Positions 1 through 64,000 of a stretch of 64,000 bases of DNA are shown piece by piece; the stretch's first letter is position 1; each line of letters starts with the position of its first letter. The position numbers and the translations under genes are program-made. Origin of the DNA: Rathayibacter sp. VKM Ac-2754 (GTDB lineage: Bacteria > Actinomycetota > Actinomycetes > Actinomycetales > Microbacteriaceae); assembly GCF_009807095.1 (NCBI RefSeq), contig NZ_WUCC01000009.1:62001-126000 (forward strand), written 5' to 3'. The notes under the pieces were generated by a model, which did no database searches, was not told the origin of the DNA, and was given only the letters and a program-made list of their open reading frames with translations.

Positions 1-920
1 TTGCAGTCGCTGGCGATCGCGACGCGCACCCCCGCGTCGATCAGTCGCCGCGCATCGGGGTACGGCTGCCGGGTCGAGAACTCGACACCGGGCAGCAGGG
101 TGGCGACGGTGCGCGAGCCGGCGAGGGCGGTGACGTCGAGGTCGGTGAGGTACGTGCAGTGGTCGACGCTGGCGGCGTCCAGGTCGACCGCGAGCCGCAC
201 CCCGTCGCCCGGTCCGAGCTGACTCGCGTGCACGCGGATCCCGAGCCCGCGAGCGCGTCCGGCGACGAGGACGCGCCGCGACTCCTCCGGGGTGAACGCT
301 CCGGTCTCGCAGAACACGTCGATCCAGCGCGCGTGCGGAGCACAGGCGTCGAGCATCCCGCCCACGACCAGGTCGACGTAGTCGCCGCGTCGATCGGCGT
401 ACTCGGCCGGGACGACGTGGGCGCCCAGGTAGGTCACCTCGTCGGTCAGCTGGGCGGCCAGGCGGACGAGCCGCTCCTCCGTGGCGACGTCGAGGCCGTA
501 GCCGCTCTTGATCTCGAGCGTGGTCGTGCCGTGCGCGTGCGCCTGCCCGAGCAGGTGCCGGGCGTTCGCGAGCAGTGTCTCGTCGTCGGCGGCGCGGGTC
601 GCGGCGACCGTCGAGCGGATCCCGCCGGCGGAGTAGCGCAGACCCGCCATCCGCGCCTCGAACTCGCCCGCGCGGTCGCCCGCGAAGAGGAGGTGGCTGT
701 GCGCGTCGACGAACCCGGGGACGACCGCGCGCCCGCCGAGCCGGGTGACGTCGTCGGTCGCGGGCGCGTCGGCGGCGGCACCGACCCAGGCGACGAGGCC
801 GTCCTCGACGACGACGGCCGCGTCGGTCAGGGCGCCGAGGTCGCGGATGACCGGCTCGGAGCCGTCGCGCGGCACGTTCGTGACGAGCCGGCCGATGTCG
901 GTCAGGAGGAGGGAGGTCAT
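1..920 (-). CDS. hutI: Imidazolonepropionase, C-terminus cut by the window edge
   Basis: Opens the ring of 4-imidazolone-5-propanoate to N-formimino-L-glutamate, the third step of histidine degradation, in the cytosol. About 306 residues are visible of the roughly 400 usual for the family; the rest lies left of position 1. The amidohydrolase metal motif [13 protein letters not shown] is at residues 71-83 (His74, His76) and EIKSGYGL follows. A later HASQ segment supplies another metal or substrate histidine, and a VDHCTYL segment follows it. The ATG at 920 overlaps the hutF stop by 4 bp (ATGA), so the gene is translationally coupled to hutF. The identification is firm from motifs and context. 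Confidence 0.95.
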
Positions 921-2305
921 GCGTCGCGCCTTCCGCGGGTCGGGAGATCGGAGGAGGAGGGAGTCGCCGCGCTCCGAGCCGCGTCGAGAGCGCCGAGCGC
1001 CTGGGCGAGGAGCGCCTCGGTAATGCCGGTGTCGATGACGCGCCCGCCCACGACGGTCCGCAGCACGTCGGCCGCCGTCGCCACCAGCGGGAGCGCCTCG
1101 AGCGGCGCGCCGAGGGTGCGCATCGACGCCGCCTCGATCTCGACGAGATCGCAGACCGCTCCGACACGGATCCCGCCGTGCCAACCGAGCGAGGCGTAGC
1201 CGTCGACGGTGCCCGCCCGCCACAGCTCGGCGGGTGAGAGCACTCCGCGCCGTCCGCGGTTCAGGCGCTCGCCCGCCTCGAGCCCGCGCAGCTCGAGCAT
1301 CGGATCGACGACGGCGTTCTGGTCCGAGCCGACGGCGAGGGAGGCGCCGCGATCGGCGAGGGCGCGCGCCGGCCCGATGCCGTCACCGAGGTCGGCCTCG
1401 GTGCTCGGGCACATCACGACGGCGACGCCCGCCGCGCCGAGCAGTTCGTGGTCGCCCTCGGTGAGATGCGTCGCGTGCACGACGGAGAGGCGGTCCGAGA
1501 GGGCGCCGGCCCGCGCGAGCAGCCCGGTCGGAGTGAGGCCCGTCGCGGCCAGGCACTCCTCGTTCTCGCGGGGCTGCTCGGAGAGGTGGATGTGCAGCGG
1601 GACCTCGGCCGGCAGCCCCGCGACCAGTGCCGCGATCTCGCGTTCGGGGACCGCGCGCACCGAGTGGATCGCGGCTCCGAGCAGCAGCCCGGGTCTGTCG
1701 GCGAGCGTCGTGCGGAGGCGGTGCCAGCGCTCCAGCCAGCCCGCCGCGCCGCGATCGCCGAAGCGCCGCTGATCGGGGTCGAGCCCGCGGCCGATCCCCG
1801 CCCCGAGATAGAGGGTGTCGAGAAGGGTGAGCCGGATCCCGGCGTCGGCGGCGGCGTCGGCCACCGCGCGCTCCATCGCGTGCTCAGGCTCACGGTCGTG
1901 AGCGCCGTCGTGAGGATCGACGCCGTAGGGCTCGCCGCCCGGCCGGTGGTGCACGTAGTGGAACTCGCCGACCGCCGTGTAGCCCGCCGCGACCATCTCA
2001 CTGAAGACGGCACGGGCCAGCGAGCGGTAGAGGCTCGGATCGAGCACGCCGGCGACCGCGTACATCTCGTCGCGCCAGCGCCAGAAGTCGCCGCCGTCGC
2101 CGTGGGTGCGGCCGCGGAGGGCGCGGTGGAACAGGTGCGAGTGGGCGTTCGCGAAGCCGGGCGCCACGGTGCCGAGCAGGTGGTCGCCCGGCCTCGGATC
2201 GGCCCCCGGCTCCACCGCGGCGACGACCCCGGACTCGGACACGATGCGGACTCCCCCGCGGGGCACCCCGTCGACGACCGCCCGTTCGCACCAGAACGCC
2301 GTCAC
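917..2305 (-). CDS. hutF: Formimidoylglutamate deiminase
   Basis: Deiminates N-formimino-L-glutamate to N-formyl-L-glutamate and ammonia, which defines the five-step branch of histidine degradation. The 462-residue protein is an amidohydrolase-superfamily TIM barrel. It has the metal motif [15 protein letters not shown] (His55, His57), LHIHLSEQ for the third histidine, VVHATHLT, and the AVGSDQN aspartate near the C-terminus. The GTG start overlaps the preceding stop by 4 bp (GTGA), and the stop overlaps hutI by 4 bp. Because HutF yields formylglutamate, a deformylase is needed; see the adjacent M20 gene. Confidence 0.95.
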
Positions 2306-3503
2306 AGCAGCTCCCGCAGCACCGTCACGAGAGCGTCGGCGCCCCGGCGGCAGTCGTCGTCCTCGGCGTGCTCCTCGGGCGAGTGCGAGACGCCGGTGGG
2401 GTTGCGCACGAACAGCATGGCCGTCGGCACCGCGGATGCCAGGATCCCGGCGTCGTGACCGGCTCCGCTGGCCAGCACCGGTACTCCGCCGCCGAGCGCG
2501 CCGACGACGCGGTCGCGCAGGGCCGGATCGAAGGCGACCTCTGCTCCGTACGACTCCTCGACCACCTCCAGGGTGCAGCCCTCGAGCTCGGCGGCGAGGT
2601 GCGCCCGCGCGACGATGTCCTCGACCGCCGCGCGAGCCTCCGCGTCGACCCCCGATCGCACGTCGAGCCAGGCGTCGACTCTCGAGGCGATCACGTTCGT
2701 CCCGCCGGGAACCGGGACGAGGCGTCCCACCGTCGCCCGGGTGGGCACGCGGGCGGCAGCCACCTCGCGGGAGGCGAGCACCGAGCGCGCCGCGGCGACC
2801 ATCGGGTCGCGCCGGTCCTCGATCGCGGTCGTCCCGGCGTGGTTGCCCTCGCCCGAGAACGAGAGGCGCCAGCGGCCGTGCGCGAGGATGCTCGAGGCGA
2901 CGGCGACGGGCGCATCGAGGTCGATCAGCCCGCGGCCCTGCTCGACGTGCAGCTCGACGAAGAGGCCGAGCCGGGCGAGCGCCCGGCGGTCGACCCCGAA
3001 GTCCGGTAGTCCGGCGGCGGTCGCCGCCTCGCCGAAGGTCACGCCGTCGGCGTCGCGGAGCGCGCCGGCCCGCTCGGCGGTGACGGCGCCCGAGAGGAGG
3101 CGGCTGCCGAGGCAGGCGATCCCGAACCGCGATCCCTCCTCCTCGGCGAACACCACCACGGCGAACGGCCGTGACGGGACGAACCCGCTCGCACGCAGCT
3201 CCTCGACCGCGACCAGGGCGGAGGCGACGCCCAGCGGGCCGTCGAACGCGCCGCCGCCCGGAACGGAGTCGAGGTGGCTGCCGGTCACGACGGCGTCGTC
3301 GCCGGGCTCGCCCCACCACGCCCAGAGGTTGCCGTTGCGATCGGTCTCGACGCCGAGGCCGAGGCCCTCCGCGCGCTCGACGAACCACTCGCGCAGCTCG
3401 CGCTCGGCCCGGTCGAACACGTGGCGGGAGTACCCGCCGCGGACTCGGTCCCGCCCGACGCCGTCGATCTCGGCGAGCAGCGCCGGCACGCCTCCGGTCG
3501 CGC

Positions 3504-3507
<4 letters not shown>
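2302..3507 (-). CDS. M20 family amidohydrolase (allantoate amidohydrolase / N-carbamoyl amino acid hydrolase type) in the hut operon
   Basis: A 401-residue metallo-amidohydrolase of the AllC/HyuC group. It shows [15 protein letters not shown] (His and Asp ligands), AEEEGSRFG (catalytic and metal glutamates), ELHVEQG, and SGAGHDAG near the C-terminus. It lies between hutU and hutF with 4-bp overlaps on both sides. The family hydrolyses N-carbamoyl or ureido compounds. No HutG-type N-formylglutamate deformylase is visible in this window, so it may hydrolyse N-formylglutamate to glutamate and formate; that role is inferred from position only. The GTG start is fixed by the overlap with the hutU stop. 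Confidence 0.85.
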
Positions 3508-5171
<1,664 letters not shown>

Positions 5172-5278
5172 GGTGGGTCCTTCGTGCGTGCTCGTGGAGT
5201 CGGGGAGTGCCGCGTCGCTGGGACGTGACGGGGAGGCGATGGTCATGGGGTCCTCTCGGAGAAGTCCGCTGGTCGTGA

Positions 5279-6202
5279 TCAGAGTCCGGAGTCGACGAGG
5301 AAGGCCTTCGCGGCCCGCATCGCGTCGACGGGGGACGGCACGGCGTCGAGTTCGAGCAGGCGCCAGTGCGCACCCGCGGTCGTGTCGTAGAGACGGGCCC
5401 AGGCGGGCCAGTCGACGACCCCGGCGCCCAGAGCGCACATGTACTCCTGGTGCTGGTCGTGGATGGTCGAGTGGTCGATCGGGAAGCCCTCCGGCATCCG
5501 TCCGATCGCGTCCTTCCAGTGCGCGATGATCACGCGGTCGGCATGGCGCCGGACCACCTCGACGGCGTCGCCACCGGCGAGCGTGATGTGCGCCGTGTCG
5601 GGGCAGAAGAAGACGTACTCGGGGTCGGTCGCCGTGAGGATCAGGTCGATGTCGCGCCGGGTGCAGAAGGTCGAGTGCGCCTCGGTGTGCAGTGCGGTCC
5701 GCACTCCGACGCGCAGCGTGGCGTCACCGACGGCGTGGGCGAAGGCGGCGACGGTGTCGGCGAAGGCCAGGTCGACGAAGAGGGGCGGGACGCTGTCGCG
5801 GCTGGTGCGCATCGGAAGGCCGGCGACGAGCATCCCTCCGCCGACGTCGGCGACGAACTGAGCCAGCTCCTGGGCGCGATCGACCTCGGTGGCGAGATCC
5901 GATCCCGCACGCCACCCGGAGCCCGAGTGATAGCTGCTGATCAGCGAGAGCCCGCGCGACTCGAGTTCGGTGCGGAAGCCCGCAGCGGATCCGTAAGCCT
6001 CGATGGCGGAGGCGGCGTCGGCCGGCGGGAACGTCATCTCGAACGAGCTGATGCCCGCGTCGGTCAGGGCGTCGAGGATCCGCGTCCAGATCATCAGAGG
6101 GTCGCGGCGCCGGATCGCCATGATGTCGTCGTAGGTGCTGACGCCCCAGAAGGACGGGTGGTAGAAGGTGATCAGGTCGACGCCGTAGGCGGGTGCGTTC
6201 AT
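5279..6202 (-). CDS. Sugar phosphate isomerase/epimerase-like TIM-barrel protein
   Basis: A 307-residue xylose-isomerase-like (AP endonuclease 2 fold, IolE-like) protein. Metal-site candidates are [28 protein letters not shown] and a C-terminal LLELDA glutamate. It belongs to the minus-strand block between the ABC importer and hutU. Such a sugar-type barrel is not a known step of histidine breakdown, so its job here is open. A clear paralogue lies at 37585-38538 and shares the GDAV-RRH-HWKD core. An upstream in-frame extension exists, but the ATG at 6202 follows a GAGGAG ribosome site and matches the paralogue's N-terminus. Confidence 0.8.
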
Positions 6203-6272
6203 GGCGGAGAGCTCCTCGAGGGGTCGGACCGGGGACGCCGCCTGAGCGGCGTCCCCGGTCGTCACAGCTGGA

Positions 6273-7196
6273 TCAGTGGTCGATGTCGTGCTCGGTGAGG
6301 AACTCGTCGGCGACGCTCGCTGTCTCCTGCTTGTCGATCGTCACCTTCGAGAGAGCCGAGGTGAGGTTCTCGGTGGTGAGCGCCTCGGAGACGGCGTTGA
6401 TCGCCTCCTTCGCCTCGTCGGTCGCCTTCTCGGAGCGGATCAGCGGCGTGATGTTCTCGGCGAGGAAGAGGTGCTCGGGGTCGTCGAGGATCACCAGGCC
6501 CTCCCGCTCGATGTTCGCGTCGGTGGAGAAGAGGTTGGCGACCTGGATCGTGCCGTCGAGCAGCGCGGCGAGGGTGAGGGGGCCTCCTGTGTCGAGGCCG
6601 CGGAACTCCTTGAAGTCGAGGTTGTACTTGTCCTTGAGGCCGACGAGGCCCACGTACGTCTCGTCCCAGCCGGCGCCGGAGCCGATCGCGAACTCTCCCG
6701 CGACCGGCTCGAGGTCGGCGATCGAGGTGAGTCCGTACTTCTCCGCCGTCTCGGGGGTGACGACGAGGGTGTCCTTGTCCTCCGCCTCCGACATCGGCAG
6801 CGTCTCGAGGCCCTCGGGGAGGACCTTCTGCAGCTCGGCGTTGACGGCATCGGCGGTGGTGACGCCCTCGGGCGCTCCGCCCTCGATGAGGGAGGAGTAG
6901 AGGGCGCCGTTGTACTCGGGGAGCAGGTCGATCGAGCCGTCCTGGATCGCCGCGAGGTAGATGTCGCGCGCTCCGATGTTGAAGTTGCGCGTGACGGTGA
7001 GTCCCGCCCCCTCGAGCGCCTGCGAGTACATCTCTGCGAGGAGCTCGTTCTCGGGGAACGCGGCGGAGCCGACGGCGATGGTGCCCTCGGCGCTGGATCC
7101 ACCGCCGCCGGCGGCCATCGGGTCGTTGCTGCAGGCGGAGAGGGTGAGCGCGGCGACGGCGGCGAGGCCGAGCACTGCGGAGTGACGACGGTTCAT
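6273..7196 (-). CDS. Substrate-binding lipoprotein of an OpuC/OsmF-type ABC importer
   Basis: A 307-residue glycine-betaine/choline-type solute-binding protein (OpuAC family). The signal peptide ends in a lipobox LSAC with Cys22, predicting a membrane-anchored extracytoplasmic lipoprotein. The mature part has the family pattern IAVGSAAFPENELLAEMYSQ, IDLLPEYNG and DTGGPLTLAALLDG. Its ATG overlaps the preceding permease stop by 4 bp. Location beside hut genes suggests histidine, urocanate or a histidine-derived betaine as ligand. HutXWV of rhizobia is a histidine importer of the same transporter family, but the substrate cannot be read from the sequence. Confidence 0.85.
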   Translation of the reverse strand: MNRRHSAVLGLAAVAALTLSACSNDPMAAGGGGSSAEGTIAVGSAAFPENELLAEMYSQALEGAGLTVTRNFNIGARDIYLAAIQDGSIDLLPEYNGALYSSLIEGGAPEGVTTADAVNAELQKVLPEGLETLPMSEAEDKDTLVVTPETAEKYGLTSIADLEPVAGEFAIGSGAGWDETYVGLVGLKDKYNLDFKEFRGLDTGGPLTLAALLDGTIQVANLFSTDANIEREGLVILDDPEHLFLAENITPLIRSEKATDEAKEAINAVSEALTTENLTSALSKVTIDKQETASVADEFLTEHDIDH

Positions 7197-7966
7197 GGCA
7201 GGTGCCTTTCGGGGAGGTCGGCGGCGATCGCATCGCGGCCGAGAGGGGAGGAGGTGGCGCGGGCTGGAGCACGGGGCGTCCTGCGTCGGGTGGGGCGGAG
7301 GAGGGAGTTCGTGATTCCGGGAGAGACGACGAGACGTTCGAGGCCGGCGAGAGCGAGATCGATGAGGATCGCGAGCAGCGCGACGAGCACGCCGCCGGCG
7401 ATGACGCGGTCGTACTGGTTGAGGCTGAGGCCGGTGATGAGCGGCTGCCCGAGACCGCCGAGACCCACGTAGGCGGCGACGGTGGCGGTGGCGATCACCT
7501 GGAGGGTCGCCGAGCGGATCCCGGCGAAGATCAGCGGGAGGGAGTTGGGGATCTCGACACGCCACAGCATCTGGAGGTCGCGCATCCCCATGCCGTGCGC
7601 CGCGTCCACCGTGTGGCGGTTCACGGCGCGGAGTCCGGCGAACGTCGACGTCAGGATCGGCGGGATCGCCAGCACGACCAGGGCGACCATCATCGGCGTG
7701 ATGCCGAGACCGATGGTGACGACGAGCAGGCTGATCAGCCCGAACGTCGGGAGGGAGCGCCCGGCGTTGCCGATGGCGATGACGATGAACGAGAACCGCC
7801 CGGTGTGCCCGATCCAGAGACCCACCGGCAGAGCGATGAGCGCCGCGATCGCCACGGCCGAGAAGGTGTAGCCCAGGTGCACGGCGATCAGGGCGGGGAA
7901 GGCGCCGCTCGGGCCGATCTGCCAGTTCGCGGGGTCGAAGAGCCAGGGGATGTCGGAGCGGTTCAT
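7193..7966 (-). CDS. OpuC/OsmF-type ABC permease 1
   Basis: A 257-residue inner-membrane permease (BPD transmembrane domain). It has about six hydrophobic segments, including YTFSAVAIAALIALPVGLWI and VIAGGVLVALLAILIDLALA. The EAA-like coupling helix is AAHGMGMRDLQMLWRVEIP. A short N-terminal segment (residues 1-22) precedes the first helix, and about 35 polar residues follow the last one. It overlaps the binding-protein gene and permease 2 by 4 bp each. With the 7963-8613 gene it would form the heteromeric channel of the quaternary-amine-type importer. Confidence 0.85.
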   Translation of the reverse strand: MNRSDIPWLFDPANWQIGPSGAFPALIAVHLGYTFSAVAIAALIALPVGLWIGHTGRFSFIVIAIGNAGRSLPTFGLISLLVVTIGLGITPMMVALVVLAIPPILTSTFAGLRAVNRHTVDAAHGMGMRDLQMLWRVEIPNSLPLIFAGIRSATLQVIATATVAAYVGLGGLGQPLITGLSLNQYDRVIAGGVLVALLAILIDLALAGLERLVVSPGITNSLLRPTRRRTPRAPARATSSPLGRDAIAADLPERHLP

Positions 7967-8613
7967 CGCGTGCTCATCCCCAGACGGTTCCACGGAGTGA
8001 GCGCCCGCTGGGCGAGGACGATGGCTCCGTCGCAGAACGCCGCGAGGGCGATCGAGAGGACGATCCCCACGATGATCGGCTCGACGTAGCTGAGCTGGAG
8101 TCCCCGGGTGAAGAGCGCGCCGAGCCCGCCGACGCCGATCAGCGCACCGACGCTGACGATGCTGATGTTGGCGACCGTGGCCACCCGCAGCCCCTGGAGC
8201 GTCACCGGGAGCGACATCGGCAGCTCGACCGCGAAGAGGCGCCGCAGTCGGCGGAACCCCATCGCTGAGGCGGCCTCGAGGACAGTGGGATCGACCGAGC
8301 GGAGTCCGTCCGCGACGACCCGCACCATCAGCGCCGCGGTGTAGATCGCCAGGGCGACGACGATGTTCATCGGATCGAGGATCCGCGTCCCGATGATGCC
8401 CGGCAGCACGACGAAGAGCGCGAGCGAGGGGATCGCGTAGACGACTCCCGTGACCGCCGTGAGGGGTTGGTAGAGCCAGCCGTACCGGACGGCGAGGTAG
8501 CCGAGGGGCACCGAGACGACCACGCCGATCACGAGGGGCACGATCGCGAGCACGATGTGCTGCACGAGCGCGGCGACGACCGTCGCGCCGCTGTTGGAGA
8601 GGTACTCGATCAC
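7963..8613 (-). CDS. OpuC/OsmF-type ABC permease 2
   Basis: A 216-residue permease starting at GTG 8613. It overlaps the ATPase stop (GTGA) and is itself overlapped by permease 1. Hydrophobic segments begin with ALVQHIVLAIVPLVIGVVVS. The coupling loop ASAMGFRRLRRLFAVELPMS contacts the ATPase, and a GVGGLGALFTRG glycine motif follows. This is the compact permease size typical of OpuCB/OpuCD-type subunits. Confidence 0.85.
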   Translation of the reverse strand: MIEYLSNSGATVVAALVQHIVLAIVPLVIGVVVSVPLGYLAVRYGWLYQPLTAVTGVVYAIPSLALFVVLPGIIGTRILDPMNIVVALAIYTAALMVRVVADGLRSVDPTVLEAASAMGFRRLRRLFAVELPMSLPVTLQGLRVATVANISIVSVGALIGVGGLGALFTRGLQLSYVEPIIVGIVLSIALAAFCDGAIVLAQRALTPWNRLGMSTR

Positions 8614-9659
8614 GGCGTTCCTGCGGCTCTCTCCAGGCGACGCGCCGTGAGCTGGGAGAACAGGCTCTCGTGCGTGACGATCCCGTCGGCCGCGCCGTCG
8701 GCGTCGACCCGGACGGCGATGCCGACCGGCGAGCTGATGACGGCGTCGGTGACGACACGGAGGGAGTCCTTCTCGGTGAAGGTGGCCCCGACCGGGAGGG
8801 CGTGATGCTCGAGTGTCGTCCACCGGAGGGGACGGCCGGTCGCGTCGAGCTCGAGGCGGGCGTCGGCGCTCGACGCCGAGGCGACGGTGTCGACGGTCAG
8901 CGCGGCCGCCGACTCGAAGGAGAGGCTGCGGAATCCGCGGTCCCGGCCCGCGAAGGAGGCGACGAACTCGTTGACCGGGTTCTCGAGGATCTCCTGCGGC
9001 GGCGCGAACTGCTCGAGGTGGCCGCCCGTCTGGAAGATGGCGATGTTGTCTCCGAGCTTGATCGCCTCGTCGATGTCGTGGGTGACCAGGACGATGGTCT
9101 TCCCGATCTCGCGCTGGAGGCGGAGGAACTCGTCCTGCAGCTCGGCGCGGACCACCGGGTCCACCGCGCTGAACGGCTCGTCCATCAGCAGCACCGGCGG
9201 GTCGGCCGCGAGCGCGCGGGCCACTCCGACTCGCTGCTGCTGCCCGCCCGAGAGCTGCACCGGGTAGCGCTTCGCCAGTGACAGGGGCAGTCCGACCCGC
9301 TCCATGAGCTCGCCGGCGGAGGCCAGGGCCTTGCGCCTGCCCACGCCCATGAGCCGGGGGACGGTCACGATGTTCTCGGCGATCGTCAGGTGCGGGAAGA
9401 GGCCGGCCTGCTGGATCACGTATCCGATCGACCGGCGCATCACGGCGACATCGCGCGAGCGGACGTCCTCGCCGTCGAGCCTGATGGATCCGCTCGAGGC
9501 CTCGATCATCCGGTTGATCATCCGGAGCGACGTCGTCTTGCCGCATCCCGACGGCCCGACGAAGACACTGATGCGGCCGGTCGGGAGCGTGAGCGTCAGG
9601 TCGTCGACGGCGACCGTTCCATCGGGGAAGACCTTCGAGACGCCGTCGAACTCAATCAT
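8610..9659 (-). CDS. OpuC/OsmF-type ABC transporter ATP-binding protein
   Basis: A 349-residue ATPase that powers the two permeases. Walker A is GPSGCGKTT (about 36-44), then the Q-loop VIQQAGLFPH, signature QLSGGQQQRVG, Walker B VLLMDEPFSAVDP and switch histidine VTHD. After about residue 240 a regulatory tail follows with one CBS-like stretch (DSLRVVTDAVISSPVGIAVR); OpuCA-type ATPases usually carry two CBS domains. It is the first gene of the importer block and lies 105 bp downstream of the IclR gene. Confidence 0.9.
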   Translation of the reverse strand: MIEFDGVSKVFPDGTVAVDDLTLTLPTGRISVFVGPSGCGKTTSLRMINRMIEASSGSIRLDGEDVRSRDVAVMRRSIGYVIQQAGLFPHLTIAENIVTVPRLMGVGRRKALASAGELMERVGLPLSLAKRYPVQLSGGQQQRVGVARALAADPPVLLMDEPFSAVDPVVRAELQDEFLRLQREIGKTIVLVTHDIDEAIKLGDNIAIFQTGGHLEQFAPPQEILENPVNEFVASFAGRDRGFRSLSFESAAALTVDTVASASSADARLELDATGRPLRWTTLEHHALPVGATFTEKDSLRVVTDAVISSPVGIAVRVDADGAADGIVTHESLFSQLTARRLERAAGTP

Positions 9660-9763
9660 GATCGGCGTCCGCGCGGGTGAAGGGAGAGACGGTGGTCACG
9701 GGCATGGGGAGCCTCCGAGGGATCGGGGTGGGGTGAGGAGGGATGTCGGGTGGGGCGGCGGGG

Positions 9764-10420
9764 TCAGCCGGCCCCGCCGACGCCGGAGGAGACGAGTCGG
9801 GCGGCCCGGACGAGCGCAATCCCGTGGCGCATCTCGTCGACGGCGCGCTCGCGGTAGCTCGGGACGACGAGGCTCATCGCGGCGATGATCCTGGCGCCGG
9901 CGTGGACCGGCGCGGCGATGGCGGTGACATCGGGTTCGATGCCGCTCTGCACGACGACGAAGCCCTGGTCGGGGGTCTCCCCCCGGAGCACGGCTCCGGC
10001 GGCCGAGCCGTCGAGCGGGATCGCCCGACCGACCCAGCTCGCGTGACGGACCGAGTGGGTGCCCTCGACGATGCTGATGTAGAGGGCGGTCTCCCGGTGA
10101 CCCTCGATGCTCAGGTACACCGACTCGCCCGTCTCCTCGACGAGGTCCTCCATCACCGGCCGCGCGAGCGTGACCAGCGACTCGCTGCTGAGGGCCTGTG
10201 CGCCGAGCTGGACGAGCCTGCTCCCCGGACGGAACGTGCCGTCCTCGTCGCGCCGGACGAATCCGCTGCCCTCGAGGGTGCGGAGCAGCCGCAGGGCCGT
10301 GCTGGCCGGGAGGTCGGTGGCTCGGGCGCTCTCGGCGAGCGTCGCGCTCCCCCGGTCGCAGATCACCGCGAGCAGGGCGAGCGCCCTGTCGACGGTGCGG
10401 GTTCCTGCTTCCTCCGCCAT
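9764..10420 (-). CDS. IclR family regulator, probable controller of the hut locus
   Basis: A 218-residue IclR-type repressor or activator. The winged helix occupies about residues 8-65 (RTVDRALALLAVI, then LAESARATDLPASTALRLLR). The ligand-binding domain follows, with SVYLSIEGHRETALYIS and IAAPVHAGARIIAAMSLV. The ATG at 10420 has AAGGAGG close upstream; an in-frame upstream extension lacks family similarity. It is divergent from hutH, and the shared 211-bp region holds paired repeats. It may respond to histidine or urocanate; this is inferred from position. Confidence 0.85.
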   Translation of the reverse strand: MAEEAGTRTVDRALALLAVICDRGSATLAESARATDLPASTALRLLRTLEGSGFVRRDEDGTFRPGSRLVQLGAQALSSESLVTLARPVMEDLVEETGESVYLSIEGHRETALYISIVEGTHSVRHASWVGRAIPLDGSAAGAVLRGETPDQGFVVVQSGIEPDVTAIAAPVHAGARIIAAMSLVVPSYRERAVDEMRHGIALVRAARLVSSGVGGAG

Positions 10421-10525
10421 GGTGCCTCCTTCTCGTGGCCCCTTCTCACAGGGGGTGACGCCGATCGATGTCGAGCGGTGGGGGGCCACCGACCGGCGTC
10501 GTGGTTCCCACCGTAGGGAGCGCAG

Positions 10526-10559
10526 GTTTCCGCTGAACCGGCCTCATGTTTCCGTTCAG
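10526..10559. promoter_or_regulatory. Paired repeats between iclR and hutH, candidate IclR operator
   Basis: Two direct copies of GTTTCCG (10526-10532 and 10548-10554) are spaced 22 bp apart, two helical turns. An inverted repeat CTGAAC (10533-10538) and GTTCAG (10554-10559) overlaps them. The site is about 70 bp before the hutH GTG and 105 bp before the iclR ATG, as expected for a divergent operator. A CAGGAT hexamer at 10603-10608 could be the hutH -10 box, but I see no convincing -35. Confidence 0.45.
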
Positions 10560-10631
10560 TAAAACGTCATTGCCACTGGGTGAAAGCCGCTGCGGGATGC
10601 GACAGGATGAGCGCACGACGGAGGAGGACAC

Positions 10632-12071
10632 GTGATCGCACTCGACGGCACGGCCGGAATCGGCGACATCGTCGCCCTCGCGGACCGCCGCGACCGCCCG
10701 GCGCTCGGACCGGGCGCCCTCGACGCCGTCGCCGACGCGGCGCGCGCTGCGGACCGCGTCGCCGAGCACACCCCCGTCTACGGGCGCTCGACCGGAGTCG
10801 GCGCGAACCGCGCCACAGCGGTCTCCAGCGACAGCGGCCACGCCCTCCGCCTGCTCCGCAGCCACGCCGTCGACGCCGGCCCCGCTCTGCCCGCCCGCGC
10901 GGTGCGGGCCATGCTCGCGGTCCGACTGAACCAGCTCTGCCTCCCCGGCTCCGGGATCGCGCCCGAGATCGTGACGGGGCTGCTCCGGATGCTCGAGGCC
11001 GACGCGCTTCCCGAGGTGCGAGCTCTCGGCTCGATCGGCACCGGCGATCTGACCGCGCTCGCGGGAGCGGCCCTCGCACTGCTCGGCGAGCGCCCCACCT
11101 CCTCGCCGCTGCCGCCGATGGCCCCGTGGGGCGCCGGGAGCGCCCTGGCCTTCGTCAGCAGCAATGCGCTGACGATAGGCCGAGCCTGCCTCGCCGTCGA
11201 CGAGCTCGCTCGGCTCGACCGTGCCGCGCGCGTGGTCTTCGCCCTCAGCGCGGTCGCCCTCGGCGCCGAACCCGGAGCCCTCTCGATCAGGGCGGCCGAG
11301 GCGGCCGCCGCTCCGGGCGTCGTGGCCGTGGCGGAGGAGGTCGGGGGGCTGCTCGCGGGCGTCGCCGACTCCGGGCTGCTCGGCGCTCGCGTGCAGGATC
11401 CGTACGGGCTCCGGGTGTTCCCGCACACGCAGGGCGCGCTCGCCGCCGCGCGCGACGCCCTCGCCGATCGGGTGTCCGGTCTCGTCCGCGCCGGACAGGA
11501 GAACCCGCTGTTCCACGCCGGCTCCGTCGTGCACCACGGCGGCTTCTTCCAGGCCGCTCTCGCCCTCGCGGCGGAGTCGGCCCTCCTCGCGCTCGCGGGC
11601 ACGACCGCGACGACACTGTCGAGGATCCGCCTGCTGAACGAGCCCGAGTACACCGGGGCCCGGCCCTTCCTCGCCACGGGGCCGGCCGGATCGTCCGGAC
11701 TCATGATGGTCGAGTACGTCGCGGCCTCCGCGATCGCCGAGATCCGCTCGAGCGCCCAGCCCGCCTCTCTCGGCACGGTCTCGCTCTCGCGCGGCACCGA
11801 GGACGACGCTCCGTTCGCATCGCAGGCGGTCGCGCAGCTCGAGCGCGCGCTGCCGGCGTACCGCGTGCTGCTCGCGAGCGAGCTGCTCGGCGCCGGTCGC
11901 GCGCTGCGGCAGCGGGAGCGGACCGCGGGGCACACCGGCGCCCTGGGCCTGGCGGTGGCCGTGGTCGGCACTCTGCCCGTCGACGACTCCGACCGCGATC
12001 TGCGCCCGGATCTCGAGCGCGCCGGCGCCGCACTCGAGGAGCTCGCGGCCCTGATCGGCGACCGCGGGTGA
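10632..12071 (+). CDS. hutH: Histidine ammonia-lyase-like MIO-family enzyme with an altered cofactor motif
   Basis: Expected to deaminate L-histidine to urocanate, the first hut step. The 479-residue protein has the family layout: Tyr50 in TPVYGRSTGVG, RSHAVDAG, VQDPYGLRVFPHTQG, ENPLFHAGSVVHHGGFFQ, PFLATGPAGSSG and LSRGTEDDAPF. The MIO cofactor normally forms from Ala-Ser-Gly in G-S-V-G-A-S-G-D-L. Here residues 133-140 read GSIGTGDL, one residue shorter and without that triad, and the EGLALxNGT segment is replaced by GSALAFVSSNA. Either a divergent lyase clade or a changed chemistry is possible. The GTG at 10632 follows GGAGGAGG. Confidence 0.8.
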   Translation: MIALDGTAGIGDIVALADRRDRPALGPGALDAVADAARAADRVAEHTPVYGRSTGVGANRATAVSSDSGHALRLLRSHAVDAGPALPARAVRAMLAVRLNQLCLPGSGIAPEIVTGLLRMLEADALPEVRALGSIGTGDLTALAGAALALLGERPTSSPLPPMAPWGAGSALAFVSSNALTIGRACLAVDELARLDRAARVVFALSAVALGAEPGALSIRAAEAAAAPGVVAVAEEVGGLLAGVADSGLLGARVQDPYGLRVFPHTQGALAAARDALADRVSGLVRAGQENPLFHAGSVVHHGGFFQAALALAAESALLALAGTTATTLSRIRLLNEPEYTGARPFLATGPAGSSGLMMVEYVAASAIAEIRSSAQPASLGTVSLSRGTEDDAPFASQAVAQLERALPAYRVLLASELLGAGRALRQRERTAGHTGALGLAVAVVGTLPVDDSDRDLRPDLERAGAALEELAALIGDRG

Positions 12072-12592
12072 CCGTCCGGACGGTCCGGATCGACGAGCTC
12101 CCCGTCGAGCGCTGGGCGAACGGGCTCGGCCGGACCCGGCCGGTACTCGAGGAGGACGGTCTCCGCGTCAGCGTCGCGACGATCCACGAGGCGGCACCGT
12201 TCTCGCCCCTGCCCGGGCTGCACCGGCTCCTGACCGTCGTCGGCCCCGTGGGCGTCCGACTGACCGTCGACGGCGCAGGGCGCGAGGTGGAGCCCGGCGA
12301 GGCGATCAGGTTCTCCGGCGCCGCCGCCGTCTCCGTCGACGCGACCGCTGAGCCGACCGCCGTGCTCAACATCCTGCACGACGAGCGATGGGGCGCGGAC
12401 GTGCTGATCGGACCGGTGCCGCCCGACGAGCCGGCCGACCTCCGCACCGCGCTCGACTGCAGCGGAGCCGGGGTCATCGCGATCTCGGGGCGGCGCCTCA
12501 CTCTGGCGATCACCGGACCGACGCAGAGCAGCGCGGGCGCCACGCGCGTGATCCTCGCGTCCTGGGCGCCCGTGCCGGGCCGGTCCCGGTGA
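12068..12592 (+). CDS. hutD: HutD family protein
   Basis: A 174-residue cupin-fold HutD-like protein, slightly short for the family. The family pattern is visible as RWANGLGRTRPVLEEDGLRV near the N-terminus and FSPLPGLHRLLTVVGPVGVR after it. HutD proteins accompany hut operons and are thought to govern pathway flux, perhaps by binding formylglutamate; the mechanism is unsettled. The GTG start overlaps the hutH stop by 4 bp, so the two genes are co-translated. Confidence 0.8.
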   Translation: MTVRTVRIDELPVERWANGLGRTRPVLEEDGLRVSVATIHEAAPFSPLPGLHRLLTVVGPVGVRLTVDGAGREVEPGEAIRFSGAAAVSVDATAEPTAVLNILHDERWGADVLIGPVPPDEPADLRTALDCSGAGVIAISGRRLTLAITGPTQSSAGATRVILASWAPVPGRSR

Positions 12593-12765
12593 GGGCGCTC
12601 GAGCGGAGCGTCGCCGCCGCCGTCACCGTGGGGCTCCTCGTCGCGGGATCAGCGGCGTGCGGCTCGATCTCCGCCGCACCGTCCCCCACCGTCCTCCGCG
12701 CGCCGGAGAGGAGACCGACCGCAAGAAGGAACGACCCCACGGCGATCCGCGCCCGACGCGGATGA
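12589..12765 (+). CDS. Small putative lipoprotein, unknown function
   Basis: A 58-codon reading frame whose GTG overlaps the hutD stop by 4 bp, as at the other hut junctions. It encodes a charged start, a hydrophobic stretch (AAAVTVGLLVAGSAACGS) with a possible lipoprotein cysteine, and a short basic tail. It ends 2 bp before the convergent CPBP gene. The spacing and signal-like N-terminus argue for a real peptide, but the lipobox is imperfect and the tail is low in complexity, so it could be spurious. Confidence 0.35.
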   Translation: MRALERSVAAAVTVGLLVAGSAACGSISAAPSPTVLRAPERRPTARRNDPTAIRARRG

Positions 12766-12767
12766 CG

Positions 12768-13607
12768 TCAGGAGATCTGCGCGGCTTCGTGCCGCGCCGT
12801 GCCGGCGCGGTGGCCGGCTCGGCGTTCGGTGATGAGGAAGACGACGAGGAGGACGACTCCGACCAGGATCACGACGATGTTGCCGAGCTGGGCGAAGGAG
12901 GAGAGGGGGCCGGCGGCGGGATAGGTGCCCTGCATGAAGATGCTGGGGTCGGTGCTGGCGTGCAGCAGGATCGGCGCGATGATCGTGCGGGTCACGCGCA
13001 TCGCGAGGTACATGCAGAAGCCGAAGAAGAACGTGTAGAGGATCTGCAGCAGCGTCGGCAGGAGTGGCTGGCCGATGAAGAGGTTGGTCGCGTGCAGCAG
13101 GGCGAACAGGGCGGCGGAGACCATCCCGACGGCGATCTCGGAGCGACCCGACGAGCGCATGATCCGGACGACGTATCCGCGAGTGAGGAGTTCTTCGGAG
13201 AAGCCGATGACGAGTCCGGCGAGCAGCCAGGCGGCCACCCAGTCGAACCCGGCGGCGGAGTAGTCGATGCTCGCGAAGCGCATCACATTGAAGAGCAGGA
13301 CGACCGCGATCGCGATCCACATCCAGCCGCCTCCGCGAGGGGTCTGCCGTTCGAAGGTGCTCCGCAGCCAGCCGACGCTCGCGCCGAAGCCGACCAGGAT
13401 GAGGCTGCCGATGAGGACCGGGACGGCGATGAGGACGATGACGTAGCTCGCGGAGTCCGCGCCTCCGATGAACGGCACGAACGGTGCCATCAGCAGAGAG
13501 GCCGGCTCGTAGATCGCGAGATAGCCGACCGCGAGGATCAGGGCCTTCCACCATCGCCCGTGGTCCCAGAAGCGCGCCCATCCCGACCGTTCCGCAGTGC
13601 TGTCCAT
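12768..13607 (-). CDS. CPBP family intramembrane metalloprotease
   Basis: A 279-residue multi-pass membrane protein with about seven to eight hydrophobic segments. It carries the CPBP/CAAX-protease motifs: FSEELLTRG (Glu138, Glu139, Arg143), LLHATN (His172) and a later LLHAST histidine. Family members cleave prenylated proteins or act in bacteriocin self-immunity. In bacteria the substrate is mostly unknown, and nothing nearby identifies one. It is convergent with the hut operon and divergent from the XRE gene. Confidence 0.85.
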   Translation of the reverse strand: MDSTAERSGWARFWDHGRWWKALILAVGYLAIYEPASLLMAPFVPFIGGADSASYVIVLIAVPVLIGSLILVGFGASVGWLRSTFERQTPRGGGWMWIAIAVVLLFNVMRFASIDYSAAGFDWVAAWLLAGLVIGFSEELLTRGYVVRIMRSSGRSEIAVGMVSAALFALLHATNLFIGQPLLPTLLQILYTFFFGFCMYLAMRVTRTIIAPILLHASTDPSIFMQGTYPAAGPLSSFAQLGNIVVILVGVVLLVVFLITERRAGHRAGTARHEAAQIS

Positions 13608-13825
13608 TGCTCATCCCCCCGAATCGAGATCAGTAGACCACACCTGACGGCCACTCGAGGGCGGCCTGCTTCCGTTCGATCCTCACCATTCGGAACGACC
13701 CGGAGCGCGCCTGAGACGACGCCCTCGTCGTGCTGCAGGGCCTGCGGCAGCAGGGGTGGATCGGCGAGCCGTGGCACCGCCGGCGCCGCCCCTGTAGAAC
13801 GGGAGTCCCGACGAGAGGCACCACC

Positions 13826-14662
13826 GTGATCGACCGCGACGGCCTGGCCACGTTCCTCCGGCACCGGCGCGAGGCGCTGCAGCCCGAGGACGTCGGCCTC
13901 ACCCGCGGCCCGCGCCGCCGCACCGCGGGGCTCCGCCGCGAGGAGGCCGCCGCCCTCTGCCACATGTCGACCGACTACTACGCCCGCCTCGAGCGCGGCA
14001 CCGGTCCGCAGCCGTCCGAGCAGATGATCGCGTCGATCGCGCAGGGCCTGCACCTCTCGCTCGGCGAGCGCGACCACGTCTTCCGGCTCGCCGGCCACAC
14101 CCCGCCCACGCGCGGATCCGCCGCCGGAGACCACATCGCGCCCGGGCTGCTGCGCATCCTCGACCGCCTGCACGACACTCCGGCCGAGATCATCACCGAG
14201 CTCGGCGAGACGCTGCGGCAGAGTCCGCTCGGCGCGGCGCTGCTGGGAGACGCCTCCCTCCGCCGCGGGCCGTCGCGCAGCCTCGGCTACCGCTGGTTCG
14301 CCGATCCCGAGGGGAGGGAGGCGTACCCGGAGGAGGATCGCGCGCTGCTCTCGCGGGTGTTCGTCGCGGGTCTGCGCGAGATCGCGACGCTGCGCGGCCC
14401 GGGCTCGCGGGCGGTCGAGCTCGTCGACCTCCTGTCGGCCGAGAGCGAGGAGTTCCGCACGCTGTGGGCCGCGCACGAGGCGGGGCTCCGGCCGCCGGCG
14501 CTGAAGCGGTTCCTGCACCCGAGCGTCGGGCTGCTCGAGCTCGAGTGCCAGACGCTGCTCGATCCGGAGCAGTCGCACCGGCTCCTCGTCTACACCGCGG
14601 TGCCCGGCAGCGAGAGCGCCGAGAAGCTCGAGCTGCTCGCGGTGGTGGGGGCGATGGTCTGA
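13826..14662 (+). CDS. XRE family regulator with MmyB-like ligand-binding domain
   Basis: A 278-residue protein. The N-terminal helix-turn-helix (about 8-75) includes [20 protein letters not shown] and [20 protein letters not shown], and a MmyB-type ligand-binding domain occupies about 110-270. In actinobacteria this family usually regulates an adjacent SDR or redox gene, which fits the SDR starting 101 bp downstream on the same strand. The GTG at 13826 follows a GAGAGG site. A TAGAAC hexamer about 30 bp upstream could be the -10 box. Confidence 0.85.
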
Positions 14663-14763
14663 GCCGGGCCCGGCCGTGGATCGCGGAGCCGTGGATCGAG
14701 AGGTCCTTCCTCCGCTCCGGGCACCGCCCGACCATGGAGGCACACCGACCCCGAGGAGTCCCC

Positions 14764-15675
14764 ATGGCCCGCAGCACCCCCCTTCCCGACCTGACCGGGC
14801 GGCTCGCCGTCGTCACCGGCGCGAGCGACGGCATCGGCCGCGTGATCGCCACTCGTCTCGCTGCAGCGGGGGCCGAGATCGTGATGCCCGTCCGCTCCGC
14901 CGCCAAGGGCGAGGCGGCGGCGGAGGGGATCCGCCGCGCGGTCCCCGGCGCCGCGGTGAGCACGCGCCCGCTCGACCTCTCCTCCCTCCGCTCGGTGACG
15001 GCGCTGGTCTCGACCCTCCTCGCCGAGGGCCGCCCGCTCGACCTGCTCGTCAACAACGCCGGAGTGATGCAGCCGCCCGAGCGGACGCTCACCGAGGACG
15101 GTCTCGAGCTGCAGTTCGGCACCAACCACGTCGGGCACTTCGCGCTGACGCTCGGCCTGATGCCGCTCCTCGAGCACGCCCGCGTCGTGCACCAGACGAG
15201 TGTCGCCGCTCGCAGCGGAGCGATCGACTGGGACGACCTCGACGGCGAGCGCCACTACGACGTGATGAAGGCCTACTCCGGCTCGAAGATCGCCGTCGCC
15301 CTCTTCGCCCTCGAGCTCGACGCCCGGAGCAGGGCGGCCGGCTGGGGCGTCACGAGCACCCTCGCGCATCCCGGGATCTCGCCGACCAACCTCCTGGCCG
15401 CGCAGCCCGGGCTCGGCCGCCCGCAGCAGGTCCGCGGCCGCGGCCTCATCACCGCCCTCTCGCGAGTGGGCGTCGCCGGCACCGTCGAGAGCGCGGCGCA
15501 GCCCGCCCTGCTGGCCGCGATCGCGCCCGAGGGCGGCGGCTTCTTCGGCCCGACCCGCGTGATCGGCGGCCCCGCCGCCCGCCGCGACCTCTGGGCGCCG
15601 ATGCGCCGCTCCGACGACGCCCGACGCCTCTGGGAGGTCTCGGAGAGCCTGGTCGGCAGCCGCTTCCCGGCGTGA
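14764..15675 (+). CDS. SDR family NAD(P)-dependent oxidoreductase
   Basis: A 303-residue short-chain dehydrogenase of the retinol-dehydrogenase-like type. Cofactor motif TGASDGIG (about 18-25), structural NNAG, catalytic serine in [10 protein letters not shown] and catalytic YSGSK are all present. The C-terminal third is longer than in classical SDRs. The ATG at 14764 follows GAGGAG at the proper distance. It is probably the target of the XRE regulator just upstream. The substrate cannot be inferred. Confidence 0.85.
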
Positions 15676-15681
15676 GGCGCC

Positions 15682-16395
15682 CTACTGGGTCCTCTCGATG
15701 ATGGCGCGCATCACCTCGCTCGCTCCGCCGGCGTCGCCCCTCTGGATGTGCGTCGCCAGGTCGACGTGCAGCTGGAGGTCGTGGGCGTCGAACCCGTGCC
15801 GGCCGAGCTCGTGCAGGGTGCGCTCGCGCAGCGTCTCCTGGATGACGGAGGAGACCTGCGCGAACATCGGATTGCCGGACGCCCGGAGGACGAGACCGTG
15901 CAGCGCCGCGTCCTCGCGGAGGAGCGCGTCGGGATCGGCGCCGACCGTCGATCCCGCGCTCCACAGCCGGGCCGCGGCGCTCACGATGTCCGCCGCCTCG
16001 TCCAGTGTCCGCCGGGAGGCGGCGAGGCGAGCGGCCTCGGGCTCGACGGCCAGGCGCATTTCGCCGAGGGTCCGGAGCTGGCTCTCGCGCTGCGGGGAGC
16101 GCAGACGCCAGCGGATGACCTGGGGGTCGAAGAGGTTCCAGGCCGCCTCGGGGAGCACCCGGAGCCCGATGCGCCGGCGCGGCTCGAGCAGGCCCCTCGA
16201 GGCGAGCCCTCGAGCGACCTCCCGGACCACGCTGCGCGACGTCGCCGTCGCGACCTCGATCTCCTCCACCGTCATGACGGTCCCCTCGGGGAGCCGTCCG
16301 TCGCAGATGGCGGACCCGAGCTGGTCGTTCAGCTGCGAGTAGCTGCTGCCGGCGCCACCCCTGACGACGGGGGCCAGACCGCTGAGGCGCCTCAC
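15682..16395 (-). CDS. GntR family regulator with FCD ligand-binding domain
   Basis: A 237-residue FadR-subfamily GntR protein. The winged helix (about 20-85) includes LGSAICDGRLPEGTVMTVEE and TSRSVVREVARGLASRGLLE. The all-helical FCD domain follows, with metal or ligand histidines in DAALHGLVLRASGN and HVDLATHIQRGD. It starts at GTG 16395, 25 bp after the SDR gene on the same strand, so the two are likely an operon. FCD regulators commonly sense sugar acids or other organic acids. It probably controls the divergent SDR pair. Confidence 0.85.
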   Translation of the reverse strand: MRRLSGLAPVVRGGAGSSYSQLNDQLGSAICDGRLPEGTVMTVEEIEVATATSRSVVREVARGLASRGLLEPRRRIGLRVLPEAAWNLFDPQVIRWRLRSPQRESQLRTLGEMRLAVEPEAARLAASRRTLDEAADIVSAAARLWSAGSTVGADPDALLREDAALHGLVLRASGNPMFAQVSSVIQETLRERTLHELGRHGFDAHDLQLHVDLATHIQRGDAGGASEVMRAIIERTQ

Positions 16396-16420
16396 GCGGC
16401 GCTGCCGAGAGGGCGTGCTG

Positions 16421-17155
16421 TCACGACGTCACGACCGGCGTGATCACGAGCTCGTCGATGCAGACGTGCGGCGGGCTGTCGAGGACGAACTGCGTCGCGG
16501 CGGCGATGTCGTCGGGGGTCAGCATCGATCGGCGGGCCTCGGCATCGGGGACGACCGGCCGGTGCGCGAGGAACTCCGTGTCGACCTCGCCGGGGCAGAG
16601 GCAGCACGCGCGGATCCCGTGGCGGTTCTCCTGTGCGTTGAGCGTGCGCGTCAGGGACGACAGCGCGGTCTTGCTGGCGCTGTAGGCGACGCCGGCATCC
16701 GGGGAGAACTGCCACCCGGACACGGACGAGACGAGGACGATGACGCCGTCGCCGGCGTCGCGCATCCCCGGGAGGACGGCGTCGACGACCCGGGCGCAGC
16801 CGGTCAGGTTCGTCTCGACGACGGAGGCGAACCCCGCCATCGACTGGTCCCGCCAGTAGCGGTCGGGCCGGTTGAGACCGGCGGAGGCGGCCAGCCTCGT
16901 CACGGGCCCCCAGGCCTCGACGATGCTCCGGTGGACCTCCCGGGGCTCGGCGGGCGCCGCCACATCCGTCGGCGCGATCAGGAACTCGCCGCCGACGGCC
17001 TCGACGGCGTCCGCCGTCTCCCGGAGGAGCTCGGAGCGGCGTCCGCTCAGAGCCACGCGATGCCCGTGCCGCGCGGCGGACACGGCGATCGCGCGGCCCA
17101 TCCCGCTGCCCGCGCCGGTGATCCACAGGACGGGACGGGGGTCGGGACGTGTCAT
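16421..17155 (-). CDS. SDR family oxidoreductase
   Basis: A 244-residue classical SDR. Cofactor motif TGAGSGMG is near residue 14, the catalytic serine lies in VLVSSVSGW, and the catalytic pair is in YSASK. The usual NNAG is replaced by SAGLN. It is divergent from the SDR at 17237 across 81 bp and upstream of the GntR gene. Paired SDRs under one FCD regulator resemble modules that interconvert sugar acids or polyols, but no substrate is evident. Confidence 0.85.
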   Translation of the reverse strand: MTRPDPRPVLWITGAGSGMGRAIAVSAARHGHRVALSGRRSELLRETADAVEAVGGEFLIAPTDVAAPAEPREVHRSIVEAWGPVTRLAASAGLNRPDRYWRDQSMAGFASVVETNLTGCARVVDAVLPGMRDAGDGVIVLVSSVSGWQFSPDAGVAYSASKTALSSLTRTLNAQENRHGIRACCLCPGEVDTEFLAHRPVVPDAEARRSMLTPDDIAAATQFVLDSPPHVCIDELVITPVVTS

Positions 17156-17170
17156 GCTGCTCCGCTCGAA

Positions 17171-17194
17171 AGGATGAGGTGTCGCCTCGATCCT
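17171..17194. promoter_or_regulatory. Inverted repeat between divergent SDR genes, candidate GntR operator
   Basis: Left arm AGGATGAGG (17171-17179) and right arm CCTCGATCCT (17185-17194) pair as near-perfect inverted copies with one bulged base around a 5-bp centre. A second, weaker dyad TGAA-N7-TTCA lies just beyond, at about 17199-17213. The block sits 16 bp from the minus-strand SDR start, so a bound GntR protein would cover the initiation region. Confidence 0.4.
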
Positions 17195-17236
17195 GCCATG
17201 AAGTATGTTTTCAACTCCGGACGAGAAGAGGATCCC

Positions 17237-18025
17237 GTGCTGATCGATGTCACCGGCCACGTGGTGGTCGTCACGGGCGCGGGCCAGGGGATCGGCCGGG
17301 TCATCGCCGAGTCGTTCGCGGAGGACGGGGCGACGGTCGTCCTGCTCGACGTGGCGGAGGCGCTCCTCCGAGAGGTCGGCGCCCACCTCGACGCCCGGGG
17401 CCTCGCGAGCGCCCAGTACGTCTGCGACGTGCGCGACGAGGCCGCGGTCGAGAGCGTCATCGGCGACGTCGTCTCCCGTTTCGGCCGGATCGACACCCTG
17501 ATCAACAACGCCGGGGTCAACGTCGAGGGCCTGATCGAGGACCTCGACGTCGCGGCGTGGGACCGCTGCTTCGAGGTCAACGTGCGCGGCACGTTCATCA
17601 CGTGCAAGGCGGTGATCCCGGTGATGAAGCGGCAGGGACGGGGCAGGATCGTCAACGCCGCCTCGTTCGCGGCGATCGTCCCCAGCGTCGGCGGTGCGGC
17701 CTACGCGGCGTCCAAGGCGGCGGTGGTGCAGTTCACCCGCACCCTCGCGGGCGAGGTGGGCCCGTGGAACATCACCGCCAACTCCTACGCCCCCGGCATG
17801 ATCCCCACCGCGATGAACGGCTTCGCCGAGCTGTCGGAGGAGCGCCAGGCGCAGAAGCTGGACATGCTGGCCGTGCGCCGCTGGGGCGAGGCCCAGGACA
17901 TCGCCGACCTGCTGCGGTTCGTCGCCAGCGACTTCGCGGGCTACATCACCGGCACCCTCCTCGAGGTGAGCGGAGGCAAGCTCGCCACGCAGACCGCGAG
18001 GGCCGTCGACGAGCAGCGTCCGTAG
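17237..18025 (+). CDS. SDR family oxidoreductase
   Basis: A 262-residue classical SDR with TGAGQGIG, INNAG, an NAASFAA serine and a YAASK catalytic pair. The C-terminal GTLLEVSGG resembles the cofactor-proximal loop of gluconate and 3-oxoacyl reductases. I chose GTG 17237 because AAGAGG lies 6 bp upstream and the Rossmann strand begins five codons later; an ATG at 17198 would add 13 residues without family similarity. It is divergent from the 16421-17155 SDR. Confidence 0.85.
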   Translation: MLIDVTGHVVVVTGAGQGIGRVIAESFAEDGATVVLLDVAEALLREVGAHLDARGLASAQYVCDVRDEAAVESVIGDVVSRFGRIDTLINNAGVNVEGLIEDLDVAAWDRCFEVNVRGTFITCKAVIPVMKRQGRGRIVNAASFAAIVPSVGGAAYAASKAAVVQFTRTLAGEVGPWNITANSYAPGMIPTAMNGFAELSEERQAQKLDMLAVRRWGEAQDIADLLRFVASDFAGYITGTLLEVSGGKLATQTARAVDEQRP

Positions 18026-18081
18026 GCGGCGCGGGGGCCTGCACGGTCCGTTTCGCGCCGGTTCGACGTATCGCCTCTTCC

Positions 18082-18104
18082 CGATATCGCATCCGGACTA
18101 TATT
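18082..18104 (+). promoter_or_regulatory. Leaderless promoter and palindrome of the toxin-antitoxin pair
   Basis: TATATT at 18099-18104 is a strong -10 box 7 bp before the toxin ATG, which predicts a leaderless transcript. The perfect palindrome CGATATCG (18082-18089) lies in the -35 to -10 spacer, where the XRE antitoxin could bind for autorepression. Confidence 0.5.
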
Positions 18105-18111
18105 CTGAGCA

Positions 18112-18459
18112 ATGAGCTGGGTTGTCGAATTCTCCGACGAGGTACGCGAGTGGTATGTCTCGTTGACTCCGGGCGGCAAGGCTGCGACCCAGCGCATCCT
18201 CTCCCGCCTCGAGGATCGCGGCCACCTGCTCGGCATGCCTCACTCCCGACCTCTGGGCGAAGGCCTCCGCGAATTGCGCTTCACCTGCGAGGGTGTGGCC
18301 CGAAGGATCACTTACGTACTCGATCCGGAACGGAAGGCCGTCACCCTGACCACCTTCCGCAAGCAGCGCGACAATGAACGCAGCGAAGTGCTCCGAGCTC
18401 GGCGCGCTCAGGCCGACCGCTCGACGACCCCTCCGAAGCAGACAAGGAAGAAGCGATGA
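18112..18459 (+). CDS. HigB/RelE-type toxin (phage-derived Gp49-like)
   Basis: A 115-residue protein of the HigB-like Gp49 toxin family, which cleave mRNA at the ribosome. Visible family features are WVVEFSDEVREWYVSLTPGG at the N-terminus, the central MPHSRPLGEGLRELRF segment, RITYVLDPERKAVTLTTFRK, and a basic C-terminal tail. It overlaps the antitoxin ATG by 4 bp. Toxin-first order is the HigBA signature. The locus is AT-richer upstream than its surroundings. Confidence 0.85.
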   Translation: MSWVVEFSDEVREWYVSLTPGGKAATQRILSRLEDRGHLLGMPHSRPLGEGLRELRFTCEGVARRITYVLDPERKAVTLTTFRKQRDNERSEVLRARRAQADRSTTPPKQTRKKR

Positions 18460-18761
18460 CGACCACGCCTTTCCGCGCTCTCGAGGCCGAGGCCCTCGCC
18501 ACGATGACCCCGGACGAACGCGCCCGATTCGATGCCGCACTCGAGGAGGAGGAGGCCCGGCTGCGCCTGGCCGAGCTCGTCTACGACGCTCGAACCTCCG
18601 CCGGGCTGACGCAGACCGCGCTCGCCGAGAGGATGGGCACCAGGCAGTCCGTCATCTCGGCGATCGAGAACGGCGCTCAGGTGCCGACTTTCGGGATGCT
18701 GCGGCGTATCGCTCGAGCTCTCGACCGCGATCTGACCATCGAGCTGGCGCAGGCGGGCTGA
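18456..18761 (+). CDS. HigA-like XRE antitoxin
   Basis: A 101-residue protein with an acidic helical N-terminus and a C-terminal helix-turn-helix (about 45-95, SAGLTQTALAERMGTRQSVI then IENGAQVPTFGMLRRIARAL). It would neutralise the upstream toxin and bind the operon promoter. Its ATG overlaps the toxin stop by 4 bp. It ends 7 bp before the convergent GMC gene. Confidence 0.85.
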   Translation: MTTTPFRALEAEALATMTPDERARFDAALEEEEARLRLAELVYDARTSAGLTQTALAERMGTRQSVISAIENGAQVPTFGMLRRIARALDRDLTIELAQAG

Positions 18762-18768
18762 GCAGCGC

Positions 18769-20784
18769 TCACAGCGACCCGCCCCTCTCCTCCGCCAGCC
18801 GCCCCGCCACGCGGTAGGCCAGCGCCAGCACCGTCAGCACCGGGTTCACTCCGCCGTTCGTGACGTGCAGCGAGGCGTCGGCGATCGTCAGGTTGTCGTG
18901 ACCCCAGACGCGGCCCCAGCGGTCGGTGACGGAGGTCGCCGGGTCGAGGCCCATCCGGCAGGTGCCCGCCTGGTGCTGGCCACGGCTCGGGCCGGCGTCG
19001 GGCAGGTGGCGGAGGCGGTACGTCGAGGCGGCGCCGCTCGCGCGCAGCCAGTCGACGGCGCGGTCGGCCACGAAGTCGGCCGTGCGGAGGTCCTCGGGGT
19101 GGATCCCCCCGGACAGGCGGGCGGCGGGCAGCCCCCAGCGGTCGAGCACCGACGGATCGACGGTGACCCGCGAGTCGGGGGACGGCACCTCCTGCACCGG
19201 CCCCATCACGACCAGCAGCCGCGGGAACAGCTCCCGCATCGCCCGCTTCGACGCGAGGCCGTGCGGCGGGACGAGGCCGAGGCCGACCGCCGAGTAGTAG
19301 AGCGAGAGCGGCGTCGGCACGAAGTCGTTCGCGAGCATCGCGCCGCCGACGATCCCGGGGTTGGCGTGCCGGTGATCCGTCGTGGCGATGCCCGGGCCCG
19401 GGCCGACGCTGTCCTGCACGGGCTCGTCGAACAGCCCCCACGCTCCCGCGTACACGTGCGACTGCAGGTGCCGGCCGACCTGGTCGTGCCGATTGCCCAG
19501 GCCGTCGGGCTCGGAGGCGCTCGCGCTGTTCAGCAGCAGCCGCGCGGTCTCGACGGCGCCGGCCGCGAGCACCACGTCGGCGGCGGCGACCTCGAGGGTC
19601 CGCTCGCCCACGATCCGCACCCCGGTGACACGGCCCTCGTCGTCGGTCAGCACCGTCGCGACCTGCGCCCCGGTGAGCACGTCGCACCGCCCTGTCGCGA
19701 CCGCGCGCGGGATCACGGTGTTGCGGGTGTCGGTCTTGAACTCGCCCGGGCACGCGAATCCGACGCAGCTCGCGCAGCGGATGCACGCCCCGCGGCCGTT
19801 GTACGGCGTCGTGTTGATCAGCAGCGGCACGTCGGTGGTGCCGAGCCCGAGCGCTGCGGCACCCTCGGCCAGGCGCGCGGAGTCGACGGCGTGCGGGAAC
19901 GGCGGCATCGGGTAGCCGCGGCGGCGCGGGCCGGCGGTCGCGTCTCCGGTGGCGTCGCCCGAGACACCGAGCTCCCACTCCGCGCGGTCGTACTCGGGCT
20001 CGAGGTCGTCGTAGCCGAGGGGCCAGTCGGCCAGCGAGCTGCCCTCGGGCACCCCGTAGGTCGTCGCCATCGCGAAGTCCTCGGGGCAGAACCGCCACGC
20101 CTGCGCGCCGTAGACGCGCGTGCCTCCGCCGACCGTCATCGCGTTGCTGCCCCAGCGCGGGTCGGTGGCGAGCAGCGTCGTCGCCGCGCCTCCCGGAGTC
20201 GGCACCACGCGCGGGTGACCCGCCGACGGCGGATCGACGACGGTGTCGTAGCCGAGCGAGAGGCGCTGGCTGCGGAGGTGGTCGACGGGCAGATCGGACG
20301 CGGCGAGCCAGCTCCCCTGCTCGACCAGCAGCACGCGGCGGCCGGCCTCGGCGAGGACGCAGGCCGCGACTCCGCCGCCCGCTCCGGCGCCGACCACCAC
20401 GGCGTCGTAGCGGTCGCGGACGTCGCTCCAGGCCGTGACGGGTGCGGCCGATTCGACAGGCCGCGGCCACTCCGTCCCCTCGGGCCGGGGGCGGTAGCCG
20501 ATCATCGACCACGAGGCGGCGTCGCGGTTGCCGCCGTTGCCGGGGTCGCCGTAGTAGCCCTGGATCACGAGGTCGGCGAGCTGCGCGAGCGCGTCGTCGT
20601 CGGGCCGGCCGTCGAGTGCGGCGAGCGCCGGAGCGGCGAGGTCGCTCCGCTCGCCCGAGAGCATCGCCCGGAGGAACTCCGGCGCTCCGACCTCCCACGC
20701 CGACGGGTGCTCGTCGGCGGGCACGATGCTCTCGACGAACGCTCGGAGCCCGGGGTGGGCGAGGAGTGCCTCCGCGGCGCTCAT
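18769..20784 (-). CDS. FAD sugar dehydrogenase: Gluconate_2-dh3 domain fused to a GMC oxidoreductase
   Basis: A 671-residue fusion. Residues 1-100 match the small gluconate 2-dehydrogenase subunit 3 family (LADLVIQGYYGDPGNGGNRD, then SWSMIGYRP). Residues 125-671 are a GMC flavoprotein with VVVGAGAGGG at 129-138, the active-site histidine in HQAGTCRMG and the asparagine in NGGVNPVLT. Four cysteines, 334, 337, 340 and 345, lie where membrane sugar dehydrogenases carry an iron-sulphur cluster. The usual Tat signal on subunit 3 and the cytochrome c subunit are missing. Its ATG shares one base with the stop of the ROK kinase. The substrate is probably a sugar or polyol. Confidence 0.85.
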   Translation of the reverse strand: MSAAEALLAHPGLRAFVESIVPADEHPSAWEVGAPEFLRAMLSGERSDLAAPALAALDGRPDDDALAQLADLVIQGYYGDPGNGGNRDAASWSMIGYRPRPEGTEWPRPVESAAPVTAWSDVRDRYDAVVVGAGAGGGVAACVLAEAGRRVLLVEQGSWLAASDLPVDHLRSQRLSLGYDTVVDPPSAGHPRVVPTPGGAATTLLATDPRWGSNAMTVGGGTRVYGAQAWRFCPEDFAMATTYGVPEGSSLADWPLGYDDLEPEYDRAEWELGVSGDATGDATAGPRRRGYPMPPFPHAVDSARLAEGAAALGLGTTDVPLLINTTPYNGRGACIRCASCVGFACPGEFKTDTRNTVIPRAVATGRCDVLTGAQVATVLTDDEGRVTGVRIVGERTLEVAAADVVLAAGAVETARLLLNSASASEPDGLGNRHDQVGRHLQSHVYAGAWGLFDEPVQDSVGPGPGIATTDHRHANPGIVGGAMLANDFVPTPLSLYYSAVGLGLVPPHGLASKRAMRELFPRLLVVMGPVQEVPSPDSRVTVDPSVLDRWGLPAARLSGGIHPEDLRTADFVADRAVDWLRASGAASTYRLRHLPDAGPSRGQHQAGTCRMGLDPATSVTDRWGRVWGHDNLTIADASLHVTNGGVNPVLTVLALAYRVAGRLAEERGGSL

Positions 20785-21692
20785 CAGGCCAGGGCGGTGG
20801 GGGCGGCAAGGAGCTGCGCGGCGGCGACCGCGCCGAGCACTCCCGAGCGGTCGCCGAGCTCCGGAGGCACCATGAAGTCCCACGGGTCGGCCGCGATCGG
20901 GTGTCCCGCCAGCGGTCCGCCGGTGACCACGGTGAGCTGGCGGCGCGCCTCATCGAGCAGGCCGGGCGCCTTGACGACCCCTCCGCCGACGGCGACGCGC
21001 TCGACTCCCGTGCTGTACGAGATGGCGGCGACCGCCTGCGCGACGTAGTAGCCGAGCATCTCGAAGGCCTCCCGCTGCACGCGCACGGGCAGGTGCGACG
21101 AGTCGGCGCCCCAGCGCGCGAGGACGGACGGGCCGGCCGCGAGCCCCTCGAGGCAGTCGCCGTGGAACGGGCAGCTGCCCGCGAAGTCGTCGGACGCGTG
21201 CCGGCGGACGAGCAGGTGCCCCACCTCGGGCGCGCCGTTGCTGTGCAGCACGCGGCCGTCGATGACCACGCCGATCCCGACGCCGGTGCCGAAGGTGGCG
21301 TAGGCGAGCGAGCCGACGTCGCGGCCCGCGCCCCAGCGCTGCTCGCCGAGGGCCGCACCGCTGACGTCGCTGACGAGGGCGAGCGGCTGGCTCACGTGCT
21401 GCGCGATGCGCTCGAGCAGCTTGGTGTTGGCCCAGCCGGGCTTCGACGTGCCGGTGATCCAGCCGTAGCGCGGGCGCGCCGGATCGACGTTGACGGGGCC
21501 GAAGGAGGCGATGCCGACCGCGTCGACGCCGTGCTCGCGATCGGCGTCGCGCACGAACTCGACGATCCGCGCGATCGTCTCGGCGGGAGTCGTGGTCGGG
21601 AAGCGGCGCGTCATCAGCAGAGTCGTCGGTGCGGACTCGTCCACGACACCGCAGACCACCTTCGTGCCACCGGTCTCGATGCCAGCGAGCAT
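20784..21692 (-). CDS. ROK family sugar kinase (fructokinase/mannokinase type)
   Basis: A 302-residue ROK kinase. It has the phosphate motif GIETGGTK (residues 4-11), a catalytic aspartate region ALVSDVSGAALGE, YATFGTGVGIGVVIDGRV, and the zinc motif with CPFHGDCLEGLAAG that is typical of bacterial fructokinases. It probably phosphorylates fructose or mannose with ATP. It heads the operon with the GMC dehydrogenase and is divergent from the LacI gene. The shared operator motif with the mannan operon makes mannose an attractive substrate, by inference. Confidence 0.85.
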   Translation of the reverse strand: MLAGIETGGTKVVCGVVDESAPTTLLMTRRFPTTTPAETIARIVEFVRDADREHGVDAVGIASFGPVNVDPARPRYGWITGTSKPGWANTKLLERIAQHVSQPLALVSDVSGAALGEQRWGAGRDVGSLAYATFGTGVGIGVVIDGRVLHSNGAPEVGHLLVRRHASDDFAGSCPFHGDCLEGLAAGPSVLARWGADSSHLPVRVQREAFEMLGYYVAQAVAAISYSTGVERVAVGGGVVKAPGLLDEARRQLTVVTGGPLAGHPIAADPWDFMVPPELGDRSGVLGAVAAAQLLAAPTALA

Positions 21693-21785
21693 CAGCTCTC
21701 CCCTTCTCGGACGCCCCGTGCGCAGACGAGTCGACCCCGGACGGACGTCGTCGAAGCTGCGCGGGCCTCCTCAGTAAAGGGGGCA

Positions 21786-21800
21786 TGTCCCACGTTGTCA
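21786..21800. promoter_or_regulatory. LacI-type operator half-sites between ROK kinase and lacI
   Basis: On the minus strand the site reads TGACAACGTGGGACA. TGACAACG is a full LacI-family half-site and the other half is degenerate. It lies 93 bp before the kinase ATG and about 73 bp before the lacI ATG. A similar site, TGACAACGATGGTACA, occurs at 54910-54925 before the mannan operon. Confidence 0.5.
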
Positions 21801-21872
21801 AGAACGGGCCTCGGGCGCGCGGCGCGTCACGGCGGGCGACGGCGGGGGGTCGTGCGGCCTTACGATCTCCCT

Positions 21873-22907
21873 ATGACTGACGTGGACATCCCCGACCCGG
21901 TCGGCGCCGCGGGCCGGGCGACGGTGGCCGACGTCGCCCGCCTCGCCGGGGTGAGCATCAAGACCGCCTCGCGCGCGCTGAACAACTCCCCCAACGTCAA
22001 GCCGAGCACTCGGGCGCGCGTGCTGCAGGCCTCGGGCGCCCTGCGGTTCCGCCCCAACGCGATGGCGCGGGAGCTGCGCCAGGGCCGCCCCGCCACGGCC
22101 GTCGCCTTCGTCATGGGCGACCTGACCAACCCCTTCTACTCGCAGGTCGCGATGGGAGTCAGCGCCGCGACCGCCGAGCGCGGCTTCACCCTCGTGATGG
22201 CCGCCTCGGGCGACGAGGAGAGCCGCGAGCGCCCCACCGTCGACAGCATGCTCGAGCGCCGCGTCTCGGCGCTGCTGCTCGTCCCCATCGCCGACGACCA
22301 CTCCTACCTCGAGGGCGAGCGCCAGCTCGGAACGCCCATCGTCGCCGTCGACCGGCCGCTCTCGAACGCGGCCAGCGACTCCGTCGTCTTCGACAACCGC
22401 GGCGGAGCCCGCTCGGCGACCCTGGCCCTCGCCGACGCCGGCTGCACCCGCATCGGCTTCGTCGGCAGCTCGAGCCACCTCTACACGCACCGCGAGCGGC
22501 GCCTCGGCTACCACGACGCCCTCGTCATCCGCGGCCTCGAGCAGGACGAGACCCTCGTCAGCGACGACGCCGCGACGATCGAGGCCGCCGACGCCGCGAC
22601 GACCCGGCTCCTGCGCCTGCCCTCGCCGCCCGACGCGATCTTCGCCGGCAACAACCGCGCGACCTTCGGCGCCTTCCGCGCCATCCAGCGCGAGGGCGGC
22701 GCGACCGCCCTGATCGGCTTCGACGACTTCGAGCTCGCCGAGCCCCTCGGCGTCACGGTGGTCTCGCACAGCCCGCAGGAGATGGGGCGGATGGCGGCGA
22801 CCCTCGCGCTGCGCCGCATCGACTCCCTCGACGGCGGGCTCGAGCAGATCGTGCTGCCGACGCAGCTGACGCTGCGGCGCTCGCACCTGGGGTTCCCGCG
22901 GGTGTAG
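21873..22907 (+). CDS. LacI family transcriptional regulator
   Basis: A 344-residue LacI/GalR repressor. The helix-turn-helix TVADVARLAGVSIKTASRAL is at about residues 15-34, then the hinge ALRFRPNAMARELRQG and a periplasmic-binding-type sugar domain (AVAFVMGDLTNPFYSQVAMG, IVAVDRPL, DAIFAGNN, IGFDDFELA). TACGAT at 21861-21866 lies 7 bp before the ATG, so the mRNA may be leaderless. It is divergent from the ROK-GMC operon and probably autoregulated through the 21786 site. Confidence 0.9.
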   Translation: MTDVDIPDPVGAAGRATVADVARLAGVSIKTASRALNNSPNVKPSTRARVLQASGALRFRPNAMARELRQGRPATAVAFVMGDLTNPFYSQVAMGVSAATAERGFTLVMAASGDEESRERPTVDSMLERRVSALLLVPIADDHSYLEGERQLGTPIVAVDRPLSNAASDSVVFDNRGGARSATLALADAGCTRIGFVGSSSHLYTHRERRLGYHDALVIRGLEQDETLVSDDAATIEAADAATTRLLRLPSPPDAIFAGNNRATFGAFRAIQREGGATALIGFDDFELAEPLGVTVVSHSPQEMGRMAATLALRRIDSLDGGLEQIVLPTQLTLRRSHLGFPRV

Positions 22908-22928
22908 AGGGGTGGGCGATCCGGCTGC

Positions 22929-22959
22929 TCCCGTGGGGCGGAGCGTCCCGTGGGGCGGA
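22929..22959. repeat. Short tandem duplication after the lacI stop
   Basis: TCCCGTGGGGCGGA occurs twice (22929-22942 and 22946-22959), period 17 bp, between the LacI stop and the HNH gene. It is one of several short duplications at gene ends in this window. Confidence 0.7.
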
Positions 22960-22986
22960 TCGCGCGGTGGGTGGCGCAGGGCGTGG

Positions 22987-24387
22987 CGCGAACGTGAGCG
23001 AATGTCAGTGGTCGCTTGTCGACTGCTTCACATGGAGATGATCGGAACGGCGGAGGCGGCGCCCGCGGAGGCAGTGCCTGCAGAGGCGGTGCTCGCAGCA
23101 GTGCGCGAGTGCGGTGACGGTGTTGCGGGCGAGGACCGCGCGATGGCGCCGCGGCTGCTCGCGACGGCCGAGCGCCTGTATGCGGGGCATCGCAGGGCGC
23201 TCGAGGCTCAGGAGTCGTTCGCGCGGGGGCTGCGCCTGTCGCGGAGCGAGGCGAACGACCTCGCCGAGCGCTCGATCCGGGCCGAGCTGGCCGTCGCCCT
23301 GGGCACGTCGGAGTGGGCCGTGTCGCGCCGACTCGAGCACGCGCAGCTGCTCGTCGAGGACCTCCCGCTCACCCGCGCCGCTCTGGCGGGCGCGCGGATC
23401 CTCTGGCAGTCCGGCGAGCTGATCTGCCGGACCGCCTCGACCCTCCCGCCCGAATCGCGCGCCGCACTCGACGAGCGTGCCGCCGATGCAGCCCTCACGA
23501 TGACGCCGACGCAGCTGCGACGCGCGCTCGCGCGGTGGCGGGAGCAGCTGCACGAGCAGCCGCTCACCCAGCGCCACGCCCGCGCACGCGAGGACCGCGC
23601 GGTATGGCTCACGCCGGAGGTCGACGGGATGGCGACGCTGACCGCCTGCCTTCCGGCTCCGGCCGCTCTCGGCGCCTACCACCGCCTCGACCGGATCGCC
23701 CGGAGTCTCCGCGACGGCGACGACGGGCCTGGGGACGAGCGCACCCTCGCGCAGCTTCGGGCCGACGCCCTCGCCGATCTGCTCTGCGACGGCGACATCA
23801 CCGGCACCACGCCCGTCTCCGACGAGCAGGCCCCCGCGCCGACCTTCGTTCCCGGGGTGCGCGCGGAGGTTCGACTCACGCTGCCCGCGACGACGGCCGC
23901 CGGCCTCGATGACGCCGCCGCCGACCTCGACGGGTACGGCCCGATCCCCGCCGACGTCGCCCGTGCACTGGTCGATCGCGGGGCGTCCTTCACTCGAGTC
24001 CTCACCGACCCGGTCACACGGACCGTCGCCTCCGTCGGGCGCACCCACCGCATCCCGCCGGCACAGATGCGGCTACACCTCCAGCTGCGGGACCAGACCT
24101 GCCGCTTCCCCGGCTGCACCCGCCCCGCCGCCACGTCGGAGGCCGACCACACGATCGAGTGGCGCAACGGCGGCGAGACGGCGCTCGAGAACCTCGCGTC
24201 GCTCTGCACCGGCCACCACCACGTCCGTCACGGCGACCGGTGGACCTACGTCCTGCATCCCGACGGCACCGCCGATTGGACCACCCCGACCGGACGCCGC
24301 GTCACCACCCGACCACCCGCGCTCCCCGGCAGCCCACCCGGCCCGCCGATGCGACCCCGCTTCACCGACGCACCACCACCGTTCTGA
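22987..24387 (+). repeat. Long direct repeat, left copy (DUF222-HNH gene and upstream tag)
   Basis: Matches 49650-51018 in the same orientation. A 29-bp upstream tag ending in TCAGTGGTCGCT is shared. After a divergent start region, the block 23182-24311 matches 49813-50942 with a constant offset of 26631 bp and no difference that I could see. The 3' end then diverges again. Confidence 0.9.
23032..24387 (+). CDS. DUF222 / HNH endonuclease domain protein, copy 1
   Basis: A 451-residue member of the 13E12-repeat family. The helical DUF222 region fills about 30-330. The HNH nuclease follows at about 355-400, with CRFPGCTRP (Cys357), SEADHTIEWRNGGET, NLASLCTGHHHVRHGDRWTY. Biological role is unknown; the family is multicopy in actinobacteria. 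The ATG at 23032 is the start shared with copy 2, where the upstream alternative is closed by a stop. Copy 1 has 10 extra N-terminal residues from an in-frame 15-bp duplication (PAEAV twice, 23062-23091). From 23182 to 24311 it appears identical to copy 2 in DNA. Confidence 0.9.
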   Translation: MEMIGTAEAAPAEAVPAEAVLAAVRECGDGVAGEDRAMAPRLLATAERLYAGHRRALEAQESFARGLRLSRSEANDLAERSIRAELAVALGTSEWAVSRRLEHAQLLVEDLPLTRAALAGARILWQSGELICRTASTLPPESRAALDERAADAALTMTPTQLRRALARWREQLHEQPLTQRHARAREDRAVWLTPEVDGMATLTACLPAPAALGAYHRLDRIARSLRDGDDGPGDERTLAQLRADALADLLCDGDITGTTPVSDEQAPAPTFVPGVRAEVRLTLPATTAAGLDDAAADLDGYGPIPADVARALVDRGASFTRVLTDPVTRTVASVGRTHRIPPAQMRLHLQLRDQTCRFPGCTRPAATSEADHTIEWRNGGETALENLASLCTGHHHVRHGDRWTYVLHPDGTADWTTPTGRRVTTRPPALPGSPPGPPMRPRFTDAPPPF

Positions 24388-24407
24388 GGACACCGCCCAG
24401 CGACAGG

Positions 24408-24490
24408 ATCGGCGGCCCCGAGGCACTCCGATTCGCGCTGCACTCCTCCGACGACCCTTGTCCCGACCTCGACCACGAGGACCACCGCGG
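24408..24490 (+). pseudogene. Decayed N-terminal fragment of a GrpB family gene
   Basis: The +3 frame here reads IGGPEALRFALHSSDD followed by P-x-L and HEDHR. It aligns with the start of the intact GrpB protein at 52469, which has LIGGREALRVGLHPSDD, P-x-L and EQHRRR. About 27 codons can be recognised, beginning 20 bp after the HNH copy 1 stop. The conserved GSTSVPGLAAKPIIDI core is absent, so only a remnant remains. Confidence 0.65.
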
Positions 24491-24567
24491 GCCTCCTCGG
24501 CGCCTCGGCGACTCGGAAAAGAACGCTCTCGACGAGTCACGCGATCGTAACGTCCAAGTAACCTGAC

Positions 24568-24605
24568 CCGCCCTCCGCCGTCCACCGGAGGGCGGTGGGT
24601 TTCGC
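24568..24605 (+). terminator. Rho-independent terminator
   Basis: Perfect 10-bp stem CCGCCCTCCG / CGGAGGGCGG (24568-24577 and 24586-24595) with an 8-base loop and a T-rich tail (GGGTTTCGCATTTG). It closes transcription from the HNH copy 1 region. The 400-bp gap 24388-24787 otherwise holds the GrpB remnant and the promoter of the next operon. Confidence 0.75.
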
Positions 24606-24669
24606 ATTTGTTTCGCCGAAGTTACAGAACACGCGTATCAGCAAATCCGATCCGAAGGATGCCTCGCCA

Positions 24670-24706
24670 CTATTTGCCCGGCCGCCGTGCCTGCCTCCAG
24701 GATGAG
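24670..24706 (+). promoter_or_regulatory. Promoter of the NitT/TauT-type importer, motif shared with 41108-41144
   Basis: CTATTTGCC (24670-24678), 18 bp, then CCAGGATGAG (24697-24706). Read as -35 TTGCCC (24674-24679) and -10 CAGGAT (24698-24703) with an 18-bp spacer. The same two blocks at the same spacing precede the flavin monooxygenase operon. The start codon follows about 80 bp later. Confidence 0.6.
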
Positions 24707-24787
24707 CACCACTCCGCTCCGCATGTCCCGTGTTCCGGGGCCGGACGGCACCCCACCCCCGCGCGTCCTTCATCCCGAGGAGATCCC

Positions 24788-25795
24788 ATGGTCCACCGCA
24801 GAAGCACCATCGGCATGACAGCACTCGCCCTCGGCGCAGTCGTCGCCCTCTCGGGATGCGCCGGCGCCGGGTCCGGAGACTCCGACAGCGAGCTGACTCC
24901 CTTCACGCTCGGACTCAACTCCTGGACCGGCTACGGGCCCTGGTACATCGCCCAGGACCAGGGGTACTTCGAAGACGCCGGCATCGACCTCGAACTGCTC
25001 CTCTACAACGAGGCCGACTACGTCTCCCTCGCATCGACCGGCCAGGTCGACGGCATGAACCACTCGATCAACGACTGGCTCGTCAACGTCGGCGATCACG
25101 GCTACGAGCTCGTGCTCCTCGAAGACGTCAGCCTCACCGCTGACGCCATGCTCGGCAGCGAGGGCGTCGACTCGGTCGAGGACCTCGTCGGCGGCAAGGT
25201 CGCCTTCGGGTACGGCGGGGTCAGCGCACTCGTCTACTACGACGCTCTCGCCAAGAACGACATCGACCCCGCCGGCATCGAGACCGTCAACCTCGAGCCC
25301 GCCGACGCCGGGAACGCCATGATCGCCGGCCAGGTGCCCGCCGCTGTGACGTACGAGCCCTACGTCTCGACCGTCCTCGCCTCCGATCCCGACGCGAAGA
25401 TCATCTACTCGGCCGGCGAGACACCCGGCCTGATCAGCGACGGCCTCTTCGTCGACCCGGACTACGCCGCCGAGAACCCTGACGTCGTCGAGGGGCTCGC
25501 CGACGCCTGGGGCCGATCGATCGCCTTCATCGAGGAGAACCCTGACGAGGCGAAGGACATCATCGGCGAGGCCATCGGCATCCCGTCCGACCAGCGCGAG
25601 GACATGTTCGAGGGCCTCGAGTTCTACTCCCTCGAGGACAGCCAGGAGATGCTCGCCCCCGAGGGAGCCTTCCTCACCGAGACCCTCCCCTCGATCCAGG
25701 CCGCGATGATCGCCGCCGGGATCATCGACAGCGAGGTCGAGCTCTCGGACGGCGCCGTGTCGACCTCCTGGGTCGACGCCGCGCTCGAGGACTGA
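24788..25795 (+). CDS. NitT/TauT-type ABC substrate-binding lipoprotein
   Basis: A 335-residue SsuA/THI5-like binding protein. The signal peptide ends in lipobox LSGC (Cys24). The family pattern is LGLNSWTGYGPWYIAQDQGY near residue 41, then VDGMNHSINDWL, GGKVAFGYGGVSALVYYDAL and VPAAVTYEPYVS. Relatives bind nitrate, sulfonates, taurine or pyrimidine precursors; the ligand here is not determined. GAGGAG precedes the ATG. It is the first gene of a three-gene importer operon. Confidence 0.9.
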   Translation: MVHRRSTIGMTALALGAVVALSGCAGAGSGDSDSELTPFTLGLNSWTGYGPWYIAQDQGYFEDAGIDLELLLYNEADYVSLASTGQVDGMNHSINDWLVNVGDHGYELVLLEDVSLTADAMLGSEGVDSVEDLVGGKVAFGYGGVSALVYYDALAKNDIDPAGIETVNLEPADAGNAMIAGQVPAAVTYEPYVSTVLASDPDAKIIYSAGETPGLISDGLFVDPDYAAENPDVVEGLADAWGRSIAFIEENPDEAKDIIGEAIGIPSDQREDMFEGLEFYSLEDSQEMLAPEGAFLTETLPSIQAAMIAAGIIDSEVELSDGAVSTSWVDAALED

Positions 25796-25820
25796 GCCGA
25801 GAGGACTGAGCCGAGAGGAC
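25787..25820 (+). repeat. 14-bp tandem duplication over the binding-protein stop codon
   Basis: GAGGACTGAGCCGA is repeated at 25787-25800 and 25801-25814, with a partial third unit to 25820. The first copy contains the TGA stop of the binding-protein gene; the partial copy supplies the GAGAGGA ribosome site of the permease. Confidence 0.85.
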
Positions 25821-25824
25821 ACCC

Positions 25825-26688
25825 ATGATCGACACCGCCGCACCGCCTCGCAGCGCGACCCCGACCGCCGTGATCCGGAGGAGGCGTCGGCGACTGCCGG
25901 CACCGCTCCGGCTGGACGGCAGCATCACCCGCTCGCAGTCGCTCCTCGCGTCGATCGGCGGCTTCGTCCTCCTGCTCGCGATCTGGGCCGGCGCCTCCGC
26001 TTCCGGCCTCCTGAACGAGGCTCTCGTACCCGGCCCGGTCGCCGTCGCCGCCCGCACGATCGAGCAGGTCGCGAGCGGAGAGATCTGGGGCGACATCGGC
26101 ATCTCGTTCGCGCGGATCCTCGCGGCCTTCGCCCTCGCCGCGGTGATGGCGGTGCCGCTGGGCATCGTCATGGCCCGGGTGCGCGTCGTCGAGGCCATGC
26201 TGCTGCCGCTGTCGGAGTTCATCCGCTACATGCCGGTCGTGGCCTTCCTGCCCCTCTCGATCGTCTGGTTCGGCGTCGAGGAGAGCCAGAAGCTCTTCAT
26301 CATCTGGATGGGCACGTTCTTCTCGCTGCTGCTCATGGTCGTCGACGACACCCGGCGGGTCCCCCGGGAGCTCGTCGAGATCGGCCGCACCTTCGGCATG
26401 AGCGACACCCGCGTCTTCCTGCGCATCGTCTGGCGATCGGCGCTCCCCGGCATCTGGGACTCGCTCCGCCTCGCCATGGGCTGGTGCTGGACCTGGCTGC
26501 TCGTCGCCGAGATCATCGCGGCGGAGTCGGGACTCGGCTACCGCATCACCCTCGCGCGCCGATTCCTCGACACCGAGCTGATCATCGGCTACATCATCGT
26601 GCTCGGCCTGCTCGGGCTCATCCTCGACCAGCTGTTCCGCCTCACCGGCCGACGGCTGTTCGCCTACCTCGGGAAGGGTCGGTCATGA
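25825..26688 (+). CDS. NitT/TauT-type ABC permease
   Basis: A 287-residue SsuC/TauC-like permease. A basic N-terminus (RRRRRRLPAP) precedes six hydrophobic segments, beginning with SIGGFVLLLAIWAGASASGL. The coupling helix is in RTFGMSDTRVFLRIVWRSAL. It probably works as a homodimer. The ATG lies 29 bp after the preceding stop behind GAGAGGA, and the stop overlaps the ATPase start by 4 bp. Confidence 0.9.
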   Translation: MIDTAAPPRSATPTAVIRRRRRRLPAPLRLDGSITRSQSLLASIGGFVLLLAIWAGASASGLLNEALVPGPVAVAARTIEQVASGEIWGDIGISFARILAAFALAAVMAVPLGIVMARVRVVEAMLLPLSEFIRYMPVVAFLPLSIVWFGVEESQKLFIIWMGTFFSLLLMVVDDTRRVPRELVEIGRTFGMSDTRVFLRIVWRSALPGIWDSLRLAMGWCWTWLLVAEIIAAESGLGYRITLARRFLDTELIIGYIIVLGLLGLILDQLFRLTGRRLFAYLGKGRS

Positions 26689-27464
26689 CCATCGAGTTCT
26701 CCGGCGTCGGTGTGCGCTTCGGCACGAGATCGGATCCGTTCTGGGCTCTGCGCGGTGCCGATCTGACCATCGGCGACAACGAGTTCCTCTCGGTCGTCGG
26801 CACTTCGGGCTGCGGGAAGAGCACCCTGCTCTCGACAGCGGCCGGTCTGCAGGACGCCAGCGAGGGCACCGTCCTCGTCGACGGCGTGCCCGTGGACGGC
26901 CCGGGCCGTGATCGCGGAGTCGTCTTCCAGAGCTACACGCTGCTGCCGTGGCTGACCGCCGCCGGCAACATCGACTTCGCCCTGCGCGAGGCCGGTGTCG
27001 CTCGAGTGGAGCGACGGGCACGGGTCGACGAGATGCTGGACGCCGTGGGCCTGCGCGCCTTCGCCGACCGCTACCCGGCCGAGCTCTCCGGCGGCATGCG
27101 GCAGCGGGTCGCGATCGCCCGCGTGCTCTCGTACCGCCCGTCGATCCTCCTGATGGACGAGCCCTTCGGCGCCCTCGACGCCCTGACCCGCCGCCTGATG
27201 CAGGAGCTGCTGGTCAAGATCTGGGAGCAGTCGAAGCTCACCGTGCTCTTCATCACGCACGACATCCACGAGGCGGTGTTCCTCTCGGATCGCGTGATGG
27301 TCATGACGAACCGACCAGGCCGAGTGAAGACCGAGATCCCGATCGACCTGCCCAGGCCCCGAGACCACGACGTGCTGCGCAGCCCGGAGTTCGCGGCTCT
27401 CGAGGAGGAGGTGCTCGACGAGATCCGCTCGGAGACGCTCCAGGTGGAGCACATGGCCTCCTGA
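26685..27464 (+). CDS. NitT/TauT-type ABC ATP-binding protein
   Basis: A 259-residue ATPase of the SsuB/TauB group. Walker A GTSGCGKST, Q-loop VVFQSYTLLPW, signature ELSGGMRQRVA, Walker B ILLMDEPFGALD and switch FITHDIHEAVFL are all intact. It energises the permease at 25825. Transcription ends at the strong stem-loop 27475-27521. Confidence 0.92.
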   Translation: MTIEFSGVGVRFGTRSDPFWALRGADLTIGDNEFLSVVGTSGCGKSTLLSTAAGLQDASEGTVLVDGVPVDGPGRDRGVVFQSYTLLPWLTAAGNIDFALREAGVARVERRARVDEMLDAVGLRAFADRYPAELSGGMRQRVAIARVLSYRPSILLMDEPFGALDALTRRLMQELLVKIWEQSKLTVLFITHDIHEAVFLSDRVMVMTNRPGRVKTEIPIDLPRPRDHDVLRSPEFAALEEEVLDEIRSETLQVEHMAS

Positions 27465-27474
27465 CTCCGTCCTC

Positions 27475-27521
27475 GGCGAGGAAGGGCGCCCCGGCTCAGG
27501 CCGAGGCGCCCTTTCCTCGCC
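27475..27521. terminator. Strong bidirectional terminator
   Basis: Arms 27475-27490 and 27505-27521 (ending GGGCGCC and starting GGCGCCC) form a 16-bp near-perfect stem with one extra A, around a 14-base loop. The A-rich and T-rich stem ends suit both the importer operon (+) and the convergent kinase gene (-). Confidence 0.75.
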
Positions 27522-27540
27522 TTCAGGACTCGCCTCGCGT

Positions 27541-28848
27541 TCAGGACTCGATGCGCGCCAGGAAGTCGGCGACCGGGTCGGTGCCCGACACCGGCTCGGC
27601 ACCGCACTGCACGATCATCGCGAAGGCGAGCGCGCTCGTGAGCGGGGTGTGACCTCCGGCTCCCCCGGCCCGCACATCGCGCACGAGGAGCGGGCAGAGC
27701 ATCAGCGCCAGCCGCACGATGCGCTTCCAGTGCGCCGGCAGCAGGCTCCGCTCCTCGAGCGCGGCGACCAGCGGCCGCCAGGTGCGCTCGGCACGGGAGA
27801 CGAGCAGCGCGGCGCGCAGGGGGGTGAGCGACCAGTCGCGCTCGACGACGAGCACGCCGTCCTCCAGCCGGACGGAGGCGCCGAAGCGCTCCTCGGCGAG
27901 CGCGGGCTCGTAGAGCCAGAGCGGGTGCGCGAGGGAGTTGTGGAACGTCGCCTTGACCTCGGCGAGCAGAGCGGGCACGTGACGGCCCGCGAAAGCCGGG
28001 TCGAACGCGACGAGCGGGTGCGTGTCCCCTTCCGTCGTGAACCAGATGTTGGCGTTGTGGTCGTCGCCGTGCGCCACGACCCCGCCGAAGGGAGCGAGCG
28101 CGGCCGGATCGAGCATCTCGGCGGCCTCGTCGAGCAGCTCGGCGAGAGTCCGGTCGTAGTCGACGCCGTCGATGCGCCAGCGGAGGCCGAGCAGCCGCTC
28201 CCAGCTGAGCTCGACCGCCTCCTCGCCCTCGCCGAGCGCGAGATCGCGGCCCCCGTAGTAGGCGGCGATGCGGCCGCCACGACCGGGTGCCGCACCGGGG
28301 CTCGTGAGCCGGTGGTGGAAGAGCTGGTGGATCGGCTCGGCAGCGCTCTGCTCGACGGTGACGGGATGCAGGGAGTCGACGAGGATGCGGGCGGCCCGCT
28401 CGTCGCGATCGGCCTGCGCGGCGAGTATCACGGCGTCGCGCTCCGCCCCCGTCTCGCCGAGATCGTTCGCGCGGGCGACGTCGGCCAGCCGCGGCTCCTC
28501 CCGGAGCGCGTAGAGCAGGATCTGCCGACCCGGCTCACCGTTCGCGAAGACCGGCAGGTCGACGAGGTAGCCGTGCTCGCGCAGGAGCTCGGCGTTGTAG
28601 TACTCGGCGATCGTCCCGTCCTCGCCCTCCTCGCTGTGGAACTTGTAGAAGTAGCGGGATCCGTCGGCGAGAGCCGCGCGACCGTTGACGGAGTTGAGGC
28701 TGTACTGATCGAGCGTGAGCACGAGCTCGACGACGTCCTGGCCGGTCACCTCGGCGACCAGCGTGCGGATGAGAGCGGCCGCGCCCTCCTCATCGCCTGC
28801 TCTGGCGAGATCGCGGGCGCGGGTGGCGAGCGGGTCGTTCGCGGTCAT
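27541..28848 (-). CDS. Putative kinase of the aminoglycoside phosphotransferase-like fold
   Basis: A 435-residue protein of unassigned function. VVAHGDDHNANIWF matches the HGDxxxxN catalytic loop of APH/choline-kinase-type small-molecule kinases, and LVAFDPAF about 15 residues later fits the metal-binding aspartate. An N-lobe with DGSRYFYKFHSEEGED could hold the ATP lysine. The ATG follows AAGGAG. It is divergent from the dehydrogenase operon at 28986 across 137 bp, so it may phosphorylate a substrate or product of that pathway. No close family is recognised. Confidence 0.6.
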   Translation of the reverse strand: MTANDPLATRARDLARAGDEEGAAALIRTLVAEVTGQDVVELVLTLDQYSLNSVNGRAALADGSRYFYKFHSEEGEDGTIAEYYNAELLREHGYLVDLPVFANGEPGRQILLYALREEPRLADVARANDLGETGAERDAVILAAQADRDERAARILVDSLHPVTVEQSAAEPIHQLFHHRLTSPGAAPGRGGRIAAYYGGRDLALGEGEEAVELSWERLLGLRWRIDGVDYDRTLAELLDEAAEMLDPAALAPFGGVVAHGDDHNANIWFTTEGDTHPLVAFDPAFAGRHVPALLAEVKATFHNSLAHPLWLYEPALAEERFGASVRLEDGVLVVERDWSLTPLRAALLVSRAERTWRPLVAALEERSLLPAHWKRIVRLALMLCPLLVRDVRAGGAGGHTPLTSALAFAMIVQCGAEPVSGTDPVADFLARIES

Positions 28849-28923
28849 GGCTCTCCTTCATCGTGGCGTGCTCCTCAAGGCTCCTGCGGCCGGGGCCGGA
28901 CGCGCGATCGTGAGCTGCGTCGA

Positions 28924-28941
28924 TGTCTGAGATCTGGGACA
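28924..28941. promoter_or_regulatory. Imperfect palindrome upstream of the HisD-type operon
   Basis: TGTCTGAGATCTGGGACA, centred on AGATCT with TGTC/GACA ends. It lies about 45 bp before the zinc dehydrogenase ATG and 75 bp before the divergent kinase ATG. It is 14/18 identical to the site at 47824-47841 before the ThDP gene. The IclR protein encoded at 33313 is the obvious candidate binder. Confidence 0.5.
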
Positions 28942-28985
28942 CTCGCCCTCCCCCGCCGACCGGCCCCGGCGGAGCGGGCGTTTGA

Positions 28986-29969
28986 ATGGGAGATGTGACC
29001 CCGATGCCGACAGCGTGCAGAGTGAACCGCGATCTCACCCTCGAGATCGCCGAGGCGAGTCCTGCTCCGATGGGTGTCGCTGAGGTCCGCGTCCGGCCCG
29101 CCTACGCCGGAGTCTGCGGCTCGGATCTGCACGCGGCGCGGACGGGCGCGTGGATCGAGTACTGGCCCGCGACGCTCGGCCACGAGGTCGCCGCGGTCGT
29201 CGTGGACTCCTCGGTCGAGACCTGGGTCGCCGGCGACCGGGTCGTCGTCGACTCGCGGATCCCCTGCCGCGCCTGCGCGGACTGCGCCGTCTCGCCCCGC
29301 TTCTGCTCCCACCTCACCTGGCTGGGCGAGTCGCGGCCCGGCGGCTTCGCCACCGACCTCGTCGTCCCCGCCACGAGTCTGCACGCCGTGCCCAGCGGCC
29401 TCCCGCTCGATGTCGCCGCGCTCGCCGAACCGCTCGCCGTCGTCCTGCGCGCCCTCGATGCGCTGCCCACCGGGGTCGAGCGGGTGCTCGTGCAGGGCTA
29501 CGGCCCCATCGGCGCGCTCGCCCACCGCGTGCTCGCCTCCCGGGGGGTGGGGGTGAGCGTCACCGAGGCGCGTCAGGATCGACGGGAGCTCGCTGCGGCG
29601 CGCGGGGCGGAGCCGCTCGCCCGGGTCGACGCGGTGATCGACGCCGCCGGCTTCCCGGGCTCCGTGCTCGCAGCCGTGAAGGCCGTCCGCCGCGGCGGCA
29701 CCGTCCTGGTCGTGGCTCTCGGACCGCACTCGATCGACCTCGTCGCCCAGGACCTCGTCGAGCAGGGAGTGCAGATCGCCACCTCTCTCGGCTTCGACGA
29801 CGGCGACCTCCCGCGCGCGCTCGCCACCCTCGCCGCCGACCCGGAGGGCTTCGCCTCGGTGATCTCCACTCGCATCCCGCTCGACGAGCTGCCCGCCGTG
29901 CTCTCGGGCCGCGCCGACACCCTCGGCAAGCTCGTCGTCGCCTGCGCCCCCGAGGAGTCCGCCGCGTGA
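28986..29969 (+). CDS. Zinc-dependent medium-chain alcohol dehydrogenase
   Basis: A 327-residue MDR dehydrogenase. Catalytic zinc ligands are in VCGSDLH and LGHEV. The structural zinc lobe is IPCRACADCAVSPRFC, and the Rossmann motif is VQGYGPIGALA. The cofactor domain is shorter than in typical 345-residue members. The start may be the ATG at 28986 or an in-frame ATG at 29004, which has GGGAGA at better spacing. It is the first gene of the operon with the SDR, HisD-like and FMN enzymes. A polyol or 2-hydroxy compound is the likely substrate. Confidence 0.85.
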   Translation: MGDVTPMPTACRVNRDLTLEIAEASPAPMGVAEVRVRPAYAGVCGSDLHAARTGAWIEYWPATLGHEVAAVVVDSSVETWVAGDRVVVDSRIPCRACADCAVSPRFCSHLTWLGESRPGGFATDLVVPATSLHAVPSGLPLDVAALAEPLAVVLRALDALPTGVERVLVQGYGPIGALAHRVLASRGVGVSVTEARQDRRELAAARGAEPLARVDAVIDAAGFPGSVLAAVKAVRRGGTVLVVALGPHSIDLVAQDLVEQGVQIATSLGFDDGDLPRALATLAADPEGFASVISTRIPLDELPAVLSGRADTLGKLVVACAPEESAA

Positions 29970-30688
29970 GCCGCCGCTACCTGATCACGGGCGGCACGAG
30001 CGGGATCGGCTCCGCCGTCGCCCGGCACCTGACAGCCTCAGGACACCGGGTCTGGATCACCGGGACGTCCGAGCGCACCCTCGGTGCCGCGCTCGGCGAC
30101 GGAGTCGCCCTCGGCGGATCCGTCGTGGACGTGACCGATCGCGACGCCGTGGACGCAGCCTTCGCGGCAGCGGTCGACGAGCTCGACGGTCTCGACGGCG
30201 TCTTCTCGAACGCGGGCGTCGACGGCGAGGGGAAGCCCGCCGAGCAGCTCGACCCGGATCTCTTCCGCCGCGTGCTCGACGTCAACGTCGTCGGCGGCCT
30301 GCACGTCGCCCAGGCCGCGCACCGCACTCTCACGAGGCCGGGATCGCTCGTGATCAACGCCTCCGTGAACGCCGTGCGGCCGGAGGCGCACTTCGCCGAC
30401 TACAACGCGAGCAAGGCCGCCGCCCTCTCGCTCGCCAGGTCGCTCGCACTCGAGTGGAGCGCCGAGGGACTGTCGGTGACGGCGGTCTGCCCGGGGTACT
30501 TCCCGTCGCGGATGACCGCGCCCTACCTCGGCGATCCGCAGATCGCCCAGGAGCTGCTCGAGCTCATCCCCGCGAACCGCTTCGGTCGGGAACGGGAGAT
30601 CGGCGCCCTGCTCGAGTTCCTGCTCGGCCCCGACGCCGGCTACCTGACCGGCTCCGCCATCACCGTCGACGGCGGCCGCAGCATCTGA
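29966..30688 (+). CDS. SDR family oxidoreductase
   Basis: A 240-residue SDR with TGGTSGIG (about 8-15), SNAGVDG, the INASVNA serine and the YNASK catalytic pair, closing with LTGSAITVDGG. The GTG overlaps the zinc dehydrogenase stop by 4 bp. Two different alcohol dehydrogenases side by side could interconvert both enantiomers of one alcohol through a ketone, as HpsO and HpsP do for dihydroxypropanesulfonate; this is inference. Confidence 0.87.
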   Translation: MSRRYLITGGTSGIGSAVARHLTASGHRVWITGTSERTLGAALGDGVALGGSVVDVTDRDAVDAAFAAAVDELDGLDGVFSNAGVDGEGKPAEQLDPDLFRRVLDVNVVGGLHVAQAAHRTLTRPGSLVINASVNAVRPEAHFADYNASKAAALSLARSLALEWSAEGLSVTAVCPGYFPSRMTAPYLGDPQIAQELLELIPANRFGREREIGALLEFLLGPDAGYLTGSAITVDGGRSI

Positions 30689-30725
30689 CGCCGCACGACC
30701 CCACCCGACGAACCCGAGGAGAACC

Positions 30726-32066
30726 ATGACCGAGAACACCTCCCCGCTCCTGGAGCGAGGGCTCTGGAGCGCCATGGACGCCGCCGCGCGCGACGACCTG
30801 CTCACCCGCGGGCTCGAGAAGATCTTCGACCCCGCGCTCCGCGAGTCCGTACTGGAGATCGTCGAGGACGTGCGTCTGAACGGCGACGCGGCCCTCGTGC
30901 GCGCCCTCGCGAAGTTCGACGGAGTCGAGATCGAGCCCGCGCAGATCCGCGTCAGCCGCGCCGAGTTCGAGGCCGCCCGGGCCGCGCTCAAGCCCGGGAT
31001 GATCGACGCCATCCGCGAGTCCATCGCGTTCGTGCGCCGCTACAACGAGCAGATCCTCGCGCACGACGCCGACTGGATGTTCGAGACCGCCCCCGGCGTC
31101 ATGGTCGGCGAGCGCACCAGCCCCATCGAGAGCGCGGGCCTCTTCGTGCCGAGCGGCAAGGGCTCCTACCCCTCTGTCCTGATCCAGCTCGCCACTCCCG
31201 CGGTCGTCGCCGGCGTGCAGAGGATCGCGGTCGTCGTACCCCCGGTGGCCGGCAGCGGCGGCAGGGTCGACGACGCGGTGCTCGTCGTCGCCGACGAGCT
31301 GGGCATCGAGGACGTGTTCCGCGTCAACGGACCGGCGGGAGTCGCGGCGCTCGCCTTCGGCACGGAGAGCATCCCGGCCGTGCGCAAGGTCTGCGGACCG
31401 GGCAGCCCGCCCGTCGCGAGCGCCCAGATCGAGGTGCAGCGCTACGGCACCCCCAGCGTCATGCTGCTCGGCCCGAGCGAGAGCCTCATCCTCGCCGACG
31501 ACTCGGTCGACGTGCGCCTGCTCGCCGCCGACCTGCTCAACGAGGCCGAGCACGGCCCCGACTCGTCGAGCGTGCTCGTGACCGACTCGCAGGAGCTCAT
31601 CGACGCCCTCCAGCCCGAGATCGCGAAGCAGCTGGCCGAGCTGCCCGAGCCGCGCAGGGGCTACGCCGCGCTCTCGCTCGGCACCAACGGCGGCGCCGTC
31701 CTCGTCTCGAGCCTGGAGGAGGGCGCCGAGGTCGCCAACGCCTACGCGCCCGAGCACATGCAGCTCGTCGTGCGCGCCGAGCTCGAGGACGCCGTCCTCG
31801 ACCTCATCCACGACGCCGCCGAAGTGCTGCTCGGGCAGGACACCACCGTCTCGATGGGCAACTTCGTCCTCGGCGTGCCGGCCTCTCTGCCGACGAGCGG
31901 CTACGCGAAGGTCTCGAGCGGCATCACCGCGCACGCCTTCCGCAAGAAGCGCGCCATCGCCAAGTCGACCAGGGAGGGTCTCGTCGCCCTCAGCGGCACC
32001 GTGCTGGCCTTCACCGAGCACGAGGGATTCCCCGCGCACGGCAAGGCCGTCAGCGCGAGGCTCTGA
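30726..32066 (+). CDS. Histidinol dehydrogenase family paralogue (catabolic HisD-like)
   Basis: A 446-residue HisD-fold enzyme. It retains FVPSGKGSYPSVLI, the NAD-site region KVCGPGSP, APEHMQ (general base pair) and C-terminal His438. Zinc-site positions differ from biosynthetic HisD: Glu273 replaces the usual Gln, Asn379 replaces the Asp, and Ala386 replaces a catalytic His, while His276 is kept. It is therefore unlikely to be the histidine-biosynthesis enzyme. HisD paralogues such as HpsN oxidise a primary alcohol to the acid with NAD+ in two steps. It sits in an operon with two alcohol dehydrogenases and an FMN 2-hydroxyacid dehydrogenase. Confidence 0.85.
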   Translation: MTENTSPLLERGLWSAMDAAARDDLLTRGLEKIFDPALRESVLEIVEDVRLNGDAALVRALAKFDGVEIEPAQIRVSRAEFEAARAALKPGMIDAIRESIAFVRRYNEQILAHDADWMFETAPGVMVGERTSPIESAGLFVPSGKGSYPSVLIQLATPAVVAGVQRIAVVVPPVAGSGGRVDDAVLVVADELGIEDVFRVNGPAGVAALAFGTESIPAVRKVCGPGSPPVASAQIEVQRYGTPSVMLLGPSESLILADDSVDVRLLAADLLNEAEHGPDSSSVLVTDSQELIDALQPEIAKQLAELPEPRRGYAALSLGTNGGAVLVSSLEEGAEVANAYAPEHMQLVVRAELEDAVLDLIHDAAEVLLGQDTTVSMGNFVLGVPASLPTSGYAKVSSGITAHAFRKKRAIAKSTREGLVALSGTVLAFTEHEGFPAHGKAVSARL

Positions 32067-32069
32067 GCC

Positions 32070-33275
32070 GTGCGTCTGCGTGAGGCCATCGACTTCGTAG
32101 GGATCGGGCGAGCGGGCGATCGCGGTGCGTTCCGACGGATCCTGACCGTCGACGACCTCCGCTCCGCCGCCCGGCGGGCACTCCCGCGGAGCGTCTTCGA
32201 CTACGTCGAGGGCGGCTCGGATCGCGAGCTCGCGCTCACCGGAAACGAGGCGGCGTTCCGCGGGGCCCGCTGGCTGCCCCGGCAGGTGCAGGACGTCGCC
32301 TCCATCGACACCGGGACGACGATCGCGGGCGACCGGTGGGCGCTGCCCCTGGGCCTGGCGCCCACCGGCTACACCCGGATGATCGATCCGGCGGGCGAGG
32401 TCGCCGTCGCTCGCGCGGCGCGGACGTCTCGGATCCCGTACGTGCTCTCCACCGTGGGCAGTACCACGATCGAGGACGTGACCGCTGCCGCGGTCGCACC
32501 CTGGTCGCAGCTGTACGCGATGAAGGACCGCGATCTGACCGACGACCTCGTCCGGCGCGCCGTGGAGGCGGGCTCGCCCGTGCTCGAGATAGCGGTCGAC
32601 ACCGCCGTCTCCGGCAATCGCCTGCGCGATCGGCGCAACGGTCTCACCATCCCGCCGAAGATGACCCTGTCGACCCTCACCGACATCGGCATGAAGCCGC
32701 GGTACTGGACCCGGATGCTCCGGCACGAGGCGATGGACTTCGCGCAGGTGCGGGCGAGCGACCGCAACGGCGTCTTCGCCGGTGGCTCGATCGCCGACAT
32801 CGGGGCCCAGTTCGATCCGTCGCTGAGCTGGGACGACGTGGCACGGATCCGCTCCCTGTGGCCTCGCACGCTCCTGCTCAAGGGCGCCTTCTCCCCCGAC
32901 GAGGCGCGGCGCGCCCGTGACGCGGGCGTCGACGGGGTGCACCTCTCGAACCACGGAGGCCGCCAGCTCGACCAGCACGTCGCTCCGATCTCGCTCGTCG
33001 CGCCGGTGCGCGCCGCCCTCGGCGGCGACGCGATCGTGATCGTCGACTCGGGTGTGCGCTCGGGAGGCGACGTCGCCGTGGCGATCGCCTCCGGCGCAGA
33101 CGCAGCATTCGTCGGCCGCCCCTACCTGTGGGCCCTGGCCGTGGGAGGCGAGGCCGGTGTCGAGCACCTCGCGGACATCCTCGGCGCGGAGTACCGGCGC
33201 ACCCTCGCGCTTCTCGGTGCGACGAGCACGGCCGAGCTGCGGGCGAGGGGGCCGGAGCTGCTGCGAGGGGCGTGA
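32070..33275 (+). CDS. FMN-dependent alpha-hydroxyacid dehydrogenase/oxidase
   Basis: A 401-residue lactate dehydrogenase (LldD)/mandelate dehydrogenase-type flavoprotein that oxidises an (S)-2-hydroxyacid to the 2-oxoacid. Catalytic elements are FDYVEGGSDRE near the N-terminus, SQLYAMKDRD, VDTAVSGNRLRDRRNG, LLLKGAF (flavin lysine), and LSNHGGRQLD (base histidine and substrate arginine). The GTG starts 3 bp after the HisD-like stop. In context it would take the hydroxyacid made by the HisD-like enzyme; the substrate is not proven. Confidence 0.9.
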   Translation: MRLREAIDFVGIGRAGDRGAFRRILTVDDLRSAARRALPRSVFDYVEGGSDRELALTGNEAAFRGARWLPRQVQDVASIDTGTTIAGDRWALPLGLAPTGYTRMIDPAGEVAVARAARTSRIPYVLSTVGSTTIEDVTAAAVAPWSQLYAMKDRDLTDDLVRRAVEAGSPVLEIAVDTAVSGNRLRDRRNGLTIPPKMTLSTLTDIGMKPRYWTRMLRHEAMDFAQVRASDRNGVFAGGSIADIGAQFDPSLSWDDVARIRSLWPRTLLLKGAFSPDEARRARDAGVDGVHLSNHGGRQLDQHVAPISLVAPVRAALGGDAIVIVDSGVRSGGDVAVAIASGADAAFVGRPYLWALAVGGEAGVEHLADILGAEYRRTLALLGATSTAELRARGPELLRGA

Positions 33276-33312
33276 GAGGCTGTGCCCGAGCATCGCCGGA
33301 GGGAGGATCGTC

Positions 33313-34134
33313 GTGACCGAGCCGCTCGCTCCCCGGGCCGTCGACCGCACCACGGCGATCGGACCGCGCATCCCCGCCCTGCGCAAGGGCATCGCGATCC
33401 TGCAGGTGCTCTCGAGCTCCGCCTCACCGGTCCCGGCGTCCGTCCTCTCGCGACGCATCGAGACCCCGCGGAGCACCACCTACCAGCTGCTGCAGGTCCT
33501 CGTCGACGAAGGCCTCGTCGTGCACATCCCCGAGTCGCAGGGCTACACCCTCGCCGTGGGGGTCTTCGAGCTCGGCTCGGCGTACCTCCGGCACCACGTC
33601 CTCGAGAACATCGGGCGTCCCGTGCTGAAGGCACTGGCGACCGGACTCGGTCACACCGCGCACATGGGCGTGCTGCACGGCCACGAGACGCTCTACCTCC
33701 TCAAGGAGCAGCCGCTCCGGCCGACCACGCTCGTCACGGCGGTCGGGGTGCGGCTCCCGGCGCAGCTCACGGCCTCCGGGCGCACGATGCTCGCACAGCT
33801 CTCCGACGCCCAGATCGCCGCGATCTTCCCGACGAAGGATCGCTTCGTCGACCGCACAGGAGCCGGCCCGGCGACACTGCGGGAGCTCAGAGAGCTCCTG
33901 CGCGCCGACCGTGAGCGCGGATGGTCGATCGAGCACGGCTCGACCACCGAGAACGTCACGTGCATCGCGGCGGCCGCCGTCGACAACGCCGGCCTGCCCG
34001 TGCTGAGCGTCGGGGTCTCCTTCTTCTCGGACAGGGTCCCGCAGGAGGACTACAGCGGGATCGCCGCCGAGCTGACCGGAGCCGCCGCGAGGTTGAGCCG
34101 CCGTTTCGGAGGGCTGCGGGGCGTCGGCACCTGA
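33313..34134 (+). CDS. IclR family regulator of the HisD-type operon
   Basis: A 273-residue IclR protein. The winged helix (about 18-75) includes RKGIAILQVLSSSASPVPAS and TPRSTTYQLLQVLVDEGLVV. The effector domain shows ETLYLLKEQPLRPTTLVTAV, LTASGRTMLAQL and ITC-type VTCIAAAAVDNAGLPVLSVG. The GTG follows GGAGGA and begins 37 bp after the FMN enzyme on the same strand, so it is probably the last gene of the operon and its regulator. Confidence 0.87.
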   Translation: MTEPLAPRAVDRTTAIGPRIPALRKGIAILQVLSSSASPVPASVLSRRIETPRSTTYQLLQVLVDEGLVVHIPESQGYTLAVGVFELGSAYLRHHVLENIGRPVLKALATGLGHTAHMGVLHGHETLYLLKEQPLRPTTLVTAVGVRLPAQLTASGRTMLAQLSDAQIAAIFPTKDRFVDRTGAGPATLRELRELLRADRERGWSIEHGSTTENVTCIAAAAVDNAGLPVLSVGVSFFSDRVPQEDYSGIAAELTGAAARLSRRFGGLRGVGT

Positions 34135-34147
34135 ACCGGCGTGCACG

Positions 34148-34185
34148 CGCTCGACGGGTGGTTCAGCGCTCGACGGGGGTTTCAG
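34148..34185. repeat. 19-bp tandem duplication over the permease stop
   Basis: Two units of 19 bp (34148-34166 and 34167-34185) beginning CGCTCGACGGG and ending TTCAG match at 17 of 19 positions. The second unit covers the TGA stop of the minus-strand permease. CTGAACC (34131-34137) and GGTTCAG (34160-34166) also form an inverted pair across this convergent junction. Confidence 0.75.
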
Positions 34186-35054
34186 CCCTTGACGGCTCCG
34201 CCGAGCAGGCCGCGGATGAAGTAGCGCTGCAACCCGAGAGCCACGACGACCGGGATGACCATCGAGAGCAGCGCGCCGGCGCTCACGATGTTCAGCCCGC
34301 CCCCCGTCGCCTGCACGAGGCCGGCGACCTCGACGGTCGAGGGCGCCGCCGGGTTGCTCGCCCCGAGGAAGAGCAGGGGGATGAGCAGGTCGTTCCAGGA
34401 CCACATGAACTGCATGATCGCGAGCGACACCAGGATCGGCACCGAGGTGGGGAGCACGATCCGCAGGAAGACGGTGATCGTCCCGGCGCCGTCGAGCCAG
34501 GCCGCCTCGATGAGCTCGGCCGGGAAAGCGCGGAAGAAGGCGTAGAGCAGGTAGATCCCGAACGGCACGACGAAGCCGACCTGGTAGATCCAGATGCCCC
34601 AGATCTCTCCGGTGAGACCCAGCTGCGTGAAGAGCCTCAGCAGCGGGACGAGGGTGAGCTGCGGCGGAACCACGAGCAGGGCGACGGCGGTCATGAGGAT
34701 CGCGACCCGGCCGCGGAACTCCATCCGAGCGAGCGCGTACGCTCCGATCGCGCTCACGGCGACCGTGAAGACCGTCGTGGGCACGGTGATCGAGAGGCTG
34801 TTGACCAGACTCTGGCCGAGACCGGCGGAGTCGAAGGCCTCGCTGAAGTTCAGCGAGGTGACGCGCGGCCGGGTGACGATCGTCCACCAGCCCGTCAGGG
34901 CGTTGTCGGCGCTGGTGCGCAGCGAGTAGACGAGCAGCCCGACGATCGGAGTGATCCAGGCGACGACGACGGTGATGAGCACGGCGTGCAGGAGGATCCT
35001 GGCCGGGCGGACGGGGGTGCGGCGACGGCGCGGCGCGGCGAGTGCGGCGGTCAT
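34182..35054 (-). CDS. Carbohydrate ABC permease, MalG type
   Basis: A 290-residue CUT1-family permease with six hydrophobic segments. The coupling motif is ELIEAAWLDGAGTITVFLRI at the usual place in the last third. It pairs with the MalF-type subunit encoded just before it, one base away. No ATP-binding gene is present in the operon, so a shared MsiK-type ATPase encoded elsewhere is probably used. Confidence 0.9.
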   Translation of the reverse strand: MTAALAAPRRRRTPVRPARILLHAVLITVVVAWITPIVGLLVYSLRTSADNALTGWWTIVTRPRVTSLNFSEAFDSAGLGQSLVNSLSITVPTTVFTVAVSAIGAYALARMEFRGRVAILMTAVALLVVPPQLTLVPLLRLFTQLGLTGEIWGIWIYQVGFVVPFGIYLLYAFFRAFPAELIEAAWLDGAGTITVFLRIVLPTSVPILVSLAIMQFMWSWNDLLIPLLFLGASNPAAPSTVEVAGLVQATGGGLNIVSAGALLSMVIPVVVALGLQRYFIRGLLGGAVKG

Positions 35055-35055
35055 G

Positions 35056-36024
35056 TCAGCTCCTCTCTGCCCGGAACTGCCGGACGTTGATGACGATGAT
35101 CGGGACGGCGACGACGAGCAGCAGCACCGCGATGGCCGAGGCGTGCCCGTAGTCGCGGGCCCGGAACAGCTCCGAGAACATGCGGTTGGCGATGACGTCG
35201 GTGTTGAAGGCTCCGTTGGTCATCGTGTAGACGATGTCGAAGACCTTGAGCGAGAAGATGAGCTGGGTCGTGTAGACGACGCCGAGGGTGGGCGCGATCT
35301 GCGGCACGACGATCCGGAGCAGGCTGCTCACCTCGCCGGCACCGTCGAGCGTCGCGGCCTCCAGCACCGACGAGTCGAGGTTCTTCATCGCGGCCGACGA
35401 CATCAGCATGCAGAGCCCGACCGACATCCAGACGCCGACCGCGATCAGGGAGAACGTCGTGATCGAGGGATCCGAGAGGAACGCCACCGAGTCGAGACCC
35501 ACCAGGTTGAGCAGCGCGTTCAGCGTGCCGGTCTGCGCGGCCCCGGTCGGCTGGTACGCGTAGACGAGACGCCAGATCACGGCCGCGGCGGTGAACGAGA
35601 TCGCGATCGGCAGCACCATCACGGTGCGCACGAGCCATTCGTAGCGCACCCGCTCGGCGAGGGCGGCGAGCAGGACACCGAGCACGAGGGTGACCACCGG
35701 CAGCACGACGATCCAGATCAGGTTGTTGACCAGGACCGGCAGGATCGTGTCGCTGAAGGCCCAGGCGTAGTTGTCGAGGCCGACGAAGTCCGCACCGTCG
35801 GCGTCCAGGAAGCTCATGACGACGGTCTGCAGGAGCGGATAGAGCAGGATCCCGCCTCCGAGGATCACCGGGATGACGAGCCAGACTGCGGCGCGGGCGG
35901 ACTCCTGCGCGCGCGACGAGCTGAAGAGGCGCACGGCGCGCTCCCCCAGCGCGAGCCAGAGCACGAGCGCGATCGGCACGGCGACGAGCCCGACGAGGGC
36001 CGTTGCGAGCGGTGCGAGGTTCAT
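35056..36024 (-). CDS. Carbohydrate ABC permease, MalF type
   Basis: A 322-residue CUT1 permease. Hydrophobic segments include an extra N-terminal helix pair (LATALVGLVAVPIALVLWLA) and the core domain; the coupling motif is VLEAATLDGAGEVSSLLRIV. It lies 70 bp after the binding-protein gene and 1 bp before the MalG-type gene, forming the import channel with it. Confidence 0.9.
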   Translation of the reverse strand: MNLAPLATALVGLVAVPIALVLWLALGERAVRLFSSSRAQESARAAVWLVIPVILGGGILLYPLLQTVVMSFLDADGADFVGLDNYAWAFSDTILPVLVNNLIWIVVLPVVTLVLGVLLAALAERVRYEWLVRTVMVLPIAISFTAAAVIWRLVYAYQPTGAAQTGTLNALLNLVGLDSVAFLSDPSITTFSLIAVGVWMSVGLCMLMSSAAMKNLDSSVLEAATLDGAGEVSSLLRIVVPQIAPTLGVVYTTQLIFSLKVFDIVYTMTNGAFNTDVIANRMFSELFRARDYGHASAIAVLLLVVAVPIIVINVRQFRAERS

Positions 36025-36094
36025 GGGATGTCTCCTGCCGGGTGAGGGGCTCGGAGCGGCAGGGAGGGTCGCTCCCCCCTGCCGCCCGGCCGGG

Positions 36095-37477
36095 TCAGTT
36101 CGCGGCGACCGCGGCGTCGACGGCCGCGAGGTTCTGATCGAGCGAGGCGGGGTCCTGCACGAACTCCGCGACGGTCGTGTAGAAGGCCGCCGTGACCGCG
36201 CTGGGGGTCGAGGCGATCGGGAAGGGCACGAGCTGGTCGGAGCCGGTGAGCAGCTGCTCCGAGACGCCGGCGAGGATCGAGTTCGGGAACGCCTCGGCGT
36301 CGATGTTCGCGTTCGCGCCGATCCAGTTGCCGGTCGAGGCGATCAGATCGGACGACTCGACGGAGGCCATGTACTCCATGAAGGCCGCGACCTCGGGGCG
36401 ATCCGCGAAGGCGGTGAAGACGGTCCCGCCGTAGCCGTTCGCTCCGGCGTACTCGGGCGTGATGGAGGGCATCTCCATGAAGTCCAGGTCGGTGCCCGGC
36501 TCGAGCGAGGGGTCGCCGCCCAGGATGATCGAGGCGGTGTAGGTGCCCCAGTGCTCGAGTGCGCACTGCTGCGGGTCGGTGTACATCCCGGCGCCGACGG
36601 CACCCGGGTCGGTCGTGAGGACGGCGTCCGGGCCGCCGAGCACGGTCTGGTCGTCGGCGACGACCTCGCCGAAACGGGCGAAGGAGGCGCGGACCTCGTC
36701 CGAGTCCCACGCGTGGGTGCCGTCGGCGAGACCCGTGAGCAGGTCGGGACCGAACTCCTTGAGCATGAGGTTGAAGACGAAGTAGGAGCCCGGCCAGCCG
36801 GTGTTGGCTCCGGCGCTCAGACCCATGCACCACGCCGCCGTGCCGGAACCCGCGAGCGAATCGGTGTAGGCGGTGAGGTCGTCCCAGGTGAGGTCCTCGG
36901 GTGCGGGGCCCTCGTAGACCGACGGGTCGTACCAGATCATGTAGTTGTCGACCATCGTCCAGAGCCCGTAGTTGCCCCCGTCGACGGTCGTCGAGTCGAT
37001 GAACCCCGGTGCGTAGTTGTCGGCGATGACGTCCTCTCCGATGAGCTCGTTGAGGTCGATCGCGTCGGAGCCCGCGTACTCGTTCACCGTGCCGAGGTTG
37101 CCCGCGGCGACGACGTCGATGGGGGTGCCCGCCGCGAGGGAGGTCTGCTGGAGCGTCTCGTAGTCCTCGTTGCCCGTGAAGTCGATCGTCACGCCGGTCG
37201 CCTCCTCGAAGGGCGCGAGGGTCGAGAGGAAGCGCTCGCGCTCCTCGCCGCCCCACGTGCCGACGAGCGACACCGTCGTGCCCTCGAGGTCCTCGCCGTC
37301 GGCGATGGCGGCGGCCTTGTCGACGGCCGCCGCGACGAGGTCGGTCGGCAGTCCGGAGGCGCCGGCGGAGGTGCCGGTCTCGGCGACCTCGGCGTCCACG
37401 CAGCCCGTGAGGGTCAGCGCGGCGATGCCGGCGACCGCAGCGGCGATCGTCAGCGAGCGGGTGTGGCGGTGGGTCAT
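36095..37477 (-). CDS. Carbohydrate ABC substrate-binding lipoprotein
   Basis: A 460-residue CUT1 extracellular binding protein. The lipobox is LTGC with Cys26. Mature features are VSLVGTWGGEERERFLSTLA, VTIDFTGNEDYETLQQ, YGLWTMVDNYMIWYDPSVY and GANTGWPGSYFVFNLML. Size and pattern suit oligosaccharide, polyol or sugar-acid ligands; the ligand is unknown. GAGGAG precedes the ATG. It lies between the isomerase and the two permeases in one transcription unit. Confidence 0.9.
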   Translation of the reverse strand: MTHRHTRSLTIAAAVAGIAALTLTGCVDAEVAETGTSAGASGLPTDLVAAAVDKAAAIADGEDLEGTTVSLVGTWGGEERERFLSTLAPFEEATGVTIDFTGNEDYETLQQTSLAAGTPIDVVAAGNLGTVNEYAGSDAIDLNELIGEDVIADNYAPGFIDSTTVDGGNYGLWTMVDNYMIWYDPSVYEGPAPEDLTWDDLTAYTDSLAGSGTAAWCMGLSAGANTGWPGSYFVFNLMLKEFGPDLLTGLADGTHAWDSDEVRASFARFGEVVADDQTVLGGPDAVLTTDPGAVGAGMYTDPQQCALEHWGTYTASIILGGDPSLEPGTDLDFMEMPSITPEYAGANGYGGTVFTAFADRPEVAAFMEYMASVESSDLIASTGNWIGANANIDAEAFPNSILAGVSEQLLTGSDQLVPFPIASTPSAVTAAFYTTVAEFVQDPASLDQNLAAVDAAVAAN

Positions 37478-37584
37478 GATGCATGCTCCTCGGAGCTCGG
37501 TGGAAGGGATGAGGCGGTGCGGGGACGTGCGGTGGTGCGCAGAGGGCGAGTGGTGCGGGTCGGGAGGGACGGGGTGCGCGCGGA

Positions 37585-38538
37585 TCAGGCGGCGGAGGGC
37601 GCGGCGCGCAGCAGCGGCGTGAGGTGCTCGATCGCTGCTCGGATCTCCTGCACGGGCGTCGCGATCGCGTCCACCTCGAGCAGGACGGGGTCGGTGAGGC
37701 CCGCGGCGGTCATGACCTCGGTCCACGCGGCCCAGTCGACGACTCCGGTGCCGGGCACACCGCAGAAGGCGCGATGGGCGACGTGCACGCTCTCGTCGAG
37801 GGTCAGGTCCCACGAGATCGTGCCGGTCGAGTCCTTCCAGTGCGCCGAGACGAGGCGGTCGCGATGCCGGCGGGCGACGGCCACCGCGTCTCCGCCGCCG
37901 AGGGTGATGTGCGCGGCGTCCGGGCACAGTCCGACGTAGAACGGATCGGTGGCGAGCATGAAGAGGTCGATGTCGCGCTCGAGCCACATCGCCGAGTGCG
38001 ACTCCGTGTGCAGCCCGAAGCGCAGGCCGGCGGCGTGCGCGACGCGGCCCACGTCGTGGAACGGGTCCGAGAGCGCCTGCACGGTGCGCAGGTCGACCGG
38101 CACGGCGTCGACGCTGCCGCGGGTGCTGCGCAGGGGAGCGCTGCCGATGAGCGCGGTCGCTCCGGCCTGCGCGAGGAAGTCGGTGTAGGCGCGCACGTCC
38201 TCGAGCAGCGCACTGCGACGCTCGGTCGCCAGCGCCTCCGGGCGCTCGAGCGCCGGGAGGTAGCCGCCGCAGACGCTCAGCCCGCGACCGCCGAGCTCGT
38301 CGAGGAAGGCCCGGGTCGACCCGTAGGCGGCCGCTCCTGTGCGCCAGTCGAAGGGGGCGAAGGTGAGCTCGATGGCCGAGACCCCCGAGGCGACGATGCG
38401 GTCCAGCAGGACGTCCCACAGCTCTCGCGGCTCCTCGGCGCCCCTGCGGACGACGGCCTCCACGCTCTCGAGTCCGAAGACGTCCTCGTGCCAGAAGGCG
38501 AACAGGTCGACGCCGAAAACGGGGGTGTGCTGGTCCAT
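37585..38538 (-). CDS. Sugar phosphate isomerase/epimerase-like TIM-barrel protein
   Basis: A 317-residue xylose-isomerase-like barrel and paralogue of the 5279-6202 protein. Shared landmarks are VFGVDLFAFWH at the N-terminus, GLHTESHSAMWLERDIDLFM, CPDAAHITLGGGDAV, SAHWKDSTG and LLEVDA, giving histidine, glutamate and aspartate metal ligands. As first gene of the sugar-type importer operon it probably isomerises or epimerises the imported compound. The ATG at 38538 has GGGACGAG nearby; a longer upstream frame lacks similarity. Confidence 0.85.
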   Translation of the reverse strand: MDQHTPVFGVDLFAFWHEDVFGLESVEAVVRRGAEEPRELWDVLLDRIVASGVSAIELTFAPFDWRTGAAAYGSTRAFLDELGGRGLSVCGGYLPALERPEALATERRSALLEDVRAYTDFLAQAGATALIGSAPLRSTRGSVDAVPVDLRTVQALSDPFHDVGRVAHAAGLRFGLHTESHSAMWLERDIDLFMLATDPFYVGLCPDAAHITLGGGDAVAVARRHRDRLVSAHWKDSTGTISWDLTLDESVHVAHRAFCGVPGTGVVDWAAWTEVMTAAGLTDPVLLEVDAIATPVQEIRAAIEHLTPLLRAAPSAA

Positions 38539-38771
38539 CTCGTCCCATTCGTCAGGAGTTCCGGCGAGTCCTCGTCCGGCTGGGATGGAGCATAGGAGCG
38601 CCTCGAGGGCGCCGTCCGGGGCGCCTCGGGATCGCGAGTCGGCCCGAGGCGTCGGTGAAACACCGGGGAAACATGCTCGTGACAGGGGCGACACGGACCG
38701 CGGGGCGCGCCGGCCGAGAAGCCCGGGAATCCGGGCATCGCCGAATCCGATGCGTCGCTTCGGCTCGTTCG

Positions 38772-38808
38772 TTACGGTCGGATTAATTGTGCGCAGCGGG
38801 TGCCGTAA
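38772..38808. promoter_or_regulatory. Possible operator/promoter in the 288-bp gap upstream of the isomerase
   Basis: TTACGG (38772-38777) and CCGTAA (38803-38808) are inverted copies around an AT-rich GGATTAATTG, the only AT-rich patch in the gap 38539-38826. On the minus strand TTTACG and TTAATC could be -35 and -10 boxes. The ROK repressor encoded next door could bind here. Evidence is weak. Confidence 0.25.
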
Positions 38809-38826
38809 ATCGCCCGCCGCTCCGGA

Positions 38827-39987
38827 TCAGAGGCTCGGCGCAGCGTCCAGCTCGCTGCCCGAGAAGAGCAGAGCCTGCACCTCGTCGAGGCACGACCGGA
38901 GCGCACCGTGCAGGATCGCGGAGGGCGACCCGAGCTCCGATGCGGCGAACCGGCTCGCCGGAGCGGTGCCCGCCCGCGCCAGCTCCCGCTCGAACGCCGG
39001 CACGAACACCTCCTGGAGCTCGGCGAACGCACCGTCGAGCACGATGAGCTCGGGCGCGAGCGTCCACGCCAGGATCGCGAGGCCGGGCGCCAGCTCCTCG
39101 GCGAGGCGCTCGGCCGAGGCGCGTGCCGAGGGATCCCCGGAGCGGACCGCCGCGACGAACGCCGCGGCCCCGGCACTGCGCTCCGCATCGTCCCCGCCGA
39201 GTCCGCCCAGGACGTGGCGGTCGAGGGCGGCGAGGCCGTAGCGCTCCGCCCAGACGATCTCACCGGCCACGCCGTCGTGCCCGCGGAACAGCTCGCCCCT
39301 GAGCACGATGCCGAGTCCGACCGTTCCGCGGTCGGCGCGCAGCCGCACGAAGTCGTCCACGCCGCGCGCCACGCCGGCCATCCGCTCGCCGAGCGCCGCG
39401 AGCTTGGCGTCGTTCTCGACGCGCACCGGGCAGTCGAACATCGCATCGATCTCGCGGGCGATCGAGAACCGCGACCACTCCGGGATCGTCATGGGCAGGT
39501 CGACGAGGCCGTCGTCGCGGACGATGCCGAGGGTCGAGACCGTCACCGCCAGGACGGCCTCGGCACTGCGACCGCTGGCCGCGAGGGCAGCCTCGATCGC
39601 CGTGCGGAGCACGCCGATCCGCTCCGGGCGCCGCAGGCCCCGGGGAGTCGCGACGGCGTGCTCGACGATCGGCGCACCCGAGAGGTCGGCGACCGTGACG
39701 GTGATGTCCTCGAGATCGAGACGCACGGCCACGATCGCTCCGCTCGCGGAGTTGAAGGCGTAGCGGCGCGCGGGCCGTCCCCGCCCTCGGCCGTCCCGGC
39801 GCTCCGGCTCGACGTCGACGACCCACTCCCGGCGGCCCAGGTCCTCGAGGATCGCCTCGGTCGTCCTCCGCGAGAGGCCCGTCGCGCGGCGCACCTCGTC
39901 GATCGTGAGCGTGCCGCCGTCGTACAGCGCGCGCAGGGTCAGCGACGCGTTGACCGTGCGGATGCGACGCTGGTCGACTCGTTGCAC
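38827..39987 (-). CDS. ROK family transcriptional repressor
   Basis: A 386-residue NagC/XylR-type ROK regulator. The N-terminal winged helix (about 12-70) includes TLTIDEVRRATGLSRRTTEA. The kinase-like sugar domain follows, with AIVAVRLDLEDITVTVADL in place of a DxGxT phosphate loop, VENDAKLAALGER and VGLGIVLRGELFRGHDGVAG. The cysteine-rich zinc motif usual in ROK proteins is not evident. It lies upstream of the importer operon on the same strand and probably controls it. The start is GTG 39987. Confidence 0.85.
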   Translation of the reverse strand: MQRVDQRRIRTVNASLTLRALYDGGTLTIDEVRRATGLSRRTTEAILEDLGRREWVVDVEPERRDGRGRGRPARRYAFNSASGAIVAVRLDLEDITVTVADLSGAPIVEHAVATPRGLRRPERIGVLRTAIEAALAASGRSAEAVLAVTVSTLGIVRDDGLVDLPMTIPEWSRFSIAREIDAMFDCPVRVENDAKLAALGERMAGVARGVDDFVRLRADRGTVGLGIVLRGELFRGHDGVAGEIVWAERYGLAALDRHVLGGLGGDDAERSAGAAAFVAAVRSGDPSARASAERLAEELAPGLAILAWTLAPELIVLDGAFAELQEVFVPAFERELARAGTAPASRFAASELGSPSAILHGALRSCLDEVQALLFSGSELDAAPSL

Positions 39988-40058
39988 GCTGCCGCTCCGT
40001 CCCGGGGCGGACGCCCCGCCCTCATCGTAGGGACCGCCGGAACCGGGCCCGGACCGCC

Positions 40059-40997
40059 TCAGAGCACCCGCGGCTCGTGCGCCGGTCCCTCGGCCAGGAG
40101 CCGCACCGCCGACCGCGCCCGCTCGGCGAAGGCCCCCGCCTTGCGGCTGAGCGGCTCCCCCGATCGCGTCGCGAGCACGATGTCGAGGCCGGGGACGTCA
40201 TCGAGCAGGGGACGGGTCACGAGTCGTCCCCCGTCGTAGCTGCGCCCGACGGCGGGCCGCTGGTTGAGCAGCGCGAAACCGTGCCCGCGGGCCACCATCG
40301 CGCGCACGGTCTCGAAGCTCGCGAAGCGGTAGCGGATGTGGGGACTGAGTCCGCGCTGCGCGAAGAGCCCCACGAAGTAGTCGCGGCTCACCGGCATGTC
40401 GAGCAGGATCATGGGCCGCGCCGCCAGCTCGTCGAGAGTCAGGCCGTCGCGCAGCGCGAGCGGATCGTCCTCGGCGACGGCGACGGAGACGGGGGCGGTC
40501 GCGAGCAGCTCCTTGCTGATGCCGTCGCCGAGCCCCAGGTCGTAGGTGAGCGCGATGTCGATGGCGCGGTTGCCGAGGGCCCGGGCCACCTCGTCGGCGG
40601 TGCCCTCCCTGACGCGCGCCTCGATGCCGGGGTGGGTCCGTTCGAGATCGTGGATGATCTGCGGCAGGTAGAAGGGCGCGAGCGTCGGGAAGCAGGCGGC
40701 GTGGAGGGGACCGCTCAGGGCGTCGGGCCGGAAGGCGTCGAGCGTGTCGTGGACGGCGCCCAGCACCTCCCTGGCCCGGGTCAGCAGCTCGTCTCCCGCC
40801 GCCGTGAGCTGGAGGCCCTTCACCCGGTGGCGGATGAAGAGCTGGGTCTGGAGCGTCCGCTCGAGGTGCTGCACCGCGGTCGAGACGGCCGACTGCGCGA
40901 CGAAGAGCTCGGCGGCCGCATCCGTCATCGAGCCGAGCTCGGCGGCGCGGGCGAAGTAGTTGAGCTGGGTGAACGTGAACTCGGGCCGTCCTGCCAC
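40059..40997 (-). CDS. LysR family regulator of the flavin monooxygenase operon
   Basis: A 312-residue LysR protein. The helix-turn-helix (about 8-66) includes FTQLNYFARAAELGSMTDAA and AQSAVSTAVQHLERTLQTQL. The effector domain holds GPLHAACFPTLAPFYLPQII and FASFETVRAMVARGHGFALL. The GTG at 40997 follows AAGGAG. It is divergent from the 41237 operon across 239 bp that holds direct repeats and a dyad, the usual arrangement for a LysR activator of the adjacent operon. Confidence 0.9.
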   Translation of the reverse strand: MAGRPEFTFTQLNYFARAAELGSMTDAAAELFVAQSAVSTAVQHLERTLQTQLFIRHRVKGLQLTAAGDELLTRAREVLGAVHDTLDAFRPDALSGPLHAACFPTLAPFYLPQIIHDLERTHPGIEARVREGTADEVARALGNRAIDIALTYDLGLGDGISKELLATAPVSVAVAEDDPLALRDGLTLDELAARPMILLDMPVSRDYFVGLFAQRGLSPHIRYRFASFETVRAMVARGHGFALLNQRPAVGRSYDGGRLVTRPLLDDVPGLDIVLATRSGEPLSRKAGAFAERARSAVRLLAEGPAHEPRVL

Positions 40998-41036
40998 GCG
41001 TGTCTCCTTCCGACCGACCGGCGAGGGCCGCTGCGC

Positions 41037-41091
41037 ATTTCCAATGTGTTACGCCGATGTGAACCCGGCGTTGCATCCGAATTTCCGATGT
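41037..41091. promoter_or_regulatory. Candidate LysR binding region
   Basis: ATTTCC-A/G-ATGT occurs at 41037-41047 and 41081-41091, 44 bp apart (about four helical turns). Between them an imperfect dyad 41056-41077 (GATGTGAAC and GTTGCATC around CCGGC) fits the LysR recognition plus activation-site pattern. The promoter follows at 41112-41141. Confidence 0.45.
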
Positions 41092-41107
41092 TCACGATAC
41101 TCGAACG

Positions 41108-41144
41108 CTATTTGCCGGGGCGCTCCGAGGCATCCCAGGATGAG
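41108..41144 (+). promoter_or_regulatory. Promoter of the flavin monooxygenase operon, motif shared with 24670-24706
   Basis: CTATTTGCC (41108-41116), 18 bp, CCAGGATGAG (41135-41144). Read as -35 TTGCCG (41112-41117) and -10 CAGGAT (41136-41141), spacer 18 bp. Both blocks and the spacing equal those before the NitT/TauT-type importer, while the spacer sequences differ. Confidence 0.6.
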
Positions 41145-41236
41145 TGCGCAGGGCGCTGGGCCAGGCAGCGCGACAGATCAGGACGCGACCTCACAGGGGG
41201 CCCGCGCCGTGAGCCGCAGCATCGAAGTGGAGCCCC

Positions 41237-42529
41237 ATGCAACCCGAGAAGTTCGAAGTCGTCGTCGTCGGCGCAGGCCAGGCCGGCGTCGCCATGAGCG
41301 AGCACCTGCTGGACGCCGGAGTGCCGCATGTGGTGCTCGAGCGCGACCGCATCGCCGAGCGCTGGCGCACCGGGCGCTGGGACTCGCTCGTGGCCAACGG
41401 TCCCGCCTGGCACGACCGGTTCCCCGGCCTCGAGATCGCGGGCGTCGATCCCGACGGCTTCGCCACCAAGGACCAGATGGCCGAGTACTTCGCCGCGTAC
41501 GCCGCGCACATCGGCGCCCCGGTCCGCACAGGGGTCGAGGTGCTCTCGGTCACGCGCCTCGAGGGGCGACCGGGCTTCCGCGTCGTGACCTCGACGGGCG
41601 AGATCGAGGCGCGCTTCGTCGTCGCCGCGACGGGACCGTTCCAGACCCCGGTCGTGCCGACGAACGTGCCCGCGGACTCCGGTCTCCACCAGATCCACTC
41701 GAGCACCTACCGCAGCCCCGCGCAGCTGCCCGACGGAGGAGTCCTCGTCGTCGGCGCAGGCTCCTCGGGCGTGCAGATCGCGGACGAGCTGAATCGCTCC
41801 GGCCGCAGCGTGCACCTCTCCGTCGGCCCGCACGACCGACCGCCGCGCCGGTACCGGGGTCGCGACTTCGTCTGGTGGCTCGGGGTGCTCGGCAAGTGGG
41901 ACCTCGCCGCGCCGCCCGCCGGCGCCGAGCACGTGACCATCGCGGTCAGCGGAGCGCACGGCGGCCGCACCATCGACTTCCGCGACCTCGCGGCGAACGG
42001 CATCACGCTCGTGGGCCGCACCGGCGCCTACCACGACGGCAGGCTCGCCTTCGGCACCGACGTCGGGACGAACATCGCGCGGGGAGACGCGAACTACCTG
42101 ACCCTGCTCGCCGAGGCCGACGCCTACGTCGCCGCCAACGGACTCGACCTGCCGGAGGAGCCCGCAGCCCACGAGCTCGGCCCCGAGCCTCGCTGCGTCA
42201 CCGATCCCCTCGCCGAGCTCGATCTCGCCGCCGCCGGCATCACGAGCATCGTCTGGGCCACCGGATACGCGACCGACTACTCGTGGCTGCGCATCGCGCC
42301 CGAGGCGTTCGACGACCGCGGGCGCCCCGTCCACCAGCGCGGCGTCTCGATCGAGCCCGGCGTCTACTTCCTCGGCCTCCCCTGGCAGTCGCGCCGCGGC
42401 TCCAGCTTCGTCTGGGGGGTCTGGCACGACGCCCGCTTCGTGGCCGACCAGATCGGCATCCAGCGCAGCTACGCCCAGTACGACCCCGCCTCCCCCACCC
42501 TCGACCTCGTGACCGGAGCCGCCCGATGA
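41237..42529 (+). CDS. Flavin-containing monooxygenase-like FAD/NAD(P)H enzyme
   Basis: A 430-residue two-dinucleotide-fold oxidoreductase. The FAD motif VVVVGAGQAGVAMSEHLL is at residues 8-25, an FMO-like IHSSTYR segment follows, the NADPH motif VLVVGAGSSGVQIADEL is near residue 170, and the C-terminal WATGYATDYSW closes the FAD site. The family oxygenates amine, sulphide or ketone groups. It is the first gene of a seven-gene operon and overlaps ridA by 4 bp. Neighbouring RidA and amidohydrolase suggest a nitrogen-containing substrate. The exact substrate is unknown. Confidence 0.85.
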   Translation: MQPEKFEVVVVGAGQAGVAMSEHLLDAGVPHVVLERDRIAERWRTGRWDSLVANGPAWHDRFPGLEIAGVDPDGFATKDQMAEYFAAYAAHIGAPVRTGVEVLSVTRLEGRPGFRVVTSTGEIEARFVVAATGPFQTPVVPTNVPADSGLHQIHSSTYRSPAQLPDGGVLVVGAGSSGVQIADELNRSGRSVHLSVGPHDRPPRRYRGRDFVWWLGVLGKWDLAAPPAGAEHVTIAVSGAHGGRTIDFRDLAANGITLVGRTGAYHDGRLAFGTDVGTNIARGDANYLTLLAEADAYVAANGLDLPEEPAAHELGPEPRCVTDPLAELDLAAAGITSIVWATGYATDYSWLRIAPEAFDDRGRPVHQRGVSIEPGVYFLGLPWQSRRGSSFVWGVWHDARFVADQIGIQRSYAQYDPASPTLDLVTGAAR

Positions 42530-42948
42530 CCACGCACACCCGCATCCGCCCCTTCAACACCCGGGAGACGTATCCGGAGCAGAGCCTCGACAACGATCTC
42601 TGCCAGGCGGTCGTGGCGGGCGGCGTGGTCTACCTGCGCGGTCAGATCGGACAGGACCTCGACACCCGCGAGAGCGTCGGCATCGGCGACGTCGAGGCGC
42701 AGGCGGAGAAGGCCATGGCCAACATCGATCTCCTGCTGCGCGAGTCCGGGAGCAGCCTCGCCGACATCGTGAAGGTCGTGGTCTACCTGACCGACATCCG
42801 GTACCGCGAGCCGGTCTACCGCGTCATGGGCGCCTGGCTCAAGGGCGTCCACCCGGTCTCGACCGGACTCGTCGTCCAGGCGCTCGCACGACCGGAGTGG
42901 CTCGTCGAGATCGACGCGACCGCCGTCCTCAGCGAGCCCGCGTCGTGA
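42526..42948 (+). CDS. RidA family enamine/imine deaminase-like protein
   Basis: A 140-residue YjgF/YER057c/UK114 protein, which hydrolyses reactive enamines or imines to carbonyls and ammonia. Family landmarks are GGVVYLRGQIGQDL, QAEKAMANIDLLLRESGSSL, DIVKVVVYLTDIRY and the C-terminal ARPEWLVEIDATAV, where the arginine that grips the carboxylate is usually located. It overlaps both neighbours by 4 bp. It would detoxify or process an imine produced by the preceding flavoenzyme. Confidence 0.87.
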   Translation: MTTHTRIRPFNTRETYPEQSLDNDLCQAVVAGGVVYLRGQIGQDLDTRESVGIGDVEAQAEKAMANIDLLLRESGSSLADIVKVVVYLTDIRYREPVYRVMGAWLKGVHPVSTGLVVQALARPEWLVEIDATAVLSEPAS

Positions 42949-43619
42949 CCGTCTCGCTGGTCGCCCGCGACCCCCTGACCGGAGCGCTCGGCATGGTCGT
43001 GAGCTCGTCGAGCCCCGCCGTCGCCGCACGCTGCCTGCACCTGCGCGCGGGCGTCGGCGCGGTCGCGTCGCAGAACGTGACCAATCCCGCGCTGGGCACC
43101 GCGCTGCTCGACGCACTCGAGGCGGGCGTCGACTCCGCGACCGCGCTCGCGGCCGTTCTCGCCGATGAGGCGTTCCCGCAGTACCGCCAGCTCCTCCTCG
43201 TCGACGCGTCCGGACGGACCGCCCTCCACTCGGGCGACCGGGCACTCGGGCTCCACTCGGCCGTCCAGGGCTCGTCCGCCGCCGCGGCCGGCAATCTGCT
43301 CGCTCACGACGGCGTTCCCGGCGCCATGCTCTCGGCCTTCCACGCGAGCACGGGGTCGACCCTGGAAGAACGTCTGCTCGACGCTCTGCGCGGCGCGATC
43401 GAGGCGGGCGGCGAGGCGGGCCCGGTCCGCTCCGCGGGACTCGCCGTCGTCGAGGACGTGCCGTGGCGGGTCACCGACCTGCGCGTCGACGACGCCGACG
43501 ACCCGGTCACCGAGCTCGAGCGCCTGCTGGGCGTCTGGCTCCCGCAGAAGCTCGACTACCGCCGTCGCGCCCTCGACCCCGAGGCCGCACCCTCGTACGG
43601 CGTGCCGGGCGACGAGTGA
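42945..43619 (+). CDS. DUF1028 family protein (Ntn-hydrolase-like)
   Basis: A 224-residue DUF1028 protein. The family start is clear: TVSLVARDPLTGALGMVVSS, AVAARCLHLRAGVGAVASQN and NPALGTALLDALEAG. It continues with QGSSAAAAGNLLAHDGV and a C-terminal LRVDDADDPVTELERLL. The fold is thought to be Ntn-hydrolase-like, and no reaction is established. DUF1028 genes often accompany RidA and M20 hydrolase genes in catabolic operons. It overlaps ridA and the M20 gene by 4 bp each. Confidence 0.85.
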   Translation: MTVSLVARDPLTGALGMVVSSSSPAVAARCLHLRAGVGAVASQNVTNPALGTALLDALEAGVDSATALAAVLADEAFPQYRQLLLVDASGRTALHSGDRALGLHSAVQGSSAAAAGNLLAHDGVPGAMLSAFHASTGSTLEERLLDALRGAIEAGGEAGPVRSAGLAVVEDVPWRVTDLRVDDADDPVTELERLLGVWLPQKLDYRRRALDPEAAPSYGVPGDE

Positions 43620-44779
43620 GCGCCTCCGACCGCAAGCGGCGCGTCGCGGCTCACGTCGACGCGGGGCTCGACGTGCTCCTGCGGATCAGCCACCGTCTGC
43701 ACGCGGAGCCCGAGACGGCCTGGCGGGAGCACGCGTCGGCGGCGCTGCTCGCCGAGGCGCTCGAGGAGCGCGGCTTCCGGGTGGAGCGAGGCGCCGCCGG
43801 ACTCGAGACGGCCTTCACCGCCGATCACGGGCCCCGCGACGGACGCCCGGTCGTCGGGATCGTCGCCGAGTACGACGCCCTGCCGGGGCTCGGTCACGCC
43901 TGCGGGCACAACGTCATCGCCGCGGCCGCGATCGGCGCCGCCGCGGCCCTCGCCGACGCCGGAGTCGCCGTGCGTCTCCTCGGCACTCCGGCCGAGGAGG
44001 GCGGGGGCGGCAAGATCGCGATGCTCGAGGCCGGATGCTTCGACTCCCTCGCGCTCGCCATGATGATCCACCCCGGCCCCGCCGACGCGGTGTACGCGCG
44101 ACCCCGCGCCGTCGCGCACTTCGACGTGCGCTACCGCGGCGCCACCGCGCACGCCGGCGCCTACCCGCACCTCGGCCGCAACGCAGCGGACGCCTTCACG
44201 ATCGCCCAGGTCGCGATCGGACTCCTCCGGCAGCAGCTGCCGACGTCGATCCGCGTGCACGGCATCGTCACGGCCGCCGGCACCGCCCCCAATGCCGTCC
44301 CCGACCTCGCCGAGGGATCCTGGTACGTCCGCGCCGACGACCTGGCCGAGCTCGACGACGTCTTCCCCCGGGTGCGGGCCTGCTTCGAGGCGGGTGCCCT
44401 GGCCGCAGGCGTCGAGTGGGAGCTCACGGAGACGAGCCCCCGCTACGCCGAGTTCCGCAACGACGACCGGCTCGCCGAGCTCTTCGCCGCGAACGCCGCC
44501 GCCGTCGGCCGCGACATGGACCTGGACGAGGCCGGCCCGCGCGGCATGGCCACGGCCTCCACCGACATGGGCAACGTCTCGCAGCGGATCCGCGCCCTCC
44601 ACCCCTACCTCGGCATCGCCTCGCTCCCGTCGGTCAACCACCAGCCGGCGTTCGCCGCCGCCGCCGCGACGCCCGCCGCCGACCGCGCAGTGCGGGACGG
44701 CGCCGTGCTGCTCGCCCAGACCGCGATCGACGCCCTCGAGAACCCGCACCACCAGGAGGACCACCATGCGCACCCGTGA
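43616..44779 (+). CDS. M20 family amidohydrolase (AbgB/aminoacylase-like)
   Basis: A 387-residue metallo-amidase. Metal and catalytic elements are GLGHACGHN, LGTPAEEGGGGKIAM and MMIHPG, followed by the lid domain with GATAHAGAYPHLGRNA and STDMGNVS near the C-terminus. The pattern is that of p-aminobenzoyl-glutamate hydrolase subunit B and related N-acyl amino acid hydrolases. It probably cleaves an amide intermediate of the pathway. It starts at GTG 43616 and its last 14 bp overlap the ALDH gene. Confidence 0.85.
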   Translation: MSASDRKRRVAAHVDAGLDVLLRISHRLHAEPETAWREHASAALLAEALEERGFRVERGAAGLETAFTADHGPRDGRPVVGIVAEYDALPGLGHACGHNVIAAAAIGAAAALADAGVAVRLLGTPAEEGGGGKIAMLEAGCFDSLALAMMIHPGPADAVYARPRAVAHFDVRYRGATAHAGAYPHLGRNAADAFTIAQVAIGLLRQQLPTSIRVHGIVTAAGTAPNAVPDLAEGSWYVRADDLAELDDVFPRVRACFEAGALAAGVEWELTETSPRYAEFRNDDRLAELFAANAAAVGRDMDLDEAGPRGMATASTDMGNVSQRIRALHPYLGIASLPSVNHQPAFAAAAATPAADRAVRDGAVLLAQTAIDALENPHHQEDHHAHP

Positions 44780-46262
44780 GGACTGGGCTCGACTCGCCCG
44801 CTCGATCGAGCCCCGCCGCCGTGCCTTCATCGACGGATCGCCCGTCGACGCCGCCGACGGCGGCACCTTCGACACCCTCGACCCCGCGACCGGTCTCGTG
44901 CTCGCGAGCGTCGCCCGGGGCGGAGCCGAGGACATCGACCGCGCCGTCGCCGCCGCGCGCCGCGCCTTCTCGGCCGGATCGTGGTCGCGCAGCGCTCCGG
45001 CGCACCGCAAGGCCGTCCTGCTGCGCCTCGCAGACCTCGTCCGCACCCACGCCGACGAGCTCGCGCTGCTCGACACTCTCGACGGCGGCAAGCTCATCGC
45101 CGACACGTCGACCGTCGACATCCCCGGCTCCGCGCACATCCTCCAGTGGTACGCCGAGGCGATCGACAAGCAGTACGGCGAGGTCGCGCCGACCGCTCCC
45201 GGCGATCTCGCGATCATCACCCGCGAGCCGCTCGGCGTGATCGGCGCGGTCGTCCCCTGGAACTACCCGCTCGAGATGGCGATCTGGAAGCTCGCTCCCG
45301 CTCTCGCCGCCGGGAACAGCGTCGTGCTGAAGCCCGCTGAGGAGTCGCCGCTCTCGGCGCTGCGGCTCGCCGAGCTCGCGATCGAAGCGGGCCTGCCGGA
45401 CGGTGTGCTCAACGTCGTACCCGGGCTCGGCGACGAGGCGGGGCAGGCGCTCGGCCGGCATTCCGACGTCGATGCGATCGCCTTCACCGGCTCCACGGCC
45501 GTCGGCAGGCTCTTCCTGCGCTACGCGGGCGAGTCCAACATGAAGCAGGTCTGGCTCGAGGCCGGCGGCAAGAGCGCCGGCCTCGTCTTCGCCGACGCCG
45601 CCGATCTCGACCTCGTCGCCGACAGAGCGGTCGCGGGGATCTTCGGATGCTCGGGCCAGGTCTGCTCGGCCAACTCCCGCCTCCTCGTCGAGGCCCGCAT
45701 CGCCGACGAGCTCCTCGAGCGGATCCGCCTCCGCGCCGCCGCTCTGCGCGTCGGCGATCCCCTCGACCCCGCGTCGACCATGGGTCCGCTCATCAGCGCG
45801 AAGCAGCTCGAACGCGTCCAGCGCTACGTGGACATCGGCCGCAGCGAGGCCGGACTCGCCTTCGGCGGAGGCCGACTGCATCTCGAGTCCGGCGGCTACT
45901 ACCTCGAGCCCACGGCCTTCCGGGACGTGCCCGCCGGCGCGGTGATCGAGCGGGAGGAGCTCTTCGGCCCGCTGCTCGCCGTCTCGACGTTCACCGAGGA
46001 GTCCGAGGCGATCGCGCGGGCGAATGCGAGCGAGTTCGGACTCGCCGCCTCGGTCTTCACCGACAGTCTCTCCCGCGCCCGACGGGTCGCGTCGGCGCTG
46101 CAGGCGGGTACCGTCTCGGTCAACACGGTCGACGCACTCGACGTCACCGTTCCGTTCGGCGGAGTGAAGCAGTCGGGCTTCGGACGCGATCTGTCGCTGC
46201 ACGCTCTCGACAAGTTCACGTCGCTCAAGACCACCTGGTTCGCCGGGCCCTCGGAGGGATGA
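44766..46262 (+). CDS. NAD-dependent aldehyde dehydrogenase
   Basis: A 498-residue ALDH of the betaine-aldehyde/gamma-glutamyl-aminobutyraldehyde dehydrogenase type. It shows VVPWNYPLEMAIWKLAPALA, GSTAVGRLF, catalytic Glu265 in WLEAGGKSAG, nucleophile Cys300 in GQVCSANSR, and EELFGPLLAVSTF. It oxidises an aldehyde to the acid with NAD+. Its ATG lies inside the end of the M20 gene, and its stop overlaps the GMC gene by 4 bp, so the three are translationally coupled. Confidence 0.92.
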   Translation: MRTREDWARLARSIEPRRRAFIDGSPVDAADGGTFDTLDPATGLVLASVARGGAEDIDRAVAAARRAFSAGSWSRSAPAHRKAVLLRLADLVRTHADELALLDTLDGGKLIADTSTVDIPGSAHILQWYAEAIDKQYGEVAPTAPGDLAIITREPLGVIGAVVPWNYPLEMAIWKLAPALAAGNSVVLKPAEESPLSALRLAELAIEAGLPDGVLNVVPGLGDEAGQALGRHSDVDAIAFTGSTAVGRLFLRYAGESNMKQVWLEAGGKSAGLVFADAADLDLVADRAVAGIFGCSGQVCSANSRLLVEARIADELLERIRLRAAALRVGDPLDPASTMGPLISAKQLERVQRYVDIGRSEAGLAFGGGRLHLESGGYYLEPTAFRDVPAGAVIEREELFGPLLAVSTFTEESEAIARANASEFGLAASVFTDSLSRARRVASALQAGTVSVNTVDALDVTVPFGGVKQSGFGRDLSLHALDKFTSLKTTWFAGPSEG

Positions 46263-47815
46263 CCATGGCCTACGACACTCCGGATCTCGTCGACGTCCTC
46301 GTCCTCGGCGGCGGCACCGCCGGCATCATCGTCGCCTCGCGCCTCAGCGAGGACCCGTCGCTCAGCGTCGGCCTCGTCGAAGCGGGCCCCTCCGACGCGG
46401 ACGAGCCCCGCGCGAACTCGATCCGCCGCTGGGCCGAGATGCTCGAGGGCGAGTACGACCTCGACTACCGCAGCGTGCCGAACGCGCGGGGCAACTCCTT
46501 CATCCGCCAGTCCCGGCTCCGGATCCTCGGCGGCTGCTCGACGGCGAACACGATGATCACGTGGCGCCCGCTCCGCGGCGACATGGACGAGTGGGTCTCG
46601 CTCGGCGCCGACGGCTGGGACTACGAGACCATGTCGGCGACGTACGACCGGCTCCTGGCACCCGTCACGCCCATCCCGCCCGAGGACCGCAACCCGTACC
46701 TGCAGGGCGTGATCGACGCCGTCGTCTCGGCCCTCGGCGTCGACGAGAAGCCCTCCTGGAACGATCACGAGTTCGTCCAGGGCGCCGGCTACTTCGAGAT
46801 CGGCTACGACCCCGCGACGAATCAGCGGTCCTCCGCCTCGCACAGCTACCTGCGACTCCACGGCGCCGAGCACCGACCGAATCTGCACATCACCCTCGAC
46901 GGACTCGTCGTGCGTGTGATCGTGGAGGACGGTCGCGCGGTCGGTGCGCTCGTTCGCACCCCCGACGGTGTCCGGGAGCTGCGCGCGCGCCGCGAGGTCG
47001 TACTCTCGTGCGGCGCCATCGACAGTCCCGCCCTGCTGCAGCGCTCAGGCATCGGACCTCGGGCCGTCCTCGAGGCAGCGGGCGTGCCGGTGCACGTCGA
47101 CCTTCCCGGTGTCGGCGAGAACCTGCAGGACCACGCGGAGGGTCTGGTCGTCTGGGAGGCGCGCACCGAGCGCCCCCCGATCAGCGCGACCGGCTGGGAC
47201 GCGGGCTACGTCATCGCGATCGACCCCGACAGCACCCTGCCCGACGTCTCGACGCACATCCCGCTCGAGACCTGGGGCGTGCACGCCGAGCGAGCCGGCT
47301 TCACGCTTCCGGAGGGCAGCATCTCGCTCGTCCCCAACGTCGCCAAGCCGCGCAGCCGCGGGCGGGTGTGGATCACCTCGGCCGACCCGGATGCCGCCCC
47401 GTCGATCGACTACAACTCCTTCAGCGACCCGGCGGGCCGCGATGAGCGGATGCTCGTGGCGGGCGCCCGTCGTGCCCGGATGGTCGCGCAGCACGAACCG
47501 CTCGCCTCCCTGATCGTGCGCGAGGTGTTCCCCGGCCCCGACGCGCAGACGGACGAGGAGCTCTCGGCCGCGCTCCGCGCCACGCACCAGACCGTCTACC
47601 ACGTCTCGTGCACGGCCAGGATGGGCGCCGACGCCGACCCGCTCGCGGTGCTCGACCCCCGTCTCCGGGTCCGCGGCGTGACGGGGCTGCGCGTCGTCGA
47701 CGCCTCCTCGTTCCCGACGATCCCCGCGCTCAACCCGGTCGGCGTCGTCATGACGCTCGCCGAGCGCGCGGCCGAGCTCATCCGGGACGATCTCGCGGCA
47801 CCGCCCACCGGGTGA
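46259..47815 (+). CDS. GMC family FAD alcohol oxidoreductase (choline dehydrogenase-like)
   Basis: A 518-residue GMC protein. The FAD motif VLVLGGGTAGIIVASRLSED is at about 13-32, GMC signature 1 lies around RILGGCSTANTMITWRP, and signature 2 is SCGAIDSPALLQRSGIG. Active-site residues lie in YHVSCTARMG and IPALNPVGVVMTLAE. It would oxidise an alcohol to the aldehyde used by the upstream ALDH. The ATG at 46259 overlaps the ALDH stop; an ATG at 46265 is an alternative start. Confidence 0.9.
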   Translation: MTMAYDTPDLVDVLVLGGGTAGIIVASRLSEDPSLSVGLVEAGPSDADEPRANSIRRWAEMLEGEYDLDYRSVPNARGNSFIRQSRLRILGGCSTANTMITWRPLRGDMDEWVSLGADGWDYETMSATYDRLLAPVTPIPPEDRNPYLQGVIDAVVSALGVDEKPSWNDHEFVQGAGYFEIGYDPATNQRSSASHSYLRLHGAEHRPNLHITLDGLVVRVIVEDGRAVGALVRTPDGVRELRARREVVLSCGAIDSPALLQRSGIGPRAVLEAAGVPVHVDLPGVGENLQDHAEGLVVWEARTERPPISATGWDAGYVIAIDPDSTLPDVSTHIPLETWGVHAERAGFTLPEGSISLVPNVAKPRSRGRVWITSADPDAAPSIDYNSFSDPAGRDERMLVAGARRARMVAQHEPLASLIVREVFPGPDAQTDEELSAALRATHQTVYHVSCTARMGADADPLAVLDPRLRVRGVTGLRVVDASSFPTIPALNPVGVVMTLAERAAELIRDDLAAPPTG

Positions 47816-47823
47816 CCTCCGAC

Positions 47824-47841
47824 TGTCTGCGATCTCAGACG
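47824..47841. promoter_or_regulatory. Palindrome upstream of the ThDP enzyme gene
   Basis: TGTCTGCGATCTCAGACG, with perfect arms GTCTG and CAGAC. It lies between the GMC stop and the ThDP start and matches the site at 28924-28941 in 14 of 18 positions. It suggests that the ThDP gene has its own control, shared with the HisD-type operon. Confidence 0.5.
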
Positions 47842-47894
47842 GAGGAGCATCGCCGGCTGCGCCCGCGTCCGCCGGAGAGGCTTTGCTGAATGCC

Positions 47895-49577
47895 ATGACT
47901 GATCGAGCCGACGCCCCCACCCCCACCGTCGCGGAGGCCGTCGCGGACGTCGTCGCACAGCGGAGCCCGGTCGTGTTCGGCCTCATGGGCAACGGCAATG
48001 CGCACTTCATGGCGAGCCTCACCGGCCGCGGCCACCGGGTCGTGACGGTGCGGCACGAGACCGCCACCGTCATCGCCGCGCACAGCTACACCCTCGCGGG
48101 CGGCGCGATCGCCGCGGCGACCGCGACCTACGGCGCGGGATTCACCAACCTCCTCACCTCCCTCGCCGAAGCGCGTCTCGCCCGCATCCCCGCGGTCGTC
48201 GTCGTGGGCGACGCGCCTCGCACCGGGCCGCGCCCGCAGGACATCGATCAGATCGGTGCGGCGGCCGCCGTCCACGTGCGGACGCTCGTCGTCGACCGAG
48301 GGAACGCCGTCGCACAGACCGAGCTCGCGTACGAGATCGCCCGCCGCGATCGCGTCCCCGTCATCGTCGCCCTGCCCTACGACCTCGTCGACGCACCTCT
48401 GACCTCCGCCGTCGAGGTGGCGCCGCTCGAGCAGGGCGCCGTGCTGCGCGCGCACGAGATCCCCGCCGCGCCCGCCGTCCCGGCCGAGGTGGCCGCCGGG
48501 ATCGCCGCGCGCCTGCTCGCCGCAGAGCGCCCCCTCGTCCTCGGCGGGTACGGCGCGGTGCTCGCCGGAGCCGGCGGCGCGCTGCGCGAGCTCGGAGACC
48601 GGGTCGGCGCACTGTTCGCGACCTCGCTGATGGCCCACGGGCTCTTCGAGTCGCCCTGGGACATCGGCATCGCGGGCGGATTCTCGACGGAGGAGGCCGC
48701 CGCGCTGATCGGCCGGGCGGACCTCGTCCTCGTCGTCGGCGCGAGCATGAACCTCTACCAGATGCGCTACAACGGCCTGATCGCCGCCGATTCCCACGTG
48801 ATCCAGATCGACACACTGGCCGCGGCGACGCACGACCGGGTCGACGAGTTCCACCGCGCGGACGCCCAGGACTTCGCGAGGACGCTCCTGGAGGCACTCC
48901 CCGCGACGCCGCTCGACGGGTGGCGTCACACCGCTGTGCTGCCCCGGCGCGGAGCCGAGGAGTTCCCGGAGTTCGCCGCCGACGGCCTCCTCGATCCGCG
49001 CCCCGTGATGGCCGCCCTCGACGGCATCCTCCCCGAGGCTCGGTCGATCACTCAGGACAACGGCCACTACATGGGCTGGGCGCCGCGCCATCTCCGCGCT
49101 CCCGACCCGCAGGCCATGCTCCTGCCCGGTCTCGCGCTGCAGTGCATCGGTCTCGGCATGGGCTCCCTCCTGGGCATCGCCGAGGTGCGGAACGACCGCC
49201 TGCCCGTCCTCGTCACCGGCGACGGAGGCCTCCTCATGGAGCTCAGCGAGCTCGACACCGTCGTGCGGGAGCTGCCGTCGGCGCTGATCGTGGTGATGAA
49301 CGACGCCGCGTTCAGCATGGAGGTGCACCAGTACGGAGTGCGCGGCCTGGACGTGTCGGCGATGAGGTTCGCGCGGGTCGACTTCGCCGCTCTGGGCCGC
49401 GCCATGGGAGCACAGGGGGCTCGGATCGAGTCACTGGCCGACCTCGAGGCCGTGCGCTCCTGGATCGAGGGAGGCGCCGAGGGCGTCTTCGTCGCGGACG
49501 TGGCGATCTCGCCCGCTGTCGTCGCGGACTGGCTGACGCTGAGCAATCGCTACAACGGGGTGCCCGCACCGGAGTGA
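47895..49577 (+). CDS. Thiamine diphosphate-dependent decarboxylase/synthase-like enzyme
   Basis: A 560-residue enzyme of the acetolactate synthase/benzoylformate decarboxylase fold. The PYR domain has the activating glutamate in TVRHETATVIAAHSYTLAGG. A middle domain follows, and the PP domain has the ThDP-magnesium motif GDGGLLMELSELD with the asparagine in VVMNDAAF. It would decarboxylate or ligate a 2-oxoacid. The start is uncertain: ATG 47895 or an in-frame TTG at 47883. It follows the GMC gene after 79 bp that hold the 47824 palindrome. Confidence 0.85.
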   Translation: MTDRADAPTPTVAEAVADVVAQRSPVVFGLMGNGNAHFMASLTGRGHRVVTVRHETATVIAAHSYTLAGGAIAAATATYGAGFTNLLTSLAEARLARIPAVVVVGDAPRTGPRPQDIDQIGAAAAVHVRTLVVDRGNAVAQTELAYEIARRDRVPVIVALPYDLVDAPLTSAVEVAPLEQGAVLRAHEIPAAPAVPAEVAAGIAARLLAAERPLVLGGYGAVLAGAGGALRELGDRVGALFATSLMAHGLFESPWDIGIAGGFSTEEAAALIGRADLVLVVGASMNLYQMRYNGLIAADSHVIQIDTLAAATHDRVDEFHRADAQDFARTLLEALPATPLDGWRHTAVLPRRGAEEFPEFAADGLLDPRPVMAALDGILPEARSITQDNGHYMGWAPRHLRAPDPQAMLLPGLALQCIGLGMGSLLGIAEVRNDRLPVLVTGDGGLLMELSELDTVVRELPSALIVVMNDAAFSMEVHQYGVRGLDVSAMRFARVDFAALGRAMGAQGARIESLADLEAVRSWIEGGAEGVFVADVAISPAVVADWLTLSNRYNGVPAPE

Positions 49578-49649
49578 TGCGCTGACCGGTGTCGACGGCC
49601 GTCTCCGGTCCTTCCTCCATGCCAGGCGCGCGGGGGTCAGCCTGACGGT

Positions 49650-51018
49650 GCGAACGTGAGCGAATGTCAGTGGTCGCTGATTAGCTTCTCGTATGGAGAT
49701 GATCGGAAGAGCGGACGCGGTACTCGCGGAGGTGCGGGAGTGCGGTGACGGTGTTGCGGGCGAGGACCGCGCGATGGCGCCGCGGCTGCTCGCCACGGCC
49801 GAGCGCCTCTACGCGGGGCATCGCAGGGCGCTCGAGGCTCAGGAGTCGTTCGCGCGGGGGCTGCGCCTGTCGCGGAGCGAGGCGAACGACCTCGCCGAGC
49901 GCTCGATCCGGGCCGAGCTGGCCGTCGCCCTGGGCACGTCGGAGTGGGCCGTGTCGCGCCGACTCGAGCACGCGCAGCTGCTCGTCGAGGACCTCCCGCT
50001 CACCCGCGCCGCTCTGGCGGGCGCGCGGATCCTCTGGCAGTCCGGCGAGCTGATCTGCCGGACCGCCTCGACCCTCCCGCCCGAATCGCGCGCCGCACTC
50101 GACGAGCGTGCCGCCGATGCAGCCCTCACGATGACGCCGACGCAGCTGCGACGCGCGCTCGCGCGGTGGCGGGAGCAGCTGCACGAGCAGCCGCTCACCC
50201 AGCGCCACGCCCGCGCACGCGAGGACCGCGCGGTATGGCTCACGCCGGAGGTCGACGGGATGGCGACGCTGACCGCCTGCCTTCCGGCTCCGGCCGCTCT
50301 CGGCGCCTACCACCGCCTCGACCGGATCGCCCGGAGTCTCCGCGACGGCGACGACGGGCCTGGGGACGAGCGCACCCTCGCGCAGCTTCGGGCCGACGCC
50401 CTCGCCGATCTGCTCTGCGACGGCGACATCACCGGCACCACGCCCGTCTCCGACGAGCAGGCCCCCGCGCCGACCTTCGTTCCCGGGGTGCGCGCGGAGG
50501 TTCGACTCACGCTGCCCGCGACGACGGCCGCCGGCCTCGATGACGCCGCCGCCGACCTCGACGGGTACGGCCCGATCCCCGCCGACGTCGCCCGTGCACT
50601 GGTCGATCGCGGGGCGTCCTTCACTCGAGTCCTCACCGACCCGGTCACACGGACCGTCGCCTCCGTCGGGCGCACCCACCGCATCCCGCCGGCACAGATG
50701 CGGCTACACCTCCAGCTGCGGGACCAGACCTGCCGCTTCCCCGGCTGCACCCGCCCCGCCGCCACGTCGGAGGCCGACCACACGATCGAGTGGCGCAACG
50801 GCGGCGAGACGGCGCTCGAGAACCTCGCGTCGCTCTGCACCGGCCACCACCACGTCCGTCACGGCGACCGGTGGACCTACGTCCTGCATCCCGACGGCAC
50901 CGCCGATTGGACCACCCCGACCGGACGCCGCGTCACCACCCGGCCACCCGCCCTCCCCGGCAGCCCACCCGGCCCACCACCCCGGCCCCGCTTCACCAAC
51001 GCGCCACCACCGTTCTGA
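49650..51018 (+). repeat. Long direct repeat, right copy (DUF222-HNH gene and upstream tag)
   Basis: Same orientation as 22987-24387. The upstream 29-bp tag is 49650-49678. The apparently identical core is 49813-50942, about 1130 bp. Flanks inside the gene differ at the first 40 codons and the last 25. Confidence 0.9.
49693..51018 (+). CDS. DUF222 / HNH endonuclease domain protein, copy 2
   Basis: A 441-residue twin of the 23032-24387 product. The N-terminus lacks the duplicated PAEAV pair, and the proline-rich C-terminus differs slightly (GPPPRPRFTNAPPPF). The HNH motif set is intact. A TAG stop at 49682 just upstream rules out the longer start that is open in copy 1. It lies 115 bp after the ThDP gene on the same strand, next to no partner that explains its function. 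Confidence 0.9.
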   Translation: MEMIGRADAVLAEVRECGDGVAGEDRAMAPRLLATAERLYAGHRRALEAQESFARGLRLSRSEANDLAERSIRAELAVALGTSEWAVSRRLEHAQLLVEDLPLTRAALAGARILWQSGELICRTASTLPPESRAALDERAADAALTMTPTQLRRALARWREQLHEQPLTQRHARAREDRAVWLTPEVDGMATLTACLPAPAALGAYHRLDRIARSLRDGDDGPGDERTLAQLRADALADLLCDGDITGTTPVSDEQAPAPTFVPGVRAEVRLTLPATTAAGLDDAAADLDGYGPIPADVARALVDRGASFTRVLTDPVTRTVASVGRTHRIPPAQMRLHLQLRDQTCRFPGCTRPAATSEADHTIEWRNGGETALENLASLCTGHHHVRHGDRWTYVLHPDGTADWTTPTGRRVTTRPPALPGSPPGPPPRPRFTNAPPPF

Positions 51019-51105
51019 GCGCGCCCGCAGGCGGGTTCGTCCGGCGCAAGCACCCCGACGCCGATGAGCTGTGCGAGCCGGCTGAGCCCGCGGTGTCGAG
51101 CGTCC

Positions 51106-51897
51106 CTACAGCATCCCGGTCAGCACGCCTCCGTCGGCGCGGAGGGCGGCACCGTTCGTCGCCGACGAGAGCGGGCTCGCGAGGTACACGGCGAGGGTCG
51201 CGATCTCGTCGGGCTCGAGGAAGCGCTCGAGCAGGGACGTCCGATTCCCGCCCGCGATCTGCGCCCTCACGTCGCCCTCGGCGAGCCCGTTCGCGGAGGC
51301 GAGGCCCCGGACGGCGGCGGCCACGCCGTCGGAGTAGGTCGGCCCGCCCAGGATCGTGTTGACCGTCACTCCCGCGCCCCGGGTGAGCTTGGCGAGACCG
51401 TTGCCCAGAGCGAGCATCGCCGCTTTGCTCACGCCGTAGTGCACCATGTCGGCCGGCACGTTCACGCCCGACTCGCTGCCGATGAAGACGATGCGGCCCC
51501 AGCCGGCGTCGATCATCCGCGGGAGCAGCGCTCGCGACAGGCGCACCCCGCTCATCAGGTTGACGTCGAGGACGCGCGCCCACGCGGCGTCGTCGACATC
51601 GGCGAACGGCGTCACGTCGAAGAGTCCGGCGTTGTTGACGAGGATGTCCACGCCCCCGAGCGCGTCGAGCAGCCGCTGGGTCTCGGAGGCGTCGGCGAGA
51701 TCGGCCGCGATGCCCGAGACCTCGCCGCCCGGCACCTCCCGCTCGAGCCGACGCACCGCCTCCTGGACCCTGCGGTCGTCCCGGCCGTTGATCACCACCG
51801 CGGCACCCTCGCGCAGGAGCGCCCGCGCGATGGCGCAGCCGATCCCCTGGGTCGAGCCGCTGACGAAGGCGCGGCGGTGCGCGAGCTGGAGATCCAT
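51106..51897 (-). CDS. SDR family oxidoreductase
   Basis: A 263-residue classical SDR with GSTQGIG at about 14-20, VNNAG, the FIGSESG serine and the YGVSK catalytic pair, and the terminal ADGGVLTG. It is divergent from the MarR gene; the 89-bp intergenic region carries two dyads, so MarR probably represses it. The substrate is unknown; similar pairs respond to phenolic or electrophilic compounds. Confidence 0.87.
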   Translation of the reverse strand: MDLQLAHRRAFVSGSTQGIGCAIARALLREGAAVVINGRDDRRVQEAVRRLEREVPGGEVSGIAADLADASETQRLLDALGGVDILVNNAGLFDVTPFADVDDAAWARVLDVNLMSGVRLSRALLPRMIDAGWGRIVFIGSESGVNVPADMVHYGVSKAAMLALGNGLAKLTRGAGVTVNTILGGPTYSDGVAAAVRGLASANGLAEGDVRAQIAGGNRTSLLERFLEPDEIATLAVYLASPLSSATNGAALRADGGVLTGML

Positions 51898-51919
51898 GAC
51901 AGTCCTGACGGTCGATTAA

Positions 51920-51967
51920 CTTGCTTGAGCAAGCAGTACCGTACGGTCGAACAGTTGCTCAGTCAAG
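51920..51967. promoter_or_regulatory. MarR operators between SDR and marR
   Basis: CTTGCTTGAGCAAG (51920-51933) is a perfect dyad with a 2-bp centre. A degenerate second copy TTGCTCAGTCAAG is at 51955-51967. The perfect 10-bp palindrome ACCGTACGGT (51938-51947) lies between them. ACGGTCGA also recurs about 36 bp apart. This is a typical MarR-type divergent operator region. Confidence 0.65.
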
Positions 51968-51986
51968 TGACGGGTAGACTCCGGGC

Positions 51987-52472
51987 ATGGCCGAGAACCG
52001 CCCCGATCACCGCCCCCTCGCCGGCGCCGACCTCGAGACCTGGGCAGCACTCGCGACAGTGCTGGAGTGGCTGCCGCCGGCACTCGACGCCGACCTCGTT
52101 CGCGACTTCGAGCTCACCCACTTCGAGTACGGCATCCTCTACGCACTGGGCGCGGCGCCCGACCGCGCGGTGCGGATGAGCACCCTCGCCGACTTCGCGA
52201 ACAGCTCGCTGTCGCGACTGTCCCGCGCGGTGTCGCGGCTCGAGGCGCGCGGCTGGGTCCGCCGCAGCCCGGACCCCGCCGACGGCCGCTCCACTCTGGC
52301 CGCTCTCACCGACGACGGCGGCGCGATCCTCACCGCCGCCACGCCGGCGCACGAGGCGGCGGTCAGGAGGCTCGTCCTCGACCCGCTCACCGGCGCCCAG
52401 CGCCGTCAGCTGAAGGAGATCGCCCTGCGGATGCAGCGGGCCGTCCGGGAGCGCGCGGGGTGGCGGGCATGA
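51987..52472 (+). CDS. MarR family transcriptional regulator
   Basis: A 161-residue MarR protein. The winged helix (about 45-110) includes LTHFEYGILYALGAAPDRAV, LADFANSSLSRLSRAVSRLE and a wing with RRSPDPADGRSTLAALTDDG; helical dimerisation ends flank it. It probably represses itself and the divergent SDR through the dyads at 51920-51967 and is released by a small ligand. Its stop overlaps the GrpB start by 4 bp. Confidence 0.9.
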   Translation: MAENRPDHRPLAGADLETWAALATVLEWLPPALDADLVRDFELTHFEYGILYALGAAPDRAVRMSTLADFANSSLSRLSRAVSRLEARGWVRRSPDPADGRSTLAALTDDGGAILTAATPAHEAAVRRLVLDPLTGAQRRQLKEIALRMQRAVRERAGWRA

Positions 52473-53020
52473 GCGCCCCTCGTCGGCCCGACATCGCGGC
52501 CGTCGAGCTGATCGGCGGTCGGGAGGCGCTCCGGGTCGGGCTGCACCCCTCCGACGACCGCTGGCCCGGTCTCTACGAGCAGCACCGGCGCCGCATCCTC
52601 GATGCCCTGCCCGACGTCGAGGTCGAGCACATCGGCTCCACCTCGGTCCCCGGCCTCGCCGCGAAGCCGATCATCGACATCGTCGTCGCGGTGGCCGACA
52701 TCACCGCCGAGGAGGACTACCTCGACGCCCTCCTCGAGGCCGGCTACGAGCTCCGCGTCCGCGAGCCGGGTCACCGCCTCGTGCGGACGCCCGAGCGCGA
52801 CGTCCACGTCCACGTCTACGGACGCGGCGCCCGCGAGATCGACGACTACCTCCTGCTCCGCGACCGCCTGCGCTCCGACCCCGCCGAGCGCGCTCTCTAC
52901 GAGAGCACCAAGACCACGCTCCTGGGCCGCCCCTGGGACGACATGAACGCCTACGCCGACGCCAAGACCGAGGTCGTGCTGGCCATCCGCGAGCGAGCGC
53001 GCACCGCCCGCGACGCCTGA
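52469..53020 (+). CDS. GrpB family protein (nucleotidyltransferase fold)
   Basis: A 183-residue GrpB/UPF0157 protein. The family core EHIGSTSVPGLAAKPIIDIV is at about residues 49-68. HVHVYGRGAREIDDYLLLRD and ALYESTKTTLLGRPWDDMNA follow. Some relatives are fused to dephospho-CoA kinase; others stand alone with unknown activity. It is translationally coupled to marR. Its first 30 residues match the remnant at 24408-24490. Confidence 0.9.
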   Translation: MSAPRRPDIAAVELIGGREALRVGLHPSDDRWPGLYEQHRRRILDALPDVEVEHIGSTSVPGLAAKPIIDIVVAVADITAEEDYLDALLEAGYELRVREPGHRLVRTPERDVHVHVYGRGAREIDDYLLLRDRLRSDPAERALYESTKTTLLGRPWDDMNAYADAKTEVVLAIRERARTARDA

Positions 53021-53032
53021 GCGCGCCTGGGC

Positions 53033-54805
53033 TCAGCCCGCCTGGATGGCGTGCAGCCCCGCGTACACGCCCTCGGCCGCGAGCAGCTCGTCGTGCGTCC
53101 CGCACTCGACGACCCGGCCCGCGTCGAGCACGACGATCCGGTCGGCCGAGCGGATGGTCGACAGCCGGTGCGCGACCACCAGCGTCGTCCGTCCCGCGCG
53201 CAGGCGGAGCAGCGCCTCCTGCACGAGCTGCTCCGACTCGCTGTCGAGCGCGCTGGTCGCCTCGTCGAGGAGCAGGATGCGCGGGTCGCGGATCAGCGCG
53301 CGGGCGATCGAGATCCGCTGCCGCTGACCGCCCGAGAGGCGCGCGCCCTTCTCGCCGAGCAGGGTGTCGAGGCCGCGCGGGAGGCTCTCGACGAGGTCCC
53401 ACGCGTTCGCGTCCCTGAGCGCCCGGCGCACCTGCTCGTCGTCGACGTCGTCGAGTCCGTAGGTGACGTTCTCGCGGATGCTGCCCGTGAAGAGCACCGA
53501 GTCCTGCGGCACGACCGACACCGCTCGGCGCACCCGGCGCAGATCGAGGGTGTTCATGTCGACCTCGTCGAGCAGGATCCGCCCCTCCGTCGGCCGGAGG
53601 AACCCGAGCGCGAGGTTCAGCACCGTCGACTTGCCCGAGCCCGAGCGCCCGACGAAGGCCACGGTCTCGCCGGGGCGGACGTCGAGGTCGAGGTCGAGGA
53701 CGGCGGGAGTGTCGGCATCCGGATAGCGGAACGCCACCCGCTCGAAGCGGAGCCGGCCGACCACGCGCGAGGGCGCGGCCATGCCCTCGTTGCGCTCGAT
53801 GTCGGGCTCCTCGAGCACCTCGGCGATCGACCGGAGCGACTCGCGGCCCTTCGTGATGATCGGCGCGAGGTTGAGCAGGTTGACGATCGAGTTGGTCAGC
53901 ATCACGAAGTAGGTGCTGAGGAGGACGACCTGGCCCGCCGTGACCGGCAGCAGCCCGGTCACCGAGATGAGCGCCGCCCCGATCAGGCACGCGATCGACA
54001 GGAACTGGAAGGCCACCCACGCGAGGGCGGTGAAGCGGCCGTTCAGCACGTCGAGCGAGAAGCCGGAGTCGCGCACCGTCTGCGCGCTCTGGTTCATCCG
54101 TCGCGTCGCGACGCCCTCGAGGCCGTGCGCGCGGGTGATCGGCAGGAGCGACGCCATCTCGCCGACCTGCGACGAGAAGTGCTCGACGTCGCGGCGGAAC
54201 CGCTCGTTGCGCGTCGCCGAGCGCTTCCGCACTCCGGCGACCAGCAGCACGGAGAGCGGCACGACCAGCACGAAGAGGATCAGGAATCCGGGCACCTGCA
54301 CGGCCACCACGGCCAGTGCGCCGACGATGACGCCGAGGGCGCTGAGCAGCGGGTTCGCGCCCTGCTGCAGCATCAGCTCGACGTTCTCGACGTCGCGCAC
54401 GACCTTGGTCTGCATCACCGACGAGCTCGAGCGCGTGTGGAAGCCGATCGACAGCTCCTGGAGGCGGTGGGCGAGCTGGTTGCGCAGGGAGACGCCGAGA
54501 TCGCGCACCGTCGACATGAACAGGCGCACGAAGAGCTGCGCCGCCGGGTAGTTCAGCGCGACGAGGACCAGCGCGCCGGCGCCGAGCCCCAGCAGGGTCG
54601 CCGGGGATCCGCCGGCCACGACGGTGTCGATCACGGCCGACGTGATGACGGGCAGCACCCAGATCGGGCTGTCCTTCACGAGGTAGGCGAGCACCGCCAC
54701 GAGCAGCCGCGACCGGGCGGGGCGGAGCGAGGCGACGAGCCCTCCGAGAGGCCGTCGCGCGGTGATGACGGGATGCAGCCCCCGCGGATGACGTCTCTGG
54801 CCCAC
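53033..54805 (-). CDS. ABC exporter, fused membrane and ATPase domains
   Basis: A 590-residue half-transporter working as a dimer. The transmembrane domain (about 25-320, six helices) includes SRLLVAVLAYLVKDSPIWVL and GFLILFVLVVPLSVLLVAGV. The ATPase domain has Walker A GRSGSGKST, Q-loop VVPQDSVLF, signature RLSGGQRQRIS, Walker B ILLLDEATSALD and the VAHRLST switch. Lipid, peptide or drug export cannot be distinguished. The start is taken as GTG 54805, where conservation begins; the ribosome site is weak and the upstream frame looks non-coding. Confidence 0.87.
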   Translation of the reverse strand: MGQRRHPRGLHPVITARRPLGGLVASLRPARSRLLVAVLAYLVKDSPIWVLPVITSAVIDTVVAGGSPATLLGLGAGALVLVALNYPAAQLFVRLFMSTVRDLGVSLRNQLAHRLQELSIGFHTRSSSSVMQTKVVRDVENVELMLQQGANPLLSALGVIVGALAVVAVQVPGFLILFVLVVPLSVLLVAGVRKRSATRNERFRRDVEHFSSQVGEMASLLPITRAHGLEGVATRRMNQSAQTVRDSGFSLDVLNGRFTALAWVAFQFLSIACLIGAALISVTGLLPVTAGQVVLLSTYFVMLTNSIVNLLNLAPIITKGRESLRSIAEVLEEPDIERNEGMAAPSRVVGRLRFERVAFRYPDADTPAVLDLDLDVRPGETVAFVGRSGSGKSTVLNLALGFLRPTEGRILLDEVDMNTLDLRRVRRAVSVVPQDSVLFTGSIRENVTYGLDDVDDEQVRRALRDANAWDLVESLPRGLDTLLGEKGARLSGGQRQRISIARALIRDPRILLLDEATSALDSESEQLVQEALLRLRAGRTTLVVAHRLSTIRSADRIVVLDAGRVVECGTHDELLAAEGVYAGLHAIQAG

Positions 54806-54909
54806 GATGTCATCGTAGGCACACCGGGCCCCGCGCGGGAAGACCGGCGAGCGCTCTCCGCCCGCTTTCGGACCGGGAGAGCCGCGGATCGCGGCCCCGG
54901 TCACGATCA

Positions 54910-54961
54910 TGACAACGATGGTACAAATCTCTTGACTCGCCGCCGGAGCCCCGTGTACCGT
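54910..54961 (+). promoter_or_regulatory. Mannan operon promoter with LacI-type operator
   Basis: TTGACT (54932-54937) and TACCGT (54956-54961) with an 18-bp spacer form a good sigma-70-type promoter. Just upstream, TGACAACGATGGTACA (54910-54925) carries a full TGACAACG LacI half-site like the one at 21786-21800. Confidence 0.6.
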
Positions 54962-55029
54962 CCCCCGGAGACAGGGCAGCCGCCACACGGCTCGGTCCGT
55001 CGGTCAAAGACGATCACGAAGGAGACACC

Positions 55030-56340
55030 ATGAAGTTTCGGCGCGTCATCGCAGTCGGAGGCGTCCTCGCTCTCGCCGCCGGCCTCACGGCCTGCTCCGG
55101 CGGCGGAGGCGACTCGAGCGGCGGAATGGACGGCACCCCCGAGGGGGAGATCACCGTCCTCACCCAGCGCACCGACCTCATCCAGGACGGCACGTTCGAC
55201 GAGTACGCGAAGCAGTTCACGGAGGCGTACCCCGGCACCTCGGTCAAGTTCGAGGGCATCACCAACTACGAGCAGGACGTGACGACCCGTCTCTCCTCCG
55301 GCAACATCGGCGACGTGCTCGCCCTGCCGACCTCGGTCGCACCGGATCAGTTCTCGGCCTTCTTCGAGCCGCTCGGCACCACCGAGGAGCTCTCGAAGAC
55401 CTACCGCTTCACGGAGCCGAAGGCCTACGAGGGCACCGCCTACGGCATCGCCCAGTTCGGCAACACGATGGGCTTCGTCTACAACAAGAAGGTCTGGAGC
55501 GAGGCCGGCGTCGACGGCATCCCGACCACGCCCGACGAGTTCCTCGCCGACCTGCAGCTCATCAAGGACAACACCGACGCGACTCCGTACTACACGAACT
55601 ACAAGGACGCGTGGCCGCTGTCGCAGTGGAACGGCGACCCGAGCATGCTCGGCGACGCCGACGCCAACAACGCGCTGAACAGCGACGAGACTCCCTGGAC
55701 CGGTGACGACTCCTACGTCGGCATCTCGGACGGACTGCTCTTCGACATCGTCAAGAACGGCCTCTCGGAGGAGGACCCGACCACCACCGCGTGGGAGGGC
55801 TCGAAGGCCATGATCGCCACCGGCGAGGTCGCCACCATGTACCTCGGCTCCTGGGCGATCCAGCAGATGAAGGATGCGGCCACCACCGCCGGCACCGACC
55901 CCGCCGACATCGGCTACATGCCCTTCCCGTACCAGGCCGACGGAAAGTTCGTCGCGACGCTCGCCCCCGACTACTTCAGCGCGATCAACAAGAAGTCGGA
56001 CAACAAGGCGACCGCCATGGCCTGGATCGAGTGGTTCACGCTCGAGTCCGACTACGCGGCCAAGTCGGGTGCGATCGGCACCGCCATCGACAGCCCGAAC
56101 CCCGACACCCTCGCCGACTTCACCGAGCTGGGCGTCGAGTACCTCGAGCAGGACGCCGCTCCCGCCGGTGAGGAGAGCGTGCAGGCCGACATCATCAAGG
56201 CCTCGCAGGTCGACCTGACCGGAGGCATCTACCGCCAGAAGCTCGTCGACATCGCTCGCGGTGCCGCCGACGGAGACAAGGAGTCGGCCTTCGCCGACCT
56301 CGACTCCCGCTGGGCCGAGGCCATCGCCTCGATCGAGTGA
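55030..56340 (+). CDS. Mannan/manno-oligosaccharide ABC binding lipoprotein
   Basis: A 436-residue CUT1 binding protein. The signal peptide ends in LTAC (Cys22), with a glycine-serine linker after it. The mature chain has ITVLTQRTDLIQDGTFDEYA, EGITNYEQDVTTRLSSGNIG and VYNKKVWSEAGVDGIPTTPD. Genes downstream encode a beta-mannosidase and a mannanase, so the ligand is probably a manno-oligosaccharide. GAAGGAGA precedes the ATG. A strong hairpin follows the stop. Confidence 0.88.
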   Translation: MKFRRVIAVGGVLALAAGLTACSGGGGDSSGGMDGTPEGEITVLTQRTDLIQDGTFDEYAKQFTEAYPGTSVKFEGITNYEQDVTTRLSSGNIGDVLALPTSVAPDQFSAFFEPLGTTEELSKTYRFTEPKAYEGTAYGIAQFGNTMGFVYNKKVWSEAGVDGIPTTPDEFLADLQLIKDNTDATPYYTNYKDAWPLSQWNGDPSMLGDADANNALNSDETPWTGDDSYVGISDGLLFDIVKNGLSEEDPTTTAWEGSKAMIATGEVATMYLGSWAIQQMKDAATTAGTDPADIGYMPFPYQADGKFVATLAPDYFSAINKKSDNKATAMAWIEWFTLESDYAAKSGAIGTAIDSPNPDTLADFTELGVEYLEQDAAPAGEESVQADIIKASQVDLTGGIYRQKLVDIARGAADGDKESAFADLDSRWAEAIASIE

Positions 56341-56345
56341 CCGAC

Positions 56346-56381
56346 TCCGGAGGCGGGGTGCCCACGCGCCCCGCCTCCGGA
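56346..56381 (+). terminator. Intercistronic hairpin after the binding-protein gene
   Basis: A perfect 13-bp stem, TCCGGAGGCGGGG with CCCCGCCTCCGGA, and a 10-base loop starting 6 bp after the stop. It probably protects or attenuates the message so that more binding protein than permease is made. A short T-rich run (CTCGTCTTC) follows. Confidence 0.7.
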
Positions 56382-56419
56382 TCTCGTCTTCATCCACTTC
56401 GACCAGCGGGACTCCAGAC

Positions 56420-57388
56420 ATGACCGAGATCATCGGCGCCACGGGCGTCGCCTCCACCCGGGCGCTCGCGGGCGCCTCCCCCGTCGTCAAGCGCCGGCGC
56501 GGGCTGAGGGGCCCGAACGGCGAGCTGAGCATCACGCCGCTGCTCTTCCTCGCGGTGCCCCTCGTCCTCCTCATCACGCTGACCTACTACCCGGTCGGCA
56601 ACATGATCTGGTACTCGTTCACCGACTGGGACGGCATCTCGCTCGAGAAGGACCCGATCGGGTTCGACAACTACCTGCAGATCTTCACGAAGCCCGAGTA
56701 CTTCCAGGTCTTCTTCGTCAGCCTCTACTACTTCGCCGCCTCGTTCGTGCAGATGTTCATCGCGCTCTACTTCGCGACCCTGCTCAGCTTCGACACCCGG
56801 TTCCGCAACCTCTTCAAGGGCATCATCTTCTTCCCCTACCTCCTCAACGGAGTGGCGATCGCCCTGGTGTTCCTCTTCTTCTTCCGGCCCGGAGGAACGC
56901 TCGACGCGACCCTGGCCGGCCTCGGCCTCGCGCAGACCGGCACCACTCCGCTGTGGCTCGGCGACCCCGACTGGGTCAACGTCTCGCTCGGCGGGGTGTC
57001 GATCTGGCGCTACACCGGTCTCAACTTCGTGCTGTTCCTCGGAGCGATCCAGTCGATCCCCGACGAGATCTACGAGGCGGCCGACCTCGACGGCGCCAAC
57101 TCGTGGCACAAGTTCCGCTTCATCATCGTGCCGGGTATCAAGCGCATCATCAGCCTGTCGTTCATCCTGGCCATCGCGGGATCGCTTTCGGTGTTCGAGA
57201 TCCCGTACATCATGACGGGCGGCTCGAACGGCAGCTCCACCTTCGTCATCACGACGATCCAGCAGGCCTTCGTCTTCCAGCGGGTGGGCTTCGCCTCCGC
57301 CATGGCGGTCATCCTGCTGATCGTCGTCCTGCTCGTCACCTACGTCCAGCGCCGGCTCGTGCCGGACGACGACGTGGCCCTGAACTGA
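56420..57388 (+). CDS. Carbohydrate ABC permease, MalF type (mannan operon)
   Basis: A 322-residue CUT1 permease. Hydrophobic segments include ITPLLFLAVPLVLLITLTYY and SAMAVILLIVVLLVTYVQRR; the coupling motif is EIYEAADLDGANSWHKFRFI. It forms the importer channel with the 57456 subunit. The operon has no ATPase gene, so an MsiK-type ATPase from elsewhere is expected. The stop lies in a triple 18-bp repeat. Confidence 0.9.
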   Translation: MTEIIGATGVASTRALAGASPVVKRRRGLRGPNGELSITPLLFLAVPLVLLITLTYYPVGNMIWYSFTDWDGISLEKDPIGFDNYLQIFTKPEYFQVFFVSLYYFAASFVQMFIALYFATLLSFDTRFRNLFKGIIFFPYLLNGVAIALVFLFFFRPGGTLDATLAGLGLAQTGTTPLWLGDPDWVNVSLGGVSIWRYTGLNFVLFLGAIQSIPDEIYEAADLDGANSWHKFRFIIVPGIKRIISLSFILAIAGSLSVFEIPYIMTGGSNGSSTFVITTIQQAFVFQRVGFASAMAVILLIVVLLVTYVQRRLVPDDDVALN

Positions 57389-57426
57389 TTCGTGGCCCCG
57401 AACTGATTCGTGGCCCTGAACTGATT
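57373..57426 (+). repeat. 18-bp triple tandem repeat over the permease stop
   Basis: CGTGGCCCTGAACTGATT is repeated at 57373-57390, 57391-57408 (one change) and 57409-57426. The first unit holds the last codons and the TGA stop of the MalF-type gene; each copy repeats that stop. The MalG-type gene starts 29 bp later. Confidence 0.9.
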
Positions 57427-57455
57427 CGACAATCACTGATCCGTCTGGAGACGTC

Positions 57456-58340
57456 ATGACCTCCGCACTCGCCGCGCCGCAGCGGCCCCGGGAGCGCTCG
57501 CTCGCCCCCCATCCGATCCGGCGGTTCCTCGCCGTCTTCGGCAAGTACGCGTCGCTGATCGCCTTCAGCCTGCTGCTCCTGCTGCCACTCGTGGTCATCG
57601 TGTTCGCGAGCTTCAAGACGGCGCAGGAGTACGCGACGACCTCGCCGATCACTCCCCCGCAGAACTGGCTCAACTTCGAGAACTTCGGCACGGCCTGGGT
57701 CGGCGGCGACATGCTCCGCGGCTTCGCCAACACCGGCCTCGTGCTGACGCTCTCGATCATCGTCACGATCCTGATCGGCACGATGGCGGCCTACGCGCTC
57801 GACCGGTTCGAGTTCCGGGCCAAGAAGCTGGTGTTCGCGCTGTTCCTGATCGCGACGCTGGTCCCCGGAGTCACGACCCAGGTCGCGACGTACCAGGTCA
57901 TCAACGGCTTCGGCCTGGTCAACACCTACTGGGCGGCGGTGCTGCTCTTCTCGGGCACCGACATCGTCTCGATCTACATCTTCGTGCAGTTCATGCAGTC
58001 GATCCCGAAGAGCCTCGACGAGGCGGCGATGCTCGAGGGCACCAGCCGCTTCGGCATCTACTGGCGGATCATCCTGCCGCTGCTGCAGCCCGCGATCGTC
58101 ACCGTGATCATCATCAAGGGGATCGCGATCTACAACGAGTTCTACATACCGCTGCTGTACATGCCGACGCCCGAGCTGAACATGGTCTCGACCTCGCTGT
58201 TCCGCTTCATCGGGCCGTTCAGCTCGTCGCAGCAGATCATCGCGGCGGGGGTGCTGATCGTGATCGTGCCGACGCTCGTGATCTTCGTCTCGCTGCAGCG
58301 CTTCATCTACAACGGCATCACCAGAGGGGCCACCAAATGA
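57456..58340 (+). CDS. Carbohydrate ABC permease, MalG type (mannan operon)
   Basis: A 294-residue CUT1 permease with six hydrophobic segments (first YASLIAFSLLLLLPLVVIVF) and the coupling motif SLDEAAMLEGTSRFGIYWRI. The ATG follows CTGGAG at proper spacing. It overlaps the beta-mannosidase start by 4 bp. Confidence 0.9.
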   Translation: MTSALAAPQRPRERSLAPHPIRRFLAVFGKYASLIAFSLLLLLPLVVIVFASFKTAQEYATTSPITPPQNWLNFENFGTAWVGGDMLRGFANTGLVLTLSIIVTILIGTMAAYALDRFEFRAKKLVFALFLIATLVPGVTTQVATYQVINGFGLVNTYWAAVLLFSGTDIVSIYIFVQFMQSIPKSLDEAAMLEGTSRFGIYWRIILPLLQPAIVTVIIIKGIAIYNEFYIPLLYMPTPELNMVSTSLFRFIGPFSSSQQIIAAGVLIVIVPTLVIFVSLQRFIYNGITRGATK

Positions 58341-60826
58341 CCACGTCCGTCCGACCGACCACCGTCCGACCGACCACCGTCCGACTCCACGAGGGCTGGA
58401 GCGTCGAACCGCTCCCGGGGCGCCTGGTGCCCCGCGCCGTCGCCGCCGCCGGCCCGATCGCGGCCGTCGTCCCCGGCACCGTCCACACCGACCTGCTGGC
58501 CGCCGGCCTGATCGAGGACCCGTACATCGGCACGAACGAGAAGCTGCAGGAGTGGGTCGGCAGTACCTCGTGGCGCTACACGACCACCTTCACCGCCTCC
58601 GCCGACGGCGCCGACCGCGCCGACCTGGTCTTCGAGGGGCTCGACACCATCGCGACCGTGCGCCTGAACGGCGAGGTCGTCCTCGAGAGCCGCAACCAGC
58701 ACCGCAGCTACCGCGTGCCGGTGCAGGGCCGCCTCGTCGACGGAGAGAACACGCTCGAGGTCGTCTTCGCAGCGCCCGTCCCGGCGGCCGACCGGGCCTC
58801 CCTCGAGCTCGAGTACCGCCCGCACGTCAACCACCACCCCTTCAACGCGATCCGCAAGTCGGCCTGCAGCTTCGGCTGGGACTGGGGTCTCGACACCTCG
58901 ACCAGCGGCATCTGGCGCCCCGTTCTCCTCCAGTCGTGGTCGACGGCGCGGATCGCCGAGACGATCGTGTCGGCGGATGTCGACGGGAACGACGGGGTCG
59001 TCGACCTGCGCGTCGCGGTCGACTCGGTGACCTCCGACGCGCTCGAGGTCGTCGCGAGCGTCGGGGGCACGACTCTTCGCGCCGACGTCGTGGACGGCGA
59101 AGCGCGGCTCCGCCTGGCGGTGGCCGACGTGCAGCGCTGGTGGCCCCGCGGCTATGGCGAGCAGACGCTCTACGACCTCGCGATCTCGCTCGAGGCGGGC
59201 GGCGAGGTGCTCGACGAGCGCACGAAGCGGATCGGCTTCCGCACCGTCCGCGCCGACACGACTCCCGACGACGCCGGCACCCCGTTCGTGCTGATCGTCA
59301 ACGACCGCCCGGTCTACGTGAAGGGCGTCAACTGGATCCCCGACGACACCTTCCCGCACCGCATCGACGCCGAGCGCTACCGCGCGCGGCTCACGCAGGC
59401 CGCCGACGCGAACATCAACCTGATCCGCGTCTGGGGCGGCGGGATCTTCGAGAGCGACGACTTCTACGACGCCGCCGACGAGCTGGGCCTGCTGACCTGG
59501 CAGGACTTCCTGCTCGCCTGCGCCGCCTACGCCGAGGAGGAGCCGCTCTTCTCCGAGATCGTCGCGGAGTCGCGCGAGGCGGTCATCCGTCTGGGCTCGC
59601 ACCCCTCGCTCGTGATCCTGAACGGCAACAACGAGAACATCTGGGGCCGCGTGGAGTGGGGCTGGGACTCCCGGCTCGAGGGCCGCACCTGGGGCGAGGG
59701 CTACTACTACGACGTGTTCCCCGGGCTCGTCGACGAGCTCGCGCCGCACGTCGTCTACACGCCCGGGAGCCCCTTCTCGCCCGATCGCTCGCAGCACCCC
59801 AACGACGCCCTCAACGGCACGACGCACCTCTGGGAGCACTGGAACCGCGAGGACTACCCGCGCTACCGCGAGGTGCGCCCGCGCTTCGTCTCCGAGTTCG
59901 GCTGGCAGGGCCCGCCGACCTGGGCGACGCTCTCCGAGGCGATGCCCGATGAGCCGCTCACGCCCGAGTCGCCCTCGATGCTCGTGCACCAGAAGGCGAT
60001 GGAGGGCAACGTCAAGCTCACCGACGGCCTCGTCGCGCACCTGCCGCTGCCGAACACGATGCCCGAGTGGCACTGGGCGATGGGGCTCAACCAGGCCCTC
60101 GCGATCCGCACCGCGCTCGACTGGTTCCGCTCGCTGCAACCGCACAACACCGGCGCGATCGTCTGGCAGCTGAACGACAACTGGCCGGTGGTCTCGTGGG
60201 CGGCCGTCGACGGCTACGGGCGGAAGAAGCCGCTCTGGTACGCGATCCGCGCGGCGTTCGCCGACCGCGTCGTGACCGTGCAGCCCGAGGGCGGGCGACT
60301 CGAGGCGTCGCTGTCGAACGACACCGACGTCGACTGGACGGGGACCCTGCGCGCCTCGCGGCGGTCGTTCGACGGCGAGGTGCTGTCCGAGACCTCCGCG
60401 ACTCTCGAGGTGCCGGCACGCACGACGATCCGCGTTCCGCTCGAGCTGGGCGCGCCTGCCGACGCGGCCGCCGAGCTGCTCGTCGCCGAGTTCGGCGGAG
60501 AGCGCGGGCTGTGGTTCTTCGCCGAGTTCCGCGACTCCGCGCTGCGCTCTCCGTCATCGGCCGAGGCATCGCTCGAGACCGAGGCGCACGCGGTCGACGG
60601 AGGCGTCGACGTCACCGTGACGGCGCGCAGCCTCGTCCGCGAGCTGGCGCTCCTGGCCGATGTCGCCGCTCCGGACGCCGAGGTCGACGACATGCTCGTG
60701 ACCCTGCTGCCGGGCGAGAGCGTCACGTTCCACGTCCGCACGGCGTCCGGGGTCGCTCCGGAGGCGTTCACCGCGCCCGAGGTGCTCCGCAGCGCCAACA
60801 CGCTCCTCGCGGCGGTGACCGCATGA
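58337..60826 (+). CDS. Beta-mannosidase, glycoside hydrolase family 2
   Basis: An 829-residue GH2 enzyme that releases mannose from manno-oligosaccharide ends. Jelly-roll domain (about 20-200), immunoglobulin-like domain (about 205-305), then the TIM barrel. Acid/base Glu433 is in LNGNNENIWG and the nucleophile is Glu520 in FVSEFGWQG. HHPFNAIRKSACSFGWDWG is the hallmark of beta-mannosidases within GH2. No signal peptide is seen, so it acts in the cytosol after import. The first codons contain an in-frame VRPTT duplication. Confidence 0.92.
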   Translation: MTTSVRPTTVRPTTVRLHEGWSVEPLPGRLVPRAVAAAGPIAAVVPGTVHTDLLAAGLIEDPYIGTNEKLQEWVGSTSWRYTTTFTASADGADRADLVFEGLDTIATVRLNGEVVLESRNQHRSYRVPVQGRLVDGENTLEVVFAAPVPAADRASLELEYRPHVNHHPFNAIRKSACSFGWDWGLDTSTSGIWRPVLLQSWSTARIAETIVSADVDGNDGVVDLRVAVDSVTSDALEVVASVGGTTLRADVVDGEARLRLAVADVQRWWPRGYGEQTLYDLAISLEAGGEVLDERTKRIGFRTVRADTTPDDAGTPFVLIVNDRPVYVKGVNWIPDDTFPHRIDAERYRARLTQAADANINLIRVWGGGIFESDDFYDAADELGLLTWQDFLLACAAYAEEEPLFSEIVAESREAVIRLGSHPSLVILNGNNENIWGRVEWGWDSRLEGRTWGEGYYYDVFPGLVDELAPHVVYTPGSPFSPDRSQHPNDALNGTTHLWEHWNREDYPRYREVRPRFVSEFGWQGPPTWATLSEAMPDEPLTPESPSMLVHQKAMEGNVKLTDGLVAHLPLPNTMPEWHWAMGLNQALAIRTALDWFRSLQPHNTGAIVWQLNDNWPVVSWAAVDGYGRKKPLWYAIRAAFADRVVTVQPEGGRLEASLSNDTDVDWTGTLRASRRSFDGEVLSETSATLEVPARTTIRVPLELGAPADAAAELLVAEFGGERGLWFFAEFRDSALRSPSSAEASLETEAHAVDGGVDVTVTARSLVRELALLADVAAPDAEVDDMLVTLLPGESVTFHVRTASGVAPEAFTAPEVLRSANTLLAAVTA
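58348..58385 (+). repeat. 15-bp in-frame tandem repeat at the beta-mannosidase start
   Basis: CGTCCGACCGACCAC occurs at 58348-58362 and 58363-58377, with a partial third copy to 58385. It encodes VRPTT twice just after the start codon and before the conserved fold. Confidence 0.9.
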
Positions 60827-61788
60827 GCGTCGACCTGTCCGCGCTCGACGAGCACTTCTCGGGGATGACCTGGGGCTGGACCGGTGTCCGCGGCACCTGG
60901 GCGACTCCGCAGGCCGAGCACTCGCTCGACGAGATGCGCCCGCTCGGCCTCAACTGGGTCACCATCGCCTTCGCGACGCTGCAGGACACGGTCGTCTCGA
61001 CCGAGATCCCGTGGCGGGAGGCGCCGACGCCGACCGACGACGAGGTGCGCTGGGCGATCCGCGCCGTGCACGAGCGCGGCTGGAAGGCCGTGCTGAAGCC
61101 GACCGTCAACTGCCGCGACGGCCTCTGGCGCGGCTACATCGGCTTCTTCGACTGGGACGTGCCCGGCGAGGCGCACTGGGGCGACTGGTTCGCCTCCTAC
61201 ACCGAGTACATCGTGCACTTCGCCGGGATCGCGGAGCAGGAGGGGGCCGAGATGCTCTGCATCGGCTGCGAGATGGTGCGCAGCGATCCGCGCCAGGCCG
61301 AGTGGCGCGCCCTCGTCGCCGAGGTGCGGAAGGTCTACTCCGGCATCGTCACGTACAACTGCGACAAGTACCAGGAGGATCACGTCGAGTGGTGGGACGC
61401 GGTCGACGTGATCTCGGCCAGCGGCTACTACCCGACAGGGCAGTGGGAGGAGCAGCTCGATCGCATCGAGCCGGTCGCCCGGCGCTCCGGCAAGCCGTTC
61501 CTCTTCATCGAGGCCGGCTGCCCGAGCCGCGACACGTCTCCCCAGCGCCCGAACGACTGGACGCTGCAGGGCGCGCCGTCGGGGAAGGCGCAGGCCGACT
61601 ACCTCGGTGAGATGTTCGAGGCGTGCCGCTCGCGCGACTGGGTCGGCGGCTTCGCGCTGTGGGACTGGCCGGTCGCGCTCTACGACCCGGCCGAGGCGGA
61701 GTCGGACACCGACTACTGCATGTACGCGAAGCCGGGTCAGCAGGTCGTCACCGACTACTACGCGTCGCGCGCGCTCGACGCCCCCTGA
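60823..61788 (+). CDS. GH113-type beta-mannanase (clan GH-A TIM barrel)
   Basis: A 321-residue (beta/alpha)8 glycosidase. Landmarks are GMTWGWTGVRGTW, LNWVTIAFATLQDT and KPTVNCRDG. The acid/base Glu150 is in LCIGCEM, SGYYPTGQW follows, and the nucleophile Glu230 is in FLFIEAGCPS, closing with FALWDWPV. These fit GH113 mannanases; automated tools may call it a xylanase or GH5-like. There is no signal peptide, so it probably trims imported manno-oligosaccharides. It overlaps the beta-mannosidase stop by 4 bp. Confidence 0.75.
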   Translation: MSVDLSALDEHFSGMTWGWTGVRGTWATPQAEHSLDEMRPLGLNWVTIAFATLQDTVVSTEIPWREAPTPTDDEVRWAIRAVHERGWKAVLKPTVNCRDGLWRGYIGFFDWDVPGEAHWGDWFASYTEYIVHFAGIAEQEGAEMLCIGCEMVRSDPRQAEWRALVAEVRKVYSGIVTYNCDKYQEDHVEWWDAVDVISASGYYPTGQWEEQLDRIEPVARRSGKPFLFIEAGCPSRDTSPQRPNDWTLQGAPSGKAQADYLGEMFEACRSRDWVGGFALWDWPVALYDPAEAESDTDYCMYAKPGQQVVTDYYASRALDAP

Positions 61789-61837
61789 TGGGGGTCGGTG
61801 GGGCGGGCCGGCAGGAGTTCTCGAAGCACCTCGACGG

Positions 61838-61849
61838 CTAGCATTCAGA
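61838..61849 (+). promoter_or_regulatory. Conserved promoter motif, copy 1
   Basis: CTAGCATTCAGA, exactly 59 bp before the GTG of the CWB2 protein. The same motif at the same distance precedes the next gene (63657). TAGCAT would be the -10 box. Confidence 0.55.
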
Positions 61850-61896
61850 CACCTGCCCGCCCGCGGCTCACCGCGGATCCTCTCGAAAGATCTGCC

Positions 61897-63615
61897 GTGA
61901 ACTCACGCCGCCGCCGGCCCCTCGTCCCCCTCACCGCGCTCGGCCTCGCCGCCGCGCTCCTCACCACCGGGCTCGCCGCGAGCCCCGCGTCGGCGGCTCC
62001 CGTCTCGGACGCGTCGACCGGCCAGAAGACCGCTCGCGAGGTCGTGCAGGCCGACGCCGCCGCCGGCGAGGTGGTGCTCTCGGGCACCATCGCGCTGTCG
62101 GACGTCGACGAGGCGCACCCCGCCCCGACCGGCGCCGCGTACTCGCTCCGTGTCGAGAACGCCGCGTTCGAAGAGGTGACCACCGTCGTCGTCGAGTCGA
62201 CGTTCTCGATCACCCTGCCCGGCGGCGAGGACTACTTCCTGCGCGCCTCGGTGATCGGCGACTCCGCCTGGTACCCCGTCTGGTACGGCGACGACACCCC
62301 GATCGACGTCGAGGCCGAGCCTCTCGCCACGACCACCGCCGGCCTCACGATCACGCTCCCGCGGAACGCCCCGGTCTCGGGCACGGTCACGGCGGACGCG
62401 GTCGCCGGAGTCACGACCACCGCCCTCGAGGTGCAGGCCTGGTGGTACGAGGAGGGCAGCGACGCCTTCTACAAGCTCGGCGGCGACGCTCCCGCCGCGG
62501 GCGCCCCCACCACCGCCGTGCCGTGGTCGCTCGTGGCGATCCCCGCGGGCGAGTACGTCTTCCGCTCGGCCGAGGACACCTACCCGGCCTACGACGACCA
62601 GTACTTCTCGAAGCTCCCCCGGCTCGTCGAGCAGGCGGTGACCACGGTCCCTGCCGCCGGTCTCACCGGCGTCGACTTCACCCCGGGGATCTACGGCTCG
62701 AGCGTCTCGCGCCTGCAGGGCAGCGATCGCTACGCCACCGGAGTGGCCATCACGAAGTCGACCTTCGACACCGTCGACGTCCTCTACATCGCGAGCGGAG
62801 CGAACTGGCCCGACGCCCTGAGCGCCGGCCCCGCCGCCGCCGCGCAGAAGGGCGCGCTGCTGCTGACCGACCCGAACGAGCTGTTCGACGTCGTCGCCGC
62901 CGAGATCGTGCGCCTCGACCCGGAGCGGATCGTCGTCGCCGGCAGCTCCCTCTCGGTCAGCGACGCCGTCCTCGACGACATCGCGAGCCTCACCGACGCC
63001 CAGGTCGACCGCATCGCCGGCTCGGACCGCTACGACACCTCCCGGAGGCTCGTCGCGGACGCGTTCCCCGACGGCTCCTACGACTCCGTCTTCCTCGCCA
63101 CGGGCAACGCGTTCCCGGACGCGCTGTCCGTAGCCCCGATCGCCGGACGACGCGGCGAGCCCGTGATCCTCGTCGACGGAGCGAAGCCCGAGCTCGACGC
63201 GGCGACGAAGGCCGCCATCGGCGACCTCGACGCGACGAACGGAGTGCTCCTGGGACGCGCCGGCTCCATCTCGCAGGGCATCCAGAGCAGCCTGCAGTCC
63301 TCAGGCGCTGTGCAGGCCGTCAAGCGGGTGGCCGGCGTCGACCGCAACGACACGAGCCGACAGCTCAACGAGGCCTACCGGCCGTCGCTGCTGACCGACA
63401 CCGCCTTCCTCGCCTTCGGCAACGGCTTCGCCGACGCCCTCGCCGTCGGCCCGGTCGCCGCGGCGGTCGGTGCCCCGCTGTACCTCAGCGAGGCGACCTG
63501 CCTGCCCCGCGACACCCGCACCGCGCTGCAGAGGAACAGCCTCGACTACGTGACGCTGCTGGGCAGCCGCCTGACCCTGGCGGCGCCGCTGGAGTCGCTG
63601 ACGGTCTGCCCGTAG
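61897..63615 (+). CDS. Secreted protein with three cell-wall-binding repeats (CWB2)
   Basis: A 572-residue exported protein. The signal peptide (about 1-33) has a basic start NSRRRRPL, a hydrophobic core and a SPASAAP cleavage region. Residues 45-265 form carboxypeptidase-regulatory or collagen-binding-B-like beta domains (SGTIALSDVDEAHPAPTGAA and VSGTVTADAVAGVTTTALEV). Residues 270-570 hold three CWB2 repeats with LQGSDRYATGVAI, IAGSDRYDTSRRL and VAGVDRNDTSRQL. CWB2 repeats anchor proteins non-covalently to wall polymers. It probably decorates the cell surface and may bind plant or soil polymers. Confidence 0.88.
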   Translation: MNSRRRRPLVPLTALGLAAALLTTGLAASPASAAPVSDASTGQKTAREVVQADAAAGEVVLSGTIALSDVDEAHPAPTGAAYSLRVENAAFEEVTTVVVESTFSITLPGGEDYFLRASVIGDSAWYPVWYGDDTPIDVEAEPLATTTAGLTITLPRNAPVSGTVTADAVAGVTTTALEVQAWWYEEGSDAFYKLGGDAPAAGAPTTAVPWSLVAIPAGEYVFRSAEDTYPAYDDQYFSKLPRLVEQAVTTVPAAGLTGVDFTPGIYGSSVSRLQGSDRYATGVAITKSTFDTVDVLYIASGANWPDALSAGPAAAAQKGALLLTDPNELFDVVAAEIVRLDPERIVVAGSSLSVSDAVLDDIASLTDAQVDRIAGSDRYDTSRRLVADAFPDGSYDSVFLATGNAFPDALSVAPIAGRRGEPVILVDGAKPELDAATKAAIGDLDATNGVLLGRAGSISQGIQSSLQSSGAVQAVKRVAGVDRNDTSRQLNEAYRPSLLTDTAFLAFGNGFADALAVGPVAAAVGAPLYLSEATCLPRDTRTALQRNSLDYVTLLGSRLTLAAPLESLTVCP

Positions 63616-63656
63616 GGCGATCGCGGGAGGGGGCACGGGCTCGACGCCTCCGACCA

Positions 63657-63668
63657 CTAGCATTCAGA
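63657..63668 (+). promoter_or_regulatory. Conserved promoter motif, copy 2
   Basis: CTAGCATTCAGA, 59 bp before the GTG at 63716, identical in sequence and distance to 61838-61849. The intervening leaders have diverged. Confidence 0.55.
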
Positions 63669-63715
63669 AATCCCGTGTCCTCCGCGGCCCGCCGCGACGT
63701 CCAGAAAGCTCTCCT

Positions 63716-64000
63716 GTGACTCCTCGCCGCCGCCGCACCCTCCTGCTGTCCCTCTCCTCCGTCGCGATCGGCGCGCTCGCCGCCGTGGGGTTCGCCGCCC
63801 CGGCCTCGGCCGCCTCGGCGCCGATCAGCGGGTCGATCACGTCGCCCGCCGGCGTCGCGGGGAGCCACCGCTACGTCGTGCAGGCGTGGTCGGTCGACGG
63901 GGACTCCTTCGACGAGGCGGAGCTCGCCGGCTCCACGACGACCACGCTCGCCAGCGGAGCGACGGGCGCCTACACGCTGCCGGCGCTGCCGTCCGGGTCG
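63716..64000 (+). CDS. Secreted protein, paralogue of the CWB2 protein, cut by the window edge
   Basis: The first 95 residues of a second exported protein. The signal peptide is PRRRRTLLLSLSSVAIGALA followed by an AAPASAAS cleavage region. A beta domain begins with PISGSITSPAGVAGSHRYVV and QAWSVDGDSF, similar to the repeated beta domains of the upstream gene (VQAWWYEEGSDAF). CWB2 repeats may follow beyond position 64000. It probably arose by tandem duplication. Confidence 0.8.
   Translation, partial: MTPRRRRTLLLSLSSVAIGALAAVGFAAPASAASAPISGSITSPAGVAGSHRYVVQAWSVDGDSFDEAELAGSTTTTLASGATGAYTLPALPSGS

Follow-up and report, generated by a model that had tools for sequence, protein, structure and literature searches.

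The window analysed here, a 64,000-nucleotide stretch of the genome of Rathayibacter sp. VKM Ac-2754, contains a 26.6-kb segment of metabolic genes that is flanked by two copies of a DUF222-HNH gene, which we call copies A and B. We consider that homologous recombination through these HNH repeats probably inserted a catabolic gene cluster at this locus and that gene conversion homogenised the copies, a reading to which we assign a probability of roughly 0.62. The locus would at first have carried a single DUF222-HNH gene, like those of the relatives G004 and G007. A catabolic cluster with a patchy distribution in the family would then have arrived in the lineage joined to an HNH gene of Rathayibacter type resembling a third copy, C. 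Homologous recombination between the incoming and the resident HNH genes would have brought the cluster in, flanked at either side by an HNH copy, and gene conversion, at that time or later, would have made 1,130 bp identical in A and B. The incoming DNA was presumably a circle or its equivalent, and RecA-type recombination is the likely agent. Insertion, not loss, would then lie behind the difference in presence and absence among the relatives, and the repeats may still be able to delete the island.

Two HNH genes and the interval between them

Both copies lie on the forward strand. The homologous unit of copy A (22985-24388, with its open reading frame at 23032-24387) and that of copy B (49647-51019, with its open reading frame at 49693-51018) are 95.7% identical over 1,407 columns in blastn, beginning at a common leader about 40 bp 5′ of the start codon and ending at the common stop codon. 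Within these units, the core at 23182-24311 equals that at 49813-50942 at all 1,130 of 1,130 bases, with an offset of 26,631 bp, just as the sequence-only reading had noticed. Between the leader and the core the copies are separated by 19 single-base differences, a 1-base indel and a 30-base indel, and 10 further differences lie 3′ of the core. The same reading had described the ends and flanks as differing; the ends do differ and the DNA outside the units is unrelated between the two sides, but the ends are diverged homologues rather than unrelated sequence, and the unit is longer than had been noted. Within the leader, 24 bases are the same in A (22992-23015), B (49654-49677) and C. The identical core exceeds chance, because it is the longest identical tract among 785 within-genome pairs, of which the next longest measures only 269 bp; these pairs were drawn from 109 HNH copies in 8 of 15 genus genomes, the same 8 genomes holding 174 DUF222 matches, pieces included.

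The proteins of A and B both match Pfam DUF222 (PF02720; 79.4 and 79.9 bits, respectively, against a curated cut-off of 24.4) and, at the C-terminus, Pfam HNH (PF01844; 24.0 and 24.2 bits, cut-off 21.4). Residues C347, C352, D362, H363, N377, C382 and H385-387, which we take to have the catalytic roles of the HNH motif, are invariant in 15 aligned sequences. Copies B and C differ by 41 synonymous and 11 non-synonymous codon changes, and B and the G4 copy by 127 and 61; because the differences are mostly synonymous, they suggest that the protein has been maintained. The AlphaFold model had a mean pLDDT of 59, too low for a fold search, and a PDB sequence search was uninformative, its matches being mostly designed repeat proteins over the C-terminal stretch. 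PADLOC gave no matches, and matches in PHROGs were confined to the HNH part. These domains agree with the assignment to the 13E12 family that had been made from the sequence, and REP13E12/HNH/DUF222 stand together among the mycobacterial repetitive elements listed by DIVE (PMC10589994).

The interval between the copies (24389-49646) is occupied by a catabolic gene cluster, which extends from 24600 to 49577; at both limits collinearity with the homologues in other genera breaks off. Its first gene encodes an NMT1-type substrate-binding protein (24608-25795; PF09084) and its last a thiamine-diphosphate enzyme (47883-49577; PF02776, PF02775 and PF00205); between them lie, among others, genes for a histidinol-dehydrogenase-like protein (30726-32066; PF00815) and an FAD-dependent oxidoreductase or monooxygenase-like protein (41237-42529; PF13738 and others), all four on the forward strand. 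Pfam domains further indicate an NMT1-type ABC importer, SDR and zinc-type dehydrogenases, an FMN dehydrogenase, regulators of the IclR, ROK and LysR families, two further ABC permeases, a TIM-barrel isomerase-like protein, DUF1028, an M20 peptidase, an aldehyde dehydrogenase and a GMC oxidoreductase. The scan covered 40 open reading frames of the region, several of which had no match, some of these in overlapping frames; no integrase, transposase, relaxase or replication gene was among its matches. Base composition does not set the segment apart, its G+C content of 0.69-0.74 being similar to that of most of the flanks. The lowest value in the profiled part (12-64 kb) is 0.653, at 56-58 kb.

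What does this locus look like in close relatives? In G007, the left flank of copy A (window 18778-24417) leads to one HNH copy, which is followed by the right flank of copy B (52469-65988 in the extended contig). G004 likewise has a single HNH copy, which forms one continuous stretch with 49654-53017; to its left, homology picks up again at 18005 after a gap of 0.6 kb. The 26.6-kb segment is absent at the locus in both, which marks it as a genomic island in the sense of DNA missing in close relatives and bears out the suggestion that everything between the repeats could be present or absent. The resident left flank (18778-22984) is the DNA continuous with the single HNH copy of G007. On the right, 51020-53017, with an SDR gene (51106-51897) and a MarR gene (51987-52472) by Pfam, is common with G004 and continuous with its single copy; the part common with G007 (52469-64000, 91%) starts about 0.2 kb past the HNH match there and continues to 65988 in the extended contig. 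Because the locus is otherwise variable too, 18.0-22.9 kb being missing in G004 and 51.0-52.5 kb in G007, the ancestral state proposed here rests on these two genomes. The 8.7 kb at 53017-61770, to the right of the locus, is also missing in G004.

Mosaic ends and exchange among HNH copies

The relationship among A, B and C changes along the gene. We counted the sites at which two of these copies agree against the third, and took the copies of G4 and G7 as outgroups to polarise them. In the 5′ segment (161 sites), B agrees with C at 18 sites, whereas A agrees with B at one and with C at one; the derived states there number nine for B and C, one for A and C and none for A and B. In the core (1,130 sites), A and B agree at 49 sites, 15 of them derived, and the other pairings at none, either before or after polarisation. 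In the 3′ segment (65 sites), A and C agree at five sites, A and B at three, and B and C at none. Only one derived site there could be polarised, joining A and C, and a 12-bp insertion is common to A and B and missing in C, G4 and G7, which makes the grouping at the 3′ end weak. The island-facing ends, namely the 5′ end of B and, less clearly, the 3′ end of A, therefore seem to be C-like, and the chromosome-facing ends are not. If a resident gene had crossed over with an island-borne gene of the C type, C-like ends would be expected at these positions, and the identical core would then require conversion together with or after the crossover. An identity tract with conflicting groupings at its sides is the pattern of interlocus gene conversion, here with a weak 3′ side; the three different groupings favour the conversion that the sequence-only reading had offered as one of two possibilities.

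Is such exchange confined to this locus? The genome itself (G000; 3.97 Mb in 24 contigs) has 12 DUF222 matches, and all 15 genus genomes searched have between 2 and 32, so the family is multicopy and dispersed. Only one further copy in the genome is close to these two, namely C on contig C2, with DNA identities of 92% to A and 95% to B; the next closest copy reaches 78-79%. Among the 109 copies, identical tracts of at least 100 bp occur in 18 of 785 within-genome pairs, compared with 2 of 5,101 between-genome pairs. A shuffling test for such tracts, which 49 of the 785 pairs pass, was set aside: the shuffle ignores the uneven conservation along the gene, and even a 28-bp tract passes.

In the three genomes G000, G007 and G004, 50 copies were located, and 42 were given a positional orthologue from their flanks (from partial flanks only for the copy at C18:112k). 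Of these 42, 24 resemble a paralogue of the same genome more than the orthologue, and for the other 18 the orthologue is the nearer; for 17, the paralogue is closer by at least 5 points over the whole unit. In all 22 orthologue pairs compared, which represent 14 of 17 groups (all but A/B, F and H), identity in the HNH gene is below the flank average, with medians of 81.0% and 88.3%, respectively. The site of copy C is empty in G007, and the G004 copy there is 75-78% alike, while C is 92-95% alike to A and B. At the A/B locus, and at no other, the left and right flanks correspond to different copies. Taken together, these comparisons show concerted evolution of the HNH copies in the three genomes.

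Indels of at least 250 bp may also be concentrated beside the HNH genes. Across 59 flank comparisons, of which 57 span the whole first kilobase next to the gene, 27 such indels fall within that kilobase, compared with 18 in 234 comparison-bins at greater distance; a comparison that lacked homology and flanks shorter than 1.5 kb had been dropped. Because the comparisons overlap and are not independent, the A/B locus supplies four of the 27 and the intergenic position is a confounder, this is no more than a hint of a hotspot. Beside the copy at C18:112k (L028), a flank that lies 0.3 kb away in the present genome is about 9 kb from the corresponding HNH copy in G007 and G004, another indel near an HNH gene. 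Repeats with the pattern GATCGAGTAGCC...GGGCGTATCGAGATC lie 3′ of the C18 copy (L030, about 6550-7210) and have many matches in G007.

The upstream regions have features of their own. A leader containing TGTCGGTGGTC and reaching the CGTATG that includes the start codon precedes many HNH copies in the 8 genomes; within a 510-bp stretch for each copy, the best match to TGTCGGTGGTC is at least 9 of 11 in 99 of 109 copies, a raw count in which at least two of the printed matches lie elsewhere. A palindromic TCGAACGTGTGTTCGA box stands directly 5′ of the leader in two printed HNH loci of G009 (among L151-L157), and a degenerate version of it occupies the same position in A, B and C. Some 13E12 genes have been proposed to belong to a repair system under LexA control (PMC4181829). 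Here, a perfect GAAC-N4-GTTC box occurs upstream of 6 of 109 copies, against a shuffled mean of 0.4; with one mismatch allowed, however, the number is 8 against a shuffled mean of 10.2, so the LexA box is real in a few copies and is not a general control of the family.

Origin of the cluster and competing explanations

Where might the catabolic cluster have come from? With a 19-kb interval as the query, no orthologous block appeared in the 14 other genus genomes among the matches listed. G005 has two stretches of the island (25298-27392 and 40087-47778), rearranged and at a different locus (C2:6086-18228, L077), with 68-74% identity, and no HNH gene was found in the 40 kb around them. The end genes of the island were searched in a sample of 299 family genomes that included our own. 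The first gene has matches in 9 of the 299 at E 1e-60, close only in G085 (81%) and at most 43% elsewhere; the last has matches in 75 at E 1e-80, close only in G085 and G146 (83%) and at most 50% elsewhere. G085 and G146 belong to two other genera. The former contains the collinear blocks 24600-27509 (86.5%) and 36081-49577 (82.7%), whose inner ends are contig ends, and the latter contains 27482-34138 and 47887-49577 at 83-86%. No HNH gene was found beside these blocks in the 8, 20 and 38 kb compared. The B protein has no match in G085 and 37 matches in G146, the best at 42%, so that the genera of G085 and G146 are an unlikely source of the HNH bracket. The cluster is thus patchy across genera, and its HNH bracket is of Rathayibacter type.

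Seventeen plasmid records match the island, each over at most 7% of the query, and we set a plasmid origin aside. A phage origin, and with it a role of the HNH gene as a prophage attachment site, is not indicated either: copy A as query has no phage DNA match, and no integrase is among the Pfam matches of the scanned island frames. Integration at a tRNA gene can be discounted, since the window contains no tRNA. As regards a transposon, no transposase is among the Pfam matches of the scanned frames and no convincing duplication is seen at sites C, E and J; overlaps of 20 bp and 14 bp, seen where relatives lack C and E and considered as target-site duplications, are imperfect and chance-like.

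Several other histories must be weighed against integration through the HNH repeats. The island might be old at the locus, recombination between the HNH repeats having removed it from G004 and G007 and continuing gene conversion having kept A and B alike. Such a deletion would yield the same one-copy locus, and exchange of sequence between copies is common in the genus. Loss would, on the other hand, require two events, or one in a common ancestor, and it does not predict C-like island-facing ends; in addition, the absence of the island block among the matches listed in the 14 other genus genomes and the position of the closest homologues in other genera fit gain better. We regard loss as rather unlikely, though the donor junction that integration predicts (last island gene, HNH gene, first island gene) was not found. 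It is more improbable still that the arrangement is an assembly artefact in which a one-copy locus was misjoined, through the 1.13-kb repeat, to the island and a further HNH copy that in truth lie at another locus or on a molecule of their own. With 24 contigs the assembly is a draft, and the identical core may be longer than short reads; yet contig C24 (181,010 bp) extends well past both sides, a separate stable molecule is made less likely by the lack of a replication gene among the Pfam matches (several frames having no match), and a free circle would have arisen by this very recombination. The other possibility raised by the sequence-only reading, a plain recent duplication of the HNH gene with both ends changed later, would explain the identical core, but hardly 5′ ends that are 19 sites and a 30-bp indel apart beside a 1,130-bp core without a single difference, and the mosaic, in which B groups with C at the 5′ end, contradicts it; we give it very little credence. 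That reading thus held up in part: conversion, the family and the presence or absence of the interval found support, and duplication alone and the link to phage integration at this locus did not.

Might the HNH protein itself have been the driver? A nuclease that cuts unlike copies or the leader, followed by repair from a paralogue, would turn these genes into hotspots of both conversion and integration. The invariant HNH residues, the mostly synonymous differences, the 17 of 42 copies that are closer to a paralogue by at least 5 points, and the excess of large indels in the first kilobase (27, compared with 18 in the bins farther out) are all in line with this idea. Ordinary recombination between dispersed repeats is sufficient for the data, however; cleavage is a role predicted from sequence, the indel counts carry the overlap, the A/B contribution and the intergenic confounding described above, and the empty sites have no target duplication. 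We therefore consider it unlikely. With similarly little confidence, we speculate that the DUF222-HNH genes form a self-homogenising network of landing pads, in which a putative nuclease cuts unlike copies, repair from paralogues homogenises them and the same repair captures or moves adjacent gene clusters, so that a repeat family free of transposase and integrase would mobilise metabolic islands within the genus.

Comparison with known systems

Gene conversion within the DUF222-HNH family is already known, and an island bracketed by HNH genes with mosaic ends looks new. We did not meet such an island in the literature searched, mostly at the level of titles and abstracts, nor did we find there a paper joining Rathayibacter and HNH endonuclease, or one joining HNH endonuclease, Actinobacteria and concerted evolution. 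If HNH genes are hotspots of conversion and offer ready homology to foreign clusters, this would help to explain how metabolic islands can be gained and lost in the absence of an integrase, and mosaic ends would provide a way to find other such events in existing genomes.

In Campbell-type integration, foreign DNA enters by homologous recombination through IS copies or other multicopy genes. The locus described here resembles this process in its direct repeats around accessory DNA and its hybrid repeat ends; it differs in that the repeat is a nuclease gene, with no transposase or integrase among the Pfam matches. Homing endonucleases in general are described as spreading by recombination that converts the region around their gene (PMC3943268, PMC2988022). 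Free-standing HNH homing endonucleases, as portrayed in these sources, share with the present genes the HNH motif and a recombination-linked conversion around the gene; unlike them, the Rathayibacter genes have sites (C, E and J) that are empty in one or both relatives and show neither a clear target nor a duplication. A close parallel is offered by the REP13E12, or 13E12, repeats of Mycobacterium tuberculosis. A 2026 preprint reports 87 gene-conversion events in its REP13E12 regions, which it says contain a putative prophage attachment site and have no defined biological function (PMC13061034), and another preprint reports prophage insertions in rep13e12 (PMC12803068). As far as these accounts go, both groups belong to the DUF222-HNH family, are multicopy and dispersed, and undergo gene conversion between copies. 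Unlike the mycobacterial repeats, two of the Rathayibacter copies bracket a catabolic island, and no prophage was seen there.
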